From: Mucilaginibacter pineti
GTDB lineage: Bacteria > Bacteroidota > Bacteroidia > Sphingobacteriales > Sphingobacteriaceae
DNA length: 64,000 nucleotides
Reading direction: 5' to 3'
Assembly (NCBI RefSeq): GCF_900101875.1
Contig: NZ_FNAI01000001.1
Location: 434,001-498,000 of the forward strand
Shown here: one piece after another, positions 1 to 64,000 of the stretch
How the letters are laid out: the number at the start of each line of letters is the position of its first letter
Numbering within the stretch: the first letter of the stretch is position 1
The notes under the pieces: model-generated
What the model was told of the DNA's origin: nothing
Database searches by the model: none
Seen by the model: only the letters and a program-made list of their open reading frames with translations
Made by a program: the position numbers and the translations under genes

Positions 1-2
1 AT

Positions 3-176
3 TTTGCGTTGGTTAACCTAACATCAGGCGGCTATTTGTTTTTTGAGATCAATGAGAGTTATGGGCAGGAAACCGTTGATCTGCTTGTCGCCAAAGGATT
101 CATCAATATTGAACTTAGGAAAGATATGAGCAGCAGGGACAGGATGATTAGTTCGCAGTTGGCAGTGCGCAGTTAG
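3..176 (+). CDS. prmC: PrmC release-factor glutamine methyltransferase, C-terminal fragment
   Basis: The reading frame enters from the left edge and ends in a TAG stop, so only the last 57 residues are visible. The segment GGYLFFEINESYGQETVDLL followed by a short strand and RKDMSSRDRMI matches the C-terminal end of PrmC/HemK, the SAM-dependent enzyme that methylates the GGQ glutamine of release factors RF1 and RF2. The family usually ends at about the RDRMI motif; the last eight residues here (SSQLAVRS) are an extension encoded by a repeat that also forms the end of the convergent xerD gene. The catalytic NPPY motif lies outside the window, so the identification rests on the C-terminal pattern alone. 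Confidence 0.8.
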   Translation, partial: FALVNLTSGGYLFFEINESYGQETVDLLVAKGFINIELRKDMSSRDRMISSQLAVRS

Positions 177-351
177 CACCATAGATTCCACTGATTTCGT
201 CTGAACCGGGATTATGCGGATTTATCAGATTTTTGGATTTTGATCTGCGTAAAAAAATAATTCAATATGATAATTTAATCCTGGCAATCCCTTAATGTTA
301 AAAATCCTGGTTCAGACAAAAATGCAAACTACCTACTTCCAACTGCGAACT
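150..351. repeat. Nested inverted repeats between prmC and xerD
   Basis: An outer perfect 13-bp inverted repeat (150-162 AGTTCGCAGTTGG and 339-351 CCAACTGCGAACT) encloses an inner 15-bp one (199-213 GTCTGAACCGGGATT and 303-317 AATCCTGGTTCAGAC) with one G/T mismatch. The outer arms lie in the last codons of the two convergent genes, so both proteins end in Arg-Ser encoded by repeat copies. The element could act as a bidirectional terminator or be a small non-autonomous mobile element; no T-tract follows the arms. Confidence 0.7.
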
Positions 352-1250
352 CAACTGCGCGGATGAAACTGACTTATGGTACTTTTCAGGTACTCTCTAT
401 TCAGGTGGGTATAGATCTCGGTAGTGGTTATACTTTCATGCCCCAGCATTTCCTGTACGGCACGGAGGTCGGCGCCGCCTTCAACCAGATGAGTGGCAAA
501 CGAGTGCCTAAACGTATGCGGACTTACAGTTTTCTTTAAGCCGGTTAGCCCTACCAATTCCTTTATCATCAGGAATACATAAACGCGACTAAGTCTTGTC
601 CCTCTGCGGTTTAAGAAAACAATATCTTCCTCACCTTTCTTTATGGGCACGTGTACCCGTAAATTCTCAATCCATATTTTTAAAGCTCTTATGGCTGCAC
701 CGCCAATTGGTACCAACCGCTCTTTGTTTCCTTTACCAGTCACTTTTATAAATTCAATATCGAGATAAAGGTTAGATAATTTGAGTTCGGTAAGTTCGGA
801 TACGCGCAGACCGCTGCCGTAAAGGGTTTCTAATATGGCTTTATTGCGGGTGCCTTCGGGTTTGGAAAGGTCGATAGCAGCTATCAACTTTTCAATATCT
901 TCATAACTTAATGTATCAGGCAGCTTACGCCTTATTTGGGGAGATTCTAACAGTTCGGAGGGATCGCTTTTAATAATATCCTCCATGAGCAGGTATTTAT
1001 AAAAAGCTTTTATGCCCGAGAGGATGCGGGCTTGTGAGGATGGAATCATGCCCAGCTCTGCCGCCCAGGTAATAAATTCACGCAGATCGTTTAAAGTAAC
1101 ACTTTCTGGTTTTAATTTAACTTCCTTATTATCAGAATATTGAAATAATTTTTCTATATCCCGGCTGTAAGCTTCAACAGAATTATCGGCCAGCGATTTC
1201 TCTAATTTTAAATAAGCCTGAAAGCCCTTTATTGCCGAACGCCAATCCAA
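351..1250 (-). CDS. xerD: XerD-like tyrosine recombinase
   Basis: This 299-residue protein has the usual length of XerC/XerD chromosome-dimer resolvases. Residues 1-95 form the SAM-like core-binding domain and 110-295 the catalytic domain. The catalytic set is complete: Arg149 (GSGLR), Lys173 (TGKGNK), His245 and Arg248 (HTFRH), His271 (LGHES) and the nucleophile Tyr280 (EIYTH). It is expected to work with a partner Xer protein at the dif site near the terminus; no dif site was recognised here. It is divergent from aroQ and convergent with prmC, a housekeeping rather than an integron or phage setting. The last residues come from an intergenic repeat. XerC and XerD cannot be separated firmly by eye, although a conserved chromosomal neighbourhood favours a resolvase. 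Confidence 0.85.
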   Translation of the reverse strand: MDWRSAIKGFQAYLKLEKSLADNSVEAYSRDIEKLFQYSDNKEVKLKPESVTLNDLREFITWAAELGMIPSSQARILSGIKAFYKYLLMEDIIKSDPSELLESPQIRRKLPDTLSYEDIEKLIAAIDLSKPEGTRNKAILETLYGSGLRVSELTELKLSNLYLDIEFIKVTGKGNKERLVPIGGAAIRALKIWIENLRVHVPIKKGEEDIVFLNRRGTRLSRVYVFLMIKELVGLTGLKKTVSPHTFRHSFATHLVEGGADLRAVQEMLGHESITTTEIYTHLNREYLKSTISQFHPRS

Positions 1251-1292
1251 TTGATTTTAATTTTTTAATGATTTATAGTTAAGTTTGAACCA

Positions 1293-1712
1293 ATGAAGAT
1301 ACAAATTATTAACGGCCCCAATTTAAACCTGCTTGGTGTTCGCGAAAAATCAATATACGGCAACACCAGTTTTGAAAGCTACCTTGAAGAGCTGCGCAAA
1401 CGCTATGCAAACATCACCATTAATTATTACCAAAGTAATGTTGAAGGCGAAATTATAAACAAACTGCATGAAATTGGCTTTGAATACGATGGCATAGTTA
1501 TAAATGCCGGTGCCTACACGCACACATCTATTGCTATTGCCGATGCTATAGCTGCCATAAATACGCCTGTTATTGAAGTACATATATCAAACGTTCATAA
1601 ACGCGAGGAATTTAGGCATACCTCCATGCTGGCCGCCAGCTGCCGGGGTGTTATAGCCGGGTTCGGCATGGATTCATATAGGTTGGCTGTTGAGTATTTG
1701 ATTGCGGGATAG
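1293..1712 (+). CDS. aroQ: Type II 3-dehydroquinate dehydratase
   Basis: AroQ converts 3-dehydroquinate to 3-dehydroshikimate in the cytoplasm, the third step of the shikimate pathway. The 139-residue length is typical of the small dodecameric type II enzyme. Diagnostic motifs are the N-terminal INGPNLNLLGVRE, the catalytic Tyr22 in the flexible loop (KSIYGNTSFE), NAGAYTHTS (residues 71-79) and EVHISNVHKREEFRHTS (95-111), which carries the catalytic His and substrate-binding residues. The ATG start has no clear Shine-Dalgarno site, as is usual in Bacteroidota. It is transcribed divergently from xerD with only about 40 bp between the starts, so the two genes probably share a promoter region. 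Confidence 0.96.
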   Translation: MKIQIINGPNLNLLGVREKSIYGNTSFESYLEELRKRYANITINYYQSNVEGEIINKLHEIGFEYDGIVINAGAYTHTSIAIADAIAAINTPVIEVHISNVHKREEFRHTSMLAASCRGVIAGFGMDSYRLAVEYLIAG

Positions 1713-1789
1713 CATAGCCAATATCGTGAATCTTTTCCAAACGTTTTTGCGTTATTAGTGTTAACTCATTGCTTTCAGCATATTTTAAG

Positions 1790-4333
1790 ATGTATAAATT
1801 ACCAAGGGTTGCCGCTTTCTGCTTACTGATTGTTTTGTTTTTTTCGAGCGTTGACGTGCTGGCGCAAACCAAAAAGAAAAAAACACATTCGGTAAGGGAT
1901 TCCCTGCGTGCCTCCATCCTCGCCCGCGATTCGATGATGCGGTCGCTCAAACGATCTGATACATCAACAAACGACCTGCTGCAGCGGGTTGAACAATACA
2001 CCGCGTCTTTTAACCAGATAAAGGCCAACCTTTCAAAAAATATTGATACCGCCGAGATCAGCAGCACATTGCCCTCGTTCGAAAAACGAATAGCGCTTAT
2101 TAAATCATTAATTGATAACGATAAATCAAGCACACTACGATATTTATACACCATACGCGATATTTTAACCCGCAGCGACGATCAGCTTGATATATGGCAA
2201 GATCAGTTAGCCGATATAAACAGTAAACTTGCCCAAAACAAGGTTACGCTTGATAACATCTCGAAAGACAGTGTTTTAAAGATCCTGCCTGCCGATAGCT
2301 CGCTGGCTACAACCTTTCTCATTCAAAAAATAGCTATCGAAAGTAAATACAACAGGCTTGATACCGTTAATAAAAAGCTGATAGTAAAGGTAAGTCTGCT
2401 GCAAAATCGTACCTCATCGGTTTATATTGCCATACTTGATCTTAAAGATCAGATAGATCTTAAAATCAGGGAGTTCAGCATTCGCGCTGTATCGGCAGAG
2501 TACAGCAACATTTGGGATATGAAAGCCAGCGAAGGCAGCAACTTTGGCGAAGCTGTTTCAAAAACGGCCATCATGAACTCCAAACTATTCAGCTTTTTTG
2601 TGAGCCGCGATATTTTAATCCACCTTGCAGGCTGGGTATTGTTGCTGGGTTTTATAGCCTGGGTGTATGCAAGCCGCAGAAAAATATTAAGCGTTAATGA
2701 TGCTTCAGAAAACATACTCAGCCAATCAAACTACGTGGTTAAGTACCCGGTGATCTCATCGCTGATAGTTACGTTTACGTTGCTGCCCAACTTTTATGAT
2801 CACCCGCCGGCGGTAGTGCTCGAAACCTTTTTCGTTATCCTGATAAGCGCTATCCTGTTCATGGTAAAAAGGGCATGCCCTAAGGTAATGTATAACTACT
2901 TGCTGCAGCTTTATGTTATAACCATAGTTTACTGCCTGAGCAATTTGTTTATACAGGTAACCATTGCCGATAGGGTTGCTGTACTTATTCTTGGTATATT
3001 ATCGATCTATATCAGTTTAAAACTAATCCCACTGGTACGTAAAACACCCGACGACTTTTTACCTTATACGGGTATTGTACTTAAGTTTTTTGTGTTATTA
3101 CAAGCGGTATCGTTTATATGCAATGTGTTTGGAAGGTTTAGTCTGGCCAAAATTATAGGCGTAACTGCGGTACACAATCTTTGGCTGGCACTGGCCATGT
3201 ACTACATGGTGCAGGTAATTATGGAAGCTTTATTTTTACAACTGGAAGCCAGCAAAAAAACAAATAGCTTAACATCATTCATTGATTTTAAACTGCTTAA
3301 AAACAAGTTTAAAAGCGTACTTACCGTGCTTACCGGCTTTTTGTGGCTGGTAATGCTTACGCAAAATTTAAGTGTTGAAGATGCGGTATTTACCCATGTT
3401 GAAGATTTTTTAAGCGCCAACCGCAGCATAGGCGGTACTAATACCCAGTTTACTTTTCAAAGCGTTATTATTTTTTGCGCGGTTATCTGGCTTTCGTCTA
3501 TCACATCAAAAATTGTGAGCTACTTGTATGATGTATCGGCCCGGCACCAGAATGATATGGATGTGCTTAAAAAGAAGAATCGCACATCTACCCTGCTTAT
3601 TCGTATAGGTGTTATAGCCGTGGGCTTTTTCCTGGCCGTTGCCGCATCTGGCGTACCATTGGATAAGATAACCATTATCATTAGTGCTTTTGGTATAGGT
3701 ATCGGTTTCGGCTTGCAAAATATTGTGAACAACCTGGTATCCGGATTAATACTGGCTTTTGAGAAACCAATACAGGTGGGCGATATTATTGAGGTAGACA
3801 GCCGATCCGGAACCATTATGGATATCGGTATCCGCGCAAGCAAAATAGCTACAAGCGATGGAGCCGAAGTGATCATACCAAATGGCGACCTGATATCGCA
3901 CCACGTAATAAATTGGACACTAAGCAATAACAACCGCCGTGTTGAACTGATTGTTGGCGTGGCTTATGGCTCAGACATTGAGAAGGTAAAAAGCCTGCTA
4001 ATTGGTTTATTAAGTAACCATGAAGACATTATGACCGAGCCACCACCATCGGTGTTTCTGCATAGTTTAAGTCAGAGTTCTGTTGATTTTCGCTTGTTTT
4101 TTTGGGCGGCGGATATCTCTACCTGGTTGTCACTAAAAAGCCGGGTACTTACCGATGTTTACGATACGCTGAACAAAGAGGGAATAGAACTGCCATTCCA
4201 GCAGCAGGATATAAATGTGAAGTTTCCACAGGATATGCCTACGCTTAACTTTTCCGTTAAAGAAGAAATTAAAGAAGCTAAAAAAGATAAACCAGACGAT
4301 ACTAAGCCAGATCCCGCGGATTCAGATCAGTAA
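1790..4333 (+). CDS. MscS-family mechanosensitive channel, large MscK-like form
   Basis: The ATG at 1790 gives 847 residues beginning with a signal peptide (MYKLPRVAAFCLLIVLFFSS, cleavage after VLA); an upstream in-frame TTG at 1769 would add seven residues and is less likely. After the signal comes a long periplasmic, partly coiled-coil region (about residues 25-270), then a series of membrane segments (about 280-600) and the MscS core. The pore helix is recognisable in SAFGIGIGFGLQNIVNNLVS, followed by the beta domain (GDIIEVDSRSGTIMDIGIRA, IPNG) and a cytoplasmic alpha/beta region. Such channels release solutes on hypo-osmotic shock. The N-terminal architecture recalls E. coli MscK and MscM. 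The charged tail (EEIKEAKKDKPDD) overlaps the end of the convergent glycosyltransferase gene by 32 bp. Confidence 0.88.
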   Translation: MYKLPRVAAFCLLIVLFFSSVDVLAQTKKKKTHSVRDSLRASILARDSMMRSLKRSDTSTNDLLQRVEQYTASFNQIKANLSKNIDTAEISSTLPSFEKRIALIKSLIDNDKSSTLRYLYTIRDILTRSDDQLDIWQDQLADINSKLAQNKVTLDNISKDSVLKILPADSSLATTFLIQKIAIESKYNRLDTVNKKLIVKVSLLQNRTSSVYIAILDLKDQIDLKIREFSIRAVSAEYSNIWDMKASEGSNFGEAVSKTAIMNSKLFSFFVSRDILIHLAGWVLLLGFIAWVYASRRKILSVNDASENILSQSNYVVKYPVISSLIVTFTLLPNFYDHPPAVVLETFFVILISAILFMVKRACPKVMYNYLLQLYVITIVYCLSNLFIQVTIADRVAVLILGILSIYISLKLIPLVRKTPDDFLPYTGIVLKFFVLLQAVSFICNVFGRFSLAKIIGVTAVHNLWLALAMYYMVQVIMEALFLQLEASKKTNSLTSFIDFKLLKNKFKSVLTVLTGFLWLVMLTQNLSVEDAVFTHVEDFLSANRSIGGTNTQFTFQSVIIFCAVIWLSSITSKIVSYLYDVSARHQNDMDVLKKKNRTSTLLIRIGVIAVGFFLAVAASGVPLDKITIIISAFGIGIGFGLQNIVNNLVSGLILAFEKPIQVGDIIEVDSRSGTIMDIGIRASKIATSDGAEVIIPNGDLISHHVINWTLSNNNRRVELIVGVAYGSDIEKVKSLLIGLLSNHEDIMTEPPPSVFLHSLSQSSVDFRLFFWAADISTWLSLKSRVLTDVYDTLNKEGIELPFQQQDINVKFPQDMPTLNFSVKEEIKEAKKDKPDDTKPDPADSDQ

Positions 4334-5396
4334 AACGGGTTATTTTTTTAACAAAGAATTGCCACACTATACTGCCATTGTAAATACCCTTTTTATTCTG
4401 AGGTCGGGGTTCTGAGGTCTGAGATCGGAGGTGTGAGGTGTGAGGTGTGAGGTGTGTAACTTCTTCCTTTTTTGATTTTTGAATTTTGATTTTTGACTTA
4501 AAAAGGCTCATTACAAACGCCTGGTGTGCCCGGCTTACCGCCCAGGCATCTTTACGCTTGCCCTCGGCTAAAAAGCGGAACAGGGCCAGCAGATCCATCC
4601 ACATGCGGATATTGATAACCAGGAAGGCCCTCCAAAAAGGCAGGTTCTTTTTAAGCAGTAACAAATTATTCCTGAAGTTAAGATACGTTTTAAAAGGGTT
4701 TTCGGCGTTGAGCGTGCCGCCGCCTACGTGGTATATAGTTGATTGCGCGCAGTACATTACCTTATACCCCATGTTCTTCAACCGCCAGCAAAGGTCGATC
4801 TCTTCCATATGGGCAAAAAAGTAGTCGTCAAAGCCCCCTGCTAAATCCCAGTATTTCTTTTTAATGAACAGGGATGCACCCGAAGCCCAAAACACCTCGC
4901 CCGATTGTTCGTATTGCCCCAGGTCCTGCTCTACTTCGTAAAACATACGGCCGCGGCAAAAGGGATATCCATACGCATCTATAAATCCGCCTGCTGCTCC
5001 AGCATGTTCAAAATGGCCTTGCTGTGCGTAAGCTTTTATCTTAGGCGCGGCTATCGCTATCTGGTCGTCGCTTTGCATAAGGCTTATTACAGGTTCTATC
5101 CAGCCGGGGGTAACTTCCACGTCAGAGTTAAGCAGGATGTAATAATCGGCATCTACCTGTTGCAGTACCCTGTTGTAGCCACCTGTAAAGCCGTAATTCT
5201 CATCGTTTTGTATAATGCGGATAGATGGGTAGTTTTCCTGTAAAAAAGTTATAGAATCGTCTGTAGAGGCGTTATCGCCCACCACAATATCAAGCCCCTG
5301 CCAGGTTGAGGCCATAACAGAGGGAAGAAATTGTTTCAGATATTTAGTACCGTTCCAGTTTAAAATAACTACGGCAACTTTTGGTGTATCAATCAT
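4302..5396 (-). CDS. Family 2 glycosyltransferase with a repeat-derived tail
   Basis: The GT-A fold of GT2 enzymes is clear: VAVVILNWNGTKYL at the N-terminus, VVGDNASTDDS (nucleotide binding), NYGFTGGYN, the metal-binding region LLNSDVEVTP, and ASLFIKKKYWDLAGGFDDYFF followed by EEIDLCWRLKNMGYK, typical of rhamnosyltransferase-like members. It presumably transfers a sugar to a surface glycan or lipid; the substrate cannot be told. Its start overlaps the stop of the upstream lysophospholipid acyltransferase gene by 4 bp (ATGA), so the two are co-transcribed. After about residue 298 the protein becomes low-complexity, and part of that tail (HLTPHTSHLRSQTSEP) is translated from the 7-bp repeat array at 4399-4457, so the reading frame probably ran into intergenic repeat DNA. 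Confidence 0.88.
   Translation of the reverse strand: MIDTPKVAVVILNWNGTKYLKQFLPSVMASTWQGLDIVVGDNASTDDSITFLQENYPSIRIIQNDENYGFTGGYNRVLQQVDADYYILLNSDVEVTPGWIEPVISLMQSDDQIAIAAPKIKAYAQQGHFEHAGAAGGFIDAYGYPFCRGRMFYEVEQDLGQYEQSGEVFWASGASLFIKKKYWDLAGGFDDYFFAHMEEIDLCWRLKNMGYKVMYCAQSTIYHVGGGTLNAENPFKTYLNFRNNLLLLKKNLPFWRAFLVINIRMWMDLLALFRFLAEGKRKDAWAVSRAHQAFVMSLFKSKIKIQKSKKEEVTHLTPHTSHLRSQTSEPRPQNKKGIYNGSIVWQFFVKKITRFTDLNPRDLA
4399..4457. repeat. 7-bp tandem repeat (GGTGTGA) inside the GT2 tail
   Basis: Four GGTGTGA units occupy 4430-4457, the last with one changed base. They are preceded by degenerate GAGGTC-like copies from about 4399. The array lies in the 3' part of the minus-strand glycosyltransferase frame and is translated into a Thr/His/Ser/Pro-rich stretch. 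Runs of TTTTTGATTTTTGAATTTTG follow at about 4466-4495, a kind of sequence also seen at 18772-18801. Confidence 0.8.
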
Positions 5397-6277
5397 TTAT
5401 GTATATCCTCCGGCTTGAACTTCCACCTGCGGTGCGACCATAGCCAATATTGCGGTTCCTTCCTTATCATTCCCTCCAGGTAATGCACGTGCATATCTGT
5501 AAGTTCATGCTCGGCAGTTTGCTTCGGGTTTTCGGTAAGGGGAACCAGCGTATAAGTATAATAACCGCGCTTTACGCGTTTCATGTCGTAAAATACAACG
5601 GCGGCATCAATTGTTTTTGATATTTTTTCAATACCCAAAAAAACGGCAGTGGGTTGATTTAAAAAATTGGTAAAATAAGTAACCTCATGCATTACCGGCG
5701 TTTGATCTCCTACGAGCACGCTTACGGTTAATTCCTTCCTGTACTCCACCATTTTACGCAGGGTTTGTTTCATGGCTACCGGCTGCCCGCCAAACCGCGA
5801 CCGGATCTTTACAAAAAACTCATCGAACGTGTGGTTTGATAAGGGTTTGTAAACTATCATGAATCGCTTATCGGTAACAAAATTAAAATTAAGGGCCGCC
5901 ATTTCCCAGTTGCAATAATGCCCTGCTACGGCAATAATGCTTTTGCCTTTTGCAAAATATTCATGCACCAGTTCGGCATTGGTGGCAACTACCCTTTTCT
6001 TGATCTGCTTTTCAGATACGGTGATCATTTTAATGGTTTCTACCATTAAATCGGCAAGGTAACGGTAATATTTGCGTTCTATATTGTGGCGTTCTCCGGC
6101 TGTTTTTTCAGGAAAGGCATTGGCAAGGTTTTCCTGTACTACATCTCGCCGGTAATGTGCAACATAGTAGATAATCAGGAACAAAACATCAGATATGAGG
6201 TACAAAAACCAAAAGGGCAATAGCGAGGTAAGGTATAAAAATAATATCCCTAACCTTAAAAACCCTTTTTTTATCAT
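5393..6277 (-). CDS. LpxL/HtrB-family lipid A acyltransferase
   Basis: The ATG at 6277 gives 294 residues; a TTG at 6301 could extend it by eight, but the hydrophobic N-terminus (MIKKGFLRLGILFLYLTSLL) fits the later start. The protein has one N-terminal membrane anchor and the HX4E catalytic motif of the LpxL/LpxM family (GHYCNWEMAALNF), then VGDQTPVMHEVTYFTNFLN and a C-terminal PQYWLWSHRRWKF, the family signature around WxHRR. Such enzymes add secondary acyl chains to Kdo-lipid A at the inner membrane; in Bacteroidota some members instead act on ornithine or other aminolipids. The gene overlaps the following GT2 gene by 4 bp. It is divergent from the WbqC gene, with 35 bp between the starts. 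Confidence 0.9.
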   Translation of the reverse strand: MIKKGFLRLGILFLYLTSLLPFWFLYLISDVLFLIIYYVAHYRRDVVQENLANAFPEKTAGERHNIERKYYRYLADLMVETIKMITVSEKQIKKRVVATNAELVHEYFAKGKSIIAVAGHYCNWEMAALNFNFVTDKRFMIVYKPLSNHTFDEFFVKIRSRFGGQPVAMKQTLRKMVEYRKELTVSVLVGDQTPVMHEVTYFTNFLNQPTAVFLGIEKISKTIDAAVVFYDMKRVKRGYYTYTLVPLTENPKQTAEHELTDMHVHYLEGMIRKEPQYWLWSHRRWKFKPEDIHK

Positions 6278-6312
6278 TATTTTAACCAATTTTGAACACA
6301 AACATAAAATAT

Positions 6313-6930
6313 ATGATTGAAAAAGGTGCTGTATTACCTATGTTTTATCTTCCGCCGGTTGAATACTTTGTGCAATTGAACGCATATAAGCCTGATATTG
6401 TGATAGAAAGAGAAGAACATTTCCCAAAACAAACTTACCGTAACCGGGCCAACATCTACTCGCCCGAGGGAATCCTTACGTTAACTGTGCCCGTTGCAAA
6501 AGGTTCAAAAACACATAGAAAAATTAAGGATGTTAAAATAAGTTATGAATTTGACTGGCAGCGCCTGCATTGGCAAAGCCTGGGGGCATGTTATCGCAAG
6601 TCGGCTTATTTTGAATATTATGAGGATGAATTGCAGCCATTTTATGACAGCAAGAAGCAAATCCCCTACCTGTTTGATTATAACGAGCAACTATTAAACC
6701 TACTGCTCAAGTTCATCAAAATCAAATCGGAGATAAAATACACCGACGAATATCATCCGGAATATCCGGCCGTTGCAGATTTCAGATCGTCCATCAATCC
6801 TAAAAAAGAAACCGAACTGGAACAAAAGCCCTACTTTCAGGTTTTTGAAGAGCGAAAAGGGTTTCTGAAAAATTTGAGCATTGTAGATTTGCTTTTTAAC
6901 CAGGGGCCGCAAAGTATTAATTATCTATAA
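6313..6930 (+). CDS. WbqC family protein
   Basis: This cytoplasmic protein of 205 residues from ATG 6313 belongs to the WbqC family. Recognisable parts are LPPVEYFVQL near the start, FPKQTYRNRANIYSPEG, LTVPV and WQRLHWQSLGACYRKSAYF, then YFEYYEDELQPFY. WbqC-like proteins are found in O-antigen loci and probably modify sugar nucleotides or lipids, but the reaction is unsettled. In this lineage the gene is often single and separate from O-antigen genes. A TTG at 6292 would add seven residues but would overlap the promoter of the divergent acyltransferase. The stop codon is directly followed by the ATG of corA, so translation is probably coupled. Confidence 0.85.
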   Translation: MIEKGAVLPMFYLPPVEYFVQLNAYKPDIVIEREEHFPKQTYRNRANIYSPEGILTLTVPVAKGSKTHRKIKDVKISYEFDWQRLHWQSLGACYRKSAYFEYYEDELQPFYDSKKQIPYLFDYNEQLLNLLLKFIKIKSEIKYTDEYHPEYPAVADFRSSINPKKETELEQKPYFQVFEERKGFLKNLSIVDLLFNQGPQSINYL

Positions 6931-8055
6931 ATGGAAAGCAGAATTAAACGCGTTCGTTATAATGCACGCCGGCATAGCGGCAATGTGGGCGATAGTCCCG
7001 GGCTGGTTGTAATACCCGATGGCGCGCTTAAGCCTATCATCAGCATATTTTCATATAATAAAGATGAGTTGGTAACCTGCGAGGGCAAAGACTTAAAAGA
7101 CGTATTTAAACAGCTTAAAAAGTGCGATAACCATACCCACTGGATAAAAATAAACGGCCTGGGCGATGTGCAGCTGATTGAAGAATTAGGCACCCACCTT
7201 AACATCAACTCATTGGTACTGGAGGATATTGCCAATATTCACCAGCGGCCTAAGTTTGATGAATATGACGATTATGCCTTTAGTACCAGCCGCATTGTGC
7301 ACTTTAACAGCGAAGAAGAATTGGTGAACAACCAGTTTTCGGCCATTATAAAGGATAACCTCATTATTAGCTTTGAGGAAGATCATGAAGAACGCTTTGA
7401 AGCCGTTAAAACCAGGTTAAAGGTTGGTAAAGGTGCTATCCGCACCGCTGGACCTGGCTATATGTGCTATGCGCTTACCGATACCATCATCGATACCTAT
7501 TTTATGCTGCTTGCCCAAATTGGCGATCGCCTGGATGCTATTGAAGACAAGGTATATACCAGTGCCGATAAAAGTATTATGTTTAGCGCACAACAGCTTA
7601 AACGCACGCTTATCATCATCCGCAGGGCAAGCTGGCCCGAACGTGATAAGATCAATGATATGATCAGGTCTGAAAGTCCGCTGATAACACCCGAGGTTAA
7701 ACTGTTCTTGCGTGATGCTTATGACCATTGCATACAGGCCATGGATTTAATTGAGAACTATAAGGAGGTAACATCAAGTATTATCGATCTGTACCTGTCT
7801 ATGGTGAGCAACCGCATGAACGAGATCATGAAGGTACTTACTATTATATCGGTAATATTTATCCCCCTCACCTTCATCGCCGGCATCTACGGAATGAACT
7901 TTGCCCGGCAGGACGACAAAGGTCATGTAATTAAAGATAACATGCCCGAGCTTTACTGGAACCACGGGTATGTTTACGCGCTTGTGTTTATGTTTTTAAT
8001 AGCAGTAGCGCAGGTATTTGTTTTTTGGAAAAAGGGATGGTTTAATAAATTGTAA
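6931..8055 (+). CDS. corA: CorA-family magnesium/cobalt transporter
   Basis: The 374-residue protein has the CorA plan: a large N-terminal cytoplasmic alpha/beta funnel domain (SLVLEDIANIHQRPKFDEYDDY is highly typical), long helices (residues about 190-300), and two C-terminal membrane segments with the selectivity motif GMN in GIYGMNFARQDD between them. CorA pentamers carry Mg2+ (also Co2+ or Ni2+) across the inner membrane and are gated by intracellular Mg2+. The extracellular loop after GMN contains the usual acidic and aromatic residues (NMPELYWNHGY). The gene starts directly after the WbqC stop codon. The downstream space holds an inverted repeat. Confidence 0.95.
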   Translation: MESRIKRVRYNARRHSGNVGDSPGLVVIPDGALKPIISIFSYNKDELVTCEGKDLKDVFKQLKKCDNHTHWIKINGLGDVQLIEELGTHLNINSLVLEDIANIHQRPKFDEYDDYAFSTSRIVHFNSEEELVNNQFSAIIKDNLIISFEEDHEERFEAVKTRLKVGKGAIRTAGPGYMCYALTDTIIDTYFMLLAQIGDRLDAIEDKVYTSADKSIMFSAQQLKRTLIIIRRASWPERDKINDMIRSESPLITPEVKLFLRDAYDHCIQAMDLIENYKEVTSSIIDLYLSMVSNRMNEIMKVLTIISVIFIPLTFIAGIYGMNFARQDDKGHVIKDNMPELYWNHGYVYALVFMFLIAVAQVFVFWKKGWFNKL

Positions 8056-8094
8056 AGAAGAATTAAGATATAAGAATCAGGAATCAAGAGAACA

Positions 8095-8196
8095 ATATGT
8101 CATTGCGAGCGTAGCGTGGCAATCTCATAGGATGGGCAGCCAACTTTGCAGTTCCATTAGCGTGATGAGATTGCTTCATTCCTCGCAATGACATAT
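8095..8196. repeat. Dispersed inverted-repeat element (CATTGCGAG type)
   Basis: Perfect 15-bp arms ATATGTCATTGCGAG (8095-8109) and CTCGCAATGACATAT (8182-8196) enclose a second pair GCAATCTCAT / ATGAGATTGC (8119-8128 and 8165-8174). The whole can fold into a long interrupted hairpin between the convergent corA and msrA genes. It has the look of the REP-like elements dispersed in many Bacteroidota genomes. Confidence 0.8.
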
Positions 8197-8213
8197 CATA
8201 TCTTGTTATTATA

Positions 8214-8870
8214 TTACTTCTTAAACTCCGGCTTCAATTCTGCAGCCATCGCTTTCCTGAACTTCATTACTTTGGGAGTTGATACACCTGCAATGTAAGG
8301 CTGATCGAGGTGGGTTTTGTAATAGCCCTGGTGATAACCTTCGGCACCATAAAATACGCTGAATGGCACAACCTGGGTTACAATGGGATTACTGTAATGC
8401 TTTGAATCATTCACTTTTTTAATGGTAGCTGTTAAAGCTGCTTTTTCCTGCGGTGTGCGGTAAAAAGCTATCGAACGATAATCGGTACCTTCATCCGGCC
8501 CCTGGCGATTCAGCGTAGTAGGATCATGCGCAAAAAAGAAAGCGTCGGCCAGTTGATCGTAACTGATAACTTTGGGATCATAATAAACCTGCACAGTTTC
8601 TGCATGATTGGTGGTACGCGTACTTACATCTTCATAAGTCGGGTTTTTAGTGTTACCACCCGCATATCCCGAAATAACCTTATTGACGCCTTTAAGTTCA
8701 GACATCGCCTCGCTCATGCTCCAGAAACATCCGCCGCCAAAAGTGGCTACGGCTTCATTTGCTTTGGGTTTTGGTACGGCTACTAAGGCATCGCTGCCAT
8801 TTTGGGCCTGGGTATTGGCACAGCCAACAAAAAGTAAGGCACCTGCAATATATAACATCAGCTTATTCAT
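8214..8870 (-). CDS. msrA: Peptide-methionine (S)-S-oxide reductase, lipoprotein form
   Basis: MsrA reduces methionine S-sulfoxide in proteins. The catalytic Cys48 lies in ATFGGGCFWSMSEAM (the family usually has GCFWG or GCFWC), followed by YAGGNTKNPTYEDV, HAETVQVYYDP and HDPTTLNRQGPDEGTDYRS, all characteristic. The first 17 residues form a lipoprotein signal with FVGC as lipobox, so the enzyme is probably anchored in the periplasm, where it repairs oxidised envelope proteins. No resolving cysteine is visible near the C-terminus (FRKAMAAELKPEFKK), so recycling may depend on a direct thiol donor. It is monocistronic, between the repeat element and a DUF3820 gene. Confidence 0.95.
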   Translation of the reverse strand: MNKLMLYIAGALLFVGCANTQAQNGSDALVAVPKPKANEAVATFGGGCFWSMSEAMSELKGVNKVISGYAGGNTKNPTYEDVSTRTTNHAETVQVYYDPKVISYDQLADAFFFAHDPTTLNRQGPDEGTDYRSIAFYRTPQEKAALTATIKKVNDSKHYSNPIVTQVVPFSVFYGAEGYHQGYYKTHLDQPYIAGVSTPKVMKFRKAMAAELKPEFKK

Positions 8871-8946
8871 AATTTATAACGTTTTTGCTTGTTAGTCGTA
8901 TATACGCAGTAAACCTTACAAGCAGTTGGTCATAAATATGTAAAGG

Positions 8947-9201
8947 CTAACGCTGAAAGTTGTTACCCTGCCTTAATGATTTACGCACCATGGTAAGGAT
9001 CTCGCCAAGGCCGTTTGTTTTAATTTCGAAGGTGGTAGATAATAGCATCCCAATTTTATCCTTGGAAAAACCCTTGCCGGCCATCCACTCCAGGTAGTAC
9101 ACGGGTAAATCGGCAATAATAGTACCCTTGTATTTACCATAGGGCATTTTCATTTGTACAATTTCTATAAGTATTTTAGGATCTGGTTGTAAGTTTTCCA
9201 C
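8947..9201 (-). CDS. DUF3820 family small protein
   Basis: This 84-residue protein contains MPYGKYKGTIIADLPVYYLE and WMAGKGF, the signature of the DUF3820 family (annotated in some genomes as a quorum-sensing-regulated virulence factor because of one Pseudomonas member). A shared GKYKG-P-YL pattern also occurs in exonuclease-associated domains, so a nucleic-acid role is possible but not shown. It has no signal peptide and no membrane segment. It stands alone between msrA and a divergent small gene. Confidence 0.8.
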   Translation of the reverse strand: MENLQPDPKILIEIVQMKMPYGKYKGTIIADLPVYYLEWMAGKGFSKDKIGMLLSTTFEIKTNGLGEILTMVRKSLRQGNNFQR

Positions 9202-9317
9202 GTGGCAAAGTTAATGGAATTTATGCCGATGCTATTTTTTGTGTCGGATATAATTCCTAAAAAAATGAATATAAAACACAAAGCCCCCAAATCCTGTTAC
9301 TTAATAAATACTAAATT

Positions 9318-9545
9318 ATGGAACAGCAATTTGATGCCGTACTTACCGGCACCGACAGTACAATTGATGGCACTGCCGAAATTATAGCACACGGAAATTA
9401 TTCAAATGCCTACCGTTTTACCTCGGTAGATGGCACCCTGGATTTGGTTATTGCTAAAAACGAGGATGGCGAATGGATAAGAATAGCAGGCACAGAGCCC
9501 TACCTATCCAGCTGGATAGACGAACTGGCAGAACAGATCAGGTAG
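9318..9545 (+). CDS. Small conserved-looking protein of unknown function
   Basis: The 75-residue acidic protein starts at an ATG preceded by an A/T-rich leader and is followed by a good intrinsic terminator at 9614-9648, which supports it as a real transcription unit. The sequence alternates short strands (AYRFTSVDGTLDLVIAKNED, WIRIAGTEP) and ends in a helix (WIDELAEQIR), suggesting a small beta-rich fold. No signal peptide, membrane segment, cysteine or known motif is visible. The family is not recognised. Confidence 0.65.
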   Translation: MEQQFDAVLTGTDSTIDGTAEIIAHGNYSNAYRFTSVDGTLDLVIAKNEDGEWIRIAGTEPYLSSWIDELAEQIR

Positions 9546-9613
9546 TTGCCTTTGAGCAAAGATTTTTCGGATCAAAGATCAAGGACTTTCTGAAAAAATG
9601 AACCAACAAAAAA

Positions 9614-9648
9614 GCCATGCAGTTTTAATACCTTGCATGGCTTTTTTT
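9614..9648 (+). terminator. Intrinsic terminator
   Basis: An 8-bp stem GCCATGCA (9614-9621) / TGCATGGC (9634-9641) with a 12-base loop is followed by seven T residues. It serves the small gene ending at 9545. The A-run before the stem could let it work weakly on the other strand for the MFS transporter gene. Confidence 0.85.
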
Positions 9649-9650
9649 AC

Positions 9651-9749
9651 AATGACCAATGACCAATGACCAATGACCAATGACCAATGACCAATGACCA
9701 ATGACCAATGACCAATGACCAATGACCAATGACCAATGACCTAATGACC
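9651..9749. repeat. Heptanucleotide tandem array (AATGACC)13
   Basis: Thirteen uninterrupted copies of AATGACC run from 9651 to 9741, then one T and a fourteenth copy at 9743-9749. The last copies include the stop codon and the last two codons (Gly-His) of the minus-strand MFS gene. Perfect short repeats of this kind are prone to slippage, so the copy number probably varies between strains. Confidence 0.97.
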
Positions 9750-11024
9750 CAAAACTACTTTAGGCCTTAGGAAATACCTGATGATCCAGGCCAGCAGATA
9801 GGCCAAACCGCAGAAAATAAATATGAGGTTATAGCCGGTGGTAATGCTGCCGGTTTTCACATAAAAATCAAGCACATAACCAATAATTATCGGGAAGAAA
9901 AAACCACCCAGCGAGCCCGCCATACTGCCTATCCCCACTACCGAGCTTACGGTATGTTTAGGGAAAACATCTGATACGGTGGTAAAAATATTGGCGCTCC
10001 AGGCCTGGTGGGCTGCTGCCGCCAAACTTATGAGCGCTACAGCCTGCCACATATTGGTTGCATAGCGGGCAGTAACAATAGGGAAAACACAAAATGCAAA
10101 TATCAGCATTGCCGTACTTCGTGATTTTTGGGCGCTCCACCCCTTTTTTATAAAATATGACGACAGATAACCGCCGCCAATACTCCCTAACGTGGTTGCG
10201 GTGTAAATGATAATAAGTGGCAGCGTTGGTTTTTTAAGATCGAGGTGAAAGGTTTTGCTAAAATAATCGGGCAGCCAGGTGAGAAAAAAGTACCAGATAG
10301 GATCAGTCAAAAATTTACCAATCACAAACGACCATGTTTGCTTCAGCTTAAACAGTGAACTCCATTTTACTTTTTCCCCGGCTTCGGGCGCAGGGAGTTC
10401 GTTATCGCTTAGTATAAATTCATATTCTTTAGGATCGAGCTTTTTTTTACGGGAGGGGATCTCGTAAAATATCACCCAGAAAACCAACCATATAAAACCA
10501 AGAGCTCCCGTAATAATAAAGGCCATTTGCCAGCCGTAAGCACCCAATATCAACGGGATAAGTATAGGCGCTGCAACCGCACCAATATTGGCACCCGAAT
10601 TAAAGATGCCTGTAGCCAGCGCCCGCTCGCGTTTGGGGAACCACTCTGCAACAGCCTTTATGGAGGCCGGGAAATTCCCTGATTCGCCAATACCTAATAA
10701 ACTCCTTGCTCCAAAAAAGCCAAGTGTAGTTGTGGCCGCCGCGTGTAGCATTGCCGCAATACTCCAAAAAATAATGGAAATAGAAAACCCAAGTTTTGTA
10801 CCAATTTTATCAATTATCCGGCCCGACAGCAGTAAACTGGCCGCATAAAACAGCTGGAAAGCGGCATTGAGGTAACCAAAGGTGGTATTATCCCAATGAA
10901 ACTCCTTTTCGAGCGTTGGTTTCAGGTAACTTAACACCTGCCTGTCGAGGTAATTGATACTCGTAGCAAAAAACAGAAGCGAAACTACGGCCCACCTGTA
11001 ATTTCCAACTTTAGGTTCATTCAT
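9741..11024 (-). CDS. MFS transporter, probable hexuronate importer (ExuT-like)
   Basis: This 427-residue protein has about twelve membrane segments and the anion:cation symporter (ACS) features of the major facilitator family: YRWAVVSLLFFATSINYLDRQVLSYL in TM1, GRIIDKIGTKLGF between TM2 and TM3, and RSLLGIGESGNFPASIKAVAEWFP in TM4-5, the region shared by ExuT and GudP. Being the last gene of the uxuA-uxaC-kdgK-eda operon (22 bp after eda), it is best read as the importer of glucuronate and/or galacturonate. The stop codon and last two codons lie in the AATGACC array. Confidence 0.9.
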   Translation of the reverse strand: MNEPKVGNYRWAVVSLLFFATSINYLDRQVLSYLKPTLEKEFHWDNTTFGYLNAAFQLFYAASLLLSGRIIDKIGTKLGFSISIIFWSIAAMLHAAATTTLGFFGARSLLGIGESGNFPASIKAVAEWFPKRERALATGIFNSGANIGAVAAPILIPLILGAYGWQMAFIITGALGFIWLVFWVIFYEIPSRKKKLDPKEYEFILSDNELPAPEAGEKVKWSSLFKLKQTWSFVIGKFLTDPIWYFFLTWLPDYFSKTFHLDLKKPTLPLIIIYTATTLGSIGGGYLSSYFIKKGWSAQKSRSTAMLIFAFCVFPIVTARYATNMWQAVALISLAAAAHQAWSANIFTTVSDVFPKHTVSSVVGIGSMAGSLGGFFFPIIIGYVLDFYVKTGSITTGYNLIFIFCGLAYLLAWIIRYFLRPKVVLGH

Positions 11025-11046
11025 TATTGGTTTTGGTTTTAATTGG

Positions 11047-11706
11047 TTATTTGCTGGTTTGCACCATTTCTAAAAGTTTCACCGTATCATTATAAAGCTG
11101 ATCGTATAATTTATTTTCTAAAATATGTTTACTAATGAGTTTGCTACCCATGCCTACAGCGCAAACCCCTGCCCTAAACCAGGTGCTGATGCTGTTGATA
11201 TTCAGCTCGACCCCGCCTGTAGGTATAAACAGCTGCCCCGCAAACAAGTCGCGGATGGATGATACAAACTCGGGGCCTAAAATATTGGCCGGGAATATTT
11301 TTATTAAAGCAGCACCACTTTGCTGGGCAAGGTGGATCTCTGTAGGCGTCATACAGCCCGGTATCCATAATAAACCATGTTCATGGGTTATTTTTCCAAC
11401 TTGGGGATTTATTATTGGCGATACGATGAAATCGGCACCGGCAGTTATAAACGCCGCTGCTTCGGCACCTGTTTTAATGGTGCCTATACCTAAAAGCAAA
11501 CCGGGCATTTCTTCCTGCTGGGCTTTTTTTAGTACTTTGAAATTCGCCAGCGCAGCAGTACCGCGATTAGTGTATTCAAATATCCGGATGCCTGCTCTGT
11601 ATAACGCACGGGTTATTTCAAGGCTTACCGTTGCATCTTCATAATAAAACAAGGGTAATGTACCCTGAGTTATAATGGCATTAAGTGCCGTATCTTTTTT
11701 GCTCAT
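11047..11706 (-). CDS. eda: 2-keto-3-deoxy-6-phosphogluconate aldolase
   Basis: Eda splits KDPG into pyruvate and glyceraldehyde 3-phosphate, the last step of hexuronate breakdown. The 219-residue TIM barrel shows Glu44 (RIFEYTNRG), GIGTIKTGAEA, the pyruvate loop FIVSPIINP, IPGCMTPTE, the Schiff-base Lys136 in ALIKIFPAN, and a phosphate site near PTGGVELN. The start codon overlaps the kdgK stop by 4 bp (ATGA), indicating coupled translation. It may also act on 4-hydroxy-2-oxoglutarate, as many homologues do. Confidence 0.95.
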   Translation of the reverse strand: MSKKDTALNAIITQGTLPLFYYEDATVSLEITRALYRAGIRIFEYTNRGTAALANFKVLKKAQQEEMPGLLLGIGTIKTGAEAAAFITAGADFIVSPIINPQVGKITHEHGLLWIPGCMTPTEIHLAQQSGAALIKIFPANILGPEFVSSIRDLFAGQLFIPTGGVELNINSISTWFRAGVCAVGMGSKLISKHILENKLYDQLYNDTVKLLEMVQTSK

Positions 11707-12743
11707 GGCTTAATTGCGTTAGTGATCTGGGCTGCTGTAAGATTTGTAGCATCGCCCTCAATAAATAGTTTGGTATATGCGGCAGCGGTGGCAAATTCCA
11801 ATGTTTCCTGAGCATCTAACTGATTGTAGAAACCATATATCAACCCCGCCATAAAACAATCACCGCTGCCTACCTTGTCAAGAACTTTATCGGTTTCGTA
11901 TTGTTTGGAATGATGTAGTTTATCGGCAGTATACAATGCCGTATAATAATCAATACCCTTTCCTGCGTCAAAGCGGAAGGTATTGGCTACTGCTTTACAT
12001 TTTGGATATTGCGCCATTATAGCTTGTGATGTTTGCAGGGCCTCTTTTAAATAGATACTTTGCTGTCCCGATTCATGAATATCCGGTGCAACGGGGATAC
12101 CCAGCATGGTTTCTGCGGCCCATACATTGCCCATTATCAAATCGGCATGTTCAACCAATCCGGGCATTATATCAATGGGGTGTTTGCCATACTTCCATAA
12201 GCGGGAACGATAATTAAGATCGACAGAAATGGTAATATTCCGGGCGGAGGCTGCTTCCAAAACTTCGGAACAAACCGCAGCAACATCCTCACTTATTGCG
12301 GGGCATATCGCGCTAAAATGAAACCAGCTTACGCCATCCAACACCTTACCCCAATTAACCATATCCGGTTTAAGCCCCGCAAATGCCGAGTTTGCCCGGT
12401 CATAGATCAAGGCATTGTTCTTGATATCTTTACCACGGGTGAGGTAGTAAAGGCCTATCCTATCGCCATGTTTGTGAATAGATGAGGTATCAATGTTTTT
12501 AGCCCGTAGATAATCATCTATCTGCGTCGAGAGTTCGTTATCCGGCAAAGCCGTAAAATAGGCCGATGGTAATTGCCATAACGCCAATGCGGTAGCTACG
12601 TTTAACTCGGCTCCGCCAACAAAAAATGGCAATTGGTTATCATGCAGCCATTGCCCGCTGGCATCCGGACAAATCCTGAGCAGCAATTCGCCAAAGGAAA
12701 GTATTTTGCCTTGTGGCGATTTATTTTCAAACGCGTTAGCCAT
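11703..12743 (-). CDS. kdgK: 2-keto-3-deoxygluconate kinase (PfkB family)
   Basis: KdgK phosphorylates KDG to KDPG with ATP. The 346-residue protein is a PfkB/ribokinase-type sugar kinase: N-terminal GELLLRICPD, the substrate-site region VGGAELNVATALALWQLP, and the C-terminal ATP/anion-hole motif GSGDCFMAG (residues about 292-300) with the catalytic Asp. Its place between uxaC (1-bp overlap) and eda (4-bp overlap) makes KDG the obvious substrate. It is cytoplasmic. Without the operon context other sugar kinases would be possible. Confidence 0.92.
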   Translation of the reverse strand: MANAFENKSPQGKILSFGELLLRICPDASGQWLHDNQLPFFVGGAELNVATALALWQLPSAYFTALPDNELSTQIDDYLRAKNIDTSSIHKHGDRIGLYYLTRGKDIKNNALIYDRANSAFAGLKPDMVNWGKVLDGVSWFHFSAICPAISEDVAAVCSEVLEAASARNITISVDLNYRSRLWKYGKHPIDIMPGLVEHADLIMGNVWAAETMLGIPVAPDIHESGQQSIYLKEALQTSQAIMAQYPKCKAVANTFRFDAGKGIDYYTALYTADKLHHSKQYETDKVLDKVGSGDCFMAGLIYGFYNQLDAQETLEFATAAAYTKLFIEGDATNLTAAQITNAIKP

Positions 12744-14152
12744 TATGCTTTATCAAAATTAAAATAGTTTTTGGCGTTATAGTAGCAGATATCCTGGATG
12801 ATCTTACCCGTCCAGCCGATATCGTTGGGCAATTCGCCGTTTTCTATATCGTCGCCAAATAAATTGCAAACTATCCTACGGAAATATTCATGCCGCGGAT
12901 ATGATAAAAAGCTGCGCGAATCGGTAAGCATACCCACCATGCGGCTGATAAGGCCGATGTTTGATAATGCGTTCAATTGTTTTGTCATTCCATCCTTCTG
13001 ATCTAAAAACCACCATGCCGAACCGAATTGAATTTTACCGGCTACCGAGCCATCGTTGAAATTTCCGGTCATCCCGGCCATCAGTTCGTTATCTGCCGGG
13101 TTTAAGTTATAGAGTATGGTTTTAGCCAATTTGTTGTTGATATCCAAGCTATTCAAAAATTTAGAGAGAGATTTTCCTTGCGTAAAATCGCCGATGGAAT
13201 CCCACCCTGTATCCGGTCCGGCTTGTGTGAAGCCACGGGTATTGTTGTTGCGTAGCGCACCTAAATGGTATTGCTGTACCCAGCCTTTTTCATGATCCCA
13301 AAGGGCAAAATGAAATAACAGGGCCGATTTAAATTTCAATACCTCATCGGGCTGTAAAACTTGTTTCCCTCTTATTTTTATAAACAAGGCGGCTATTTCA
13401 GTATCGTTATAATCTTCGGCATAAATCTGCTCCAAACCATGATCTGAAAGCTGGCAACCGTTGGCCGCAAAATAATCATGGCGACTTTTCAGCGCCTGTA
13501 AATAAGCTTCAAAACTATCAATAGAAATATTGGCAACGGCCTCTAATTGATCTATATAAATATTCAGGTTGTACAGGTCATCGGCGTTCATGGCCTTATC
13601 GGGCCTGAATGTGGGCAGCACTTTTACGCCATATTCATCCTGCTTTATTTGTTGATGGTGTTTCAGACTATCCAGCGGATCATCTGTTGTGCATATCACC
13701 TCCACTTTTTTATTGAGGATAAGGTTTCGAACACTGTATTGAGGCATATTCAACTTTTCATTGCACCCGGTATAGATTTTTCCGGCAGTTGCGGGTGATA
13801 GCAGATCAATAACTCCAAAATAGCGCTGCAGTTCTAAATGCGTCCAATGATAAAGCGGGTTGCGCAATGTATATGGTACAGTGGCGGCCCATTGTTCAAA
13901 TTTTTCTTTGTCGCTTTTGTCGCCGGTTATATAGGCTTCATTAACCCCGTTGGCGCGCATGGCACGCCATTTATAATGATCGCCATAGAGCCAGATGCTG
14001 GTAAGGTTTTCAAAATTAACATCGGCGGCTATCTGGTCGGGCGGTAGGTGGCAATGGTAATCAATAATGGGTAAATCGGCCGCATAGTCGTGGTATAAAC
14101 GCTGCGCGGTTTTGGTTGTCAACAGAAAATTCTGGTCTAAAAAACTTTTCAT
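12743..14152 (-). CDS. uxaC: Glucuronate (uronate) isomerase
   Basis: UxaC isomerises D-glucuronate to D-fructuronate and D-galacturonate to D-tagaturonate. The 469-residue length and the motifs IDYHCHLPPDQIA (metal-binding HxH), SIWLYGDHYKWRAMRANGV, CTTDDPLDSL, LPTFRPDKA and LTDSRSFLSYPRHEYFRRI identify the family of amidohydrolase-fold isomerases. It is the second gene of a tightly overlapping operon (4 bp with uxuA, 1 bp with kdgK). No oxidoreductase for the next step lies in the window. Confidence 0.97.
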   Translation of the reverse strand: MKSFLDQNFLLTTKTAQRLYHDYAADLPIIDYHCHLPPDQIAADVNFENLTSIWLYGDHYKWRAMRANGVNEAYITGDKSDKEKFEQWAATVPYTLRNPLYHWTHLELQRYFGVIDLLSPATAGKIYTGCNEKLNMPQYSVRNLILNKKVEVICTTDDPLDSLKHHQQIKQDEYGVKVLPTFRPDKAMNADDLYNLNIYIDQLEAVANISIDSFEAYLQALKSRHDYFAANGCQLSDHGLEQIYAEDYNDTEIAALFIKIRGKQVLQPDEVLKFKSALLFHFALWDHEKGWVQQYHLGALRNNNTRGFTQAGPDTGWDSIGDFTQGKSLSKFLNSLDINNKLAKTILYNLNPADNELMAGMTGNFNDGSVAGKIQFGSAWWFLDQKDGMTKQLNALSNIGLISRMVGMLTDSRSFLSYPRHEYFRRIVCNLFGDDIENGELPNDIGWTGKIIQDICYYNAKNYFNFDKA

Positions 14153-15348
14153 GCCTTATCAAATATTGCGCGTTTAATCCCCATTTCCAGGCCCCTTAAT
14201 TCGGCAAGACCCTTTAACCGGCCAATAGCCGAATAGCCATGGTAGGTTTTATATCTAAAATCGTCAAGCAATTTATGCCCATGATCGGGCCTCATGGGTA
14301 TGGCTACGTCCGCTCTCCCATTGTTTTGCCGTTTTTGTTGCTCTAAAATGATTTTCTTCATCACCGCGTACATATCAGTGCTGCCGTTCAGGTGTTCGGC
14401 TTCGTAAAAACTTCCGTTGGGTTGGCGTTGTACATTACGCAGGTGCAGGAAATGAATATGTTTACCTAATCTTTCAACTATGCCCAGTAGGTCATTATCA
14501 TCCCTCGCTCCTAATGAACCACTACAAAAAGTGATACCGTTGCTTGGTGAAGGACAAAAATTCACCACATCAGCCAGATCCTGCTCGGTAGATACCACCC
14601 TCGGCAAACCCAAAATAGGAAACGGTGGATCATCGGGATGGATGCACATTTTTACACCGGCTTTTTCGGCGGCAGGGATTATTGCTTTGAGGAAATAACC
14701 CAGGTTGTTTTTAAGCGCCGTAGCATCGGTATTGCTATATCTTTTCAGGTGTTCTTTAAACTCCGGAATGGTAAGCGTTTTATTTGTACCCGGTAAGCCA
14801 GCCATCAGGTTATCGATGAGCTGCGATTTTTCAGCCGGGGTGATGTGGCTAAGATAGTTTTTCGCCGCTTGTTGTTGTGCTGATGTAAAATCATTGGCGG
14901 CGCCCTCGCGTTCCAGGATATACAAATCGAACGCGGCCAGGGCATTGGCATCATATCTTAGCGCGGTACCTTTATTGGGGAGCAGAAAATCGAGATCGGT
15001 ACGTGTCCAGTCTAACACGGGCATAAAGTTATAGCAGACGGTTTTTATGCCCGCAGCAGCCAGATTTTTAAGGGTGATGATATAATTTTCTATATACTTA
15101 TCCCTATCGGCACCGGCAGTTTTTATGCTTTCGTGAATATTTACACTTTCCACAACAGACCAGCTTAAACCGGCAGTTTCAATCATATTTTTCCGGTCTG
15201 TTATCTCATCCAAACGCCAAACATCACCGCTTGGGATATGGTAAAGGGAGGTAACGATACCGGTTGCACCAGTTTGCCCGATAGCCGTAAGCGTAACAGG
15301 ATCTGACGGACCGAACCATCGAAATGTTTGTTCTAAATTGCTCACCAT
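14149..15348 (-). CDS. uxuA: Mannonate dehydratase
   Basis: UxuA dehydrates D-mannonate to 2-keto-3-deoxygluconate. The 399-residue protein has the typical N-terminal TFRWFGPSDPVTL, YNFMPVLDWTRTDL, the metal-site region CIHPDDPPFPILGLPRVV, NGITFCSGSLGARDDNDL, HFLHLRNV and MRPDHGH. It is the first gene of the hexuronate operon; the promoter should lie in 15349-15470, where a spaced inverted repeat TTGATGT / ACATCAA is found. Reaching mannonate from fructuronate needs UxuB, which must be encoded elsewhere. Confidence 0.97.
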   Translation of the reverse strand: MVSNLEQTFRWFGPSDPVTLTAIGQTGATGIVTSLYHIPSGDVWRLDEITDRKNMIETAGLSWSVVESVNIHESIKTAGADRDKYIENYIITLKNLAAAGIKTVCYNFMPVLDWTRTDLDFLLPNKGTALRYDANALAAFDLYILEREGAANDFTSAQQQAAKNYLSHITPAEKSQLIDNLMAGLPGTNKTLTIPEFKEHLKRYSNTDATALKNNLGYFLKAIIPAAEKAGVKMCIHPDDPPFPILGLPRVVSTEQDLADVVNFCPSPSNGITFCSGSLGARDDNDLLGIVERLGKHIHFLHLRNVQRQPNGSFYEAEHLNGSTDMYAVMKKIILEQQKRQNNGRADVAIPMRPDHGHKLLDDFRYKTYHGYSAIGRLKGLAELRGLEMGIKRAIFDKA

Positions 15349-15378
15349 AGGTTGATGGTACTATAATCAGTTTATACG

Positions 15379-15410
15379 TTGATGTGGCAAATTACGCATC
15401 ATTACATCAA
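15379..15410. promoter_or_regulatory. Possible operator upstream of uxuA
   Basis: TTGATGT (15379-15385) and ACATCAA (15404-15410) form a 7-bp inverted repeat spaced by 18 bases, 31 bp upstream of the uxuA start. The position suits a repressor site for the hexuronate operon. The match is short and could be chance. Confidence 0.3.
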
Positions 15411-15475
15411 GATGAAAACCTTATTTGACAGAATATACTATAACGTTGTAGGAGTTTTACTTTAAATAGCCCCTT

Positions 15476-15557
15476 TTGTCATCCTGAGCGTAGTGAAAGA
15501 TCTACTCGCAGACTATGCAATCGAATATCAGATTCTTCGCTACGCTCAGGATGACAA
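15476..15557. repeat. Dispersed inverted repeat (GTCATCCTGAGCG type), copy 1
   Basis: The 18-bp arms TTGTCATCCTGAGCGTAG (15476-15493) and CTACGCTCAGGATGACAA (15540-15557) are perfect complements. The centre contains TCGCAGACTATGCAATCG, which resembles the centre of the second copy at 24869-24948. It separates the hexuronate promoter region from the symporter terminator. Confidence 0.9.
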
Positions 15558-15570
15558 TTATTACTTGAAC

Positions 15571-15603
15571 AAAAAGAGCGGCGGGTGATAAACCCGCCGC
15601 TCT
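15571..15603 (-). terminator. Intrinsic terminator of the xylose operon
   Basis: The GC-rich 12-bp stem AGAGCGGCGGGT (15575-15586) / ACCCGCCGCTCT (15592-15603) has a five-base loop and, read on the minus strand, runs into TTTTT. It lies 27 bp after the symporter stop codon. Confidence 0.9.
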
Positions 15604-15629
15604 TTAGTATTCCTTAATAAATTATACTG

Positions 15630-17315
15630 CTACCAGAATATAGTATAAAGTGCAACAAGTATACCAGTGATGATAAGTGCACCTACAGCAAATGAATTTG
15701 TTGTACGGAACATCTTGGTATCAACTTCAAGGCCGTGTGGACGTAAGCCTTTTGAGTTTTCAATCATCGAGATGATGTACATACCAACAACGCAAACTAT
15801 AAATACAAAACCCATCCTGTCAAGAAAAGGAATTTCATATAGCTTGGTAATACCATCTTTTTGAAGTACCTGTACTGAAAAACCTGTACTTTTTAACCAT
15901 TCAAGATTGGTATATAAAGGCAATACTTTTAATCCTACCGACATAATAAAACCGCCGATGGTAGCAAATAAAGCCGCGTTTGAAGTTGCCTTTTTCCAGA
16001 AGAAACCAAGTATGAACATGGCAAAAATACCCGGCGATACAAAGCCTGTATATTCCTGTATAAACTGGAAACCACCTTTTTTATCGATACCTAAAAACCT
16101 GCATAGCAATACACCTAAAACCATAGCTACTACCACAGTTATTTTACCAACGTTAACCAGTTGTTTATCGGTAGCATCCGGACGGATTTTCTTTTTGAAA
16201 ATATCCAGTGTAAAAATAGTGGCGATACTGTTGGCCTTACCTGCAAGTGAAGCTACAACAGCAGCCGTTAAAGCCGCGAATGATAAGCCTTTAAAGCCAG
16301 CCGGCAATAAGTTTAACAATACAGGATACGCATGATCATGATTTTCGGTAATGCTTGCTGTATTTATACTGTCAAACACATTTTGTTTGTACAATACGTA
16401 AGCTGCAATACCTGGTAACACTACTATAATAGGCATTAACAGCTTTAAGAAAGCGGCGAATAAAATACCACCACGAGCAGTTTTTAAATCGGCACCTAAT
16501 GCGCGTTGCGTAATGTATTGGTTACATCCCCAGTAATTTAAGTTCACTATCCACATACCGCCAATTAATACGGTTAAGCCAGGTAAGTCTCCATAGCTTG
16601 GGTTATCCTTTTTCAGGATCATGTGGAAGTGGTCGTTGGCCTGCTGGTATAATATGGTTAAACCATTGGTAATACCTTCCTGGTGGTAATGCTCGGCTAC
16701 TTTGGTAACAGCTATATAGGTAGTTACCAAACCGCCCAATATTAAAAAGAACACCTGTATTACGTCGGTATAACCAATTACCTTCATACCACCCAAAGTG
16801 ATAATGACAGCAAAAAGTGCCAATAATACAAGGCATAAATTAAAATTAATGCCCGAGATACCGTTGATTGCTACTGCACCCAGGTAAATGATAGAAGTTA
16901 AGTTTACAATTACATATAACAATAACCAAAACACCGCCATGATCATTGCTACGGTGCCGTTATACCGCTGATGCAAAAACTGCGGCATTGTAAATATCTT
17001 GTTCTTTAAATATACAGGAATGAAAAATACGGCAACAATTATTAAAGTTGCAGCGGCCATCCATTCATAAGTAGATATGGCTAATCCCATTGTAAAGCCA
17101 TTTCCGCTCATGGCCACAAATTGCTCTGCGGAGATGTTGGATGCAATAAGTGATGCACCTATAGCCCACCAGGTAAGTGAACCTTCTGCTAAGAAGTAAT
17201 CTTTTGATGTGGCATCAGCGTTATGCTTTCGTTTGTATACCCAGTATCCATAGCAGGATACTATTAAAAAGTACACGATAAATACGATGTAATCACCGTT
17301 AGTTAATGTCCTCAT
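15630..17315 (-). CDS. SSS-family sodium/sugar symporter, probably for xylose
   Basis: The 561-residue protein has about fourteen membrane segments and belongs to the solute:sodium symporter family, close to vSGLT. Typical parts are DYFLAEGSLTWWAIGASLIASNISAEQ (TM1, sodium site), GTVAMIMAVFWLLLYVIVNLTSIIYLGA, GGMKVIGYTDVIQVFFLILGG, and NYWGCNQYITQRALGA in the sugar-binding region. As the third gene after xylB and xylA (53 bp downstream), and followed by a terminator, it most probably imports xylose with Na+. Glucose or galactose transport cannot be excluded from sequence alone. Confidence 0.92.
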   Translation of the reverse strand: MRTLTNGDYIVFIVYFLIVSCYGYWVYKRKHNADATSKDYFLAEGSLTWWAIGASLIASNISAEQFVAMSGNGFTMGLAISTYEWMAAATLIIVAVFFIPVYLKNKIFTMPQFLHQRYNGTVAMIMAVFWLLLYVIVNLTSIIYLGAVAINGISGINFNLCLVLLALFAVIITLGGMKVIGYTDVIQVFFLILGGLVTTYIAVTKVAEHYHQEGITNGLTILYQQANDHFHMILKKDNPSYGDLPGLTVLIGGMWIVNLNYWGCNQYITQRALGADLKTARGGILFAAFLKLLMPIIVVLPGIAAYVLYKQNVFDSINTASITENHDHAYPVLLNLLPAGFKGLSFAALTAAVVASLAGKANSIATIFTLDIFKKKIRPDATDKQLVNVGKITVVVAMVLGVLLCRFLGIDKKGGFQFIQEYTGFVSPGIFAMFILGFFWKKATSNAALFATIGGFIMSVGLKVLPLYTNLEWLKSTGFSVQVLQKDGITKLYEIPFLDRMGFVFIVCVVGMYIISMIENSKGLRPHGLEVDTKMFRTTNSFAVGALIITGILVALYTIFW

Positions 17316-17368
17316 TTTTTTGGTTATCGGTTAAATTTGGTTTAATATGTTAGATTGACAATTATAAA

Positions 17369-18697
17369 CTATATATACCGATTTATCAAATTTTCTAAAT
17401 ATTCTTGTTTGCCGCTTGTTGCCGTCGGTTCGCCATTGGTGGCGGCATAGTTACGCAAATCTTCTAAAGAAAGCTTACCATCTTCAAAATCTTTTCCGGT
17501 ACCGGCATCAAATGACGCATAACGGTCAGTACGGATCTGTTTATAATCTGATTTTTGCAGAATGTTATCGGCAATTACCAAAGCTCTTGCAAAAATGTCC
17601 ATACCGCCAATGTGCGCATAGAACAAATCGGCCGGGTCTGTTGAGTTACGGCGAATTTTGGCGTCAAAATTAATACCGCCACCCTGTAAACCACCGGCTT
17701 CAAGGATGATCATCATCGATTCCGTTACCTCATTAATATCATTCGGGAACTGATCAGTATCCCATCCGTTTTGTGTATCGCCACGGTTAGCATCAATCGA
17801 GCCTAACAAACCGGCATCGGCAGCCACCTGTAACTCATGCTGAAAAGTATGACCGGCTAAAGTAGCGTGGTTAACCTCCAGGTTCAGTTTAAAATCGTCC
17901 ATAAGATCATAACGCTGCAAAAAGCCAAGGCAGGTTGCGGCATCATAATCATACTGGTGCTTGGTTGGCTCGCAAGGTTTTGGTTCGATGAAAAAGTTAC
18001 CGGTAAAGCCTTGTTTGCGGGCATAATCTTTTGCGGTATGCAGGAATTTTGCAAAATGTTCCTGCTCGCGTTTCATATCGGTATTCAGCAGACTCATGTA
18101 CCCTTCACGACCACCCCAGAAAACATAATTCTCGCCGCCTAAAGCAATAGTAGCATCAAGGGCAAATTTAACCTGTGCGCCTGCATGGGCAAGTACCTTA
18201 AAATCGGGATTGGTTGATGCGCCGTTCATGTAACGGCGGTGACTGAACAGGTTGGATGTACCCCAAAGTAATTTTACACCACTTGCCGCCTGTTTCTCTT
18301 TGGCATACTCAACAAGGGCCTGTAAACGCCTTTCGTTTTCGTTAACGTCGTTTCCGTAATCAACTACATCCACGTCATGGAAACAGTAGTATGGCAGGTT
18401 CATTTTGGTGATGAACTCAAAAGCCGCGTCCATTTTATCTTTCGCGCGTTCAACCGCGTCGGTTTTTTCATTCCAGGGAAATATATGGGTGGCCTCGCCA
18501 AACGGATCGGCACCGTTGCCGTTAAATGAATGCCAGTAGGCGCAGGCAAAACGTAAATGTTCCTGCATGGTTTTTCCGGCAACTACCCTATCGGCATTGT
18601 ACCAGCGAAAAGCCAGCGGGTTATCTGATTGCGGTCCTTCGTAATTGATCTGACCAATTTCTTTAAAATACTCTTTTTCTCCGGTGATGATGCGCAT
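17369..18697 (-). CDS. xylA: Xylose isomerase
   Basis: XylA converts D-xylose to D-xylulose. The 442-residue length fits class II xylose isomerases. Visible motifs are [19 protein letters not shown], the catalytic His in [28 protein letters not shown], the metal site [34 protein letters not shown] and [18 protein letters not shown], then GSIDANRGD. It is cytoplasmic, tetrameric and uses divalent metals. The gene lies between xylB (82 bp upstream) and the symporter. Confidence 0.98.
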
Positions 18698-18779
18698 ATG
18701 TATTTAATTAGTGAATTATTGACTTAGTGAATTAGTGATTATATAAATCGGTATTGTTTGAAACCTCTTTTTTGACTTT

Positions 18780-20267
18780 TTAATTTTGATTTTTGATTTT
18801 AGCTTCCAGCAGCTCTTTCCATTCCTGATAAATTGATTCAAATTGTTGGGTTGATGTAGGCTCAATTAATTGAATGGCTTTGGCATTGCTAAAGGCTTCC
18901 GCCGGGGATGCAAAAATGCCCGCTCCTATGCCCGCACCAAGTGCAGCGCCAACACTGCCATCGTTATTGTATAGTTCAACTGGTACGCCTGTTGCATTTA
19001 CAAAGGTTTCGGTAAATAGTTCGCTTAGGAAAAGGTTGCTTTTGCCTGCACGGATCACGGTTGGATTCATTCCATTGCCGCGCATAATGTCAAGTCCGTA
19101 GCGGAAAGCACAGGCTATGCCCTCTTGCACTGCCCTGAAAATATGGGCTTGCGTGTGCAGGTTAAGGTCGATATTTTGGATATGTGCGCCTATTTGTTTG
19201 TTGTTCAGCATCCGTTCGGCGCCGTTACCAAATGGCAATATGCGCAAACCGTCGCTGCCCACGGGGGCTTTGGTGGCTTCGGCATTTAGTTGGGTATAGC
19301 TTAATCCTGCGCCGAAATTGTGTTTGGCCCACCGGTACAAACTTCCCGTGCCGTTGATACACAATAATACCCCAAGGCGTTTTTGCTCCCGGGTATAATT
19401 AACGTGAGCAAACGTATTAATGCGCGATTCCTGATCGTAGGTTAATTGATCGCTAACGCCGTAAATAACGCCTGACGTACCAGCCGTAGCCGCTACCTCG
19501 TCGGGATTAAGTACGTTTAATGACAGCGCGTTATTTGGCTGATCGCCGGATTTGTAGGTAACCGGGATGCCAGCCTTCAAGTTCAGTTTTCCGGCAACCG
19601 AGCTTAACAGCTGCCCGTGTGCCGAAAACACGGGATTAATAACCGGGAACAGGCTTTCATCAAACCCAAAATAGTTAATGATCTCTTTGGAGATGCCGTT
19701 GGTTTTAAAATCAAAGAAAACCCCTTCTGATAATGCCGATACCGATGTGGTTATATCACCGGTAAGTTTCATGGCGATGTAATCGCCCGGCAGCATGATT
19801 TTGTCTATCTTACTATATATATCGGGTTCGTTTTCCTTAACCCAGGCCAGTTTGGCGGCGGTAAAGTTCCCTGGCGAGTTAAGCAGGTGCGACAGACATT
19901 TTTCTTCGCCAATGGCAGCAAAAGCCTTATCGCCAATTTCAACGGCGCGGCTATCGCACCAGATGATGCTGTCGCGCAGCACATTCTGGTCTTTATCAAC
20001 CAATACCAGGCCGTGCATTTGGTAAGCAATACCTATGGCCGCAATATGCTGCGGGTTGTACAATGCTTTGGCATGGCACCTTTGTAATGCGGTTTGTGCC
20101 TGATCCCACCACATTTGTGGCGATTGTTCGGCCCAGCCGGGGTGTAATGCTTTTATGGGCGATTCTTCATCGGGGTATTGTGCCGAGGCTACGATATTTT
20201 GTGAGGCTGCGTCAACAACGCTCACTTTTACCGACGAAGTGCCGATATCGATACCTAATAAAAGCAT
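18780..20267 (-). CDS. xylB: Xylulokinase (FGGY family)
   Basis: XylB phosphorylates D-xylulose to xylulose 5-phosphate, which enters the pentose phosphate pathway. The 495-residue FGGY kinase starts with LLGIDIGTSSVKVSVVD (phosphate-1 motif) and shows MHGLVLVDKDQNVLRDSIIWCDSRA (substrate-binding Asp), KLAWVKENEPDIY, LPGDYIAMKLTGD, AATAGTSGVIYG and RAGKSNLFLSELFTETFVNATG, then DGSVGAALGAG. It is the first gene of the xylose operon and is divergent from the LacI-type regulator; a palindrome between them is a likely operator. Confidence 0.96.
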   Translation of the reverse strand: MLLLGIDIGTSSVKVSVVDAASQNIVASAQYPDEESPIKALHPGWAEQSPQMWWDQAQTALQRCHAKALYNPQHIAAIGIAYQMHGLVLVDKDQNVLRDSIIWCDSRAVEIGDKAFAAIGEEKCLSHLLNSPGNFTAAKLAWVKENEPDIYSKIDKIMLPGDYIAMKLTGDITTSVSALSEGVFFDFKTNGISKEIINYFGFDESLFPVINPVFSAHGQLLSSVAGKLNLKAGIPVTYKSGDQPNNALSLNVLNPDEVAATAGTSGVIYGVSDQLTYDQESRINTFAHVNYTREQKRLGVLLCINGTGSLYRWAKHNFGAGLSYTQLNAEATKAPVGSDGLRILPFGNGAERMLNNKQIGAHIQNIDLNLHTQAHIFRAVQEGIACAFRYGLDIMRGNGMNPTVIRAGKSNLFLSELFTETFVNATGVPVELYNNDGSVGAALGAGIGAGIFASPAEAFSNAKAIQLIEPTSTQQFESIYQEWKELLEAKIKNQN

Positions 20268-20355
20268 AAATTATAAGTGGTTAGTAGCATGAATATATGA
20301 GTAGTTTATTTTTTGGTACTTTAACGGAACGAATTTAAATAAATATTTAAAATTA

Positions 20356-20365
20356 CAATCGATTG
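20356..20365. promoter_or_regulatory. Candidate LacI-type operator between xylB and its regulator
   Basis: CAATCGATTG is a perfect 10-bp palindrome with the central CG typical of LacI-family operators. It sits 33 bp upstream of the regulator start and 89 bp upstream of xylB, in the only intergenic space that can hold both divergent promoters. Confidence 0.5.
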
Positions 20366-20397
20366 CGTAAAATAATTTTTCCAACTTGCACTTTTAA

Positions 20398-21429
20398 ATG
20401 AAAAAAGTAAAACGGACCACCATTTATGATATTGCCGCAAAGCTCGGCATAACCGCGTCTTCGGTGTCGAGAGCGTTGAATAACAGCAACCAGGTTAACG
20501 AAAAAACCAGGGAGCTGATCATGAAAACCGCCGATGAACTCAACTATAAACGCAACACGCTTGCATCAAACCTGCGTAAGGGGCAATCAAAAACCATTGG
20601 TATTGTGGTGCCCCGCATTAACCAGAATTTTTTCTCGAATGTTATTGCCGGTATTGAGGAAGCCACTTATCAAAAGGGCTACAACCTGATCATTTGCCAA
20701 TCGAACGAGTTGCATGATAAAGAGATCCAGTGTGTTAACACGCTGATAAACCAGCACGTAGATTGTATTGTGATATCAGTATCGGCTGATGGTAACGACT
20801 ATCAGCACCTGCAAAACGTAATAGACCACGGCATCCAACTCATTCAGTTTGACCGTGTTGCCGATGAGTTGGAAACGTTAAAAGTTATAAATGATAACGA
20901 ACAGGCTTCTTTTGAAGCGGTATCGCACCTTATTGAGGGCGGTTACAAGCGGATAGGATTGCTGGAGGGGCCGCAAAACCTTGCCATATTTAAGCAGCGT
21001 AAATTGGGCTATTTAAGGGCATTTAAAGCCTACAACGTTCCCGTTATTGACGAATTGATAGTTGAAAACGCCTGGACAAAAGAATTGGGCGCCGCAGGCA
21101 CCCGCAAATTATTGAACCTGCCCCACCCTCCCGATGCTATATTTGCGTCTACCTCAGACTTCTCCGCGCTTGGCGTATTGGAAGTTGCCAGCGCTATGGG
21201 TATAAAAGTACCTGCTGAACTTGGTGTTTTAGGTTATGCCAATGAATCTTTCTCGGAGATCACCAGCCCATCCATCACCACTATTGATCAGTTTAGCTTT
21301 TACATGGGCAATACCGTTGCCAACCTGTTTTTCCAGGAGTTAGAAAATACCGATACCAAAACAAAACCAAAGATCATCAGCATAAAACCTGAATTGATTA
21401 TCAGGGCTTCTACATCGAAGAATAAATAA
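20398..21429 (+). CDS. LacI-family transcriptional regulator of xylose genes
   Basis: The 343-residue protein has an N-terminal LacI helix-turn-helix (TIYDIAAKLGITASSVSRAL, residues 8-27), a hinge helix region (YKRNTLASNLRKGQSKTIG) and a periplasmic-binding-protein-like effector domain (residues about 62-340), including NFFSNVIAGIEEATYQKGYN, QFDRV and ITSPSITTIDQFSFYMG. Divergent orientation next to xylB suggests it represses the xylose operon until a sugar ligand binds; whether the ligand is xylose, xylulose or an oligosaccharide is unknown. It ends at a strong terminator. Confidence 0.92.
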   Translation: MKKVKRTTIYDIAAKLGITASSVSRALNNSNQVNEKTRELIMKTADELNYKRNTLASNLRKGQSKTIGIVVPRINQNFFSNVIAGIEEATYQKGYNLIICQSNELHDKEIQCVNTLINQHVDCIVISVSADGNDYQHLQNVIDHGIQLIQFDRVADELETLKVINDNEQASFEAVSHLIEGGYKRIGLLEGPQNLAIFKQRKLGYLRAFKAYNVPVIDELIVENAWTKELGAAGTRKLLNLPHPPDAIFASTSDFSALGVLEVASAMGIKVPAELGVLGYANESFSEITSPSITTIDQFSFYMGNTVANLFFQELENTDTKTKPKIISIKPELIIRASTSKNK

Positions 21430-21440
21430 ATCTCATTAAA

Positions 21441-21480
21441 CAACAAACGCCGGGTAAATTACCGGCGTTTGTTGTTTGTG
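21441..21480 (+). terminator. Intrinsic terminator of the LacI-type gene
   Basis: The 13-bp stem CAACAAACGCCGG (21441-21453) / CCGGCGTTTGTTG (21462-21474) has an eight-base loop and is followed by TTTGTG. It lies 12 bp after the stop codon and could also slow transcription arriving from the convergent carbonic anhydrase gene. Confidence 0.85.
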
Positions 21481-21495
21481 TATATATTAAAAATT

Positions 21496-22113
21496 TTAAT
21501 TGAGCACTTCTCCCGCATGGGTGGCATCGGCAACTTCTATCAATTTGCCCGATCTTACATCATAAACGTAGCCGTAAATCGGGATATGCCCTGCAACAAG
21601 GGGATGTTGCCTTATGCGTTTAACATCCTCAGTAACGCTGGCCTCCAGATTTTTGAAGGTTAAAAAAGCAATATGGTTTGCCTCGTCAGATCCTCCTTTT
21701 TCTTCGGTATTGCGCCAGCCGTTTTCATCTATAGTAGCAGTAGTTAAACTTTTAGTCAGCAGGCCGCGGATAATATCATCTGTAAATAATGCCATGCCGC
21801 AATCGGTATGGTGAATTACAAACCACTCCTTTGTACCTAACAATTTGTGCGAGATAACTAAAGACCGGATAGCATCATCACTTGCACGGCCACCCGCATT
21901 ACGGATCACATGTGCGTCGCCCTCGGCAAGCCCTGCGTATTTGGCGGGATCAAGGCGGGCATCCATACAGGTAAGTATAGCAAACTGCCGCGCCGGCGGA
22001 ATGGTAAGTTCTGACTTATTGCCAAAATGCTTCACATATTCTTTATTGGCCGAAAGTACCTGTTGGTGTACCTTGGTTTTTACTTTTTCAAGATCCTCTA
22101 TGGCGTTTGACAT
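21496..22113 (-). CDS. Beta-class carbonic anhydrase
   Basis: The enzyme interconverts CO2 and bicarbonate. In the 205-residue protein the zinc ligands and the catalytic dyad are visible: Cys49, Asp51 and Arg53 in [10 protein letters not shown], then His102 and Cys105 in [22 protein letters not shown] follows the family pattern. The spacing matches the compact beta-CA subclass found in many soil bacteria and actinobacteria. No signal peptide is present, so it is cytoplasmic. It lies 30 bp after the peroxiredoxin-like gene on the same strand, probably in the same transcript. Confidence 0.93.
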
Positions 22114-22143
22114 GATTTTATTTAAAACTGATGAGTGAAATAA

Positions 22144-22785
22144 TTAAGCCGATTTACGGTTATTGCCTATCAGCGATGATTCGTAAACAGCCGAAATAAT
22201 GTCTGCAGATGAAAACGTGCCTAAAAAGTCCCAATCGATATGATGGTAAACCACCTGCCTAGCCGAATCGACGATATAGGTAGCCAGCAAAGGTGCGTTT
22301 TCATCAATACCCGAAAAGCGATTCCAGGCCGGGTCATTATCAGAAAATACCCTGAATACCTGGGCTACATTTTTTTCCGGATCGTGGTAAAAGTTAAGCG
22401 TAAGGCTTTGCGCCCATGCCAGTTTTTCCAGGTCGTCAGTACGTTCATCGGTAATTACCAGCAGGTTGCCGCCACTGGCTTTTATTTCCTGTTGAATACT
22501 ATTAAGTTGTTTTAACAGATCGAGCCCATGATTGCGCCAGTGCTGCGAATAAAAGGCAATTACCAGCGGCTTGCTCTGTAAATTTCTTAGCGAAACAGGG
22601 CCATGTGTTTCAGAACCGTTATAAAATTGCTGCCAACGGCTATAATCAACAGAAAGTTTAAGATCGGGAACATAGTTACCGGCTTTTACAGGCTGTAATT
22701 TCTTAAAAGGTTTAAAAGGAAGATCAGCATCGGCAACAACTTCCAACAGGTCAAAAAACGGATATTTATTATTTGTATTTAACAT
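22144..22785 (-). CDS. Peroxiredoxin-like (thioredoxin-fold) protein without cysteine
   Basis: The middle of this 213-residue protein reads as an AhpC/TSA or redoxin domain: PLVIAFYSQHW where the peroxidatic Cys region would be, LKQLNSIQQEIKASGGNLLVITDE, FYHDPEKNVAQVFRVFSDND and ATYIVDSARQVVYHHIDWDF, which corresponds to the usual 'fvID.dG.I.y' strand. The protein contains no cysteine at all, so it cannot be a normal peroxidase or thioredoxin. It may bind a partner or ligand using the fold only. It precedes carbonic anhydrase in a likely two-gene operon. Confidence 0.75.
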   Translation of the reverse strand: MLNTNNKYPFFDLLEVVADADLPFKPFKKLQPVKAGNYVPDLKLSVDYSRWQQFYNGSETHGPVSLRNLQSKPLVIAFYSQHWRNHGLDLLKQLNSIQQEIKASGGNLLVITDERTDDLEKLAWAQSLTLNFYHDPEKNVAQVFRVFSDNDPAWNRFSGIDENAPLLATYIVDSARQVVYHHIDWDFLGTFSSADIISAVYESSLIGNNRKSA

Positions 22786-23028
22786 TTTAGTAAAATAGAT
22801 GGTATATGAATTGTTTTATTTAGGTAGGTGGCTATTGGCTATCTGCAACAACTGCACAATCCATAAATTACCTGGCTGTAATGCACCACCCCGCACGGCG
22901 GCGATATATTAGTTTTGTTTGGCAGATAAGTATTCATGAAAATATATTAAATAACGGGGGCTGTAAACTTTTTAATTAGTCTGGGGTTTGGTTGGGAGAA
23001 ACTCAACAACAGCAGCACATACACATCA

Positions 23029-23058
23029 TTTCTGCAGGTTTATTATCACCTGTAGAAA
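23029..23058. other. Hairpin in the 406-bp space before the L,D-transpeptidase gene
   Basis: TTTCTGCAGGT (23029-23039) and ACCTGTAGAAA (23048-23058) pair over 11 bp with one G-U. No T-tract follows. The rest of 22786-23191 is A/T-rich and holds no convincing open frame; it contains the palindrome TAGTATACTA at 23140-23149 and a second TATACTA at 23118-23124, possible regulator sites for the gene that follows. Confidence 0.5.
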
Positions 23059-23191
23059 TGCCTGAATTGCGTTTATTTATTGAGTTACCAAACATGACTT
23101 TTAATTAATGAAACAAATATACTATAATGTCTATATATTTAGTATACTATTTTAAAATTTTTATTTTCTATCTTACATCAAAAAATAACTT

Positions 23192-24850
23192 ATGCTAAAC
23201 AGGCGCAGCAGCTACCATTGTTACCTTATAATTCTTTGCATTTTCGCTGTATCCAGCTGTAAACAGGATGTCAAAAAACACCGGCAGTCCAAAGCCGATT
23301 CCCTTAAAAAGAAAGCAGTTAAAGAGTGGAATAAAACCATCCCCGGTAACTTTAGCGACCAAACCGCTCTTGTTTTTGACAGCACACAGCTAAAAACATT
23401 CCTGCAAAAGTATCCCGACTTTGCGCCGTACGCAAAAGACCTAAGTCTGTTTTATAACAAGCGCAAGTTTGCTTACGCATGGTACGCCAAAGGTTTGCTG
23501 ATTGAGCAGGCAGGTAACCTGTCTGACAGGTTGAACAACCTGCAAAACGAGGGGATCTATAAAGCTATCCCCTATCCCAAACTATTAGATTCATTAATAT
23601 TTGATGCGCATCCTAAAGATAAAGTCGCAAAACCAAACATCAATACCGAGCTAACACTTACAGCGCAATATTTTGTTTTCTCAAAACTGGCGTTCCAGGG
23701 TATGAAAGATTCTGTAAGCCGGGCCGTTAACTGGTACCTGCCCCGTAAAAAGGTATCATATAACGATTATCTGGATAGCCTGCTGGCAAAACCAGGCAAG
23801 CCGGGCAGCACAATTTCTGAACCGGTTTACCGCCAGTATGATCTGCTGAAAAACTTTTTGGCCAAATACCGTAAGCTGGATGCACAGGATAAATGGCTAC
23901 CCATTGTAACCGGTAAAAAATTAAAACCCGGCGATTCATCAGAAGTTATTGCACAGATAAAGACCAGGCTTTATAAACTGGAGGATTTTAAAGGCGATAC
24001 GTTAAGCGTTGTTTTTGATGATAGCCTTAAAACGGCACTAAAGCAATTTCAGTTAAGGCACGGCCTCACTGCCGATGGTGCGCCAGGTGCCGGTACCATC
24101 GCCGCGTTAAACGTTCCGCTGAAAACCAGGATGCGGCAGATCATCGTAAATATGGAGCGTTGCCGCTGGTTACCGGTAAGCCTTAATACCGATTACCTGG
24201 CCGTGAATATCCCCGAATTTAAGTTGCACGTTTATCATGCGGATAGCTTGCTATGGAGCTGTAATGTAGTAGTTGGCCAAAAGGTACATCAAACGGTAAT
24301 TTTTTATGGCGAAATGCAGTATGTGGTATTTAGCCCGTATTGGAACCTGCCAGAGAGCATCATTCGTAATGAGGTTTTACCGGCTATAAGGCGTAACTCC
24401 AACTATGTTAACGAGCATAATATGATCATTACCGGTAAGGAAAACGGTTTGCCGGTAATAAAACAGAAACCCGGCCCGGCAAATTCATTGGGACTGGTAA
24501 AATTTCTGTTCCCCAATAATTATAGCATTTATTTGCATGATACGCCATCAAGATCTTTGTTTGGAGAAACGGAGCGCGCTTTTAGCCACGGCTGCATCCG
24601 AGTTGGCGAACCGGCAAAGCTTGCCTCCTTCCTGTTGAAATATGATACCACCTGGACAGCCGCTAAGATCAGCAAGGCCATGCACCTGGGCAAAGAGCAA
24701 ACCATTACCCTCAAACATAAAACACCTGTTTTTATAGCCTACTTTACGGCATTTACCGACAGGGACAACAAACTCAACTTCCGCAAGGATATTTATAACC
24801 GAGATGAGCAACTGGCATCGATGGTTATTTCGGGTAATGGAAAGTATTAA
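23192..24850 (+). CDS. L,D-transpeptidase lipoprotein (YcbB/LdtD-like)
   Basis: This 552-residue protein starts with a lipoprotein signal (lipobox VSSC, Cys23), so it is membrane-anchored in the envelope. A long N-terminal scaffold domain (about 60-255) is followed by a peptidoglycan-binding repeat (LKQFQLRHGLTADGAPG, about 284-300) and a YkuD catalytic domain (about 325-500). The catalytic signature is HDTPSRSLFG ... FSHGCIRVGEP with the nucleophile Cys near residue 469. Such enzymes make 3-3 cross-links in peptidoglycan or attach proteins to it. The size and domain order are those of the YcbB group. It is monocistronic. Confidence 0.93.
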   Translation: MLNRRSSYHCYLIILCIFAVSSCKQDVKKHRQSKADSLKKKAVKEWNKTIPGNFSDQTALVFDSTQLKTFLQKYPDFAPYAKDLSLFYNKRKFAYAWYAKGLLIEQAGNLSDRLNNLQNEGIYKAIPYPKLLDSLIFDAHPKDKVAKPNINTELTLTAQYFVFSKLAFQGMKDSVSRAVNWYLPRKKVSYNDYLDSLLAKPGKPGSTISEPVYRQYDLLKNFLAKYRKLDAQDKWLPIVTGKKLKPGDSSEVIAQIKTRLYKLEDFKGDTLSVVFDDSLKTALKQFQLRHGLTADGAPGAGTIAALNVPLKTRMRQIIVNMERCRWLPVSLNTDYLAVNIPEFKLHVYHADSLLWSCNVVVGQKVHQTVIFYGEMQYVVFSPYWNLPESIIRNEVLPAIRRNSNYVNEHNMIITGKENGLPVIKQKPGPANSLGLVKFLFPNNYSIYLHDTPSRSLFGETERAFSHGCIRVGEPAKLASFLLKYDTTWTAAKISKAMHLGKEQTITLKHKTPVFIAYFTAFTDRDNKLNFRKDIYNRDEQLASMVISGNGKY

Positions 24851-24868
24851 AACATCTCTAAACAAACA

Positions 24869-24948
24869 TGTCATCCTGAGCGAAGCGAAGTATCTATTCG
24901 CAGACTTGGTAATCGCATAATAGATACTTCGCTTCGCTCAGGATGACA
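24869..24948. repeat. Dispersed inverted repeat (GTCATCCTGAGCG type), copy 2
   Basis: The arms 24869-24895 and 24922-24948 are perfect 27-bp inverted complements beginning TGTCATCCTGAGCGAAGCGA. The central TTCGCAGACTTGGTAATCGC is similar to the centre of copy 1. It lies between the convergent L,D-transpeptidase and GH92 genes, where a long hairpin could end transcription from both sides. Confidence 0.95.
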
Positions 24949-24972
24949 AAATATCGGGTATTATTACCCTAC

Positions 24973-27237
24973 TTACTTCAACACCGATACCGCTTTATTG
25001 GCATCGCCTACGCCCCAAACAGTACCGGGCTTGCTGCCCATTGTAATTACCAGCTCGCCGCCATTCATCACATCGGTATGTTTAAAGTAGGTTTTGGTGT
25101 AGTTAACGCCATTAAGTTTCATGGCGTTGATATACTTATTTTTAGGACCGTTGTTTTTCACTACAATGTGAAACGCTTTGTTTCCCTTTAATTTAAGTGT
25201 GGCCTCGTTAATAACCGGGCTGCCGAAAACGTATAATCCGTTGGCGGGGTTAACCGGGTAAAAGCCAAGGGCCGATAATACATACCATGCCGACATCTGG
25301 CCAACATCTTCATTACCTATGATTCCATCGGTTTTATCGGTATAAAAATTATCTAAAATAAACCGAACCTTTTCGGCTGTTTTCCAGGGCTTGCCAGAGT
25401 AATCATACAAATAGGTCATGGGATGGCCCGGTTCGTTGCCGTGCGCGTACTGCCCTATTAAACCAGATACATCCGGCGACTTGAATTTACCCATATCGCC
25501 TTCAGCAATAAACAACGAATCGAGCTTGGTGTTAAATTTATCCTGACCGCCCAACAGGTTAATTAAACCTTCCACATCCTGCGGTACCAGGAAAGTATAT
25601 TCCCAGCCATTGCCTTCGGTAAAATCGCCATGCTCATGGATAGAAATAAACGGGCTATAAGGTGTACGCCATTGATTTTCTGAAAGGCGACCGCGCATAA
25701 AACCCGCTTTAGGGTCGTAATAGTTTTTATAGTTTTCTCCGCGTTTGCTGAAATAGGCGTAATCGTCCTGCTTACCCATTTTTTTGGCAACCTGTGCAAT
25801 ACACCAATCATCAATAGCATACTCCAATCCCATTGACACAGACTCAGCAGTACTATCAGCCGGGATATAGCCCAACTTTTTAACATATTTAATACCGCGT
25901 GCATCCTGCATGGCGGTGGTTTTCATGGCCTCGTATGCAAGGTTGGCATCAAAACCCTTATAGCCTTTCAGCAAAGCATCGGCAACAACAGGTACCGCGC
26001 TGTAACCCACCATACAATTGGTTTCATTGGCCATGAGGTGCCAAACAGGCAAGCTCCCCTGCTGCTGGTAAATGGTTAGCATGGAGTTGATCATATCGTT
26101 CACATGCTCGGGGTGGATAATGGTTGACAGCGGATTGTTTGACCTGTAGGTATCCCATAAAGAAAACGTGGTAACATTATTAAACCCAACGTTTTTATGC
26201 ACTTTTTTGTCGGTTCCCCAATAATCGCCGTTAACATCATTAAATATAGATGGCGCTATCATGGTATGATAAAACGCGGTATAGAATTTTTTTAGTTGCG
26301 ATAACGAATCGGTTTTAATGGTGATCTTGGCAAACTGGGTATTCCAGGCCTTATCAGCATCTTTAACCACCTTATTGAAATCCCAACCCGGGATCTCGGC
26401 TTTAATATTCAGCATGGCATTGGCCGAACTAACCGGAGAGATACCCACCTTAGCATAGACCACCTCGCCTTTGGTAGTTTCAAAACTCAATACGCCTTTA
26501 ACCCTTTTACCTTTTAACTGGGTTCCCGGCTTGTTCTCTGCATCATTATATACGGCGAATGCTTTTATCGGTTTAGAGAATACGGCGGTAAAGTAAATCC
26601 GCTGCGCATCGGCCCAGCCCTTTGAGAAACGGTAGCCTTCGATGGTGTTTTTATCTACCTGCTTAATATAGGTTTCCATCGATTCGTCCCAGCCTATTCC
26701 CTCTTTCAGATCGATAACCACGTGTGCGTTTTTTGATGCCGGGAACGTGTATTTGTGCATCCCTACGCGGGTGCTGGCTGTAAGCTCAACCCCGATATCG
26801 TAACGTTTTAACTTAACTTTATAATAGCCCGGTTTTACAACCTCATCTTTATGGCTGAACAGCGAAAAGTACCCGCTTTGTGGATCTTCCAAAGTGCCCT
26901 TGATAACTTTTATAGCGCCTGTTGTTGGCATAAACGAAATATCGCCCAGATCGCCAATACCGGTACCGCTCAGGTGGGTATGTTGGAAGCCAATAATAGT
27001 AGAATCGGAAATATGATAGCCAGAGCACCAGTCCCACCCTTCAGACATGTTGGTTGGCCCCAATTGCACCGCGCCAAACGGCACGCTGGCCCCAACAAAA
27101 ACATGCCCGTGAAAACCAGTACCAATATATGGATCAACATACTTTGTAAGACTTACCGCTGCCGGTTTGTGGTTTTGACCAAATGTATTTAAACTAAAAA
27201 TTGCCAGCATCCCGGCCAAACAGATTTGTTTTTTCAT
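24973..27237 (-). CDS. GH92 alpha-mannosidase
   Basis: The 754-residue secreted protein has a cleavable signal peptide (MKKQICLAGMLAIFSLNTFG) and then the GH92 N-terminal beta-sandwich with YVDPYIGTG and GASVPFGAVQLGP, followed by GWDWCSGYH and FQHTHLSGTG. The catalytic (alpha/alpha)6 domain carries SLWDTYRSNNPL, and the calcium and substrate loop HGNEPGHPMTYLYDY, then DGIIGNEDVGQMSAWYVLSALGFYP, all characteristic. GH92 enzymes are Ca2+-dependent exo-mannosidases, most often alpha-1,2. It is the last of four minus-strand hydrolase genes. Confidence 0.96.
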   Translation of the reverse strand: MKKQICLAGMLAIFSLNTFGQNHKPAAVSLTKYVDPYIGTGFHGHVFVGASVPFGAVQLGPTNMSEGWDWCSGYHISDSTIIGFQHTHLSGTGIGDLGDISFMPTTGAIKVIKGTLEDPQSGYFSLFSHKDEVVKPGYYKVKLKRYDIGVELTASTRVGMHKYTFPASKNAHVVIDLKEGIGWDESMETYIKQVDKNTIEGYRFSKGWADAQRIYFTAVFSKPIKAFAVYNDAENKPGTQLKGKRVKGVLSFETTKGEVVYAKVGISPVSSANAMLNIKAEIPGWDFNKVVKDADKAWNTQFAKITIKTDSLSQLKKFYTAFYHTMIAPSIFNDVNGDYWGTDKKVHKNVGFNNVTTFSLWDTYRSNNPLSTIIHPEHVNDMINSMLTIYQQQGSLPVWHLMANETNCMVGYSAVPVVADALLKGYKGFDANLAYEAMKTTAMQDARGIKYVKKLGYIPADSTAESVSMGLEYAIDDWCIAQVAKKMGKQDDYAYFSKRGENYKNYYDPKAGFMRGRLSENQWRTPYSPFISIHEHGDFTEGNGWEYTFLVPQDVEGLINLLGGQDKFNTKLDSLFIAEGDMGKFKSPDVSGLIGQYAHGNEPGHPMTYLYDYSGKPWKTAEKVRFILDNFYTDKTDGIIGNEDVGQMSAWYVLSALGFYPVNPANGLYVFGSPVINEATLKLKGNKAFHIVVKNNGPKNKYINAMKLNGVNYTKTYFKHTDVMNGGELVITMGSKPGTVWGVGDANKAVSVLK

Positions 27238-27309
27238 TATGTATTTATAGAAGATAGTATTTGCTTTAACGATTTACCCGCTAAATAAACCTAAATACTT
27301 AATAGTTTA

Positions 27310-29427
27310 TTAATAAACGCTTAATTCGGCAATAGTGATACCATTTCCTGAAATTACATGCACAGCCTCTAACTTAAAATACCGTGCATTAACCGCTTTA
27401 CTTAAAACCACGGGCTGCTCAATTGGGTTTGATTTGATGTTCGCAAACTCACCAGATGCAACTTTTTCCCAGGTCTTTCCGTCATTACTCGTGTAAAAGT
27501 TATAGCTGTCGATAATACCATCGGCCTGTTTATCCTGGCGGGGCAAATAGCCAAATGCTTTTATTTGCTGCGCCTTTCCCATATCAATGCTTATTTGCTG
27601 TGGCAATGGAGATTTTTCCTTCGTGAGCGTACTGTATACCGAACGAAGATTTTCATCAAAGGCATTTTCGGCCTTGTTACCATCGTAATTTGAGGTTGTG
27701 GAATCCACAACCTTCCAATCGGTTTTGGCAAAGCCGAACGACACAAAGGAGATATCACTTACCTGGCCCTTACCCTCAAAGCTCCGTGCTTTTACTACGC
27801 CGCCATCACCAAGTAAAAAGGGTTGGGTATAAACCGGAGAGTTTAAGGTTGGTTCCTGCCCGTTTAGGGTGTAATGGATGGAATTTACAGGCGCTTCGGT
27901 ACTAATGCTTATCTCTCCTTTTTTGTTCCGGGCTATGGCAGGTGCTGTTAAATGAACGGGCTCTTTAAAAATCCCGAAATCGCTTAACGCAATGGCTACC
28001 GGCGAACCGGTTATGCGTAACCTCAATTTACTGGCGGTAATATTTTGTGTTAAACGGATAAGCCGGTTACCGCCAATACTTGTTGCGCTGGCTATAGGCT
28101 GCCATTTGCCATTTAAAAAGGCATCAACTTCAACTGAATCTATCCGCTGGCCAAGTTTAATATTTTCCCTTAACCTGATAACGTTAAAAGTTTTAGGTGT
28201 GTGCATATCAACGGTTAATTGTGGTGTTGTCACCTTATCATCGGTAGCCCAGTAGGTGTACCTGTCGTTATCTACCAAAAATTGTGGCCCAAATTTGGCA
28301 TTGTTGCCACCCCGTACATTGCTGGCCGTGAGTGTAGCCCCTTTTACCAGGTTTACGGCGAAGGTTTGTTTTAACAGATTGCCAAATGCCGTGAGCGATT
28401 TTACATCTATCTCATTAATAATCCCCCGTTGATCTGGCGATAAACCCAGATCAAGCGCCGCGCCGCGACCAACGCTTTTGTAATACAGATCAAGTAAAGC
28501 ATAGGGTGATTTAACGCCATCGTCCTGCGTTTTATGGTAAAACCATCCCGGTCTAAGTGATACATCGCACTCGGCAGGCATCCAGAATTTACCGTTGCGG
28601 GTACCTTCGGTTCCTTCATAATCTTTTACGTAACCGTTGGCAGGTACTTTACCTTCATCCGGAGCGTGTGGTGTATAAGTGGCCCAGCAGGTTTCGCCGG
28701 CATGGCCACGCTCATTACCTACCCAGCGTACATCGGGGCCCACATCGCCAAATAAAACGGCATTGGGCTGCAATTTTCGGGTAATGGCCCAGGTAGTATT
28801 CCAACCGTAATAGGTAGACCTATCGATAGTTCTTGCTTCGCGGGCACCGCCGTAATAGCCGTCGCCACCGTTAGCGCCATCATGCCATGAAATAAACAAC
28901 GGCCCGTAATTGGTATATAGTTCCCTCAATTGTTCACGGTAAATAGCCACATATTCGGGCTTGCCGTAATTGGCATTGTTCCTGTCCCAGGGCGAGCAAT
29001 AAACACCCATTTTCATACCCAGTTTATCGCAGGCTTCGCGGTATTCTTTTAGCATATCGCCCTTACCGTTTTTGTAGGGAGTGTTGGCAATATTATGCTC
29101 GGTAGTTTTGGTTGGCCAAAGGCAAAGCCCATCGTGGTGTTTGGCTACTACCACTACGCCTTTAAAGCCACCTGCCTTGGCCGCCGCCACAATTTGCATA
29201 GCGCTAAATTGCGATGGATTGATAAGCTTGGGATCTTCATCACCAAAGCCCCATTCTTTATCGGTATACGTATCAACCCCATAATGAATAAGGCAATACA
29301 TGCCGGTTTCCTGCCATATTAACTGCCCTTTGGTAGGCAGCGCACCGTAAGGTTTTGGCGCCTGCTGACTAAAAGCCTGCAAACCGGTAATACATAATAT
29401 GGAGGCTAATGCTATAAATTTTTTCAT
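27310..29427 (-). CDS. GH29 alpha-L-fucosidase with discoidin-type domains
   Basis: The ATG at 29427 gives 705 residues and a proper signal peptide (MKKFIALASILCITGLQAFS); an upstream ATG at 29487 would start inside the GH20 gene. The GH29 barrel shows HYGVDTYTDKEWGFGDEDP, VVVAKHHDGLCLWPT, GVYCSPWDRN and the nucleophile Asp183 in FISWHDGANG. After the barrel come an F5/8 type C-like domain (about 360-490), a chitobiase-type linker (NSIHYTLNGQEPTLNSPVYT) and a second F5/8 type C domain (about 580-705), which would bind sugars. It removes terminal alpha-fucose. It lies 13 bp after the GH20 gene. Confidence 0.95.
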   Translation of the reverse strand: MKKFIALASILCITGLQAFSQQAPKPYGALPTKGQLIWQETGMYCLIHYGVDTYTDKEWGFGDEDPKLINPSQFSAMQIVAAAKAGGFKGVVVVAKHHDGLCLWPTKTTEHNIANTPYKNGKGDMLKEYREACDKLGMKMGVYCSPWDRNNANYGKPEYVAIYREQLRELYTNYGPLFISWHDGANGGDGYYGGAREARTIDRSTYYGWNTTWAITRKLQPNAVLFGDVGPDVRWVGNERGHAGETCWATYTPHAPDEGKVPANGYVKDYEGTEGTRNGKFWMPAECDVSLRPGWFYHKTQDDGVKSPYALLDLYYKSVGRGAALDLGLSPDQRGIINEIDVKSLTAFGNLLKQTFAVNLVKGATLTASNVRGGNNAKFGPQFLVDNDRYTYWATDDKVTTPQLTVDMHTPKTFNVIRLRENIKLGQRIDSVEVDAFLNGKWQPIASATSIGGNRLIRLTQNITASKLRLRITGSPVAIALSDFGIFKEPVHLTAPAIARNKKGEISISTEAPVNSIHYTLNGQEPTLNSPVYTQPFLLGDGGVVKARSFEGKGQVSDISFVSFGFAKTDWKVVDSTTSNYDGNKAENAFDENLRSVYSTLTKEKSPLPQQISIDMGKAQQIKAFGYLPRQDKQADGIIDSYNFYTSNDGKTWEKVASGEFANIKSNPIEQPVVLSKAVNARYFKLEAVHVISGNGITIAELSVY

Positions 29428-29440
29428 ATACAGGAGATCA

Positions 29441-31735
29441 TTAATTTTTAAACCAGACAGCAGGTATGTCCTGCGGAACTGAACCATTTAAACTGTACTT
29501 TAATTTAAGGGTAAAACCGCCGCCGCCTTCAATAAAATTGAGTAAAAACGGATGTGTTCCCATTTTTAAGGCAATTTGCCCGCTTCTTTCACGAGCCGAA
29601 TGATTACCATCATTATCTACCGTAACAGACGGGCCTATCTTTAGCACCCCGCCATCATCGCAGGTTAAATAGAAAGTGTAGCTACCATCGGCAGGTACGT
29701 CAATATACCCCTTATAGGTAATACCAAATGACGGCGCTTTTACCGTTGCAGGCACTGCAATTTCATTGGTGGTAAACACGCTATCAACCTTTGCACTGCT
29801 CATTAAGGCAGTTTCTTTAAAATAAGCTTTGTAATAGGTGCACGCCAAACCGGGGTTTGTTGCCCCAATTTTTACCGTGCCAAGCATTTGCTGTTGTGTG
29901 TACTGTAAATTATAAACATCGCCACGGGTACCCAAGGCGGTAAAAGCCGCAACCCTTATCAGTCCTGGTTTTTTAATGCTTAATGGAGATGGCAGCGCTG
30001 CCGATTTTACAGTTGGCAAAGTACCATCGGTAGTATAGCGTACGGTAAGACCAGGCAATGGCGGGTTGATACTTAATTTACCTTCGGTAGTAAATATGTA
30101 GTTATTTAATAAACCGGGCAAATCGGGCAGGCGATAATGGATTTTCATGGCATCCATCCGGTGGTAATGCTGTTCAAGCCGTTTTAAATACGATTCATAT
30201 TTATCTGGTTGGTTTGTCCATAGATTTTCGGCCAAAGCGGTCATGCGCGGCATATACATATAATCGGCACGCTTTTCTGATGGGATCATCTCCGTCCATA
30301 TATTAGCCTGTGCTCCTATGATCGATTTTGCTTCTTCGGCATTTAAAACCTTGGGGATGGGATTAAAATGGTAAACCTTGCTAACCGAATACTCATCGGG
30401 CTGGGCATCAAAATACAACGGTTCGCCGGGTGTCATGATAACGGTATTGCCGTTTTTAACGGCTTTAACTGGTGCATCTGGCACCCAGGTGCGCCAATAC
30501 ATTACAATAGCTGTGGGGCTGATACCGCCTTCAATAATTTCGTCCCAGCCTATCAGCTTGCGGCCTTTTGAGTTAAAAAACTTTTCCATGCGATTAATGA
30601 AATAGCTTTGCAAGCCGGGCAGGTCTTTAATCCCCTCGCGCTGCATCAATGCCTTGCATGAGTCTGATTTTCCCCAGCTGGTACGGTCTACCTCATCGCC
30701 GCCTATATGGATGTATTTTGACGGGAAGATCTGCATGATCTCACTGAAAATATTTTGCGCGAATTCATAAGTCGTTTCAATTCCCGGACAAATAGGCTTA
30801 GTGAAAGACTCGCCCCATGAATTTTCGCCGTTACAGGTTAAAAACGGGTACGAGTTGATAGCGGCCATCATATGTCCCGGCATATCAATTTCCGGGATTA
30901 TATCAATGTGCCTTGCTGCGGCGTAAGCCACCACGCCCTTCATTTGCTCCTGGGTATAAAAGCCGCCGTACAGGGTTTTACCATCGCGCTGAATGATATG
31001 TTCCTTATCTATCACAAAATCGGGGTTGTCCTTTGAGCGCTCTATACAAGCCGAATCCTGGTTGTTAAAAGTTCGCCAAGCACCTTCTTCTGTAAGTTTA
31101 GGGTATTTTTTTATTTCGATGCGCCAGCCCTGGTCGTCGGTAAGGTGCAGGTGCAGTTTATTCATTTTGTAAAGCGCCATCCTGTCTATAAATTTCTCCA
31201 GGTAACTTATCGAAAAAAAGTGACGCGATACATCCAGGTGCATCCCCCGCCATTCATAGGCTGGTTTATCATAGATGCTAACTGCAGGTAAAACCAATTG
31301 CTTATGAACCACGCCGGTTTCTACAGAAACCGGCAACAACTGCCTTATGGTTTCAATAGCGTGAAATACGCCGGCTGCATCCTTAGCTGTTATTAATACA
31401 CCGTTGGGGCCTATATTAAGTTTGTAGGCCTCCGGCGCGTTGATAGCAGCATCGTAAACCAGCTTAATACTGTTGATTTTATTTGCTTTGCCGATAGGTA
31501 AAGACACACCCAAACCCATCTTTAACAGCTGATTCAGTTGAGTGGCTTCGTTACTAAACTCACTTGCTGTAACAATATTGGTTTTACTGGTAATTATGAA
31601 AGAACCCTTTGCCACGACCAACTGGCTTGGATAAGGTATCAGCGGAAATTTAGCTGGGTTTTCCTGCGCCATGATGCCACTGCCGGTTAACACCGCTGCG
31701 AGTATCAGAAAAGTATATTTTTTAGCGAAAATCAT
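29441..31735 (-). CDS. GH20 beta-N-acetylhexosaminidase with PA14 domain
   Basis: The 764-residue secreted enzyme has a signal peptide, a GH20b domain (about 28-160), the GH20 barrel (about 165-510) and a C-terminal PA14-like module. The substrate-assisted catalytic pair is Asp347-Glu348 in IHIGGDEVDRTSW; other landmarks are RGMHLDVSRHFFS, LHLHLTDDQGWRIEI and PEIDMPGHMMAA. A chitobiase-type domain (TVRYTTDGTLPTVKS) precedes the PA14 segment (GYIDVPADGSYTFYLTCDDG). It releases terminal GlcNAc or GalNAc from glycans. It lies 17 bp after the GH2 gene. Confidence 0.96.
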   Translation of the reverse strand: MIFAKKYTFLILAAVLTGSGIMAQENPAKFPLIPYPSQLVVAKGSFIITSKTNIVTASEFSNEATQLNQLLKMGLGVSLPIGKANKINSIKLVYDAAINAPEAYKLNIGPNGVLITAKDAAGVFHAIETIRQLLPVSVETGVVHKQLVLPAVSIYDKPAYEWRGMHLDVSRHFFSISYLEKFIDRMALYKMNKLHLHLTDDQGWRIEIKKYPKLTEEGAWRTFNNQDSACIERSKDNPDFVIDKEHIIQRDGKTLYGGFYTQEQMKGVVAYAAARHIDIIPEIDMPGHMMAAINSYPFLTCNGENSWGESFTKPICPGIETTYEFAQNIFSEIMQIFPSKYIHIGGDEVDRTSWGKSDSCKALMQREGIKDLPGLQSYFINRMEKFFNSKGRKLIGWDEIIEGGISPTAIVMYWRTWVPDAPVKAVKNGNTVIMTPGEPLYFDAQPDEYSVSKVYHFNPIPKVLNAEEAKSIIGAQANIWTEMIPSEKRADYMYMPRMTALAENLWTNQPDKYESYLKRLEQHYHRMDAMKIHYRLPDLPGLLNNYIFTTEGKLSINPPLPGLTVRYTTDGTLPTVKSAALPSPLSIKKPGLIRVAAFTALGTRGDVYNLQYTQQQMLGTVKIGATNPGLACTYYKAYFKETALMSSAKVDSVFTTNEIAVPATVKAPSFGITYKGYIDVPADGSYTFYLTCDDGGVLKIGPSVTVDNDGNHSARERSGQIALKMGTHPFLLNFIEGGGGFTLKLKYSLNGSVPQDIPAVWFKN

Positions 31736-31752
31736 TATTACTGTTTTTACAA

Positions 31753-34434
31753 TTACTTATTGATCTGTATTGTCTTTTCGGCCACGTTCCAGCCGCCTAA
31801 TGATATTACAAGGTTGTTTTTATCTGTTGCCGAATTATAATCTATCACCACCTTTTTCTCCTCGCCGGGTAAAACCGAAACATAATTATCGCTGTAAAAA
31901 ACAGGAAGTACCCTTTGTTTGGTTTCGCTGTCAACCAACGATAAGCGGTTGAAAAATGCCAGCGGACCGTTACTTGCATTGGTTAGGGTTACCTCCACTT
32001 TATTATTGCTTAAATATTTTGCTGATGCGGTAAGGTTAGCCTGGTGCATTTTCTGCAAACCTGAATATTCGCCATCCGCATCTGCTATCCAGTAAATATT
32101 TTCTGTGATCGCTTTTTTATCCTTATCAAAAAGCTGCAAACTAAGAAATGCTCCTTTATCCTTTGCCAGTTTGGCTATCTCTTCTTTAACAGAAAAATAC
32201 CGTTTGGTGGTTGATGGTGTAACATCCGAGAAAACCTGGCTCAGGATGCGTTCTTTGCCATCCATATCATAAGCCTTGGCTACCAGCAGCATATTGCTAT
32301 GTGTTTTAAAAGTATTGTTGGCCACCATCACCATGCCATCTGTAGGGTCGTACATGATGTGCAGTGGTTCGCTGCCACTGTGCAGGCCGTATAAACAGGC
32401 ATTAGGGTCAAGGTAGTAATCATACATCTGGCCGCGCATGGCAGTCCATGGGTTTTGGGTTTTCCAGATGATGGTACCGGTATACCAATCCCACATGTGT
32501 GAGCTGAAGCCTTCCATAAGGGCGCGGTACTGATCGTAATTTACCAGCTGGGCCTTGGTTGCAAAATCTTGTACGTTTTTTGGCTTGCCATATTTATTTA
32601 TAAAATCATCATAACCTATATACTTATGGTAATCCCAAACCGAGTCTGTTTTGGTTTTGCCGGTAGCGGCATCATACTCGGGCAGTACCATATTTTGTGT
32701 TGGAATAAATCTTTTAAGCGATTCATAATCACTTACGCCTACCGAACCAACTTCGGAGTTAAACGGATAGGTTTTATGCGCCCAAAACGTTGATAAAGGC
32801 TGAATGCCGTAAGGGCCGTCGCCATTACCACCCATCACATTGCGCGACATTTCTTCGGAGTTGGAATATGGGATAAGCCAGCGTGTATTATCCAGTTTTG
32901 GCATAATGGTATCGCGCAGGGCTACAAGGATATCCTCGGGCGGGGTTATCTCGTTACCGCCGCACCAGATAGCCAGCGATGGATAATTACGGATAAGTTT
33001 TACCTGATCTTCAATTGATCTTAAATACAGACCATGATCGTCCGGGTATTTGCGGCGTGTCCATTGGTCGTCCAGTTTCATAGGATCGGTCCAGCGGCCG
33101 TTACAATCGCCAGATCCCCACATATCCTGAAAGACCAGCATCCCATATTTATCGCATGCCTCATAAAACTCTGGCCGCTCAATAAGCGCGCCCCCCCAAA
33201 CCCTTATCAGGTTAAGGTTCATATCATGGTGAAAACGTACTTCGGCATCATAACGCATATCGGAAAAGCGCAGCAACTCGTCAGATACTATCCAGTTGCC
33301 ACCTTTTATAAAGATCTTTTGGCCATTGATATTGATCTGCCTGCTTTCGGTTTTGGTGTTCCATTCGGTAGTGATCTGCCTCACGCCTACCTTAATATCA
33401 TGCTGATCGGATATTTTATTAGCCCCGGTTACAAACTGCAGGTGCATTGGGTAAAGGTGCTGCTGCCCGTATCCGTTTGGCCACCATAGTTTTGGATTTT
33501 TCAGCGAAAGATCATTCAACTGTACATCCAAGGAGCTATTTGCTTTCAGGGTTACTTTTTTTGATACCGCGTTACCATCCAGGTTGTAGCGCAGCTCGCC
33601 TGTAATTGGCTGGCCGGTAGCATTCTCCAGCGTTGCCGATACTTTTATAATAGCCGGCTGCTGCGGGCCATCGGACTGGCGAACGCCCGGTACCAATGTA
33701 ATTATATGCGGATCTTTGATGCGTACACCACCCGTTTTCTCGATAGTTACCTTATCCCAGATGCCTGTATTACGATCGCGGATGGGTTGGATCCAATCCC
33801 ACCCGGCTGTGTATTGAATACCTACGTTGCGGGCAATGGTACCATCGCCACCCTGGCCACCGTTGGGGTTTCCAACAACATCTGGCGGGTAAACAATAAC
33901 AGCCACACGGTTGCTGCCGTTTTTGGCAATCCATTTGGTAATGTTGTATGATTGACGCAGGAACATGCCTGTATGCGGTTTATTGGTGAGCTTATGGCCA
34001 TTTAAAAACACATCGCAGCTATAATTAACCCCGCGAAAGTTCAGATAAACCTGATCTCCGGTTTTGGGTTGAGCTTCGGTAAAATCCTTTACAAACCAAT
34101 AGGTGTAATAATCGCGACCGGTTTTGTAAATATCGGGGATCTTTTGGTTGTTCATCCCAAAAAACGGATCAGGCACTTTTTTATCAGCTATCAGCGTGGT
34201 TAAAACTGTACCCGGCACAACCGCTGGTAACCATGCCTGTGTACTAACCGCCGGGGTGGATAGCTCCGTACCGCTTTGCTTTACGCTGCCGATGGGCGCG
34301 CATTTCCACCCTTCGTTCAACTCGTACTTGGTTTGTGCGTTTGCATCCGTGCTTTGAAAAGCAATAAGTGCTATAACAAAAGAAACTATCGATACTTTAA
34401 AAAATGCAGCTTTGCCTGCCAGTTGGTTTTTCAT
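31753..34434 (-). CDS. GH2 beta-mannosidase-type hydrolase
   Basis: From ATG 34434 the protein has 893 residues with a signal peptide ending near DANAQ; a longer frame from 34464 would place residues before the signal. The GH2 plan is visible: sugar-binding jelly-roll (YLNFRGVNYSCDVFLNGHKL), immunoglobulin-like domain, barrel with LIRVWGGALIERPEFYEACD and FQDMWGSGDCNGRW, and the acid/base Glu495 in LAIWCGGNEITPPEDI; FNSEVGSVGVSDYESLKRF is the likely nucleophile region. The pattern fits beta-mannosidases and mannosylglycoprotein endo-beta-mannosidases better than galactosidases; exo-glucosaminidase is an alternative. It is the first gene of the four-gene hydrolase operon. Confidence 0.88.
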   Translation of the reverse strand: MKNQLAGKAAFFKVSIVSFVIALIAFQSTDANAQTKYELNEGWKCAPIGSVKQSGTELSTPAVSTQAWLPAVVPGTVLTTLIADKKVPDPFFGMNNQKIPDIYKTGRDYYTYWFVKDFTEAQPKTGDQVYLNFRGVNYSCDVFLNGHKLTNKPHTGMFLRQSYNITKWIAKNGSNRVAVIVYPPDVVGNPNGGQGGDGTIARNVGIQYTAGWDWIQPIRDRNTGIWDKVTIEKTGGVRIKDPHIITLVPGVRQSDGPQQPAIIKVSATLENATGQPITGELRYNLDGNAVSKKVTLKANSSLDVQLNDLSLKNPKLWWPNGYGQQHLYPMHLQFVTGANKISDQHDIKVGVRQITTEWNTKTESRQININGQKIFIKGGNWIVSDELLRFSDMRYDAEVRFHHDMNLNLIRVWGGALIERPEFYEACDKYGMLVFQDMWGSGDCNGRWTDPMKLDDQWTRRKYPDDHGLYLRSIEDQVKLIRNYPSLAIWCGGNEITPPEDILVALRDTIMPKLDNTRWLIPYSNSEEMSRNVMGGNGDGPYGIQPLSTFWAHKTYPFNSEVGSVGVSDYESLKRFIPTQNMVLPEYDAATGKTKTDSVWDYHKYIGYDDFINKYGKPKNVQDFATKAQLVNYDQYRALMEGFSSHMWDWYTGTIIWKTQNPWTAMRGQMYDYYLDPNACLYGLHSGSEPLHIMYDPTDGMVMVANNTFKTHSNMLLVAKAYDMDGKERILSQVFSDVTPSTTKRYFSVKEEIAKLAKDKGAFLSLQLFDKDKKAITENIYWIADADGEYSGLQKMHQANLTASAKYLSNNKVEVTLTNASNGPLAFFNRLSLVDSETKQRVLPVFYSDNYVSVLPGEEKKVVIDYNSATDKNNLVISLGGWNVAEKTIQINK

Positions 34435-34594
34435 TATGAGTAGCGGATTGAATGTTAATTCCACAATAATAGCAGTAACCAGCCAAACTTTTTAAAATAT
34501 TTTAATAAAGGTTTACCCTGGTGGTTTAGTCCTTTTATTTTTAAATAAAATGCCTTACCATTGCTACTATAAATCTACGGTTTAAACTGTCGCT

Positions 34595-36763
34595 ATGAAA
34601 AATATCATTTATACACTTTCGGCCTCATTACTAATACTTTGCACCGGGCAGGCTTTAAAAGCGCAACCAACTCCTATTTATAAAGATGTTTCGCAATCGA
34701 TTGATTTAAGAGTAAAGGACATGCTATCCAAATTAACGCTCGAAGAAAAGATTTCCCTGCTGGGCTACCGTAGCAAAGCAGTCCCCCGCCTAGGCATCCC
34801 GGCATATAATTGGTGGAACGAGGCCCTGCATGGTGTTGCCCGCGCGGGCGAAGCCACTATATTTCCGCAGGCCATTGGTATGTCGGCAACGTTTAATGAT
34901 GTGCTTTTAAAACAGGTGTCTACCGTAATTTCTACCGAGGCAAGGGCGAAATATAATTTAGCTATCGCGAAAGACAGGCAACTGCAATACATGGGCCTCA
35001 CCTTTTGGACCCCCAACATTAACATTTTTCGAGACCCGCGCTGGGGCCGCGGACAGGAAACTTACGGCGAAGACCCTTACTTGACGGGCCGCATGGGCTC
35101 TGCATTTGTGCGGGGGTTACAGGGCGATGATCCTAAATATCTCAAAGCATCGGCAACCGCCAAACACTTTGCGGTACACAGCGGCCCCGAGGCTACCCGC
35201 GATCATTTTGATGCCATTGTAGATGAAAAAGACCTGCGTGAAACCTACCTGTACGCCTTTCATGAACTGGTAAGCAACGCGCATGTAGAATCGGTAATGA
35301 GTGCTTATAACCGGGTTAACGGCGTACCTAACTCTACCAATAAAATGCTGCTTACAGATATTTTAAGAAAAGAATGGGGTTTTAATGGTCACGTAGTAAC
35401 CGATTGCGGCGCACTTGATGATGTTTACTCACAGCACAAAACCCTGCCCGGTCCCGTTGAAGTTGCCGCCGCCGCATTAAAGGCAGGTGTGGATCTGGAT
35501 TGCTCAACCATTTTGCAAAATGATGGTTTAAAAGCGGTTCAGCTCGGATTAATAACCGAAAAAGATATCGACCTGGCATTAAGCACAACCCTGCGTACCG
35601 AGTTTAAGCTTGGCTTTTATGACGATCAATCATTAGTGCCTTATCATAGTTACGGTGCCGACAGCGTACATAATGCCGCCCACATAGCGGTTGCCCGTAA
35701 AGTGGCACAGCAAAGCATGGTACTGCTTAAAAACGACAAAAATATATTGCCATTGAACAAAGCCAACCTGTCGAGTATTATGGTGCTTGGCCCCAACGCG
35801 GCTTCCCTGGATGCCATGATTGCCAATTACCACGGGACAAGCAGTAAGGTGATAAACTTTGTAGAAGGTGTTACCGCCGCTGTTGGCCCTGGCACAAGGG
35901 TGGAGTATGATATGGGCTGCAACTATTCCGATACCACACATTTCGGCGGTACCTGGGCAGCTGGTGAAGCCGACGCTGCTATAGCTGTTATTGGCCTCTC
36001 GCCGGTATTGGAGGGCGAAGCCGGTGATGCCTTTTTATCAGAAAGCGGCGGCGATCGTAAAACGTTAAGCTTGCCGGCAAGTGAAATAGCCTTTATAAAA
36101 GAATTAAAAAAGAGTGTTAAAACCAAACCGCTTATCGTGGTGATTACAGCCGGCAGCAATGTAGATGTAGCCGCTATTGAGCCTTATGCCGATGCTATTA
36201 TCTTAGCCTGGTACCCCGGTGAGCAAGGTGGTAATGCCCTTGCAGATCTGGTATTCGGTGATGTTTCGCCATCGGGCCATTTGCCGGTTACTTTTTATAA
36301 AAGCATCAGCGATTTGCCCGATTACAGCAATTACAGCATGAAAGACCGCACTTACCGGTATTACAATGGCCCTATCCAATATCCCTTTGGTTTTGGATTG
36401 AGCTACACCACATTTGCGTATAGCCTCAGCAGCAAACCAAAAAGCATTTACAAAAAAGACGAAACCATTTCCGTAGCAGTAAATGTTAAAAACACCGGCA
36501 CCATTAATGCCGACGAAGTTGTACAAGCCTACATTGAATACCCCAAAATAGACAGAATGCCCATAAAAGAACTAAAAAGCTTTAAGCGCGTAACTGTTGA
36601 TAAAGATGCCGAACAAACCATTACTTTGGATATCCCCGTACAGGAATTACAAAAATGGGACATGACTACACATAAATGGAAGGTTTACCCCGGCAGGTAT
36701 AAATTGATATTGGGCAGCAGTTCGGCAGATGAAAAATTGAGCGCTGAGTTTGCGGTGAAATAA
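34595..36763 (+). CDS. GH3 glycosidase, beta-xylosidase type
   Basis: The 722-residue secreted enzyme has a signal peptide (MKNIIYTLSASLLILCTGQA), the GH3 barrel, the alpha/beta sandwich and a C-terminal fibronectin-III-like domain (about 610-720). YNWWNEALHGVARAGEATIFP, RDPRWGRGQETYGEDPYL and TAKHFAVHSGPE are typical of the xylan 1,4-beta-xylosidase branch, and the nucleophile is Asp270 in VVTDCGALDD. It is divergent from the GH2 operon with 160 bp between starts. The neighbouring xylose and glucuronate genes make a role in glucuronoxylan oligosaccharide breakdown reasonable, though beta-glucosidase activity is possible. Confidence 0.93.
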   Translation: MKNIIYTLSASLLILCTGQALKAQPTPIYKDVSQSIDLRVKDMLSKLTLEEKISLLGYRSKAVPRLGIPAYNWWNEALHGVARAGEATIFPQAIGMSATFNDVLLKQVSTVISTEARAKYNLAIAKDRQLQYMGLTFWTPNINIFRDPRWGRGQETYGEDPYLTGRMGSAFVRGLQGDDPKYLKASATAKHFAVHSGPEATRDHFDAIVDEKDLRETYLYAFHELVSNAHVESVMSAYNRVNGVPNSTNKMLLTDILRKEWGFNGHVVTDCGALDDVYSQHKTLPGPVEVAAAALKAGVDLDCSTILQNDGLKAVQLGLITEKDIDLALSTTLRTEFKLGFYDDQSLVPYHSYGADSVHNAAHIAVARKVAQQSMVLLKNDKNILPLNKANLSSIMVLGPNAASLDAMIANYHGTSSKVINFVEGVTAAVGPGTRVEYDMGCNYSDTTHFGGTWAAGEADAAIAVIGLSPVLEGEAGDAFLSESGGDRKTLSLPASEIAFIKELKKSVKTKPLIVVITAGSNVDVAAIEPYADAIILAWYPGEQGGNALADLVFGDVSPSGHLPVTFYKSISDLPDYSNYSMKDRTYRYYNGPIQYPFGFGLSYTTFAYSLSSKPKSIYKKDETISVAVNVKNTGTINADEVVQAYIEYPKIDRMPIKELKSFKRVTVDKDAEQTITLDIPVQELQKWDMTTHKWKVYPGRYKLILGSSSADEKLSAEFAVK

Positions 36764-36859
36764 TCGGGTCTTTTAACTTTATTCTTAATGCTTCCCTTTG
36801 GCTTTGCGTGGTTACATCTTTTAAATGAGTAACACTGCTTTTACATTGTTTGTCATTTA

Positions 36860-37049
36860 GGCTAAAGCCATCTTTTTGCGTGCTTTTATCCGTTGGTTAA
36901 AACCAACGGCAATGAAAAAGCTACATGAAAATTACCGGCGGATAAAAAAGGCGGCGTTAAAAAGAATTGCAATATAAGGAAGCCACCCCAAAATTCATTG
37001 CCGTCCCATTTATGGGACGGATAAAATAAGAAGCTAACTGGCTTTAGCC
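36860..37049. repeat. Cloverleaf-like repeat element with two internal hairpins
   Basis: Outer arms GGCTAAAGCCA (36860-36870) and TGGCTTTAGCC (37039-37049) enclose two perfect hairpins: CCGTTGGTT/AACCAACGG at 36890-36909 and CCGTCCCAT/ATGGGACGG at 37001-37020. This fills most of the 367-bp space 36764-37130, which has no credible gene. The symmetric layout resembles a structured REP-like element. Confidence 0.85.
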
Positions 37050-37130
37050 AAATACCAGGCACCTAGATAAACGTCCATCCGCGTCAAAGTTGCCATTATC
37101 TATAGAGTTAAAGAAGTCTTCGCCATTCAC

Positions 37131-37808
37131 TCAACTTAAAAAATCCACACCGGTTACGCCGGTTATGTTTTTAAGCTCGGCAATAACTTTTAAAACGTTC
37201 TCGTTTTCGGTGAACTGTTTTTGAATGGTGATCAGGATCTCGTCGCTGCCATCACCGGCAGATAGGCTGAGTTCTTTGAAAGGTATATTATGCTCATTAA
37301 GCACCACTTCTATCGCATCAAAATCCACGTGTTTCTGAGCCAGCAGCATCCTTATTTTACGGTAACGGTTCTTTTTAAAGAACCGGTTCTCAAAAGGCTT
37401 AAACACAGCGAGGATGATAAAGGCTATAAGTGTAGTAGCCACCGCTTCAATATATAAACCGCCGCCAACGGCCAAACCAATGGCGGCTACCGTCCAAAGA
37501 CCCGCTGCGGTGGTTAAGCCCTTTACAATTTCGTTACGCAGAAAAAATATGGTGCCTGCTCCCAGGAAACCAATTCCGCTTACAACCTGTGCAGCCACCC
37601 GCGATGGATCAAGCGAGATGCCCGGCTTGCCTATCACATCATTAAAACCATACATGGAAACAAGCATAATAAGTGCCGAACCAAGTGAAACCATCATGTG
37701 GGTTCGTAAGCCGGCTGTCCACTGGCGGCGTTCGCGCTCCCAGCCAATTATACTGCCCAGCAAGGCGGCAACAAACAACCGCAAGAGCATATCATAAGTA
37801 CTTAACAT
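37131..37808 (-). CDS. MgtC/SapB family membrane protein
   Basis: The 225-residue protein has about four to five membrane segments in its first 145 residues with the MgtC signature LLGSIIGWERERRQWTAGLRTHMMVSLGSALIML and GFLGAGTIFF, GLTTAAGLWTVAAIGLAVGGG. The C-terminal cytoplasmic domain (about 150-225) looks ACT-like. MgtC proteins help survival at low Mg2+ and, in pathogens, inside phagosomes by acting on ATP synthase or transporters; SapB-type members in soil bacteria are uncharacterised. It is monocistronic. Confidence 0.92.
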   Translation of the reverse strand: MLSTYDMLLRLFVAALLGSIIGWERERRQWTAGLRTHMMVSLGSALIMLVSMYGFNDVIGKPGISLDPSRVAAQVVSGIGFLGAGTIFFLRNEIVKGLTTAAGLWTVAAIGLAVGGGLYIEAVATTLIAFIILAVFKPFENRFFKKNRYRKIRMLLAQKHVDFDAIEVVLNEHNIPFKELSLSAGDGSDEILITIQKQFTENENVLKVIAELKNITGVTGVDFLS

Positions 37809-37959
37809 CAGTGTATCGGTTTAAATGGTATAAACGTTAATCGTTCATGGTACTTATACATGAACTGTTAAAAATTTGTTTTAAATGGCGGTGGTATTTT
37901 CTAATGGTACAAAAACAAAAGTGCCCGGTTTTTGTCTTTTATATCTAAATATACACACC

Positions 37960-38277
37960 ATGATAGTAAGCGGCGTAACATTTGGAGTAAACAAAGAAGA
38001 CGGCAGTCATTTAAACATAGCTATCGACCCGGCTGGTGTTGATGCCGCAGCCAACACAAGCACCTTTAAGCTATATCATGAAATTGATAGCCCCAAAACC
38101 TTTGACAAAGGATATCTTGGTGCCATTACCCTAAACGGCGCCGACGAGGGCTATGATTATGCAGGCGGTACCGATCTTACTGATTTTGAATTGAAGCAAT
38201 TAGCGCAATTTATTCGCGGTTACCATGCTACAGGCAAGGAATTTGACGATCATAAGCGCGATATCAGCACAAAATAA
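37960..38277 (+). CDS. Conserved-looking protein of unknown function
   Basis: The most likely start is ATG 37960, giving 105 residues (MIVSGVTFGVNKEDG...); the frame stays open upstream to 37885 but that part is low in coding character. The protein is acidic, without cysteine, signal peptide or membrane segment, and ends in a helical region (FELKQLAQFIRGYHATGKEF). I do not recognise the family. It is convergent with the SMUG2-like gene, the two stop codons being 10 bp apart. Confidence 0.7.
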   Translation: MIVSGVTFGVNKEDGSHLNIAIDPAGVDAAANTSTFKLYHEIDSPKTFDKGYLGAITLNGADEGYDYAGGTDLTDFELKQLAQFIRGYHATGKEFDDHKRDISTK

Positions 38278-38287
38278 TTCCCGATTA

Positions 38288-38989
38288 TCAATCTATTATT
38301 ACTTTGTTGAATGCCTCCAGATATTTGGCGATGTAATGCTGTTTGGTTTTTGATTTGTATTGCATAATAAACCGGGGATGCTCCAATGCTATTATCTGCT
38401 TAAAAAACTTTTGCTCGTTGTTAAGCTTACGTAAAAAGGCTTCGTTTTTACCAGTGCCGAAACAAAAACAGATATCAGTTTCAAAACCAAGCTGCAGTTG
38501 CTTCTCAATATTTTCGATGATGAACGGGTAAACGGCCTTTTGCAATTCGGGTTTATCGTAGTAATTGTAATTTACCTCTTTACCCCTATCGTTGGTGATG
38601 GTAAACCCTAACGGACAAACCGAATGGATATAAAACTGCCTGTAAAATTCACTGATACCGCCAAAAGCATTAATCATATCGTACACATATTCTGACGATG
38701 GCTCATGCGTTATCGGCCCGTTATAAGGGATATGACATTGGTTGATCATCCGCTTGGGGTCGGTAAAGCTTACGCCCGTCATGGCCGAACCAAACCTGCC
38801 GGGATTTATACCCAGTATCAAATGCCGTGGATGATTATCGCTGTAATATTTGCGGTAAAATTGCGATGATACATCGGTGGCAAAATCATTATCCTTAAAA
38901 GGATTCATAATGCTGATGCCCGCCGGCAAAGCGCCTTTGTATTCCAGCTGATTATTGAATGCGATTATCCGGTCGGCAAATGTATTCAT
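38288..38989 (-). CDS. SMUG2-type uracil-DNA glycosylase family protein (DUF4918)
   Basis: From ATG 38989 the protein has 233 residues; the upstream ATG at 39022 adds eleven poorly conserved-looking ones. The uracil-DNA glycosylase fold is indicated by motif 1 LILGINPGRFGSAMTGV and the C-terminal motif EHPRFIMQY, with FCFGTGKNEAFLRKL between. Full residue pattern (SSEYVYDMINAFGG, FYIHSVCPLGFT) fits the SMUG2/DUF4918 group, frequent in Bacteroidota. It presumably removes uracil or a damaged base from DNA, but some members lack strong activity in vitro, so substrate is open. Confidence 0.82.
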   Translation of the reverse strand: MNTFADRIIAFNNQLEYKGALPAGISIMNPFKDNDFATDVSSQFYRKYYSDNHPRHLILGINPGRFGSAMTGVSFTDPKRMINQCHIPYNGPITHEPSSEYVYDMINAFGGISEFYRQFYIHSVCPLGFTITNDRGKEVNYNYYDKPELQKAVYPFIIENIEKQLQLGFETDICFCFGTGKNEAFLRKLNNEQKFFKQIIALEHPRFIMQYKSKTKQHYIAKYLEAFNKVIID

Positions 38990-39171
38990 ATTGGGTGCTA
39001 ACCTATTAAAAAATCGGTACAAAAATATAATGGCTTTAATGAACGGGCAACCGATTGGGTTTGTGTCTTAATTTAACCCCTTAATTGTCGTATTTAACCC
39101 TTTCTGGTTTTAATTAATCGGCGTAGCTTTACTGTACAATTAAAAACATAAATCACAAAACCTCAATTAAA

Positions 39172-39594
39172 ATGGCAACACTTAATCCGTATTTAAACTT
39201 CCTGGGCAACACCGAAGAAGCATTTAACTTTTACAAATCTGTTTTCGGCGGCGAATTTTTAGCGCTTGTACGTTTCCGCGATATGCCTCACGCCGGTGCA
39301 ACAGCTCCGGAAGATGCTGATAAATTAATGCATGTATCCCTGGCCGTTGGCAAAGGAAATGTATTGATGGGCACTGATGTAGTTGGCGATATGGCAAAGG
39401 ACTTTATAGCAGGTAATGACTTCTCACTTTCGCTAAATGCGGATAGCATCAAAGAAGCCGACACTTTATTTACAGCGCTTTCTGCCGGAGGCACCATCAT
39501 TGTGCCTATTGGTAACTCGCCCTGGGGAAGTTATTTTGGCATGTTAACCGATAAGTTTGGCATTAAATGGATGGTGGATATGCAATTAAGCTAA
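39172..39594 (+). CDS. VOC superfamily protein, PhnB-like
   Basis: The 140-residue protein starts ATLNPYLNFLGNTEEAFNFYKSVFGGEF, the hallmark of the PhnB/DUF1428-like glyoxalase-fold group, and ends SPWGSYFGMLTDKFGIKWMVD. Two beta-alpha-beta-beta-beta modules form the metal-binding cleft of the VOC fold; the usual metal ligands are only partly recognisable. Function is unknown; PhnB itself is not needed for phosphonate use. It is the first of a short plus-strand run of small genes. The 144-bp space after it contains imperfect copies of ATTCTAAA. Confidence 0.88.
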   Translation: MATLNPYLNFLGNTEEAFNFYKSVFGGEFLALVRFRDMPHAGATAPEDADKLMHVSLAVGKGNVLMGTDVVGDMAKDFIAGNDFSLSLNADSIKEADTLFTALSAGGTIIVPIGNSPWGSYFGMLTDKFGIKWMVDMQLS

Positions 39595-39738
39595 ATTCTA
39601 AAAAATAAATTCTAAACTCTAAAAAGGAGAGCATTTAAATTCTAAACAATAATTTCTAAATCCTAAAGGTGGGCGTTTTACAACTCTTGCCTTTAGGTAA
39701 TTAAAAATCCTAAAACATTAACCTTATACCATATAATT

Positions 39739-40116
39739 ATGAAGATAGCTATAATCGTCATCCGGTCATTATTGGGCCTGATGTTCTTGTGGGCATCTGC
39801 GGCTTATTTTTTAAAGCTGTACCCTACTCCGGTAATGACAGGCAGCATAAAAACCTTTAACGATGGCATAGCCGCGTCTGTTTACCTGATGCCGTTTGTG
39901 AAAATTATTGAACTAATATGCGCCATTCTTTTACTGGCAGGCAGATACGTGGCGCTGGCCCTGTTGGCTTTATTTCCTATAATGCTGAACATTGTTTGTT
40001 ATCATGCTTTTTTACAACCGGAGGCATTACCTTTAGTAGGAACGCTATTAATAATGCTGTTGTTTTTGGCCTATACACAACGCGCCAAATATGCCCCGTT
40101 GTTTACTTCAAAATAG
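39739..40116 (+). CDS. DoxX family membrane protein
   Basis: The 125-residue protein has four membrane segments (about 5-22, 45-65, 70-88, 96-113), the size and topology of the DoxX family, with LLGLMFLWASAAYFLKL at the start and FNDGIAASVYLMPFVKIIELICAILLLAGRY in the second helix region. DoxX-like proteins are associated with quinone or redox partners, but the exact task of short members is unknown. It lies between two small soluble protein genes on the same strand. Confidence 0.85.
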   Translation: MKIAIIVIRSLLGLMFLWASAAYFLKLYPTPVMTGSIKTFNDGIAASVYLMPFVKIIELICAILLLAGRYVALALLALFPIMLNIVCYHAFLQPEALPLVGTLLIMLLFLAYTQRAKYAPLFTSK

Positions 40117-40149
40117 TAACAATATAAACGGACTAAAAACAAACTGTAT

Positions 40150-40371
40150 ATGACGGTAGAAGTTTTTAAAACCAATGTAAGCAAACGCAAGTATGCCAAC
40201 ATCCTACTACTCGAGATCCATAGAACCTTTGAGGGTTATAAGGCCAACTTTGATCTGGAGGATTGCGATAACATATTGCGTGTACAATGCGCCGACGGCC
40301 ACGTTAAAGCCAGCGCGCTGATTGTGTTTTTGAAAGATTTCGGCTATCATGCCGAAGTGCTGCCGGGTTAG
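40150..40371 (+). CDS. Small ferredoxin-fold-like protein, HMA-like without CxxC
   Basis: The 73-residue protein ([20 protein letters not shown]...) has a beta-alpha-beta-beta-alpha-beta pattern and a C-terminal YHAEVLP like the end of heavy-metal-associated domains. The CxxC metal site is absent: the corresponding N-terminal loop reads [10 protein letters not shown]. Two cysteines (CD, QCA) are in the middle strands. It could be a degenerate HMA domain or another small regulatory fold. It lies 33 bp after the DoxX gene. Confidence 0.65.
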
Positions 40372-40435
40372 CCCTGCATTTTCAAAAACAAAAAGCGGTT
40401 TGATTAATTATTTACTTATACAAAAGGAGGTTATG

Positions 40436-40828
40436 ATGTTAAAAGATAGTAAAGCATTCAGCAGTTTCTCTGTAAATGATATACCGGAGGCCATTGAGTT
40501 TTATGGTAAAACGCTTGGTTTGGAGGTGGAGAAAGATCCTGAAATGGACGGTATTTTAAACCTTAAAATTGCCGGAGGCAACAGTATTTTAATATATCCG
40601 AAGCCCAATCATGAGCCGGCTACTTTTACCATTATCAATTTCCCGGTACAGGATGTAGAAAAAACAGTGGACGAGCTTACTGCCCGTGGGGTTAAATTCA
40701 TCGTTTATAATGAAGAAAGCTTTAAAACCGACGAGAAAGGTATTTCAAGGGGCAATGGCGGCCCAACAATAGCCTGGTTTAAAGATCCGGCGGGTAACAT
40801 TTTGTCGATTTTGGAGCCAACGAGTTGA
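40436..40828 (+). CDS. VOC superfamily (glyoxalase-like) protein
   Basis: The start at ATG 40436 is supported by a strong ribosome-binding site AGGAGG at 40425-40430, rare in this genome; ATG 40433 is too close. The 130-residue product ([30 protein letters not shown]) is a one-domain VOC protein ending [20 protein letters not shown], where the C-terminal Glu is the usual metal ligand. Similar proteins act as dioxygenases, isomerases or resistance proteins; no substrate can be named. Downstream hairpins end the transcript. Confidence 0.87.
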
Positions 40829-40847
40829 TCATCTATAAATGATCAAC
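40824..40847. other. Short hairpin at the VOC stop codon
   Basis: GTTGATCAT (40824-40832) and ATGATCAAC (40839-40847) form a 9-bp stem with a six-base loop that includes the stop codon of the VOC gene. It lies just before the terminator and may stabilise the mRNA end. Confidence 0.6.
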
Positions 40848-40850
40848 TAT

Positions 40851-40891
40851 AAAAAAGTGCCTAATATTATTTTGTATAAGGCACTTTTCTT
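40851..40891. terminator. Bidirectional intrinsic terminator
   Basis: AAAAAAGTGCCT (40851-40862) and AGGCACTTTTCT (40879-40890) form a stem flanked by A-runs on the left and T-runs on the right. It lies between two convergent VOC genes and can serve both. Confidence 0.85.
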
Positions 40892-40893
40892 TT

Positions 40894-41274
40894 TTAAGGC
40901 ATTTGATGCAGTTGGATATAATTGCCGCAGGTATCATCAAAAATGGCTGATGTTCCCCACTCGGTTTTTGTGGGTTGCGATATAAATGTCACTCCTAAAT
41001 TTATAAGGCGTTCATATTCGGCTTGTACGTCTTTGGTGGCAAAAACTATAGCCGGGATATTTTGCTGATACAAACCGTCCTGAAACGCCTTACCTACCGG
41101 ATTATCATTGGGGCTAAGCAGCAGGCTGGTTCCTTTTGGGTCTTCATCGGCAGTAACAACGGCCAGGTTATATTCGGGCATAAACGTATGCTCATTGAAG
41201 CCTAAAACCTGGGTATAAAATTTAAAAGCCTGGGTTGGGTCATTTACAATAATGCCAGTCATTCCTATTTTCAT
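40894..41274 (-). CDS. VOC superfamily (glyoxalase-like) protein
   Basis: The 126-residue protein reads MKIGMTGIIVNDPTQAFKFYTQVLGF, LLLSPNDNPVGKAFQDGLYQ and ends AIFDDTCGNYIQLHQMP, the C-terminal pattern (D-x-x-GN-x-I/x-L) of one-domain VOC enzymes. The usual ligand His/Glu pair is partly changed (Gln in IQLHQ), so metal binding is uncertain. It is the third VOC gene within 2.2 kb and lies 11 bp downstream of the DUF4199 gene on the same strand. Confidence 0.86.
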   Translation of the reverse strand: MKIGMTGIIVNDPTQAFKFYTQVLGFNEHTFMPEYNLAVVTADEDPKGTSLLLSPNDNPVGKAFQDGLYQQNIPAIVFATKDVQAEYERLINLGVTFISQPTKTEWGTSAIFDDTCGNYIQLHQMP

Positions 41275-41285
41275 GGTAGTATTAT

Positions 41286-41822
41286 TTAGTTAGCAGCAAG
41301 TACGGTTTTATCGGGATTCCTTTTTAATATCAAGGCGGTAATAAGCGTGATAACCAACCCCACTGGTAAAATTTCCATATACGTGAGCAGTATTATAAAT
41401 ACCGGATTTTTATACATCTCTTTATAAGCGCCCATTTCTTTTACCTGTTTGGCTACTTCCTGCGCGCTGGCACCGCTTGTTTTTGTTGCCTGTATCACAT
41501 GCTCCGCATACTTATCCATAAAATCGGGAACAAAAAAGTGATAGTCTATAAGCCAGGCAACAACATACACTGTTGATGCGATGAGCGTAACGTACAAGCC
41601 AATCAACAATGCTTTACCAAATGATACCATGCCGCCATTATACTTATCTCGGTAATTTTTAACAGCCACAAAAATCATCGAAAATGCAATTATCATGGAG
41701 GCATAGCCAACATACATATTGCACTCGTAATTTGCGGTGTACAGCATTAAGGATGTAGTTACCATAACTATGGTAACTATAAGTCCGGCTATAAGCCCAA
41801 AAGTTAATACATTTTTTTTCAT
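41286..41822 (-). CDS. DUF4199 membrane protein
   Basis: The 178-residue protein has four membrane segments (about 7-28, 38-55, 70-95, 145-168) and a charged loop between the third and fourth (DKYAEHVIQATKTSGASAQEVAKQ). SFGKALLIGLYVTLIASTVYVVAWLIDYHF and FIILLTYMEILPVGLVITLITALILKR are typical of DUF4199, a family nearly confined to Bacteroidota. The function is unknown. It probably forms an operon with the VOC gene downstream. Confidence 0.88.
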   Translation of the reverse strand: MKKNVLTFGLIAGLIVTIVMVTTSLMLYTANYECNMYVGYASMIIAFSMIFVAVKNYRDKYNGGMVSFGKALLIGLYVTLIASTVYVVAWLIDYHFFVPDFMDKYAEHVIQATKTSGASAQEVAKQVKEMGAYKEMYKNPVFIILLTYMEILPVGLVITLITALILKRNPDKTVLAAN

Positions 41823-41879
41823 GTGTTTAAGTTTTAAAATCTATAGCCCAAAATTGGGGATTATGCTTTTGCCAACGCT

Positions 41880-41931
41880 CATACTTTAGGGTGATTTTAT
41901 AAATATCTCAGCAATTTTACCTTAAAGTATG
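41880..41931. promoter_or_regulatory. Inverted repeat between the LuxR-type and DUF4199 genes
   Basis: CATACTTTAGGGT (41880-41892) and ACCTTAAAGTATG (41919-41931) pair over 13 bp with one G/T mismatch, 26 bases apart. The site lies 8 bp after the LuxR-type gene and 58 bp before the DUF4199 start, a plausible operator for the regulator or an mRNA hairpin. Confidence 0.45.
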
Positions 41932-41938
41932 AACCCGC

Positions 41939-42406
41939 TCAGGCAATAATACTAAGCTTTTTTGCTTTATCAACAGCCTGGGTTCGTCGCTCTACCTCCA
42001 TTTTTTCAAACAGTTTTGATGAATGTGTTTTTATGGTGTTTAATGATAAAAATAACCGTTCGGCAATTTCCTGGTTACTTAAGCCATCGGCCATTAGCTG
42101 TAGCACTTCCAATTCGCGCCGGCTCAGATTAAGCTGGCTTAAAGCTGCTTCATTACAAATAAAGTTACCGGTATTATTTATATATATGTTTTTTTCTACC
42201 TGCACGGTATTAACCTTGGGCCTGCTCAGCTTTAATGCAAGCCAGATCCCCAGCGCCGTGAAAATAACAGCTATAGCACCAACATACAGATCAAGGGCAT
42301 TATCAATTACTATAAAACGCAGCTCGAGCCATTTCATTAAAAATAATAATGCAGCAAGCAAAATTCCATAAATAATAATATGCTTATTTTTAATCAGTCT
42401 GTTCAA
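41939..42406 (-). CDS. Membrane-anchored LuxR-type transcriptional regulator
   Basis: The 155-residue protein has two N-terminal membrane segments (about 9-25 and 40-58), a short linker and a C-terminal LuxR/GerE helix-turn-helix (LSRRELEVLQLMADGLSNQEIAERLFLSLNTIKTHSSKLFEKM, here about 92-135). No sensor or receiver domain is present, so it would have to act from the membrane or be released. Regulators with this build are common in Sphingobacteriaceae and often lie next to DUF4199-type membrane genes. It is followed by an inverted repeat. Confidence 0.85.
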   Translation of the reverse strand: MNRLIKNKHIIIYGILLAALLFLMKWLELRFIVIDNALDLYVGAIAVIFTALGIWLALKLSRPKVNTVQVEKNIYINNTGNFICNEAALSQLNLSRRELEVLQLMADGLSNQEIAERLFLSLNTIKTHSSKLFEKMEVERRTQAVDKAKKLSIIA

Positions 42407-42924
42407 TTTTATGCCTTTAATTATGTTAGCAATTAATATTTAATAAATTTTCAACACGTAATATCTATTACAAATTACAATGTGCACAAATTACGCCCCA
42501 ATAATGTTAATAATACCCCAGGTGGGAATAAATTCCTCATATTTATACACATCGTTATTAAGCCTCAGATTTAATCTATAATTAAATCTGAGGCTAATTC
42601 ACTATATTCAACACTATTATAAAGTGTAACAGGCTTGTTAACAAATAAACTGCTGCAAGTACACATGATGTATACATTTTATATGTATTTTCGGTACAGT
42701 AATTGACTGTGTAATTTCAAATAAATATCGGGTAAAAGAAAGCTGCTTAAATTAATAAAAAGCAAACACTAAACATCATTATAACGTATACCTGATAAGT
42801 TTAGTAATAGTAAAAAACATACTTTTTAAGTAAAACGTTGAATTTGAAATCCAATCTTTGAAATCATTCGTATGAAAACTATGTTTTCGGCTGCTAATTA
42901 ATGTAAATACCCCAACCCAAAAGA
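42407..42924. other. Long leader region of the exopolysaccharide cluster
   Basis: This 518-bp, A/T-rich space between divergent genes has no convincing open frame. It contains a perfect 15-bp hairpin at 42561-42595 and must carry the promoter of the long plus-strand cluster. The distance of over 300 bp from the hairpin to the first gene leaves room for a long 5' untranslated leader. Confidence 0.6.
42561..42595. other. Perfect 15-bp hairpin upstream of the exopolysaccharide cluster
   Basis: AGCCTCAGATTTAAT (42561-42575) and ATTAAATCTGAGGCT (42581-42595) are exact complements around a five-base loop. No T-run follows on either strand, so it is not a standard terminator; an operator or an RNA structure is possible. 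Confidence 0.75.
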
Positions 42925-43311
42925 ATGAAAAAAACTTTACTAATTGTCGATGACGATTTAAGTATATTAAAATTACTCAGCTTTATCCTTTCAAAGGATT
43001 ATGCAGTTGTTGTAAAAAACAACGGCATCGACGCGTTTGGCTGGCTGGAGGAGGGCAATATGCCCGAATTGATCATCTCCGATCTTCAAATGCCCTATTT
43101 TGATGGACAGTCATTCGCCAAAAATGTAAAGATCAGTGGTTTTTATCGCGACATTCCGGTGATCCTGCTTTCGGCAGCGCATGACCTTGATGAACAGGTA
43201 AGCAAAATGCCTTTTAAAATTGATGCATACATGCACAAGCCATTTAAACCCAACGAATTAAAAGCCGCCATTAACCAACTCCTACAAATTTATGAGTCAA
43301 CAAACGTCTGA
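42925..43311 (+). CDS. Single-domain response regulator
   Basis: The 128-residue protein is a CheY-like receiver with no output domain. The acidic pocket VDDD (residues 8-11), the phosphorylation site Asp53 (LIISDLQMP), Ser83 (LLSAAHD) and Lys105 (YMHKPF) are all present, so it should be phosphorylatable. No histidine kinase lies in the window. The last 20 bp overlap the next gene, which encodes a sugar-phosphate transferase with a second, degenerate receiver, suggesting that the two proteins work together to switch exopolysaccharide synthesis. Confidence 0.93.
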   Translation: MKKTLLIVDDDLSILKLLSFILSKDYAVVVKNNGIDAFGWLEEGNMPELIISDLQMPYFDGQSFAKNVKISGFYRDIPVILLSAAHDLDEQVSKMPFKIDAYMHKPFKPNELKAAINQLLQIYESTNV

Positions 43312-44377
43312 TTGGAACGAAAATTCGGGTTCACATATCAAGATTGCTTATGCTGGGTTGGAATTAAAAGAATTAATTTTAACGGGACTTGCCAATTTTA
43401 ACATCATTGCCAACGATACCATAGCCGAGCTTGAAGAGTACCTGGGCGAACAATCTATCCTATCCATCCCCGATATTATTTTGATAGAGGTTGATAACGA
43501 AGGCAAGTGTTTTAAGCTGGTTGAGGAAATAAAAAAGAGCTTTTTACTTACTGGGGTTATCATAGTATTATTATCTACCCATAAAGATAAAACCTACAAG
43601 CAAACAGCCATGAAACTGAGGGTGCATGACTATTACAGCCAGCCCTTTGCAATTGATGATCTGCGCGAACGGTTGAACTTCCTGGTTACCTTTAAACTTA
43701 TAAAACCAAGGCTGCTTGAACTTTCAAAAGAAGTTGATACAACCTATAAAATGCCATGGGGAAAACGTGCTATTGACCTGGTTATATCGGGCTCTATGCT
43801 GTTTTTTCTGTCGCCGGTATTTTTGGCGGTTGCCATAGCTATAAGGTTGGATTCAAAAGGCCCTATATTTTATACCAGCAAACGCGTAGGTACGGGTTAT
43901 AAGGTATTTAATTTTTATAAATTCAGGTCGATGCGCACCGATGCAGACCAGCTGCTGGCAAAGTTATCCACAGAAAACAACCAATATGCAACCGAAGCCG
44001 GGGCCAGTAAAGCTGCCTTTGTGAAGATCAAAAATGACCCCAGGATCACCAAGCTTGGCAACTTTTTACGCAACTCCAGCCTTGACGAATTACCGCAGCT
44101 TTATAACATACTTATAGGTGATATGTCGGTAGTTGGCAACAGGCCGCTGCCTGTTTACGAGGCCGAAATGCTTACCTCAAACGAGTGGTCGATGCGCTTT
44201 TTAGGCCCTGCCGGTTTAACCGGTTTATGGCAGGTGAGCAAGCGTGGAAAAGAAGACATGAGCGAGCGCGAAAGGAAAAAGTTGGATAACTTTTATGCCC
44301 AAAAATATTCAATTTGGTTAGATTTACGGATTATAGCCGGAACCATACCTGCCTTGTTTCAAAAAGAAAAAGTATAA
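43292..44377 (+). CDS. Priming sugar-phosphate transferase fused to a degenerate receiver domain
   Basis: Residues about 15-135 of this 361-residue protein look like a receiver domain: strand-helix alternation with DIILIEVDNEG at the phosphorylation position, VIIVLLSTHKD and YYSQPFAIDDL. The acceptor Asp is replaced by Glu66, the conserved Lys by Gln117, and the acidic pair is missing. Residues 155-361 are a bacterial sugar transferase (PF02397, WcaJ/WbaP type) with KRAIDLVISGSMLFFLSPVF, DSKGPIFYTSKRVG, FNFYKFRSMRTDAD, LRNSSLDELPQLYNIL and GNRPLP. It would load the first sugar phosphate on undecaprenyl phosphate at the inner membrane. Confidence 0.93.
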   Translation: MSQQTSDWNENSGSHIKIAYAGLELKELILTGLANFNIIANDTIAELEEYLGEQSILSIPDIILIEVDNEGKCFKLVEEIKKSFLLTGVIIVLLSTHKDKTYKQTAMKLRVHDYYSQPFAIDDLRERLNFLVTFKLIKPRLLELSKEVDTTYKMPWGKRAIDLVISGSMLFFLSPVFLAVAIAIRLDSKGPIFYTSKRVGTGYKVFNFYKFRSMRTDADQLLAKLSTENNQYATEAGASKAAFVKIKNDPRITKLGNFLRNSSLDELPQLYNILIGDMSVVGNRPLPVYEAEMLTSNEWSMRFLGPAGLTGLWQVSKRGKEDMSERERKKLDNFYAQKYSIWLDLRIIAGTIPALFQKEKV

Positions 44378-44379
44378 CA

Positions 44380-45060
44380 ATGAATAAGCGTTTAAAACTA
44401 TTTTACTTTTTATTAATCATTACACTGTTTTGCAACCAATTACATGCCCAGGAAACATTTATAAACAATGTTAACATGGGTTACCTTGATAAACTGGTAG
44501 CCACCGCCAAAAGAAATTACCCCGAAGTAAAAGTGAGGCAAAGCCAGGTGAATGCCGCCCACAGCACTTATACAGCTACAAAGTTTGCATGGTTTGATGG
44601 TTTGACGGCATCATACATTTACAGTCCGCAAAATTCCATCAACCTAGCCACTCCTACTATTTTTAAAGGCTATCAACTGGCTATTTCTTTAAGCATAGGC
44701 CAGCTGTTAAAAACTCCGGCTACTACCAATGCTGCTTACGAAACCTATAAAGTAGCCCAATACCAGCAAAGCGAATATATGCTGAGCCTTGAAGCGCAGG
44801 TAAAACGCTTTTACTTTGCATACCTTGAGGCAATGGCCGAGCTAAGGCTGCGCTCCGGTGCGGTTTCTGATGCAAGCGCCGCCGTTAAACAGTTAAAATA
44901 TTCTTTTCAAAAAGGAGAAACTACTTTCCAGATCTATAATGAACAGTTAAATAGTTATTACAATCAAAACTCGTTTATGGTACAGGCCGAATTAGCAACC
45001 TGGACAGCCAAAACAAATCTGGAAGAACTATTAGGAACTAAATTAGAGGATATAAAGTAG
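44380..45060 (+). CDS. TolC-family protein of half length
   Basis: From ATG 44380 the protein has 226 residues with a signal peptide (MNKRLKLFYFLLIITLFCNQ, cleavage after LHAQ). The rest is one helical hairpin repeat of the outer-membrane efflux protein family: YLDKLVATAKRNYPEVKVRQSQVNAA, ATKFAWFDGLTASYIYSP, and the long C-terminal helices (YQQSEYMLSLEAQVKRFYFAYLEAMAELRLRS). Complete TolC proteins have two such repeats and about 430 residues, so this is half a protomer and may assemble as a hexamer or act as an accessory. It lies 3 bp before the Wzc-like gene. The start at 44314 lies within the previous gene. Confidence 0.82.
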   Translation: MNKRLKLFYFLLIITLFCNQLHAQETFINNVNMGYLDKLVATAKRNYPEVKVRQSQVNAAHSTYTATKFAWFDGLTASYIYSPQNSINLATPTIFKGYQLAISLSIGQLLKTPATTNAAYETYKVAQYQQSEYMLSLEAQVKRFYFAYLEAMAELRLRSGAVSDASAAVKQLKYSFQKGETTFQIYNEQLNSYYNQNSFMVQAELATWTAKTNLEELLGTKLEDIK

Positions 45061-45063
45061 GTA

Positions 45064-47226
45064 ATGGAGATAGGCAACTTTTTTAAGCTTTTAAGAAAAT
45101 ACATATTAATACTCATCTTAGTACCACTGGTAACGGTAGTTGGCTCGTTTTTCCTTGTTAAAAACCTGCCAGATACTTATGTATCCCATGCGCAGATAGC
45201 CACAGGTATTATTGATGCATCGCGCCATTTACTTGATAAGGATGCCAGCGCCAATGTGCAGGAACAACAGGTATTAAGCGAATTTAGCAACCTCATGGCC
45301 ATCATGCGGTTAAAGAAAATGATAAACCAGGTTTCGTACTCGCTTATCATTCACGACCTAAGCAACCCCGGCTCTCCATTTAGCAAGCCCAGCAAATCAC
45401 TGGCCGAAATGCATGAGTACGAACGCGAACATGCGCTTAAAGTTTTTCAATACAAATTTGAGCATCTTGAACCACTATCGCTTTACAATAGCGATGAAAG
45501 CAAACTGAACGATCTGCTGCGGTCCATGAAGTACGATGATGTATCGTTACGTAAAGAACTGCTGGTTTTCAGGGACGATGAAAGTGATTTTATTTCGGTA
45601 AGCTTTGAGTCTGATAATCCGCAGTTATCTGCAACCGTTGTTAACGTGTTGTGTACCCAGTTTATCCAATACTATACACAAACGGTTAAGAAAAACGAGT
45701 CGAATGCGGTTGCTTTTTTATCAGACCTGTTAGATAAAAAAAGGGATACATTAACGGCAAAAACAGCCCAGCTTCAAAAATACAAAATAGATAACGGCGT
45801 ACTTAACCTCGACGAGCAGTCGAAGGCTATTTTTGCCCAGATAATGACCTATAACGATAAAAAGCAGGAAGCCGAAAAGGATATTGCATCGTACAACGGG
45901 GCCGTAAATTCCATCAACAATAAATTCTCGCCTACCGACAGGGAATACCTGGAATCGGCCATGAGCAAGTACAACCAGGTAATTGTTTCAACACAGGAGC
46001 AGCTTCATATCATTCAAAACAAATACATCCGCAGTAACTATAATCCTGTTTATAAACCTACTTTAGATTCTATCCAAAAGGCGCTGTCAGAACAAATCAA
46101 CCTGTCGTCGGATGTTAACGGCAGCAGCCCTTATGCCGCAAAAGACGAACTGATTAAACAAAAAATAGCGCTTGAGGTATCGCGCGATCTGGCAAAGAAT
46201 AGCGTAAAATCAATAAATGATGAACTGGCCGATCTGAACACCAAATTCAACCGGCTGGTGCCTTTTGATGCCAAGGTAAAAACGTATGGTTTTGATATTG
46301 ATATTGCCAGTAAGGAATACCTGGATGTTTTAAATAAGTACAACGAAACTAACCTTAAATCAAACTTCTCCATTAAACTGATACAGGTGGAGATAGCTAC
46401 ACCTGAAGCCCCTCAGCCATCTAAAAAAATGCTGCTGATAGTGTTAAGCGCTTTGGTGATGTTGTTTGTTTGCGTATTTGCGCTGTTTTTGATGTTTTAT
46501 CTTGATAATTCCATCAAAGAACCGGCCGAACTGGTTAATAAAACCCAGTTACCTTTATTGGGCTACGTAAATAAAATACCAGGATCGCAGCCCGACCTGA
46601 AGAAACTTTGGGATGTAGAGAACCGAGATAAGATGAAGCACTTTAAAGAGCTGTTGCGATCTGTAAGGTTTGAAATTGACCAGGAACTACGCGGCGAAAA
46701 GGTGATAGCCGTTACCAGCATGAGCGGCGGAGAGGGTAAGTCGATTATTGCTACCAGCCTGGCCTACTCCTACTCCATGATCAATAAAAAGGTACTGCTT
46801 ATAGATGGTAACTTTAACAACCCTACCATCACCCATAGCGTACAGCCGCAGCTCTACGTTGAAGATTATTTTAAAAATAATCCCTACGATAACCAGGAGA
46901 TAAGCAGCAGCACGGCAACCGTTTTAGGCAACCACGGCGGCGATGTTACCCTACTTGAAATTGGCAGTGAAGGTTTTGTAAAAAGCCGTTTTGATGATTT
47001 AAAGGCACGATACGATGTTATTATTATCGACACCGCGCCACTAAGTTCACTAAACACTTCAAAGGAATGGCTGCTATTCGCTAATAAAACTATAGGTGTT
47101 TTTGAGGCAAACAAAGATGTTACCAATGCGCAAAAAACGCATGTAGCCTTCTTAAAATCATTGGGCAGTAAGTTTGGTGGCTGGGTATTGAACAAAGCCA
47201 CTTTTGATAAAGGAAACAGATCTTAA
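45064..47226 (+). CDS. Wzc-like polysaccharide co-polymerase with ATPase domain
   Basis: The 720-residue protein spans the inner membrane twice (about 14-34 and 456-478). Between them lies the Wzz domain and a long periplasmic coiled coil (about 215-440). The cytoplasmic part carries a BY-kinase-type ATPase: Walker A TSMSGGEGKSIIATSL (about 552), A-prime VLLIDGNFNNP and Walker B VIIIDTAPL. The Tyr-rich tail of true Wzc autokinases is missing: the protein ends LNKATFDKGNRS. It should control chain length and export of the polysaccharide with the outer-membrane partner. Confidence 0.92.
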   Translation: MEIGNFFKLLRKYILILILVPLVTVVGSFFLVKNLPDTYVSHAQIATGIIDASRHLLDKDASANVQEQQVLSEFSNLMAIMRLKKMINQVSYSLIIHDLSNPGSPFSKPSKSLAEMHEYEREHALKVFQYKFEHLEPLSLYNSDESKLNDLLRSMKYDDVSLRKELLVFRDDESDFISVSFESDNPQLSATVVNVLCTQFIQYYTQTVKKNESNAVAFLSDLLDKKRDTLTAKTAQLQKYKIDNGVLNLDEQSKAIFAQIMTYNDKKQEAEKDIASYNGAVNSINNKFSPTDREYLESAMSKYNQVIVSTQEQLHIIQNKYIRSNYNPVYKPTLDSIQKALSEQINLSSDVNGSSPYAAKDELIKQKIALEVSRDLAKNSVKSINDELADLNTKFNRLVPFDAKVKTYGFDIDIASKEYLDVLNKYNETNLKSNFSIKLIQVEIATPEAPQPSKKMLLIVLSALVMLFVCVFALFLMFYLDNSIKEPAELVNKTQLPLLGYVNKIPGSQPDLKKLWDVENRDKMKHFKELLRSVRFEIDQELRGEKVIAVTSMSGGEGKSIIATSLAYSYSMINKKVLLIDGNFNNPTITHSVQPQLYVEDYFKNNPYDNQEISSSTATVLGNHGGDVTLLEIGSEGFVKSRFDDLKARYDVIIIDTAPLSSLNTSKEWLLFANKTIGVFEANKDVTNAQKTHVAFLKSLGSKFGGWVLNKATFDKGNRS

Positions 47227-47276
47227 AAACATAAGCCCCTTGTTTACACCGGGGTTTAAGCCTTTAGCTTAATATT

Positions 47277-47414
47277 ATGAGAATAGAACCCAGGGAACCC
47301 AAACCAGATCCGTTTGAACATTTAACAGTTCTTCAAAACAGATCACGCAAGGCAGCAATAATTGTATCATTTATTGCCGTGTTTATATGGGTTATCAAAA
47401 TCCTCTTTTTATAA
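47277..47414 (+). CDS. 45-residue single-span membrane protein in the polysaccharide operon
   Basis: This short frame (MRIEPREPKPDPFEHLTVLQ...) lies in the gap between the wzc-like and wzy-like genes and fits it neatly, ending 15 bp before the next start. It has a charged, proline-rich N-terminus and one C-terminal membrane segment (AAIIVSFIAVFIWVIKILFL), so the N-terminus would be cytoplasmic. No family is recognised. Position and the membrane segment suggest a small partner of Wzc or Wzy. Confidence 0.6.
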   Translation: MRIEPREPKPDPFEHLTVLQNRSRKAAIIVSFIAVFIWVIKILFL

Positions 47415-47429
47415 CTATACAGTACACAA

Positions 47430-48947
47430 ATGCTCAATGAACAAACAGGTAATGGCAATGTAAAGCAAACTTTTTGGAAAAGCATTCTTTTCAAAAAGTT
47501 TTCGAGCCCGCTGGTTATTGTTTTTTTGTTGGCAGCAGCCCTGTTTATAAGCGTTGTAGTATATAAAACCGGGTTTATAGGCATAGGGGCTATCCTTATA
47601 TTAATTATTGGTTTACCCATATTGTATGGCATTGTGGTCTATCCCAAGTTTGGGATAACCGTTTTAATACTGGCCTCTTTTTTCATCAATTACGTTTCGG
47701 AAATATTGCCGGAGGAAGTACCGATTGGCACCTTGTTGGATGCTATTACGTACCTGCTTATCCTTGGCTTTTTCATCAAGCACAAAAGCGAGCAAAACTG
47801 GTCGTACTTTAAAAATCCTATTAGTAAAATCATCCTTATATGGCTTGGGTATAACTTGTTCCAGGTTATAAATCCGGTGGCATCATCAGTACTGGCCTGG
47901 GTTTACACCGTACGTACGGTAGGTTTTATCATGCTCATGTACTTTGTGTTTGTTTACCACATCCGCTCGGTAAGCTTTATAAAGTTTCTGCTCAAGCTAT
48001 GGCTCGCGCTTGATGTTGTAGCCGGGATCTCGGCTTTTCAGCAGGAAAACTTCGGCTTTTTACCATTCGAACAAAAATGGCTTTATTCTGATCCCTTGCG
48101 GGTAAGCCTGCTGTTTATAGAAGGCCACATGCGTAAATTCGGGATCTTTTCAGATCCCGTGACCTTTTCTTATAACATGATCATTGGCAGCCTGCTGTGC
48201 ATCGCATTAATTATGGGCAACATAGCCACCCGTAAAAAGATCATCCTGGGCTGCATGGCCGCGTTTTTTTTAACGGTGATGCTATACTCGGGCACAAGGG
48301 CCGCTTACGTTTTACTGCCTGCCTCGCTTGGCATACTGGCGGTTATCAACTTTAACAAAAAGGTACTGGCATTTACTATTGTGGCCGGTTGTATGCTGGG
48401 CGTTTTAATTGTAATGCCAACCTCAAACCCATTGATAAAAAGATTCCAAACGGCCTTTAAACCGTCCGACGATCCATCATACAACGTACGCGCTGAAAAT
48501 CAAAAACGCATTCAGCCATTTATCCAGTCGCACCCATTTGGCGGCGGATTGGGCTCTGTTGGTGTTTGGGGGCGCCGCTTCTCCCCTAACTCAATGCTGG
48601 CAAAATTCCCACCCGATAGCGGTTATGTACGTGTAGCAGTAGAAATGGGCTTTGTTGGCCTCATCCTTTTTTGTACACTGTTTTTTACGGTGCTCAAAAA
48701 TGGCATTAACTTTTTCTTCCGCATAAGAGATCCGCAGCTTAAAAACTATTGTATGGCCATGATACTTGTTGTTTTTGCTTTTAATATCGGCAACTTTCCG
48801 CAGCAGGCTATCGTTCAATATCCATCGAACATATTGTTTTACCTGTCTATAGCTATTTTGGTTGCCTGTATGCGGTTAGATACTGAACAGGAAGAAGCAA
48901 AGCAGAAATTAATAAATGACAGCACTTTAAAACCCGAATTAAGTTAA
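47430..48947 (+). CDS. Wzy-like O-antigen ligase/polymerase family protein
   Basis: The 505-residue protein has about twelve membrane segments and a large periplasmic loop in its second half containing FKPSDDPSYNVRAENQKRIQPFIQSHPFGGGLGSVG, which resembles the Wzy_C/O-antigen ligase signature (R-x-x-x-x-x-A and H-x-x-x-G-x-G). GTRAAYVLLPASLGIL comes before it. In a Wzx/Wzy system this enzyme joins lipid-linked repeat units in the periplasm. It is preceded by the small membrane protein and followed 4 bp later by the acetyltransferase gene. Confidence 0.9.
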   Translation: MLNEQTGNGNVKQTFWKSILFKKFSSPLVIVFLLAAALFISVVVYKTGFIGIGAILILIIGLPILYGIVVYPKFGITVLILASFFINYVSEILPEEVPIGTLLDAITYLLILGFFIKHKSEQNWSYFKNPISKIILIWLGYNLFQVINPVASSVLAWVYTVRTVGFIMLMYFVFVYHIRSVSFIKFLLKLWLALDVVAGISAFQQENFGFLPFEQKWLYSDPLRVSLLFIEGHMRKFGIFSDPVTFSYNMIIGSLLCIALIMGNIATRKKIILGCMAAFFLTVMLYSGTRAAYVLLPASLGILAVINFNKKVLAFTIVAGCMLGVLIVMPTSNPLIKRFQTAFKPSDDPSYNVRAENQKRIQPFIQSHPFGGGLGSVGVWGRRFSPNSMLAKFPPDSGYVRVAVEMGFVGLILFCTLFFTVLKNGINFFFRIRDPQLKNYCMAMILVVFAFNIGNFPQQAIVQYPSNILFYLSIAILVACMRLDTEQEEAKQKLINDSTLKPELS

Positions 48948-48951
48948 GCCG

Positions 48952-49566
48952 ATGTCTGTAGTTTCAAAAATAAAATCAAACCCCGGATTAAAAAAGTTTG
49001 TCCACTGGCTGCTTATTCCAAGCGGCGAGGCAAGGCCCAGACTTTGGGTGCGCTGGTTTGTAAACCCCTTTTATCACCATAAAGGCAAAGGCGCGGTAGT
49101 GAGGTATAATGCCCGCATGGATGTATTCCCGTTCAAGAATTTTTCGTTAGGTAGCAAAAGCATAATTGAAGATTTTGCCACCATAAATAACGGTGTTGGC
49201 GATGTTATTATAGGCAATAATTGCGGCATTGGCATAGGCAATGTTATAATAGGTCCGGTTACGTTGGGTGATTATGTAATGTTTGCCCAAAATATCGTGG
49301 TATCAGGTCTTAATCATGGTTATGAAGATATCAGCACGCCCCCCCGCCTGCAAAAAGTAATAACCAAACAAATAACCATAATGGATAATGTATGGATTGG
49401 CGCAAACAGCGTGATCACTGCGGGCGTTACCATTGGCAAACATTCCATTGTGGGTGCAGGCAGCGTGGTTACTAAAAGCATCCCCGATTATTCGGTAGCG
49501 GTAGGCAACCCTGCAAAGGTTATTAAAAAGTATAATTTCACAACAAACGCCTGGGAAAAAGCGTAA
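48952..49566 (+). CDS. Left-handed beta-helix O-acetyltransferase
   Basis: The 204-residue protein has a hexapeptide-repeat domain: IIGNNCGIGIGNVIIGPVTLGD, FAQNIVVSGLNHGYEDIS with the catalytic His, then NVWIGANSVITAGVTIGKHS and VGAGSVVTKSIPDYSVAVGNPAKVI, the closing signature of maltose/galactoside acetyltransferases. It probably acetylates a sugar of the repeat unit using acetyl-CoA in the cytoplasm. It lies 4 bp after the wzy-like gene and 10 bp before the flippase gene. Confidence 0.92.
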   Translation: MSVVSKIKSNPGLKKFVHWLLIPSGEARPRLWVRWFVNPFYHHKGKGAVVRYNARMDVFPFKNFSLGSKSIIEDFATINNGVGDVIIGNNCGIGIGNVIIGPVTLGDYVMFAQNIVVSGLNHGYEDISTPPRLQKVITKQITIMDNVWIGANSVITAGVTIGKHSIVGAGSVVTKSIPDYSVAVGNPAKVIKKYNFTTNAWEKA

Positions 49567-49576
49567 CAAATACTAA

Positions 49577-50920
49577 ATGGGGTTTCTAAAAAAAGTTATA
49601 AATAAACATACGCTTTCCTTAGCCAGTAATGCCATTATGCCGGTACTGGGCATGGCCATACTATCATTAATGGCCAAATACCTCTCCCCTGCAGATTTTG
49701 GCGACTATATCTTTTTCCTGGTAATATTTACCCTTGCCGATACCTTCAGAACGGGCTTTTTACAAACCGCGCTCATCAAGTACTACGCCGGTGCCAGTCC
49801 CGAGCGGGCGGCCAACATAGCCGGCTCGGCATGGTTTGTTGGCTTCACCATAGTGGTTACCGCAGCTGTGGGTAACCTCGCACTGTATTTTTTATACTTC
49901 GGCGGCAGTGTAAATATGGTTATCACCTTAAAGTGGTTCAGTCTTATATTTTTGAGTACGCTGCCCACGGCCATTGCCGGTTGGGTGCTGCAGGCCGAAG
50001 AACGGTTCGACAAGCTGTTTATGGTGCAGCTTATTAACCAAGGCGGCTTTTTCATCCTTATTGTAGTGCTCATCATACTTCACCGGGCCAACTTCCAAAA
50101 TGCTATATACTGCTATTTCATTAACAATGTTATCAGCAGTATTGTAACCACGGCTGTCGGCTGGTCTAAAATTAAAACCATCAGCAAAAAAAGCTGGACA
50201 TCGGTTAATGAACTGTTCCACTTTGGCAAGTTTAGCGTTGGCACCTCCATCAGCTCGTACCTGCTGCGTAGTTCCGATACCTTTATTATTAAAATGATGT
50301 TCCCCAGTAACTTGTTGCCGGTTTATTATTTGCCGCAACGGTTAATGGAACTGTTTGAGATACCAATGCGAGCCTTTGTTGCTACGGCCTTGCCTACCAT
50401 GTCGGCAGCGGTACACCGGGGCGATAAAAAGTATGTATCCTATATCATGAAAAAATACGCCGGGATGCTTACCATTGCGCTTATCCCTGTTGCTATTGTG
50501 GCATTTTTACTGGTTGATATTGTTATAGGTCTGCTTTTTAGCAAATACCAGCACTCCGAAGCGGGTAACATCTTCCGTATTTTTATGTGCTTTGTGATGC
50601 TGCTGCCTATCGACAGGTTTTTTGGCATTACGCTGGATATTATTGGCAAACCCCAGCTAAACATGATTAAGGTATTTATTATGTTAACCGTAAACGTAGT
50701 GGCCGATTTTGCTGGTATCTTCATTTTCCATAACCTTTATGGCGTGGCAATCGCCTCTATCTTTACGTTTTTCTCGGGGGCTATATTTGGCTACTGGGCG
50801 CTTAAAAAGCATTTGGAATTTTCTATCAAGGATATTTTTTACCTCGGCTATTTAGAACTCATGGAACTCATTGGTATGCTGTTTCAAAAGATGAGGAAAA
50901 AGGGGGCCGAACAGAACTAA
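49577..50920 (+). CDS. Wzx-like oligosaccharide flippase
   Basis: The 447-residue protein has about twelve to fourteen membrane segments and the MOP/PST-type N-terminus (SLASNAIMPVLGMAILSLMAKYLSPADFGDYIFFLVIFTLADTFRTGF). QLINQGGFFILIVVLIIL and LFHFGKFSVGTSISSYLLRSSDTFIIKMMF mark the second half. It should flip undecaprenyl-linked repeat units to the periplasmic side. It lies in an unbroken series with the acetyltransferase (10 bp) and GT1 (1 bp) genes. Confidence 0.9.
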   Translation: MGFLKKVINKHTLSLASNAIMPVLGMAILSLMAKYLSPADFGDYIFFLVIFTLADTFRTGFLQTALIKYYAGASPERAANIAGSAWFVGFTIVVTAAVGNLALYFLYFGGSVNMVITLKWFSLIFLSTLPTAIAGWVLQAEERFDKLFMVQLINQGGFFILIVVLIILHRANFQNAIYCYFINNVISSIVTTAVGWSKIKTISKKSWTSVNELFHFGKFSVGTSISSYLLRSSDTFIIKMMFPSNLLPVYYLPQRLMELFEIPMRAFVATALPTMSAAVHRGDKKYVSYIMKKYAGMLTIALIPVAIVAFLLVDIVIGLLFSKYQHSEAGNIFRIFMCFVMLLPIDRFFGITLDIIGKPQLNMIKVFIMLTVNVVADFAGIFIFHNLYGVAIASIFTFFSGAIFGYWALKKHLEFSIKDIFYLGYLELMELIGMLFQKMRKKGAEQN

Positions 50921-50921
50921 T

Positions 50922-52127
50922 ATGGAGCTTAAAAACCGTCATATCATTATATTTTCGCAAATGCAGTTTGATGGCCGTTTGGAATCAACAAACTACATTA
51001 TGGCCAAGCACCTGGCTAAGGATAACTACGTGTATTATGTTGACAGGCCCTTTACCTGGAAAGATTACATAAAATTTAAGGATACACCCGAGTATAAGAT
51101 CAGGAAACCACATTTCTTTTCGGCAGATAATAGCTTTATCCAAACAGACATCCCAAACCTCAAGATCATTATATCGCCGCCGGTACCATCTATCAATATG
51201 CTGCCTGAGGGGCCGCTTTACCGCCTGGCAGTGAAATTTAATGAGGGCATTGTGGCTTCGCGGTTAAAGAAGGTTATCAAAAAACTGAACATCCGCGACT
51301 ACATTTACATCAACTCTTACAACTACACCTATCCTAATTTTCACCGGCTTATAAAACCAATACTTACGGTTTACCATTGTGTAGATCCATTGGTGGAGGC
51401 CTATCAAACCCGGCATGGCCTCATATCCGAAGATATTGTAGTGAAAGATGTAGACCTGGTGATCTGCACCAGTAAGGAGCTAAGGAACAACAAGCTAAAA
51501 CTTAACAGCAACTCGCATTTTATACCCAACGCGGCCAACATCAGCCATAGTCAAAAAGCACTTGACCCGGATTTACCCGTGGCCGAAATTTTATCGGGCA
51601 TTAAAAACCCGTTGATAGGCTACTTTGGCAATATTGAGCGCCGTATTGATTATGCCCTGCTTACCGAAGTAATGGCGCAAAATCCCGAAAAAAACTTTGT
51701 ATTTATAGGCCCCGTTGATATTGATTATGTAGACAACCCGGCGTTTAAAGCACCCAACGTTTTTGTAAAAGGCGCGGTAACTTATGAGCAGATGCCGGCG
51801 GTATTGAAAGGTTTTGATGTGGCCATTATTCCGTTTAAAAAGGATGAGGTAAGCAGTTCCATATTTCCCCTTAAATTGTTTGAATACCTGGGTTCGGGCA
51901 GGCCGGTGGTATCTACCGATTTTAACCCCGATCTGCAGGAGTTTACGGGCGATACGGTTCACTATTGCGCTACCGCCAGTGAGTTCACGCTCGCTATAAA
52001 TGAATCACTCAATGATACACCGCAGTTACAACAAAAAAGACTTGCCGTAGCTGCTGAAAATACCTGGGAGCATCGCATTATTGAGATCGAAGCCCTTTTG
52101 GCATTAAATTTAGAAAAGAAAGCATAA
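50922..52127 (+). CDS. Glycosyltransferase, GT-B fold (family 1/4-like)
   Basis: The 401-residue protein has two Rossmann-like halves. The N-terminal half begins HIIIFSQMQFDGRLESTNYIMAKHLA. The C-terminal half has IGYFGNIERRIDYALL, KNFVFIGPVD and IFPLKLFEYLGSGRPVVSTDF, the nucleotide-sugar site of GT1/GT4 enzymes with the typical Glu and GxPVV element. It transfers a sugar from an activated nucleotide to the growing lipid-linked oligosaccharide; which sugar cannot be told. It begins 1 bp after the flippase stop. Confidence 0.9.
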   Translation: MELKNRHIIIFSQMQFDGRLESTNYIMAKHLAKDNYVYYVDRPFTWKDYIKFKDTPEYKIRKPHFFSADNSFIQTDIPNLKIIISPPVPSINMLPEGPLYRLAVKFNEGIVASRLKKVIKKLNIRDYIYINSYNYTYPNFHRLIKPILTVYHCVDPLVEAYQTRHGLISEDIVVKDVDLVICTSKELRNNKLKLNSNSHFIPNAANISHSQKALDPDLPVAEILSGIKNPLIGYFGNIERRIDYALLTEVMAQNPEKNFVFIGPVDIDYVDNPAFKAPNVFVKGAVTYEQMPAVLKGFDVAIIPFKKDEVSSSIFPLKLFEYLGSGRPVVSTDFNPDLQEFTGDTVHYCATASEFTLAINESLNDTPQLQQKRLAVAAENTWEHRIIEIEALLALNLEKKA

Positions 52128-52186
52128 CGTGTTAAATTAGCTTGTGATGTGCTGCAGGTTAATAACGCTTTAAAACATACTACAAC

Positions 52187-53371
52187 ATGGAAATCATAAG
52201 GTTTATTGCTTCAATAATAATGAGTGTAATTTTTATATATCTTGGGGTATATAGCCTTTACCTGTTTGTATTCTCTGTATTGGGGAAATTAGTACACATT
52301 AAGCAGCCTCCCGCCGCTACATCGCTTAGTAAATTTGTGCTTTACATCTGCGCTTATAAAGAAGATGCAATTTTATTAAACTCGGCCGCCAGCGCTTTAA
52401 CTATCGATTATCCGGCAGATAAATTTCATGTTTGCATTATTGCCGATTCTGTTAAGCCCGAAACCATTGAAAAACTGAAGCAAATGCCCTTGCAGGTGGT
52501 TGAGGTAGTCTTTGAAAGCAGCACTAAGTCAAAAGCGCTTAATAAAGCCATTGAAAATACCATTGAAGGTTTTGATGCCGCCGTTGTTTTTGATATTGAT
52601 AACATTGCCGCCCCCGATTACCTGCACCAGATAAACCAATACCTGCAGGCAGGAGAAAAAGTAGTGCAGGGCCATCGTGTGGCGCTTAACACCAACACGC
52701 CCGTAGCGGTGCTTGATGCTGTAAGCGAAGAGATTAACAACCACATCTTCCGTAAATCGCAGCGGGTATTTGATTTTTCAGCAGCTATTATAGGTTCGGG
52801 AATGGCGCTGGAATACCAGCTTTTTAAACAAACAATGGGGCAAATTGACGCCGTAGGCGGCTTTGATAAAGAGATGGGCCTGATACTCACCCGCCAGGGC
52901 ATTACCGTAGCCTACGCCGAAAAAGCCCTTGTTTATGATGAAAAGGTAAGCAACCCCGAGGTATTTAAAAAGCAGCGTAAAAGATGGTTATCGGCACAAT
53001 TTAACTTATTAAAGGTTTACGGTGCCAGTGGTTTTGGTCAGCTTTTTAAGGGCAATTTTGATTATTTTAATGAGATCTATCAAATGTCTATCCTGCCCCG
53101 GATACTTATGCTGGGCTTGATGCCGTTTATGCTGTTGATATCATTTTTAACGCCCGGTATCGGTCCGCATTGGCATTTGTGGCTGGCGGCAACGGCATGT
53201 TGCTACATTGGTATTGTTGTTGCTATACCCGCATCGTTCTTTAACGGAAAACTTTTAAGCGCCGCGCTTAAGCTCCCGCTGATATTTTTTACCATGTTAC
53301 TACTGTTATTCAAATTAAAAGGAGCCAATAAAAAATTTATTCATACTCCGCACGACCATACAGCAGTTTAA
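52187..53371 (+). CDS. Membrane-bound GT2 glycosyltransferase with QxxRW motif
   Basis: The 394-residue protein has an N-terminal membrane segment (about 5-30), a GT-A catalytic domain with FVLYICAYKED, the metal-binding DID in VVFDIDNIAAPDYL, the acceptor region GGFDKEMGL and the QRKRW motif (KKQRKRWLSAQF), followed by two or three C-terminal membrane segments (about 305-380). The QxxRW motif is shared by processive enzymes such as cellulose and hyaluronan synthases, so it may add several sugars. It lies 59 bp after the GT1 gene. Confidence 0.9.
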   Translation: MEIIRFIASIIMSVIFIYLGVYSLYLFVFSVLGKLVHIKQPPAATSLSKFVLYICAYKEDAILLNSAASALTIDYPADKFHVCIIADSVKPETIEKLKQMPLQVVEVVFESSTKSKALNKAIENTIEGFDAAVVFDIDNIAAPDYLHQINQYLQAGEKVVQGHRVALNTNTPVAVLDAVSEEINNHIFRKSQRVFDFSAAIIGSGMALEYQLFKQTMGQIDAVGGFDKEMGLILTRQGITVAYAEKALVYDEKVSNPEVFKKQRKRWLSAQFNLLKVYGASGFGQLFKGNFDYFNEIYQMSILPRILMLGLMPFMLLISFLTPGIGPHWHLWLAATACCYIGIVVAIPASFFNGKLLSAALKLPLIFFTMLLLLFKLKGANKKFIHTPHDHTAV

Positions 53372-53487
53372 TACGTATACAAAAAAAGAAATAATGAGGG
53401 TTGTGGCAGGATGTGTGCAAGGATGTAATAATTGAAATGAACGGCGCCCTTTTTATTTATATTGATAGCTTTAAATAATACCCCACA

Positions 53488-56145
53488 ATGGATACTTCTA
53501 AAAAAACTGATGGTTTAATTATGCTGAACGATACCGCGGTTAACTATCCGAAAGATAAAGCGCTGCACCACCTTATAGCCGAACGGGCGCTTCAACATCC
53601 CGATAAAATTGCAATTGTTTTTGAAGAACGGTTTTTAACGTTTAAAAACGTAAACGAAGCTGCCAATAAACTCGCTAAACACCTGCTAACCTATAATATT
53701 AAAACCGGCGATATCATAGGCGTTGCCCTTGACCGTTCGCCCGAAATGGTGATTTCCCTGCTGGCCATACTTAAAACCGGTGCAGCTTATGTCCCCCTCG
53801 ACCCCGAATATCCTAAAGACAGGGTTGAGTTTATGATGGAAGATTCGGCTGCAAAAGTGCTGCTTACATCTGAAAAATATAAAGGTCATTTTACATCTGT
53901 AGCGCAGGAAGTTTTAATTGAAGATGCCCTGAACAAATTCGACAGCTATTCGGCCGAAGATCCTGAAACCGTTGTTAGCGGTACCGATCTGGCATATGTG
54001 CTGTTTACATCGGGCTCAACAGGTAAGCCTAAAGGCGTACAAATAAAGCACCACAACCTGGTTAACTTTTTGCTGAGTATGCAAAAGCAACCAGGTTTAG
54101 CTGCCGAAGATAACTTATTGGCAGTAACCACCATATCATTTGATATTGCCGGGCTCGAATTATTTTTGCCACTATTAGTTGGCGCTAAACTTATAGTTAC
54201 CGATGCCATTACTGCTAAAGACGGCAGGGCGTTAATTGACTTGTGTATCGCGCAGCAAATAACTGTTATGCAGGCTACCCCCTACACCTGGCGTGTAATG
54301 TTGGAAGCTGGGTGGGAGCAAAAACTGCCCCTGCGTATCCTTTGCGGCGGTGAGGCCTTACCAAAGGATCTTATCAATAAACTGAATGCCCGCAGTTCGG
54401 AGCTTTGGAACATGTATGGCCCAACCGAAACTACGGTTTGGAGCACTGTTAAGCTGATAAAGAACGATACCGACATTACCATTGGTAAACCCATTGATAA
54501 TACCCAGGTTTACATTGTTGATGAACAGCTGAATAACCTTACCGATGGCTCTATAGGCGAAATATTTATCGGCGGCGACGGTGTGGCCAAAGGCTACCTG
54601 AACCGGCCCGAACTTACCGATGAAAGGTTTGTGGCAGATATATTCTCGGGTGTGGAAGGCAGTAAAATGTACCGCACCGGCGATTTGGGTAAGATTAGGG
54701 AAGACGGCGAGATCATTTGCCTGGGCCGGATAGATCACCAGGTTAAGGTACGCGGTTACCGCATTGAACTGGAAGAGATAGAACAAAACCTTTTAAAGCT
54801 TGGTAATGTAAAACAAGCGGTAGTTATAGCCCGTGAAGATGTACCCGGAAATCCGCGCCTGGTGGGTTATATTATTGTTAATGAGCCAATAAACCAACCC
54901 GACCTAAAGGCACAATATGAGTTATGGCAGCAGGGCCTGCTTGCGGTATTGCCAGAATATATGGTACCCGATGATTTTGTGCTGATGGATATAATTCCGA
55001 TTACACCAAATGGTAAAATAGACCGCAAAGCACTCCCCAAGCCCGATTATAGCAACATACAGCGCACCGGCGAATTTATTGCCCCGCGCACACCAAACGA
55101 AACATTGGTTGCAGCCATTTGGCAGGAGCTGATGGACCTAAAGAGCATCAGCGTTGATGATAACTTTTTTGAATTGGGCGGTCGTTCATTGGTGGCGGTA
55201 CAAATTATGGCCCGCATTGAAAAAGAAACCGGTAAACGCCTGCCCCTGGCTACCCTGTTTGAATACGCCACTGTTGAAAAACTGGCTGCCCGGTTAGAGG
55301 TTGATCCGGCCTCTATTACCTGGGAATCACTTGTGCCTATTAAGCCAAGCGGCAGTAAAATGCCTTTGTATATTGTACATGGTGCAGGCTTAAACGTGTT
55401 GTTATTTAACGCGCTGGCCATGAATATGGATATTGAGCAACCCGTTTACGGTTTACAGGCCAAAGGGTTGAACGGTATTGATGAACCTTTAGATGTAATG
55501 GAAGAAATTGCGGCCAATTACATTGCCGAAATTATAGCCAAAAACCCCGAAGGTCCTTACGCGCTTGCAGGCTATTCATTAGGTGGTATTATAGCCTACG
55601 AAATGGCCAAGCAGCTAATGGCAACAGGTAAAGAAGTTAAAATGCTGGCCATGTTTGACACTTTTGCCGAGCAATCAACCGTGAACGACAGCAAGTTGAC
55701 CAAAGTGGTGAATAAATCATTACTTACCTTAAAGCAAATAGGCCACACCTTTGTGTTGCTTGCCGAAGATCCAAAACGTACCATCGAATATAAAAGCCTT
55801 ATCCTTAAACGCAGGCTTATCAAACTATTCTGGAAGCTATCGCCTGGCAACGACGAAAAGAAAGAAGGCTTTTTTGCTTACGACAATGAGATTGACGAAG
55901 CCAGTGAAAAAGCATTACGCAACTACGTATTAACGCCGCTCAATATAGCTATTGAATTGTTCCGTGCCAAAAAACGCACATTTTATATGGCCGATTTTGA
56001 TTTCCTGGGCTGGCGGCCGTTTGCCAAAAAAGGTGTAAACGTACACGAGATTCCCGGCGAACACAATACCATATTTGCACCACCAAATGATAAAGAATTT
56101 GCTGTTGTGTTACAGCAATGTCTTGATAACGTATCTAAAAGTTAA
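53488..56145 (+). CDS. Three-domain NRPS: adenylation, carrier, thioesterase (glycine-like pocket)
   Basis: The 885-residue protein has no condensation domain. The adenylation domain (about 25-540) shows YVLFTSGSTGKPKGVQ, FDIAGLEL, NMYGPTETTVW, YRTGDLG, GRIDHQVKVRGYRIELEEIE and NGKIDRKALP. Its specificity residues, aligned by eye to gramicidin synthetase GrsA, read D-I-L-Q-L-G-M-V-W plus the Lys, near the known glycine code. The carrier domain follows with Ser567 in FFELGGRSL (Arg where His is usual). The type I thioesterase has Ser697 in GYSLGGIIAYEMA, MFDTFAE and His in EIPGEHNTIF. It could release or transfer a single aminoacyl group. It lies among glycosyltransferase genes, 116 bp after the GT2 gene. 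Confidence 0.93.
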   Translation: MDTSKKTDGLIMLNDTAVNYPKDKALHHLIAERALQHPDKIAIVFEERFLTFKNVNEAANKLAKHLLTYNIKTGDIIGVALDRSPEMVISLLAILKTGAAYVPLDPEYPKDRVEFMMEDSAAKVLLTSEKYKGHFTSVAQEVLIEDALNKFDSYSAEDPETVVSGTDLAYVLFTSGSTGKPKGVQIKHHNLVNFLLSMQKQPGLAAEDNLLAVTTISFDIAGLELFLPLLVGAKLIVTDAITAKDGRALIDLCIAQQITVMQATPYTWRVMLEAGWEQKLPLRILCGGEALPKDLINKLNARSSELWNMYGPTETTVWSTVKLIKNDTDITIGKPIDNTQVYIVDEQLNNLTDGSIGEIFIGGDGVAKGYLNRPELTDERFVADIFSGVEGSKMYRTGDLGKIREDGEIICLGRIDHQVKVRGYRIELEEIEQNLLKLGNVKQAVVIAREDVPGNPRLVGYIIVNEPINQPDLKAQYELWQQGLLAVLPEYMVPDDFVLMDIIPITPNGKIDRKALPKPDYSNIQRTGEFIAPRTPNETLVAAIWQELMDLKSISVDDNFFELGGRSLVAVQIMARIEKETGKRLPLATLFEYATVEKLAARLEVDPASITWESLVPIKPSGSKMPLYIVHGAGLNVLLFNALAMNMDIEQPVYGLQAKGLNGIDEPLDVMEEIAANYIAEIIAKNPEGPYALAGYSLGGIIAYEMAKQLMATGKEVKMLAMFDTFAEQSTVNDSKLTKVVNKSLLTLKQIGHTFVLLAEDPKRTIEYKSLILKRRLIKLFWKLSPGNDEKKEGFFAYDNEIDEASEKALRNYVLTPLNIAIELFRAKKRTFYMADFDFLGWRPFAKKGVNVHEIPGEHNTIFAPPNDKEFAVVLQQCLDNVSKS

Positions 56146-56209
56146 AAACTTTCGTATAAGTTATTAGTGATAATGAATTTATTGTTTTGTTGCCCAAACT
56201 GAATAATTA

Positions 56210-57349
56210 ATGTCGAGTACACCACTGCGTGAAGTATCTGATAAAATAAAAACTAAAGTTTTCTTTCCTAATTTAAATGGGGTAAGGGCATTGGCTGCCC
56301 TTATGGTTGTGGTATCGCATGTTGAACTTCACAAGGTTATTTTTCACGTAAGGCGCATTCCCGATACCAATCTGCTTAATTTTGGCAAGGCTGGGGTTAC
56401 CATATTTTTTTCGTTAAGTGGTTTCCTGATCACCTACCTCCTGCTTGAAGAAAAACGGAATTTTACTACTATCAATTTCAAAGGTTTTTATATGCGCCGC
56501 ATCCTGCGCATCTGGCCGTTGTATTACCTGGTGGTGCTTTTCGGGTTCTTTGTGTATCCCGGCGGTACCGGTCACGCGTTTTGGCTGTCGGTATTTTTTT
56601 TGCCCAATCTGGCATTCTGCCTGCAAATGCTGCCCGCCATTTTCGACCCAATATGGTCAATCGGAACCGAGGAGCAGTTTTATATTTTTCATCCCCATTT
56701 TTTCAGGATAAAAAAGCTGCAACATATCTTGTATGCCCTGCTTGCTTTTATTGTATTGCTTTGGGCGGCTCAACTTGCTGTCGATCATCTGTTTGTACAT
56801 CATCCCATGTATACCTCTTTGCATAAAGTAATGTACTATTCCCGGTTTGATAACATGATGATAGGTGCCGTTGTTGCAGTTTTGTATTACAATACCAAAC
56901 ATCCAGAGTTTAACTTCAGGTTTCAAAAAGTGTTTAATGCCATATTCAGAAAAAAGGTGCAACTCGTCATCCTCAATATATTTTTAATATACTTGGTTTG
57001 CTATTTACTTTATGATATCCCGCATGGCGATGTATTGATAGCTGCACTGGCCTCGCTGCTTATCGTTAATTTATGCGAAGCCAAAACCAGCATTTATTCG
57101 CTCAATAATAAGTACTTGGGTTACATAGGGCAAATTTCATACAGTATATACCTGCTGCATAAATTTGTTTTGTTTTTGGTATTATACCTGATTAGCAAAT
57201 ATCTGGCGCAGGGCAGCCTTGTTATCGAAAACATAATTATCTATACATCAATCATAACATTGTCGATTGCTTTGGCCTCGCTATCCTATTATGGATACGA
57301 AAGGCCTTTTTTAAATATCAAGAAACGATTTCAAAAAATCACTCAATAA
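56210..57349 (+). CDS. Acyltransferase-3 family membrane protein (OafA-like)
   Basis: The 379-residue protein has about ten membrane segments and starts with the acyltransferase-3 signature FFPNLNGVRALAALMVVVSHVELH (catalytic His in the first span), then GKAGVTIFFSLSGFLITYLLLEE and MRRILRIWPLYYLVVLFGFF. These proteins move an acyl group, often acetyl, from the cytoplasmic to the periplasmic side and place it on a glycan. Its place after the NRPS gene (64 bp) makes it a candidate for modifying the exopolysaccharide. A fused SGNH domain, seen in some OafA proteins, is absent. Confidence 0.92.
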   Translation: MSSTPLREVSDKIKTKVFFPNLNGVRALAALMVVVSHVELHKVIFHVRRIPDTNLLNFGKAGVTIFFSLSGFLITYLLLEEKRNFTTINFKGFYMRRILRIWPLYYLVVLFGFFVYPGGTGHAFWLSVFFLPNLAFCLQMLPAIFDPIWSIGTEEQFYIFHPHFFRIKKLQHILYALLAFIVLLWAAQLAVDHLFVHHPMYTSLHKVMYYSRFDNMMIGAVVAVLYYNTKHPEFNFRFQKVFNAIFRKKVQLVILNIFLIYLVCYLLYDIPHGDVLIAALASLLIVNLCEAKTSIYSLNNKYLGYIGQISYSIYLLHKFVLFLVLYLISKYLAQGSLVIENIIIYTSIITLSIALASLSYYGYERPFLNIKKRFQKITQ

Positions 57350-57432
57350 TGGCCGCTATTCAGTTAGTTTTAAACCTTCAACATTTGGCGCAGTTAATTC
57401 GTAAAATCAACGCCAGCACATTATCAGCATAA

Positions 57433-58356
57433 ATGAAAAAAGTATCTGTTATTACCGTAAACTTTAACCAGCCTGCTGTTACCGAAGATATGCTGTTGTC
57501 GATAGAAAACACTAACGACTACACAAACCTGGAGATAATTGTGGTTGATAATGCAAGCAGGGAAAACCCTGTTCCCGAATGGCAGGTAAAATATCCGCAG
57601 ATAAAATTCATCCGGTCGGATGTTAACCTGGGTTTTGCGGGCGGTAATAACCTGGGCATAAAACAAGCCACCGGCAATTACCTTTTCCTGGTAAATAACG
57701 ATACGGAATTCACCTCCGGTCTGGTTGAAAAACTGGTTGCCGTACTTGATAATAAAGCAGATGTGGGCATGATATCGCCCATGATAAAATATTACACAGA
57801 TAAACAGCTCATTCAATATGCGGGTTATACGCCTATGAATTATTACACCTGCCGCAACAGTTGTATCGGTCTGCGCCAAAAAGACGAGGGACAGTTCAGC
57901 AATATTAATGGCCCTACCGCCTATTGCCACGGTGCCGCCATGATGATAAAAAAGGAAGCCGTTGCCAAAGCCGGATTAATGGCTGAAAACTTTTTTTTAT
58001 ACTACGAGGAAGTGGATTGGTGCGAGCATATTCTGCGGGCAGGTTATAAGGCCTGGGTTAATACCAACGCCCTCATTTATCATAAAGAATCGGTATCGGT
58101 AGGTAAAAAGAGCAAGCTGAAGGAGTATTTCATGAACCGCAACCGCATCCTGTTTATCCGCCGCAACGCGCCGCTGTTTAAAAAGCTGTTCTTTTACTTT
58201 TACTTTTTGCTGCTGGTTGTGCCACGAAATGTAATTACCTACATCAAAAACAAAAACTACGATTTTATACCGATGCTTTTTAAAGCAGTATGGTGGAATT
58301 TTACCCACTCAAAAAACAGCACCAACTTAGGTTATCCCATAAAAACAATTGCATGA
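57433..58356 (+). CDS. GT2 glycosyltransferase, rhamnosyltransferase-like
   Basis: The 307-residue protein starts MKKVSVITVNFNQPAVTEDML and carries VVDNASREN, NLGFAGGNNLGIKQA, the metal site FLVNNDTEF and YCHGAAMMIKKEAVAKAGLM with YEEVDWCEHILRAGYKA, all typical of GT2 enzymes of the rhamnosyltransferase type. A short hydrophobic segment near 255-275 (FFYFYFLLLVVPRNVITY) suggests membrane attachment. It overlaps the next GT2 gene by 4 bp, so the two are translated together. Confidence 0.92.
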   Translation: MKKVSVITVNFNQPAVTEDMLLSIENTNDYTNLEIIVVDNASRENPVPEWQVKYPQIKFIRSDVNLGFAGGNNLGIKQATGNYLFLVNNDTEFTSGLVEKLVAVLDNKADVGMISPMIKYYTDKQLIQYAGYTPMNYYTCRNSCIGLRQKDEGQFSNINGPTAYCHGAAMMIKKEAVAKAGLMAENFFLYYEEVDWCEHILRAGYKAWVNTNALIYHKESVSVGKKSKLKEYFMNRNRILFIRRNAPLFKKLFFYFYFLLLVVPRNVITYIKNKNYDFIPMLFKAVWWNFTHSKNSTNLGYPIKTIA

Positions 58357-59528
58357 AAATCATTTTAATAATAAGCCTCGTTATTGTTTTTTACACTTTT
58401 GCAGGATACGGGATCCTGCTGTATTTTATTATCAAAATAAAAAGGGCCGTGCGTGGCCGCAAACCTCCTATAGCCGAAGATCTGGATAACCTGCCCACCT
58501 GTACCCTTGTGGTGGCCGCCTATAACGAAGCTGATTTTATACAGGAGAAGATCAATAATAGTCTATTGCTAAACTATCCGCAAGGCAAACTAAAGTTGCT
58601 ATTCATTACTGATGGATCATCAGACAACACGCCCGATATTATTGCCCGGTATCCGCAGATCCAACTGCTGCACCAGCCACAGCGTGCCGGTAAAATTGCC
58701 GCTGTACACCGTGCCATGGAGTTTGTTGATACTGATGCCGTTGTTTTTACCGATGCCAATACGTTTTTGAATAAAGACGCGCTGATCAAGATCTGCCGCC
58801 ACTATAGTGACGCCACCGTTGGCGCGGTTGCCGGTGAAAAGCGCGTTCACTTTGATGAAAATGCCGATGCCAGTGCCGCCGGTGAGGGTTTTTACTGGAA
58901 ATACGAATCGGCGCTAAAGAAATGGGATTCGGAGCTGTACTCTGTTGTGGGTGCTGCGGGCGAATTGTTCAGCGTGCGCCGTTCGTTGTACCTGCCTGTT
59001 CATGCCGACACCGTGCTGGATGATTTTATGATCTCGATGCTGATTGCTGAAAAGGGCTATCGCATTGTTTATGAGCCCGAAGCCTACGCAACAGAAACCG
59101 CGTCAGAAAACGTATCGGAAGAATTGAAACGGAAAATAAGGATAGCAGCCGGTGGTATACAATCCATACTAAGGTTAAAAAGCTTATTCAACCCGTTCCC
59201 CTATCCCATATTATCATTCCAGTACATCAGTCACCGCGTTTTACGGTGGACGGTTACCCCCTTCCTACTTATCCTGTCGTTCATTTTAAACGTGATACTG
59301 GCGTTGCAACCCGGTGCTACCGGCTTACAGGTACTGTTAGCATCCCAGGTGTTATTTTACCTGCTGGCCATTTTAGGTTTTATAATGGAAAAGAGGCAAC
59401 TGCGCATAAAAATTTTGTTTATCCCCTACTATTTCTGCGTAATGAATTACGCGGTAATGGCGGGCATTTTGCGCTATTTTACCACAACCCAAAGTGCCGT
59501 TTGGGAAAAAGCACAGCGTAAACAATAA
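58353..59528 (+). CDS. Membrane-bound GT2 glycosyltransferase
   Basis: The ATG at 58353 overlaps the previous stop (ATGA) and gives 391 residues, starting with a membrane segment (MKIILIISLVIVFYTFAGYG). The GT-A domain shows CTLVVAAYNEADFIQ, LLFITDGSSDNTPDI, the DxN-type metal site FTDANTF, VGAAGELFSVRRSLY and DFMISMLIAEKGY; the later RKIRIAAGG corresponds to the acceptor-site region of related synthases. Three C-terminal membrane segments follow (about 290-375). It would act on the cytoplasmic face of the inner membrane in repeat-unit assembly. A longer frame from 58290 lies inside the preceding gene. Confidence 0.92.
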   Translation: MKIILIISLVIVFYTFAGYGILLYFIIKIKRAVRGRKPPIAEDLDNLPTCTLVVAAYNEADFIQEKINNSLLLNYPQGKLKLLFITDGSSDNTPDIIARYPQIQLLHQPQRAGKIAAVHRAMEFVDTDAVVFTDANTFLNKDALIKICRHYSDATVGAVAGEKRVHFDENADASAAGEGFYWKYESALKKWDSELYSVVGAAGELFSVRRSLYLPVHADTVLDDFMISMLIAEKGYRIVYEPEAYATETASENVSEELKRKIRIAAGGIQSILRLKSLFNPFPYPILSFQYISHRVLRWTVTPFLLILSFILNVILALQPGATGLQVLLASQVLFYLLAILGFIMEKRQLRIKILFIPYYFCVMNYAVMAGILRYFTTTQSAVWEKAQRKQ

Positions 59529-59651
59529 ATAAAAAGGTGTTTCATTTAATCATTAGTTTAATATTGCTTATCAATTTTAAACGGGTGGTTTTTATAAATA
59601 ACTAATAAGTATGAATTAAAATATATTGCCTTAAAATGAACTTTAAAGCCG

Positions 59652-59678
59652 TTTGCAACATAAAAAAACGCTATCTTG
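59652..59678 (+). promoter_or_regulatory. Possible Bacteroidota promoter before the megasynthase gene
   Basis: TTTG (59652-59655) and TATCTTG (59672-59678), 16 bases apart, resemble the TTTG / TAnnTTTG promoter of Bacteroidota. They lie in the 241-bp gap 59529-59769, the widest gap in the cluster after its leader, which suggests separate transcription of the gene that follows. No other feature is seen in the gap. Confidence 0.35.
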
Positions 59679-59769
59679 AACTGCTTTAAATAACCTGCAA
59701 ATTATTTAAATAAACCTGTTATAATAAGTGATCAGGCCAGTGTGAATATAGCTAACCTCATCAAGTTTA

Positions 59770-62700
59770 ATGAATATTAACCCTGTTAACATAATTGAAA
59801 AAGGTATAATTAATACCATTTTAGTACACCAGTTATTTGAGCAGCAGCAAAACAAAACCCCTCACGTTTTAGCTGTTACCTACGGTAGCAAGCAACTCAC
59901 GTACAATCAACTTAACCAGCAGGCCAATAACCTTGCTGCAGAGATCTTACGCGTATCGCCCACGTCTGAAATAATTGGCGTAAGCACATTTCGGAGTGTA
60001 GAAACCATTATAAGTGTACTGGCTATTTTAAAAGCCGGCAAAGCCTACTTACCGCTCGATCCCGATTACCCGAAGGACAGGCTTGAACAGATCATTACCG
60101 ATTCGGGGATTGATACCTGCCTCATAACCAATTCACAAAAACATTTATTTGAAGGCTTACCGGTAGGTGTTTTATTTTCTGACGCGGCCCACCCGCAGCA
60201 GGAGCAGCAAATATCTGCCGTAAATGCCAATGGCGCTTACGTGCTATACACGTCAGGTTCCACAGGTACACCCAAGGGTGTGGTTATGGGTCATGCGGCG
60301 CTGGTAAACCTACTTTTATGGCAAAAAGATAATTCGGTTTCAACCACGGGTATTAATACTTTGCAGTTTGCGCCACTTAGTTTTGATGTTTCTTTCCACG
60401 AGATCTTTGCCACGCTTAGCACGGGTGGCACGTTGGTGCTCGTAGCCGACGACTTGCGCGTAGATCCGGTAAAACTGCTGCTATACATAGAGCAGCAAGC
60501 CATAAATCGCATCTTTTTACCCTTTGTGGTGCTACAATACATAACAGAAGCAGCAATTGCCAATAAACATATTCCCGATTGCCTGCTGGAGGTAATGACC
60601 GCCGGTGAGCAATTAAAAATTACCCCGCAGATAACCGCTTTTTTCAAAGCCTTGCCCAACTGCGTGTTATACAATCAATATGGGCCTACCGAAACGCATG
60701 TAGTAACCGAGTTAAAGTTAACCGGCGATGAATCGTTGTGGCCAGCCCTGCCATCGATTGGGATACCGATTGATGCTACGGAGATTATCATTCTTGACGA
60801 AAACCTGAATATATTGCCACACGGCGAAACCGGCGAACTTTGCGTTGCGGGTGTAAGTCTTGCAAACGGCTACCTGAACAAGCCCGAGCTTACCGCCGAA
60901 AAGTTTTTGAACTGGCAGGAATCCGATACCAAAACCACCCGCATTTATCGCACCGGCGATCTTGCCCGCTACCTGCCCGATGGCAACATCGAATACTTGG
61001 GCCGCAAGGATACGCAGGTGAAAATCCGCGGTAATCGTGTGGAACTGGGCGAGATAGAGGTTTTACTGAATCAATTAGATAATATACGACAGGCTGTTGT
61101 AATTGCGCGCGAAGATGCCGCCGGGCAAAAACGCTTATTAGCATATTTGGTATCTGCCGATCAGCAGCAAAACACCGCCGGAGTGCGTAAAAGCCTGGAG
61201 CAGCAACTGCCCGATTTTATGCTACCATCGGCATACGTTTGGCTTACCGAACTGCCCAAAACCACCAGTGGCAAAGTGGATAGGAAAGCCCTGCCCAGCC
61301 CCGGCCTGGAACGGCCCGATCTTGCCGTGCTATTCAAAGCGCCATCAACCCCAACAGAAAAAAACATCACTGCCGTTTGGATGCGCTTGCTGCAACTGGA
61401 TAAAATTGGGATCGACGATGATTTCTTCCTGCTTGGCGGTAATTCGCTGCTAGCATTAAAAACCGTTGCCACGCTTAAGCAGGAACTTAATTTAGATGTA
61501 CCAATTACCAAACTTTACCAATACCCAACTATCACTGGCCTGGTAAACTTTTTAAGCGGAAACAGTAAAACAACCCCGCTCCTTTCAAAAAAGAAAATAA
61601 AGACAGATAACACCAACCAGGATATTGCCATTATTGGCATGGCTGGCCGTTTCCCGGGTGCCAATACCATTGATGAATTTTGGGAGCTGCTAAGCGAAGG
61701 CCGCGAATCTACCAGTTTTTTTACTGCCGATGAACTGGACAAATCCATCCCAGCAAGCCTCCGCAACGACCCTGCCTACATTAAAGCAAGGGGCGTAATT
61801 GATAAGGCCGATGAGTTTGATGCCGCTTTCTTTGGCTTTAACCCGCGTAACGCCGAGCTGATGGATCCGCAGCACCGTGTATTTTTGGAAATAGCATGGG
61901 AAGTGCTGGAAAAAACCGGTTACCTGCCGCAAAAATATAACGGACTGGTTGGCGTTTTTGCAGGCTGCGGCTACAATACCTATTACAATAACAACGTACT
62001 TACCAATCCCCAAATCGTTGACCGCACCGGCCATTTCCAGGTGAGGTTACTTAACGAGAAGGATTATATAGCTACGCGCACCGCTTTCCAGTTAAACTTA
62101 GAGGGCCCTGCCGTAGCGGTGTATGCGGCATGTTCTACCTCATTATTGGCCGTAGCGCAGGCGGTAAGCAGTATCCGTAACGGACAATGTTCGGTGGCTA
62201 TAGCAGGAGCTGTATCCATTACATCGCCGTTAAAAAGCGGGCATATTTACGAGGAAGGTTCTATCATGAGCAGCGATGGCCATTGCCGCCCCTTTGATGC
62301 CGAAGCTACCGGAACCGTATTTAGCGATGGCGCAGGTGTAGTACTCTTAAAATCATTAGCAGATGCCCGGCGCGATGGCGATACCATACACGCAATTATA
62401 AAAGGTATCGGTGTAAATAACGACGGCGCTGCCAAAAGCAGTTTTAGCGGCCCAAGCGCGCACGGACAGGCCGGAGCCATTGCTATGGCTATTGACGATG
62501 CCGGTATCGAAGCATCGGCCATAAGCTATGTGGAAGCCCACGGCACCGCCACTCCGCTTGGCGATCCTATTGAAATTGAAGGTCTTAGTCTTGCATTCGG
62601 TGAGCAGGATAAAAAACAGTTTTGTGCCATTGGCTCGGTAAAAAGCAATATGGGGCACCTTACGGCGGCATCGGGCGTTGCAGGGCTTATAAAAACCGCG

Positions 62701-64000
62701 CTGGCTATGCGCCATAAACAGATCCCACCGTCGCTATTCTACAAAAACATCAACCCCAATATTAATATTACTGATAGTCCCTTTTACGTCAACGCCCAAT
62801 TAACCGATTGGAAATCTGATGGTGCGAGGCTTGCAGGTGTAAGTTCCTTTGGCGTTGGTGGTACTAATGTACATGTGGTGATTGAAGAGTTTATTGACGA
62901 GCCTGCTGCAGCCAGCGAAAGCAAGCCTTTAAAGCTCATTACATGGTCGGCAAAAACGGCAGGCAGTGTAAATAATTACGCGCAGAAATTGGGCGATTTT
63001 ATTACAAAGTATCCCACCACTAATCTTGCCGATGCTGCCTATACCCTGCAAACAACCCGTGCCGATTTTAATTACCGCAGGTTTATAATAGCGGCAAATA
63101 ATGAAGAATTAGCTGCCAAATTAATTACTACGGAAACTGATCCAACCGCATCAAAGGAGTTAAAAACCAAGGTTTCGGGCGTTGTATTTATGTTCCCGGG
63201 ACAGGGTTCGCAATACGCCGGTATGGGGCTGGAATTGTATAAAACCGAGCCCGTTTTTACCGCTGCTGTCGACGAATGTATCGCATTATTAAAGGGTACT
63301 ATACATGAACATATACTTGAGGTAATATATCCTAATACACATGACAGTCAATCGACTGAAAAAATAAAACAAACATTATATGCTCAGCCCGCGATATTCA
63401 TTTTAGAGTATGCAATGGCTAAACTATGGATGAGTTTTGGCATCCAGCCAGAGGTACTAACCGGCCATAGCATAGGCGAATTTGTAGCCGCACACCTTGC
63501 AGGAGTATTCAGTTTGGCTGAGGCGCTGAAGCTGATCTCTGAACGTGCAAGATTGGTGAACAGCGTAGACACCGGCAGTATGTTATCGGTAAGGTTAGAG
63601 GCAGAAAAGCTCCGGGCGTTATTACCTGCAAGCCTATCCATTGCTGCCATTAATACCCGCAAACTTTGCGTTGTGGCCGGCCCTGTTGATGAAGTTGCCG
63701 CCTTTGCAGAGCAACTGGCATCACAAGGCATCCCGGCAAGGTTGTTATTAACCAGCCATGCTTTCCACTCATCTATGATGGATAGCGTTGTGCATCCTTT
63801 TGAGGATGTGGTACGATCTGTAAAGTTAAATATCCCTGTAAAACCACTGGTATCTACAGTAACGGGTAACTGGATGAGCGGCGCCGAAGCTACCGACCCA
63901 ACCTATTGGTCGCACCATTTGCGCAATACCGTTCGTTTTGCTGATGCTTTGGATGTTTTACACGAGGACGGCGGCAGGATGTTCCTGGAAGTTGGCCCGG
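59770..64000 (+). CDS. NRPS-PKS hybrid megasynthase, N-terminal part (A-T-KS-AT...)
   Basis: The frame opens at ATG 59770 and runs to the right edge without a stop (1410 complete codons). The adenylation domain (about 20-530) has AYVLYTSGSTGTPKGVV, FDVSFHEIF, NQYGPTETHVV, YRTGDLARYLPDG and GRKDTQVKIRGNRVELGEIE; eye alignment gives D-V-H-F-M-A-Q-V-V plus Lys, nearest to proline codes but not firm. The carrier has Ser559 (FLLGGNSL). The ketosynthase (about 617-1045) keeps Cys788 (YAACSTSLLAV), His924 (VEAHGTATPLGDP) and His963 (NMGHLTAASG). The acyltransferase (from about 1138) has Ser1234 in GHSIGEF and HAFH at 1330-1333, the malonyl-CoA signature. It should start a chain with an amino acid and extend it with malonate. 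Confidence 0.96.
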   Translation, partial: MNINPVNIIEKGIINTILVHQLFEQQQNKTPHVLAVTYGSKQLTYNQLNQQANNLAAEILRVSPTSEIIGVSTFRSVETIISVLAILKAGKAYLPLDPDYPKDRLEQIITDSGIDTCLITNSQKHLFEGLPVGVLFSDAAHPQQEQQISAVNANGAYVLYTSGSTGTPKGVVMGHAALVNLLLWQKDNSVSTTGINTLQFAPLSFDVSFHEIFATLSTGGTLVLVADDLRVDPVKLLLYIEQQAINRIFLPFVVLQYITEAAIANKHIPDCLLEVMTAGEQLKITPQITAFFKALPNCVLYNQYGPTETHVVTELKLTGDESLWPALPSIGIPIDATEIIILDENLNILPHGETGELCVAGVSLANGYLNKPELTAEKFLNWQESDTKTTRIYRTGDLARYLPDGNIEYLGRKDTQVKIRGNRVELGEIEVLLNQLDNIRQAVVIAREDAAGQKRLLAYLVSADQQQNTAGVRKSLEQQLPDFMLPSAYVWLTELPKTTSGKVDRKALPSPGLERPDLAVLFKAPSTPTEKNITAVWMRLLQLDKIGIDDDFFLLGGNSLLALKTVATLKQELNLDVPITKLYQYPTITGLVNFLSGNSKTTPLLSKKKIKTDNTNQDIAIIGMAGRFPGANTIDEFWELLSEGRESTSFFTADELDKSIPASLRNDPAYIKARGVIDKADEFDAAFFGFNPRNAELMDPQHRVFLEIAWEVLEKTGYLPQKYNGLVGVFAGCGYNTYYNNNVLTNPQIVDRTGHFQVRLLNEKDYIATRTAFQLNLEGPAVAVYAACSTSLLAVAQAVSSIRNGQCSVAIAGAVSITSPLKSGHIYEEGSIMSSDGHCRPFDAEATGTVFSDGAGVVLLKSLADARRDGDTIHAIIKGIGVNNDGAAKSSFSGPSAHGQAGAIAMAIDDAGIEASAISYVEAHGTATPLGDPIEIEGLSLAFGEQDKKQFCAIGSVKSNMGHLTAASGVAGLIKTALAMRHKQIPPSLFYKNINPNINITDSPFYVNAQLTDWKSDGARLAGVSSFGVGGTNVHVVIEEFIDEPAAASESKPLKLITWSAKTAGSVNNYAQKLGDFITKYPTTNLADAAYTLQTTRADFNYRRFIIAANNEELAAKLITTETDPTASKELKTKVSGVVFMFPGQGSQYAGMGLELYKTEPVFTAAVDECIALLKGTIHEHILEVIYPNTHDSQSTEKIKQTLYAQPAIFILEYAMAKLWMSFGIQPEVLTGHSIGEFVAAHLAGVFSLAEALKLISERARLVNSVDTGSMLSVRLEAEKLRALLPASLSIAAINTRKLCVVAGPVDEVAAFAEQLASQGIPARLLLTSHAFHSSMMDSVVHPFEDVVRSVKLNIPVKPLVSTVTGNWMSGAEATDPTYWSHHLRNTVRFADALDVLHEDGGRMFLEVGP

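Follow-up and report, generated by a model that had tools for sequence, protein, structure and literature searches.

In the window (the whole 64,000-nucleotide stretch of DNA from the soil bacterium Mucilaginibacter pineti that was analysed), ORF calls and Pfam matches place 14 genes on the plus strand between position 42925 and the window end. Extension of the sequence past 64000, a check proposed in the first-pass annotation, showed that the complete cluster comprises 16 genes with its last base at 71187 on the window scale; the fifteen plus-strand genes counted in that annotation correspond neither to the window nor to the full run. The operon opens with a single-domain response regulator (RR; 42925..43311, Pfam Response_reg), which is also present here in those relatives whose sequenced stretch extends so far. 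It is followed by the priming transferase, a polyprenyl glycosylphosphotransferase (PT; 43292..44377, Bac_transf, 2.3e-58) with a weakly receiver-like N-terminus (Response_reg, 5.8e-05, under the cut-off) and an NCBIfam EPS_sugtrans match that is likewise under its cut-off. Next are a half-size TolC-like outer membrane protein (OEP; 44380..45060, Pfam OEP, 2.6e-16), a Wzc-like chain-length/copolymerase ATPase (45064..47226, AAA_31), a Wzy-like polymerase (47430..48947, Wzy_C, 8.5e-14), a hexapeptide acetyltransferase (48952..49566, Hexapep), and a Wzx-like flippase (49577..50920, Polysacc_synt_3, 1e-16). For OEP the ATG start was taken; a TTG start at 44314 would lengthen the protein.

Two glycosyltransferase (GT) genes, GT4a (group 1; 50922..52127, Glyco_trans_1_4) and GT2a (family 2; 52187..53371, Pfam), precede a free-standing A-T-TE NRPS of 885 aa (ATTE; 53488..56145, with Pfam AMP-binding, PP-binding, and Thioesterase matches), after which come an OafA-like acyltransferase (Acyl3; 56210..57349, Acyl_transf_3, 2e-24) and two more family 2 glycosyltransferases identified by Pfam, GT2b (57433..58356) and GT2c (58353..59528; ATG start taken, with a longer TTG frame from 58290). 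Pfam therefore bears out the sugar genes named from the letters alone in the first-pass annotation (priming transferase, Wzc-, Wzy-, and Wzx-like proteins, four glycosyltransferases, and both acyltransferases), as well as the placement of ATTE among them and of an NRPS-PKS gene at the window edge. The latter encodes a 2211 aa protein with Pfam domain order A-T-KS-AT-T-class III aminotransferase (NRPKS; 59770..66405, the window ending at 64000); beyond the window it is followed by a C-A-T-TE NRPS (CATTE; 66420-70448) and a PPTase (70456-71187), all on the same strand. NRPKS is separated from GT2c by a gap of 241 bases. A search for the Bacteroidetes promoter motif returned a single plus-strand match, which falls within ATTE, and a single minus-strand match, and a sigma-70 and terminator scan of 52000-60000 gave values within approximately one standard deviation of shuffles.

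The priming transferase, flippase, polymerase, and copolymerase, all four recognized by Pfam, thus lie together with glycosyltransferases and acyltransferases in one run, as in Wzx/Wzy-dependent exopolysaccharide (EPS) operons, which specify slimy surface sugar polymers. Unlike such operons, the run has an NRPS gene inside it, and none of its 16 genes matches Poly_export, the profile for a Wza-type exporter, the half-size OEP-type protein being found instead; an exporter of that type may be encoded elsewhere in the genome.

The residues expected to carry catalysis are intact. In near-full-length sequences (55 ATTE, 57 CATTE, and 65 NRPKS), the carrier and TE serines, the KS cysteine, the AT serine, and the aminotransferase lysine (65 of 65 NRPKS) are kept in all sequences, as applicable, and the TE histidine is present in 54 of 55 ATTE and 55 of 57 CATTE, the remainder being gaps. 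ATTE has the A, carrier, and TE domains of a type I NRPS module, with intact catalytic residues. No Condensation match was detected by Pfam in its 885 aa, and any activity of the enzyme would need a partner or proceed by direct transfer. CATTE has a releasing TE of its own. From motif positions rather than from a prediction tool, the A-domain pocket is taken to be proline-like in NRPKS and glycine-like in CATTE.

Several described systems share parts of this architecture. Mycosubtilin and iturin are made by hybrid PKS-NRPS enzymes with an in-line aminotransferase, and NRPKS has the same KS-AT-T order followed by a class III/GSA-type aminotransferase, which would give a beta-amino acid; it differs in that its starter is an amino-acid-type A domain rather than a fatty-acid ligase, with one extension and one amino acid. 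In the Dlt system, adenylation and carrier proteins deliver D-alanine to teichoic acids, so that, as proposed here, an amino acid is brought to a surface polymer; ATTE has a TE domain in place of the DltB/DltD pair, and no MBOAT partner was matched among the 16 cluster genes. A Dlt-like identity was rejected, with the A domain scoring 330 bits against the NCBIfam DltA cut-off of 476. Exosortase-A EPS loci likewise contain an AMP-forming ligase (the acyl-CoA ligase TIGR03098), an identity that was also rejected (242 bits, where the NCBIfam cut-off is 592); the remaining XrtA-system models, among the matches listed, are under their cut-offs too, as are pepcterm_ChnLen and eps_fam for the Wzc-like protein. 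The stand-alone C-A-T-TE enzyme AB3403 (PDB 4zxh and 4zxi) matches CATTE over 48-1325 (8e-178) and ATTE over 26-871 (1.9e-147); for both proteins, linear gramicidin synthase A is among the PDB entries that score higher. AB3403, a glycine-bound structure, is not known to be linked to a polysaccharide. An NRPS-PKS cluster is reported to be indispensable for the suppression of fungi by Bacteroidota (PMC13211072). That cluster, apparently BGC298, is a possible relative of the present cassette. A search of open-licence PMC papers, PMC12074574 and PMC13211072 among them, found no account of a Mucilaginibacter exopolysaccharide locus with a coupled NRPS.

GT2a, which is present in 71 of 149 genomes of the genus, served to mark the EPS operon, and gene order was inspected in 33 relatives. 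In M. lappiensis (locus L141) A-T-TE occupies an equivalent setting. With ATTE scored as present at 60% identity or more, the gene lies directly 3' of GT2a, at a spacing of 79-186 bases, in 62 of the 63 genus genomes that encode an ATTE orthologue; in the lone exception (G353) the two genes are on separate contigs. The placement of ATTE in the operon exceeds chance. Acyl3 is absent along with ATTE in EPS loci L120-L124 and is also not beside ATTE in many relatives that retain ATTE. Among 13 distant free-standing A-T-TE loci (43-52% identity, L084-L096), clear EPS neighbours are found in two (L088 and L095), and the closer second copies at L074 and L080 have none.

The megasynthase cassette (NRPKS, CATTE, and PPTase) is more mobile. 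Among 60 genus genomes it adjoins the operon in 30, on the downstream side in 19 and on the upstream side in 11, and always on the strand of the operon; in 7 it is 0.36-4.9 Mb distant along the same contig, and in 23 it is on another contig. Across 117 good genomes (14 of low quality were set aside, and the broken NRPKS of G101 was scored as present), 50 encode both ATTE and NRPKS, 2 ATTE alone, 6 NRPKS alone, and 59 neither, i.e., ATTE and the cassette are co-inherited. The exceptions include G302 and G331, which have the EPS operon and NRPKS without ATTE, and G177 and G264, which have ATTE without NRPKS at the threshold used. NRPKS also occurs without GT2a in five good genomes, in one of which (G301) the cassette lies among other EPS genes. 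The first-pass annotation had regarded A-T-TE as a less chance-like neighbour of the sugar genes than the megasynthase; its constant position strongly supports the first half of this claim, and the second half was too cautious, as the megasynthase, though often unlinked, is co-inherited with A-T-TE and has disappeared on branches where A-T-TE did so too.

In a tree built from 40 EPS loci (40 of 41 genomes, drawn from the 71 with GT2a; G186 had too few core genes), 4 changes in ATTE and 5 in NRPKS are read as losses, the tree by itself being unable to separate gain from loss. Three fall on shared branches (p = 0.003 under length-weighted and 0.0006 under uniform random placement); in an independent-pairs test, pairs were too few for significance to be reachable. 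In two of the three coinciding losses, glycosyltransferases remain at the same chromosomal site and the missing pieces lay to either side of them: G089, G370, G313, G234, and G369 keep GT2b/GT2c and lack the pieces on both sides. A role of GT2b/GT2c as synthase-specific partners within the genus was rejected, given this retention and the presence of GT2c in 118 of 149 genomes. Sugar genes without either synthase at the same place, an outcome that the first-pass annotation had taken as a refutation of its hypothesis, do occur, in 6 of the 71 GT2a genomes; the coupling is not refuted thereby, since these genomes lack the two synthases jointly. The synthases are therefore an accessory module, and the sugar machinery can work without either.

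The product of the module may be a modified glycan or a separate molecule. The synthases could produce a free small molecule (a signal, a siderophore-like compound, or an antibiotic) that is co-regulated and co-selected with the EPS, for example in biofilm life, a reading that merits serious consideration even at distinctly less than even likelihood. CATTE carries its own releasing TE, the cassette can lie megabases from the operon, and NRPKS-CATTE(-PPTase) is widespread in Bacteroidota, with NRPKS matches at 1e-250 in 38 of 395 class genomes, some of which stop before the aminotransferase part. Outside the genus (Mucilaginibacter loci excluded, and L193 omitted because it duplicates L137), no EPS gene above 100 bits lies in the available stretch of 22 of 32 cassette loci, many stretches being short on one side (16 of the 32 have less than 2.5 kb on the NRPKS side); where at least 8 kb is available on both sides (n = 8), EPS genes above 100 bits are found in 4 and none in 4. 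It should be noted that the profiles derive from Mucilaginibacter sequences and favour Bacteroidota matches, that the controls came partly from other phyla, and that L155 and L160, cassette loci that are truncated or weaker, were placed among them by the score threshold. In favour of a glycan decoration, the cassette of G661, which belongs to a different family of the class, lies within a Wzx/Wzy-type locus by profile labels. A free molecule leaves unexplained, however, both the embedding of A-T-TE in the EPS operon and the presence of an A-T-TE lacking a C domain, and the only transport-type matches among the 16 genes are those of the EPS system.

It is unlikely that A-T-TE alone aminoacylates the glycan, with the cassette serving a different product and linked to A-T-TE chiefly as the source of the PPTase that arms its carrier. 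The fixed position of A-T-TE and the mobility of the cassette fit this arrangement, as do two genomes (G162 and G192) in which the PPTase adjoins A-T-TE and NRPKS-CATTE lies elsewhere without a PPTase next door, and G264, which lacks the cassette synthases and has a PPTase gene left at the operon's upstream border. On the other hand, G177 retains ATTE with no NRPKS found at the threshold used, and a single PPTase commonly acts on several clusters. Less probable still is hitchhiking, in which the EPS locus is a variable hotspot and the synthases are exchanged with it by recombination without a functional link. EPS loci are frequently exchanged, and a single recombination swapping the whole locus could account for each of two of the coinciding losses (three in all); yet G095 lacks both synthases, and the cassette of G267, a close relative, is 1.28 Mb from the operon, co-occurrence holds where the parts sit at distant places, and the catalytic residues are intact in the sequences examined.

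The tentatively preferred explanation, which we place a little short of an even chance, is that the accessory module decorates a Wzx/Wzy-type exopolysaccharide with peptide or beta-amino-acyl groups. It draws on the gene content, the constant A-T-TE position, the co-inheritance of A-T-TE and the cassette together with their shared losses, and the preservation of the catalytic residues; the attachment itself is inferred. In such a pathway, the PPTase would arm the carriers, and NRPKS would load a proline-like amino acid, extend it with one malonate, and convert the beta-keto group into a beta-amine through its aminotransferase. CATTE would then add a small, glycine-like amino acid and release the product, and the free-standing A-T-TE, a probable paralogue of the A-T-TE part of CATTE, may activate a similar amino acid. 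The acyl group could be passed to a lipid-linked sugar by one or both TE domains, or by the OafA-like acyltransferase where present, and the decorated sugar would be flipped by Wzx and polymerised by Wzy, giving an exopolysaccharide with amine-carrying, peptide-like side groups. A more specific proposal is advanced with greater reserve: the NRPS-PKS line, co-inherited with the operon across the genus and located within or next to polysaccharide genes in further Bacteroidota genera, would produce a short beta-amino-acyl peptide fixed to the repeat unit, a templated EPS decoration possibly adding positive charges. Natural plus/minus pairs exist within the genus (G089/G370 and the G313 trio versus related species). 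If the proposal is true, secondary-metabolite assembly lines tailor surface polysaccharides, and an orphan class of Bacteroidota NRPS-PKS would therefore gain an unexpected home; EPS chemistry, including charge, adhesion, and the binding of metals or phages, would then be tunable by the choice of adenylation domain.

From position 42925 to the end of the window (434001-498000 of its contig, in a genome of 7.2 Mb), open reading frame calls identified 14 plus-strand genes, and two further genes follow outside the window. The first-pass annotation was right about an uninterrupted single-strand run, its count of fifteen being 14 within the window, and the extension past 64000 that it proposed reveals an EPS/NRPS-PKS locus that is real and larger than first noticed. 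In order, domain scans identified a response regulator (RR), a priming sugar transferase (PT), a half-size TolC-like outer membrane efflux-type protein (OEP), Wzc-like and Wzy-like proteins, a hexapeptide acetyltransferase (HexAT), a Wzx-like protein, the glycosyltransferases GT4 and GT2a, a free-standing A-T-TE NRPS of 885 aa (ATTE), an OafA-like acyltransferase, the glycosyltransferases GT2b and GT2c, an NRPS-PKS megasynthase of 2211 aa (NRPKS; A-T-KS-AT-T-class III aminotransferase), a C-A-T-TE NRPS of 1342 aa (CATTE) and, last of the run, a PPTase; the final three are referred to as the cassette. The largest intergenic gaps precede wzy (203 bases), ATTE (116) and NRPKS (241), and all others are at most 83 bases. 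Located 3' of the run are a convergent GT2 (domain scan) and a putative penicillin-binding protein gene (from reading the sequence only), a flank also found in several relatives. The OEP-type protein (44380-45060; ~226 aa) stands where one might look for a Wza exporter and is retained in the genus EPS loci whose gene order was read; TolC is usually about twice as long.

ATTE belongs to the sugar operon. An orthologue (at least 60% identity) is encoded by 63 of 149 genus genomes, and in 62 of these it lies 79-186 bases beyond GT2a, both genes sharing one contig and strand, in line with the earlier argument that sugar genes on both sides make chance adjacency less likely for it than for the megasynthase; in the 63rd (G353), the two genes are on separate contigs. 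The order RR-PT-OEP-Wzc-Wzy-HexAT-Wzx-GT4a-GT2a-ATTE was read in 33 of the 63 besides the window's own, as far as the stretches reached, with HexAT or GT4a absent from some. The named closest relatives of ATTE are from Mucilaginibacter (best three at 84-87% identity). Matches at 1e-60 occur in 108 of 301 genomes of the family sample, many being other NRPSs.

The presence of an A-T-TE alone does not imply a glycan, since only two (L088 and L095) of 13 distant free-standing copies (43-52% identity) have clear EPS neighbours. L088 lies within a Pedobacter EPS locus, while in L095 (same genus code) and G304 the A-T-TE-like protein is beside GT2c. Second ATTE copies in two genomes (L074 and L080; 65-66% identity) lack EPS neighbours; the L074 copy adjoins a beta-propeller protein matching the propeller family of the beta-alanine-activating enzyme. 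Near GT2b/GT2c, a minus-strand quartet (L130:14976-17525) encodes weak HATPase-like, STAS and response regulator-SpoIIE phosphatase proteins and a small protein with no domain match in the scan, and is likely a partner-switch regulator. Quartets similar by size and order occur in L120-L122, L046, L088 and L095 (Mucilaginibacter, Pedobacter), the L130 copy being the one scanned.

Comparison of gene order among relatives, as the first-pass annotation had suggested, showed that ATTE placement is constant and cassette placement variable. Sixty genomes carry NRPKS together with GT2a. The cassette is downstream of the EPS operon in 19 of them and on the other side, ahead of the response regulator, in 11; in 7 it is 0.36-4.9 Mb away along one contig, and in 23 it is on a different contig, where draft breaks may account for part of the cases. 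In G162 and G192, a PPTase adjoins ATTE, and NRPKS-CATTE is elsewhere with no adjoining PPTase. In G301, where the sugar core is divergent (Wzc 37% and Wzy 28% identity), CATTE adjoins OEP and Wzc; GT2c is followed by NRPKS and PPTase, with the downstream flank unchanged. Many loci with an unlinked cassette have a gene of ~1870 aa 3' of ATTE; the one scanned example (L060:12816-18434) is a bacterial alpha-2-macroglobulin.

Although its position varies, the cassette is linked to ATTE in inheritance. Of 117 good genus genomes, 50 encode both ATTE and NRPKS, 2 ATTE only (G177, G264), 6 NRPKS only (G302, G151, G204, G225, G243, G301), and 59 neither; for the 59 with GT2a, the corresponding numbers are 50, 2, 1 and 6 (Fisher values of 1e-23 and 4e-6, respectively, kinship ignored). 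Sugar genes without either synthase, the case held at the outset to speak against coupling, do exist in those 6 genomes, but there both synthases are missing together. A tree built from 40 EPS cores requires 4 changes for ATTE and 5 for NRPKS; read as losses, three coincide by branch (G089+G370; G234+G313+G369; G095). Placing equally many losses at random gives three shared branches with p 0.003 when weighted by branch length and 0.0006 when uniform. An independent-pairs test gave ~3 pairs in the same direction, a number too small for significance. In the first two groups, the GT2a-GT2b interval (ATTE and acyltransferase) and the part after GT2c (NRPKS, CATTE, PPTase) are both absent, and GT2b and GT2c are kept, adjoining the unchanged downstream flank. 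Because the missing parts flank the kept genes, a single deletion cannot explain the pattern, whereas a single recombination event at the locus could. In the relatives of G095 the cassette and the operon are apart (by 1.28 Mb on the contig of G267), so two sites would have been affected in G095 if its ancestor resembled them. Against coupling are G302, which is missing ATTE alone; G264, which is missing NRPKS and CATTE and keeps ATTE and a PPTase; and G331 (70% complete), with NRPKS, CATTE, GT2a and GT2c on a single contig, no ATTE match, and a GT2a-GT2c gap that is only GT2b-sized, leaving no space for ATTE. A further counter-case is G101 (L059), in which NRPKS and CATTE are in pieces and the EPS operon and ATTE are apparently whole.

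Outside the genus, NRPKS matches at 1e-250, some reaching the second carrier only, were found in 38 of 395 class genomes (15 of 196 genera). With Mucilaginibacter left out, L193 dropped as a duplicate of L137, and two truncated or weaker cassette loci (L155 and L160) counted as controls by the score threshold, EPS-type genes (>100 bits) were within 10 kb, as far as the available sequence reached, in 10 of 32 cassette loci versus 3 of the 47 NRPS loci used for comparison (p 0.005), a comparison that favours Bacteroidota matches given profiles from Mucilaginibacter and controls partly from other phyla. Half of the cassette loci (16/32) have <2.5 kb of sequence on the NRPKS side; where at least 8 kb was available on both sides, EPS-type genes were present in 4 of 8. 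By profile labels rather than Pfam, the cassette of G661 has GT2a- and Wzc-labelled genes on one side and Wzx-, HexAT-, GT4a-, Wzy-, GT2c-, GT2b- and PT-labelled genes on the other. NRPKS of G719 adjoins Wzy-, GT2a-, GT2b- and GT4a-labelled genes, with no CATTE detected. A 2198-aa NRPS among GT2a-, GT4a-, HexAT- and GT2c-labelled genes in a Bacteroidia MAG from Lake Pavin (L168) is possibly a second, separate NRPS-polysaccharide pairing.

Among near-full-length sequences (55 ATTE, 57 CATTE, 65 NRPKS), carrier and TE serines are intact in all ATTE and CATTE, as are the condensation HH..D motif in 57/57 CATTE and the KS cysteine, AT serine, both carrier serines and aminotransferase lysine in 65/65 NRPKS; the TE histidine is intact in 54/55 ATTE and 55/57 CATTE, the others being alignment gaps. 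Identities of 58% (A), 66% (T) and 59% (TE) identify ATTE as a paralogue of the A-T-TE portion of CATTE. The ten A-domain pocket positions were assigned by motif rather than by a prediction tool. Most ATTE and CATTE have DILQ..... or close variants, which we take to resemble a glycine code; most EPS-linked NRPKS and many from other genera have DVQL(M/I)AQVVK or close variants, the DVQ presumably resembling a proline code, and many unlinked NRPKS have DAMVIAMVCK or variants. Nearly all NRPKS carry the AT motif HAFH, which we assume to indicate malonyl. A plausible product would be an amine-rich, proline-derived beta-amino acid joined to glycine, which might conceivably be passed to the sugar via TE transfer or by the acyltransferase.

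A literature search (open-licence PMC papers) found no published account linking an NRPS to a Mucilaginibacter EPS operon. Here, both gene position and inheritance give good support to coupling between the EPS operon and two NRPS parts, and decoration of the EPS by an NRPS product is the best, if unproven, reading of the locus.
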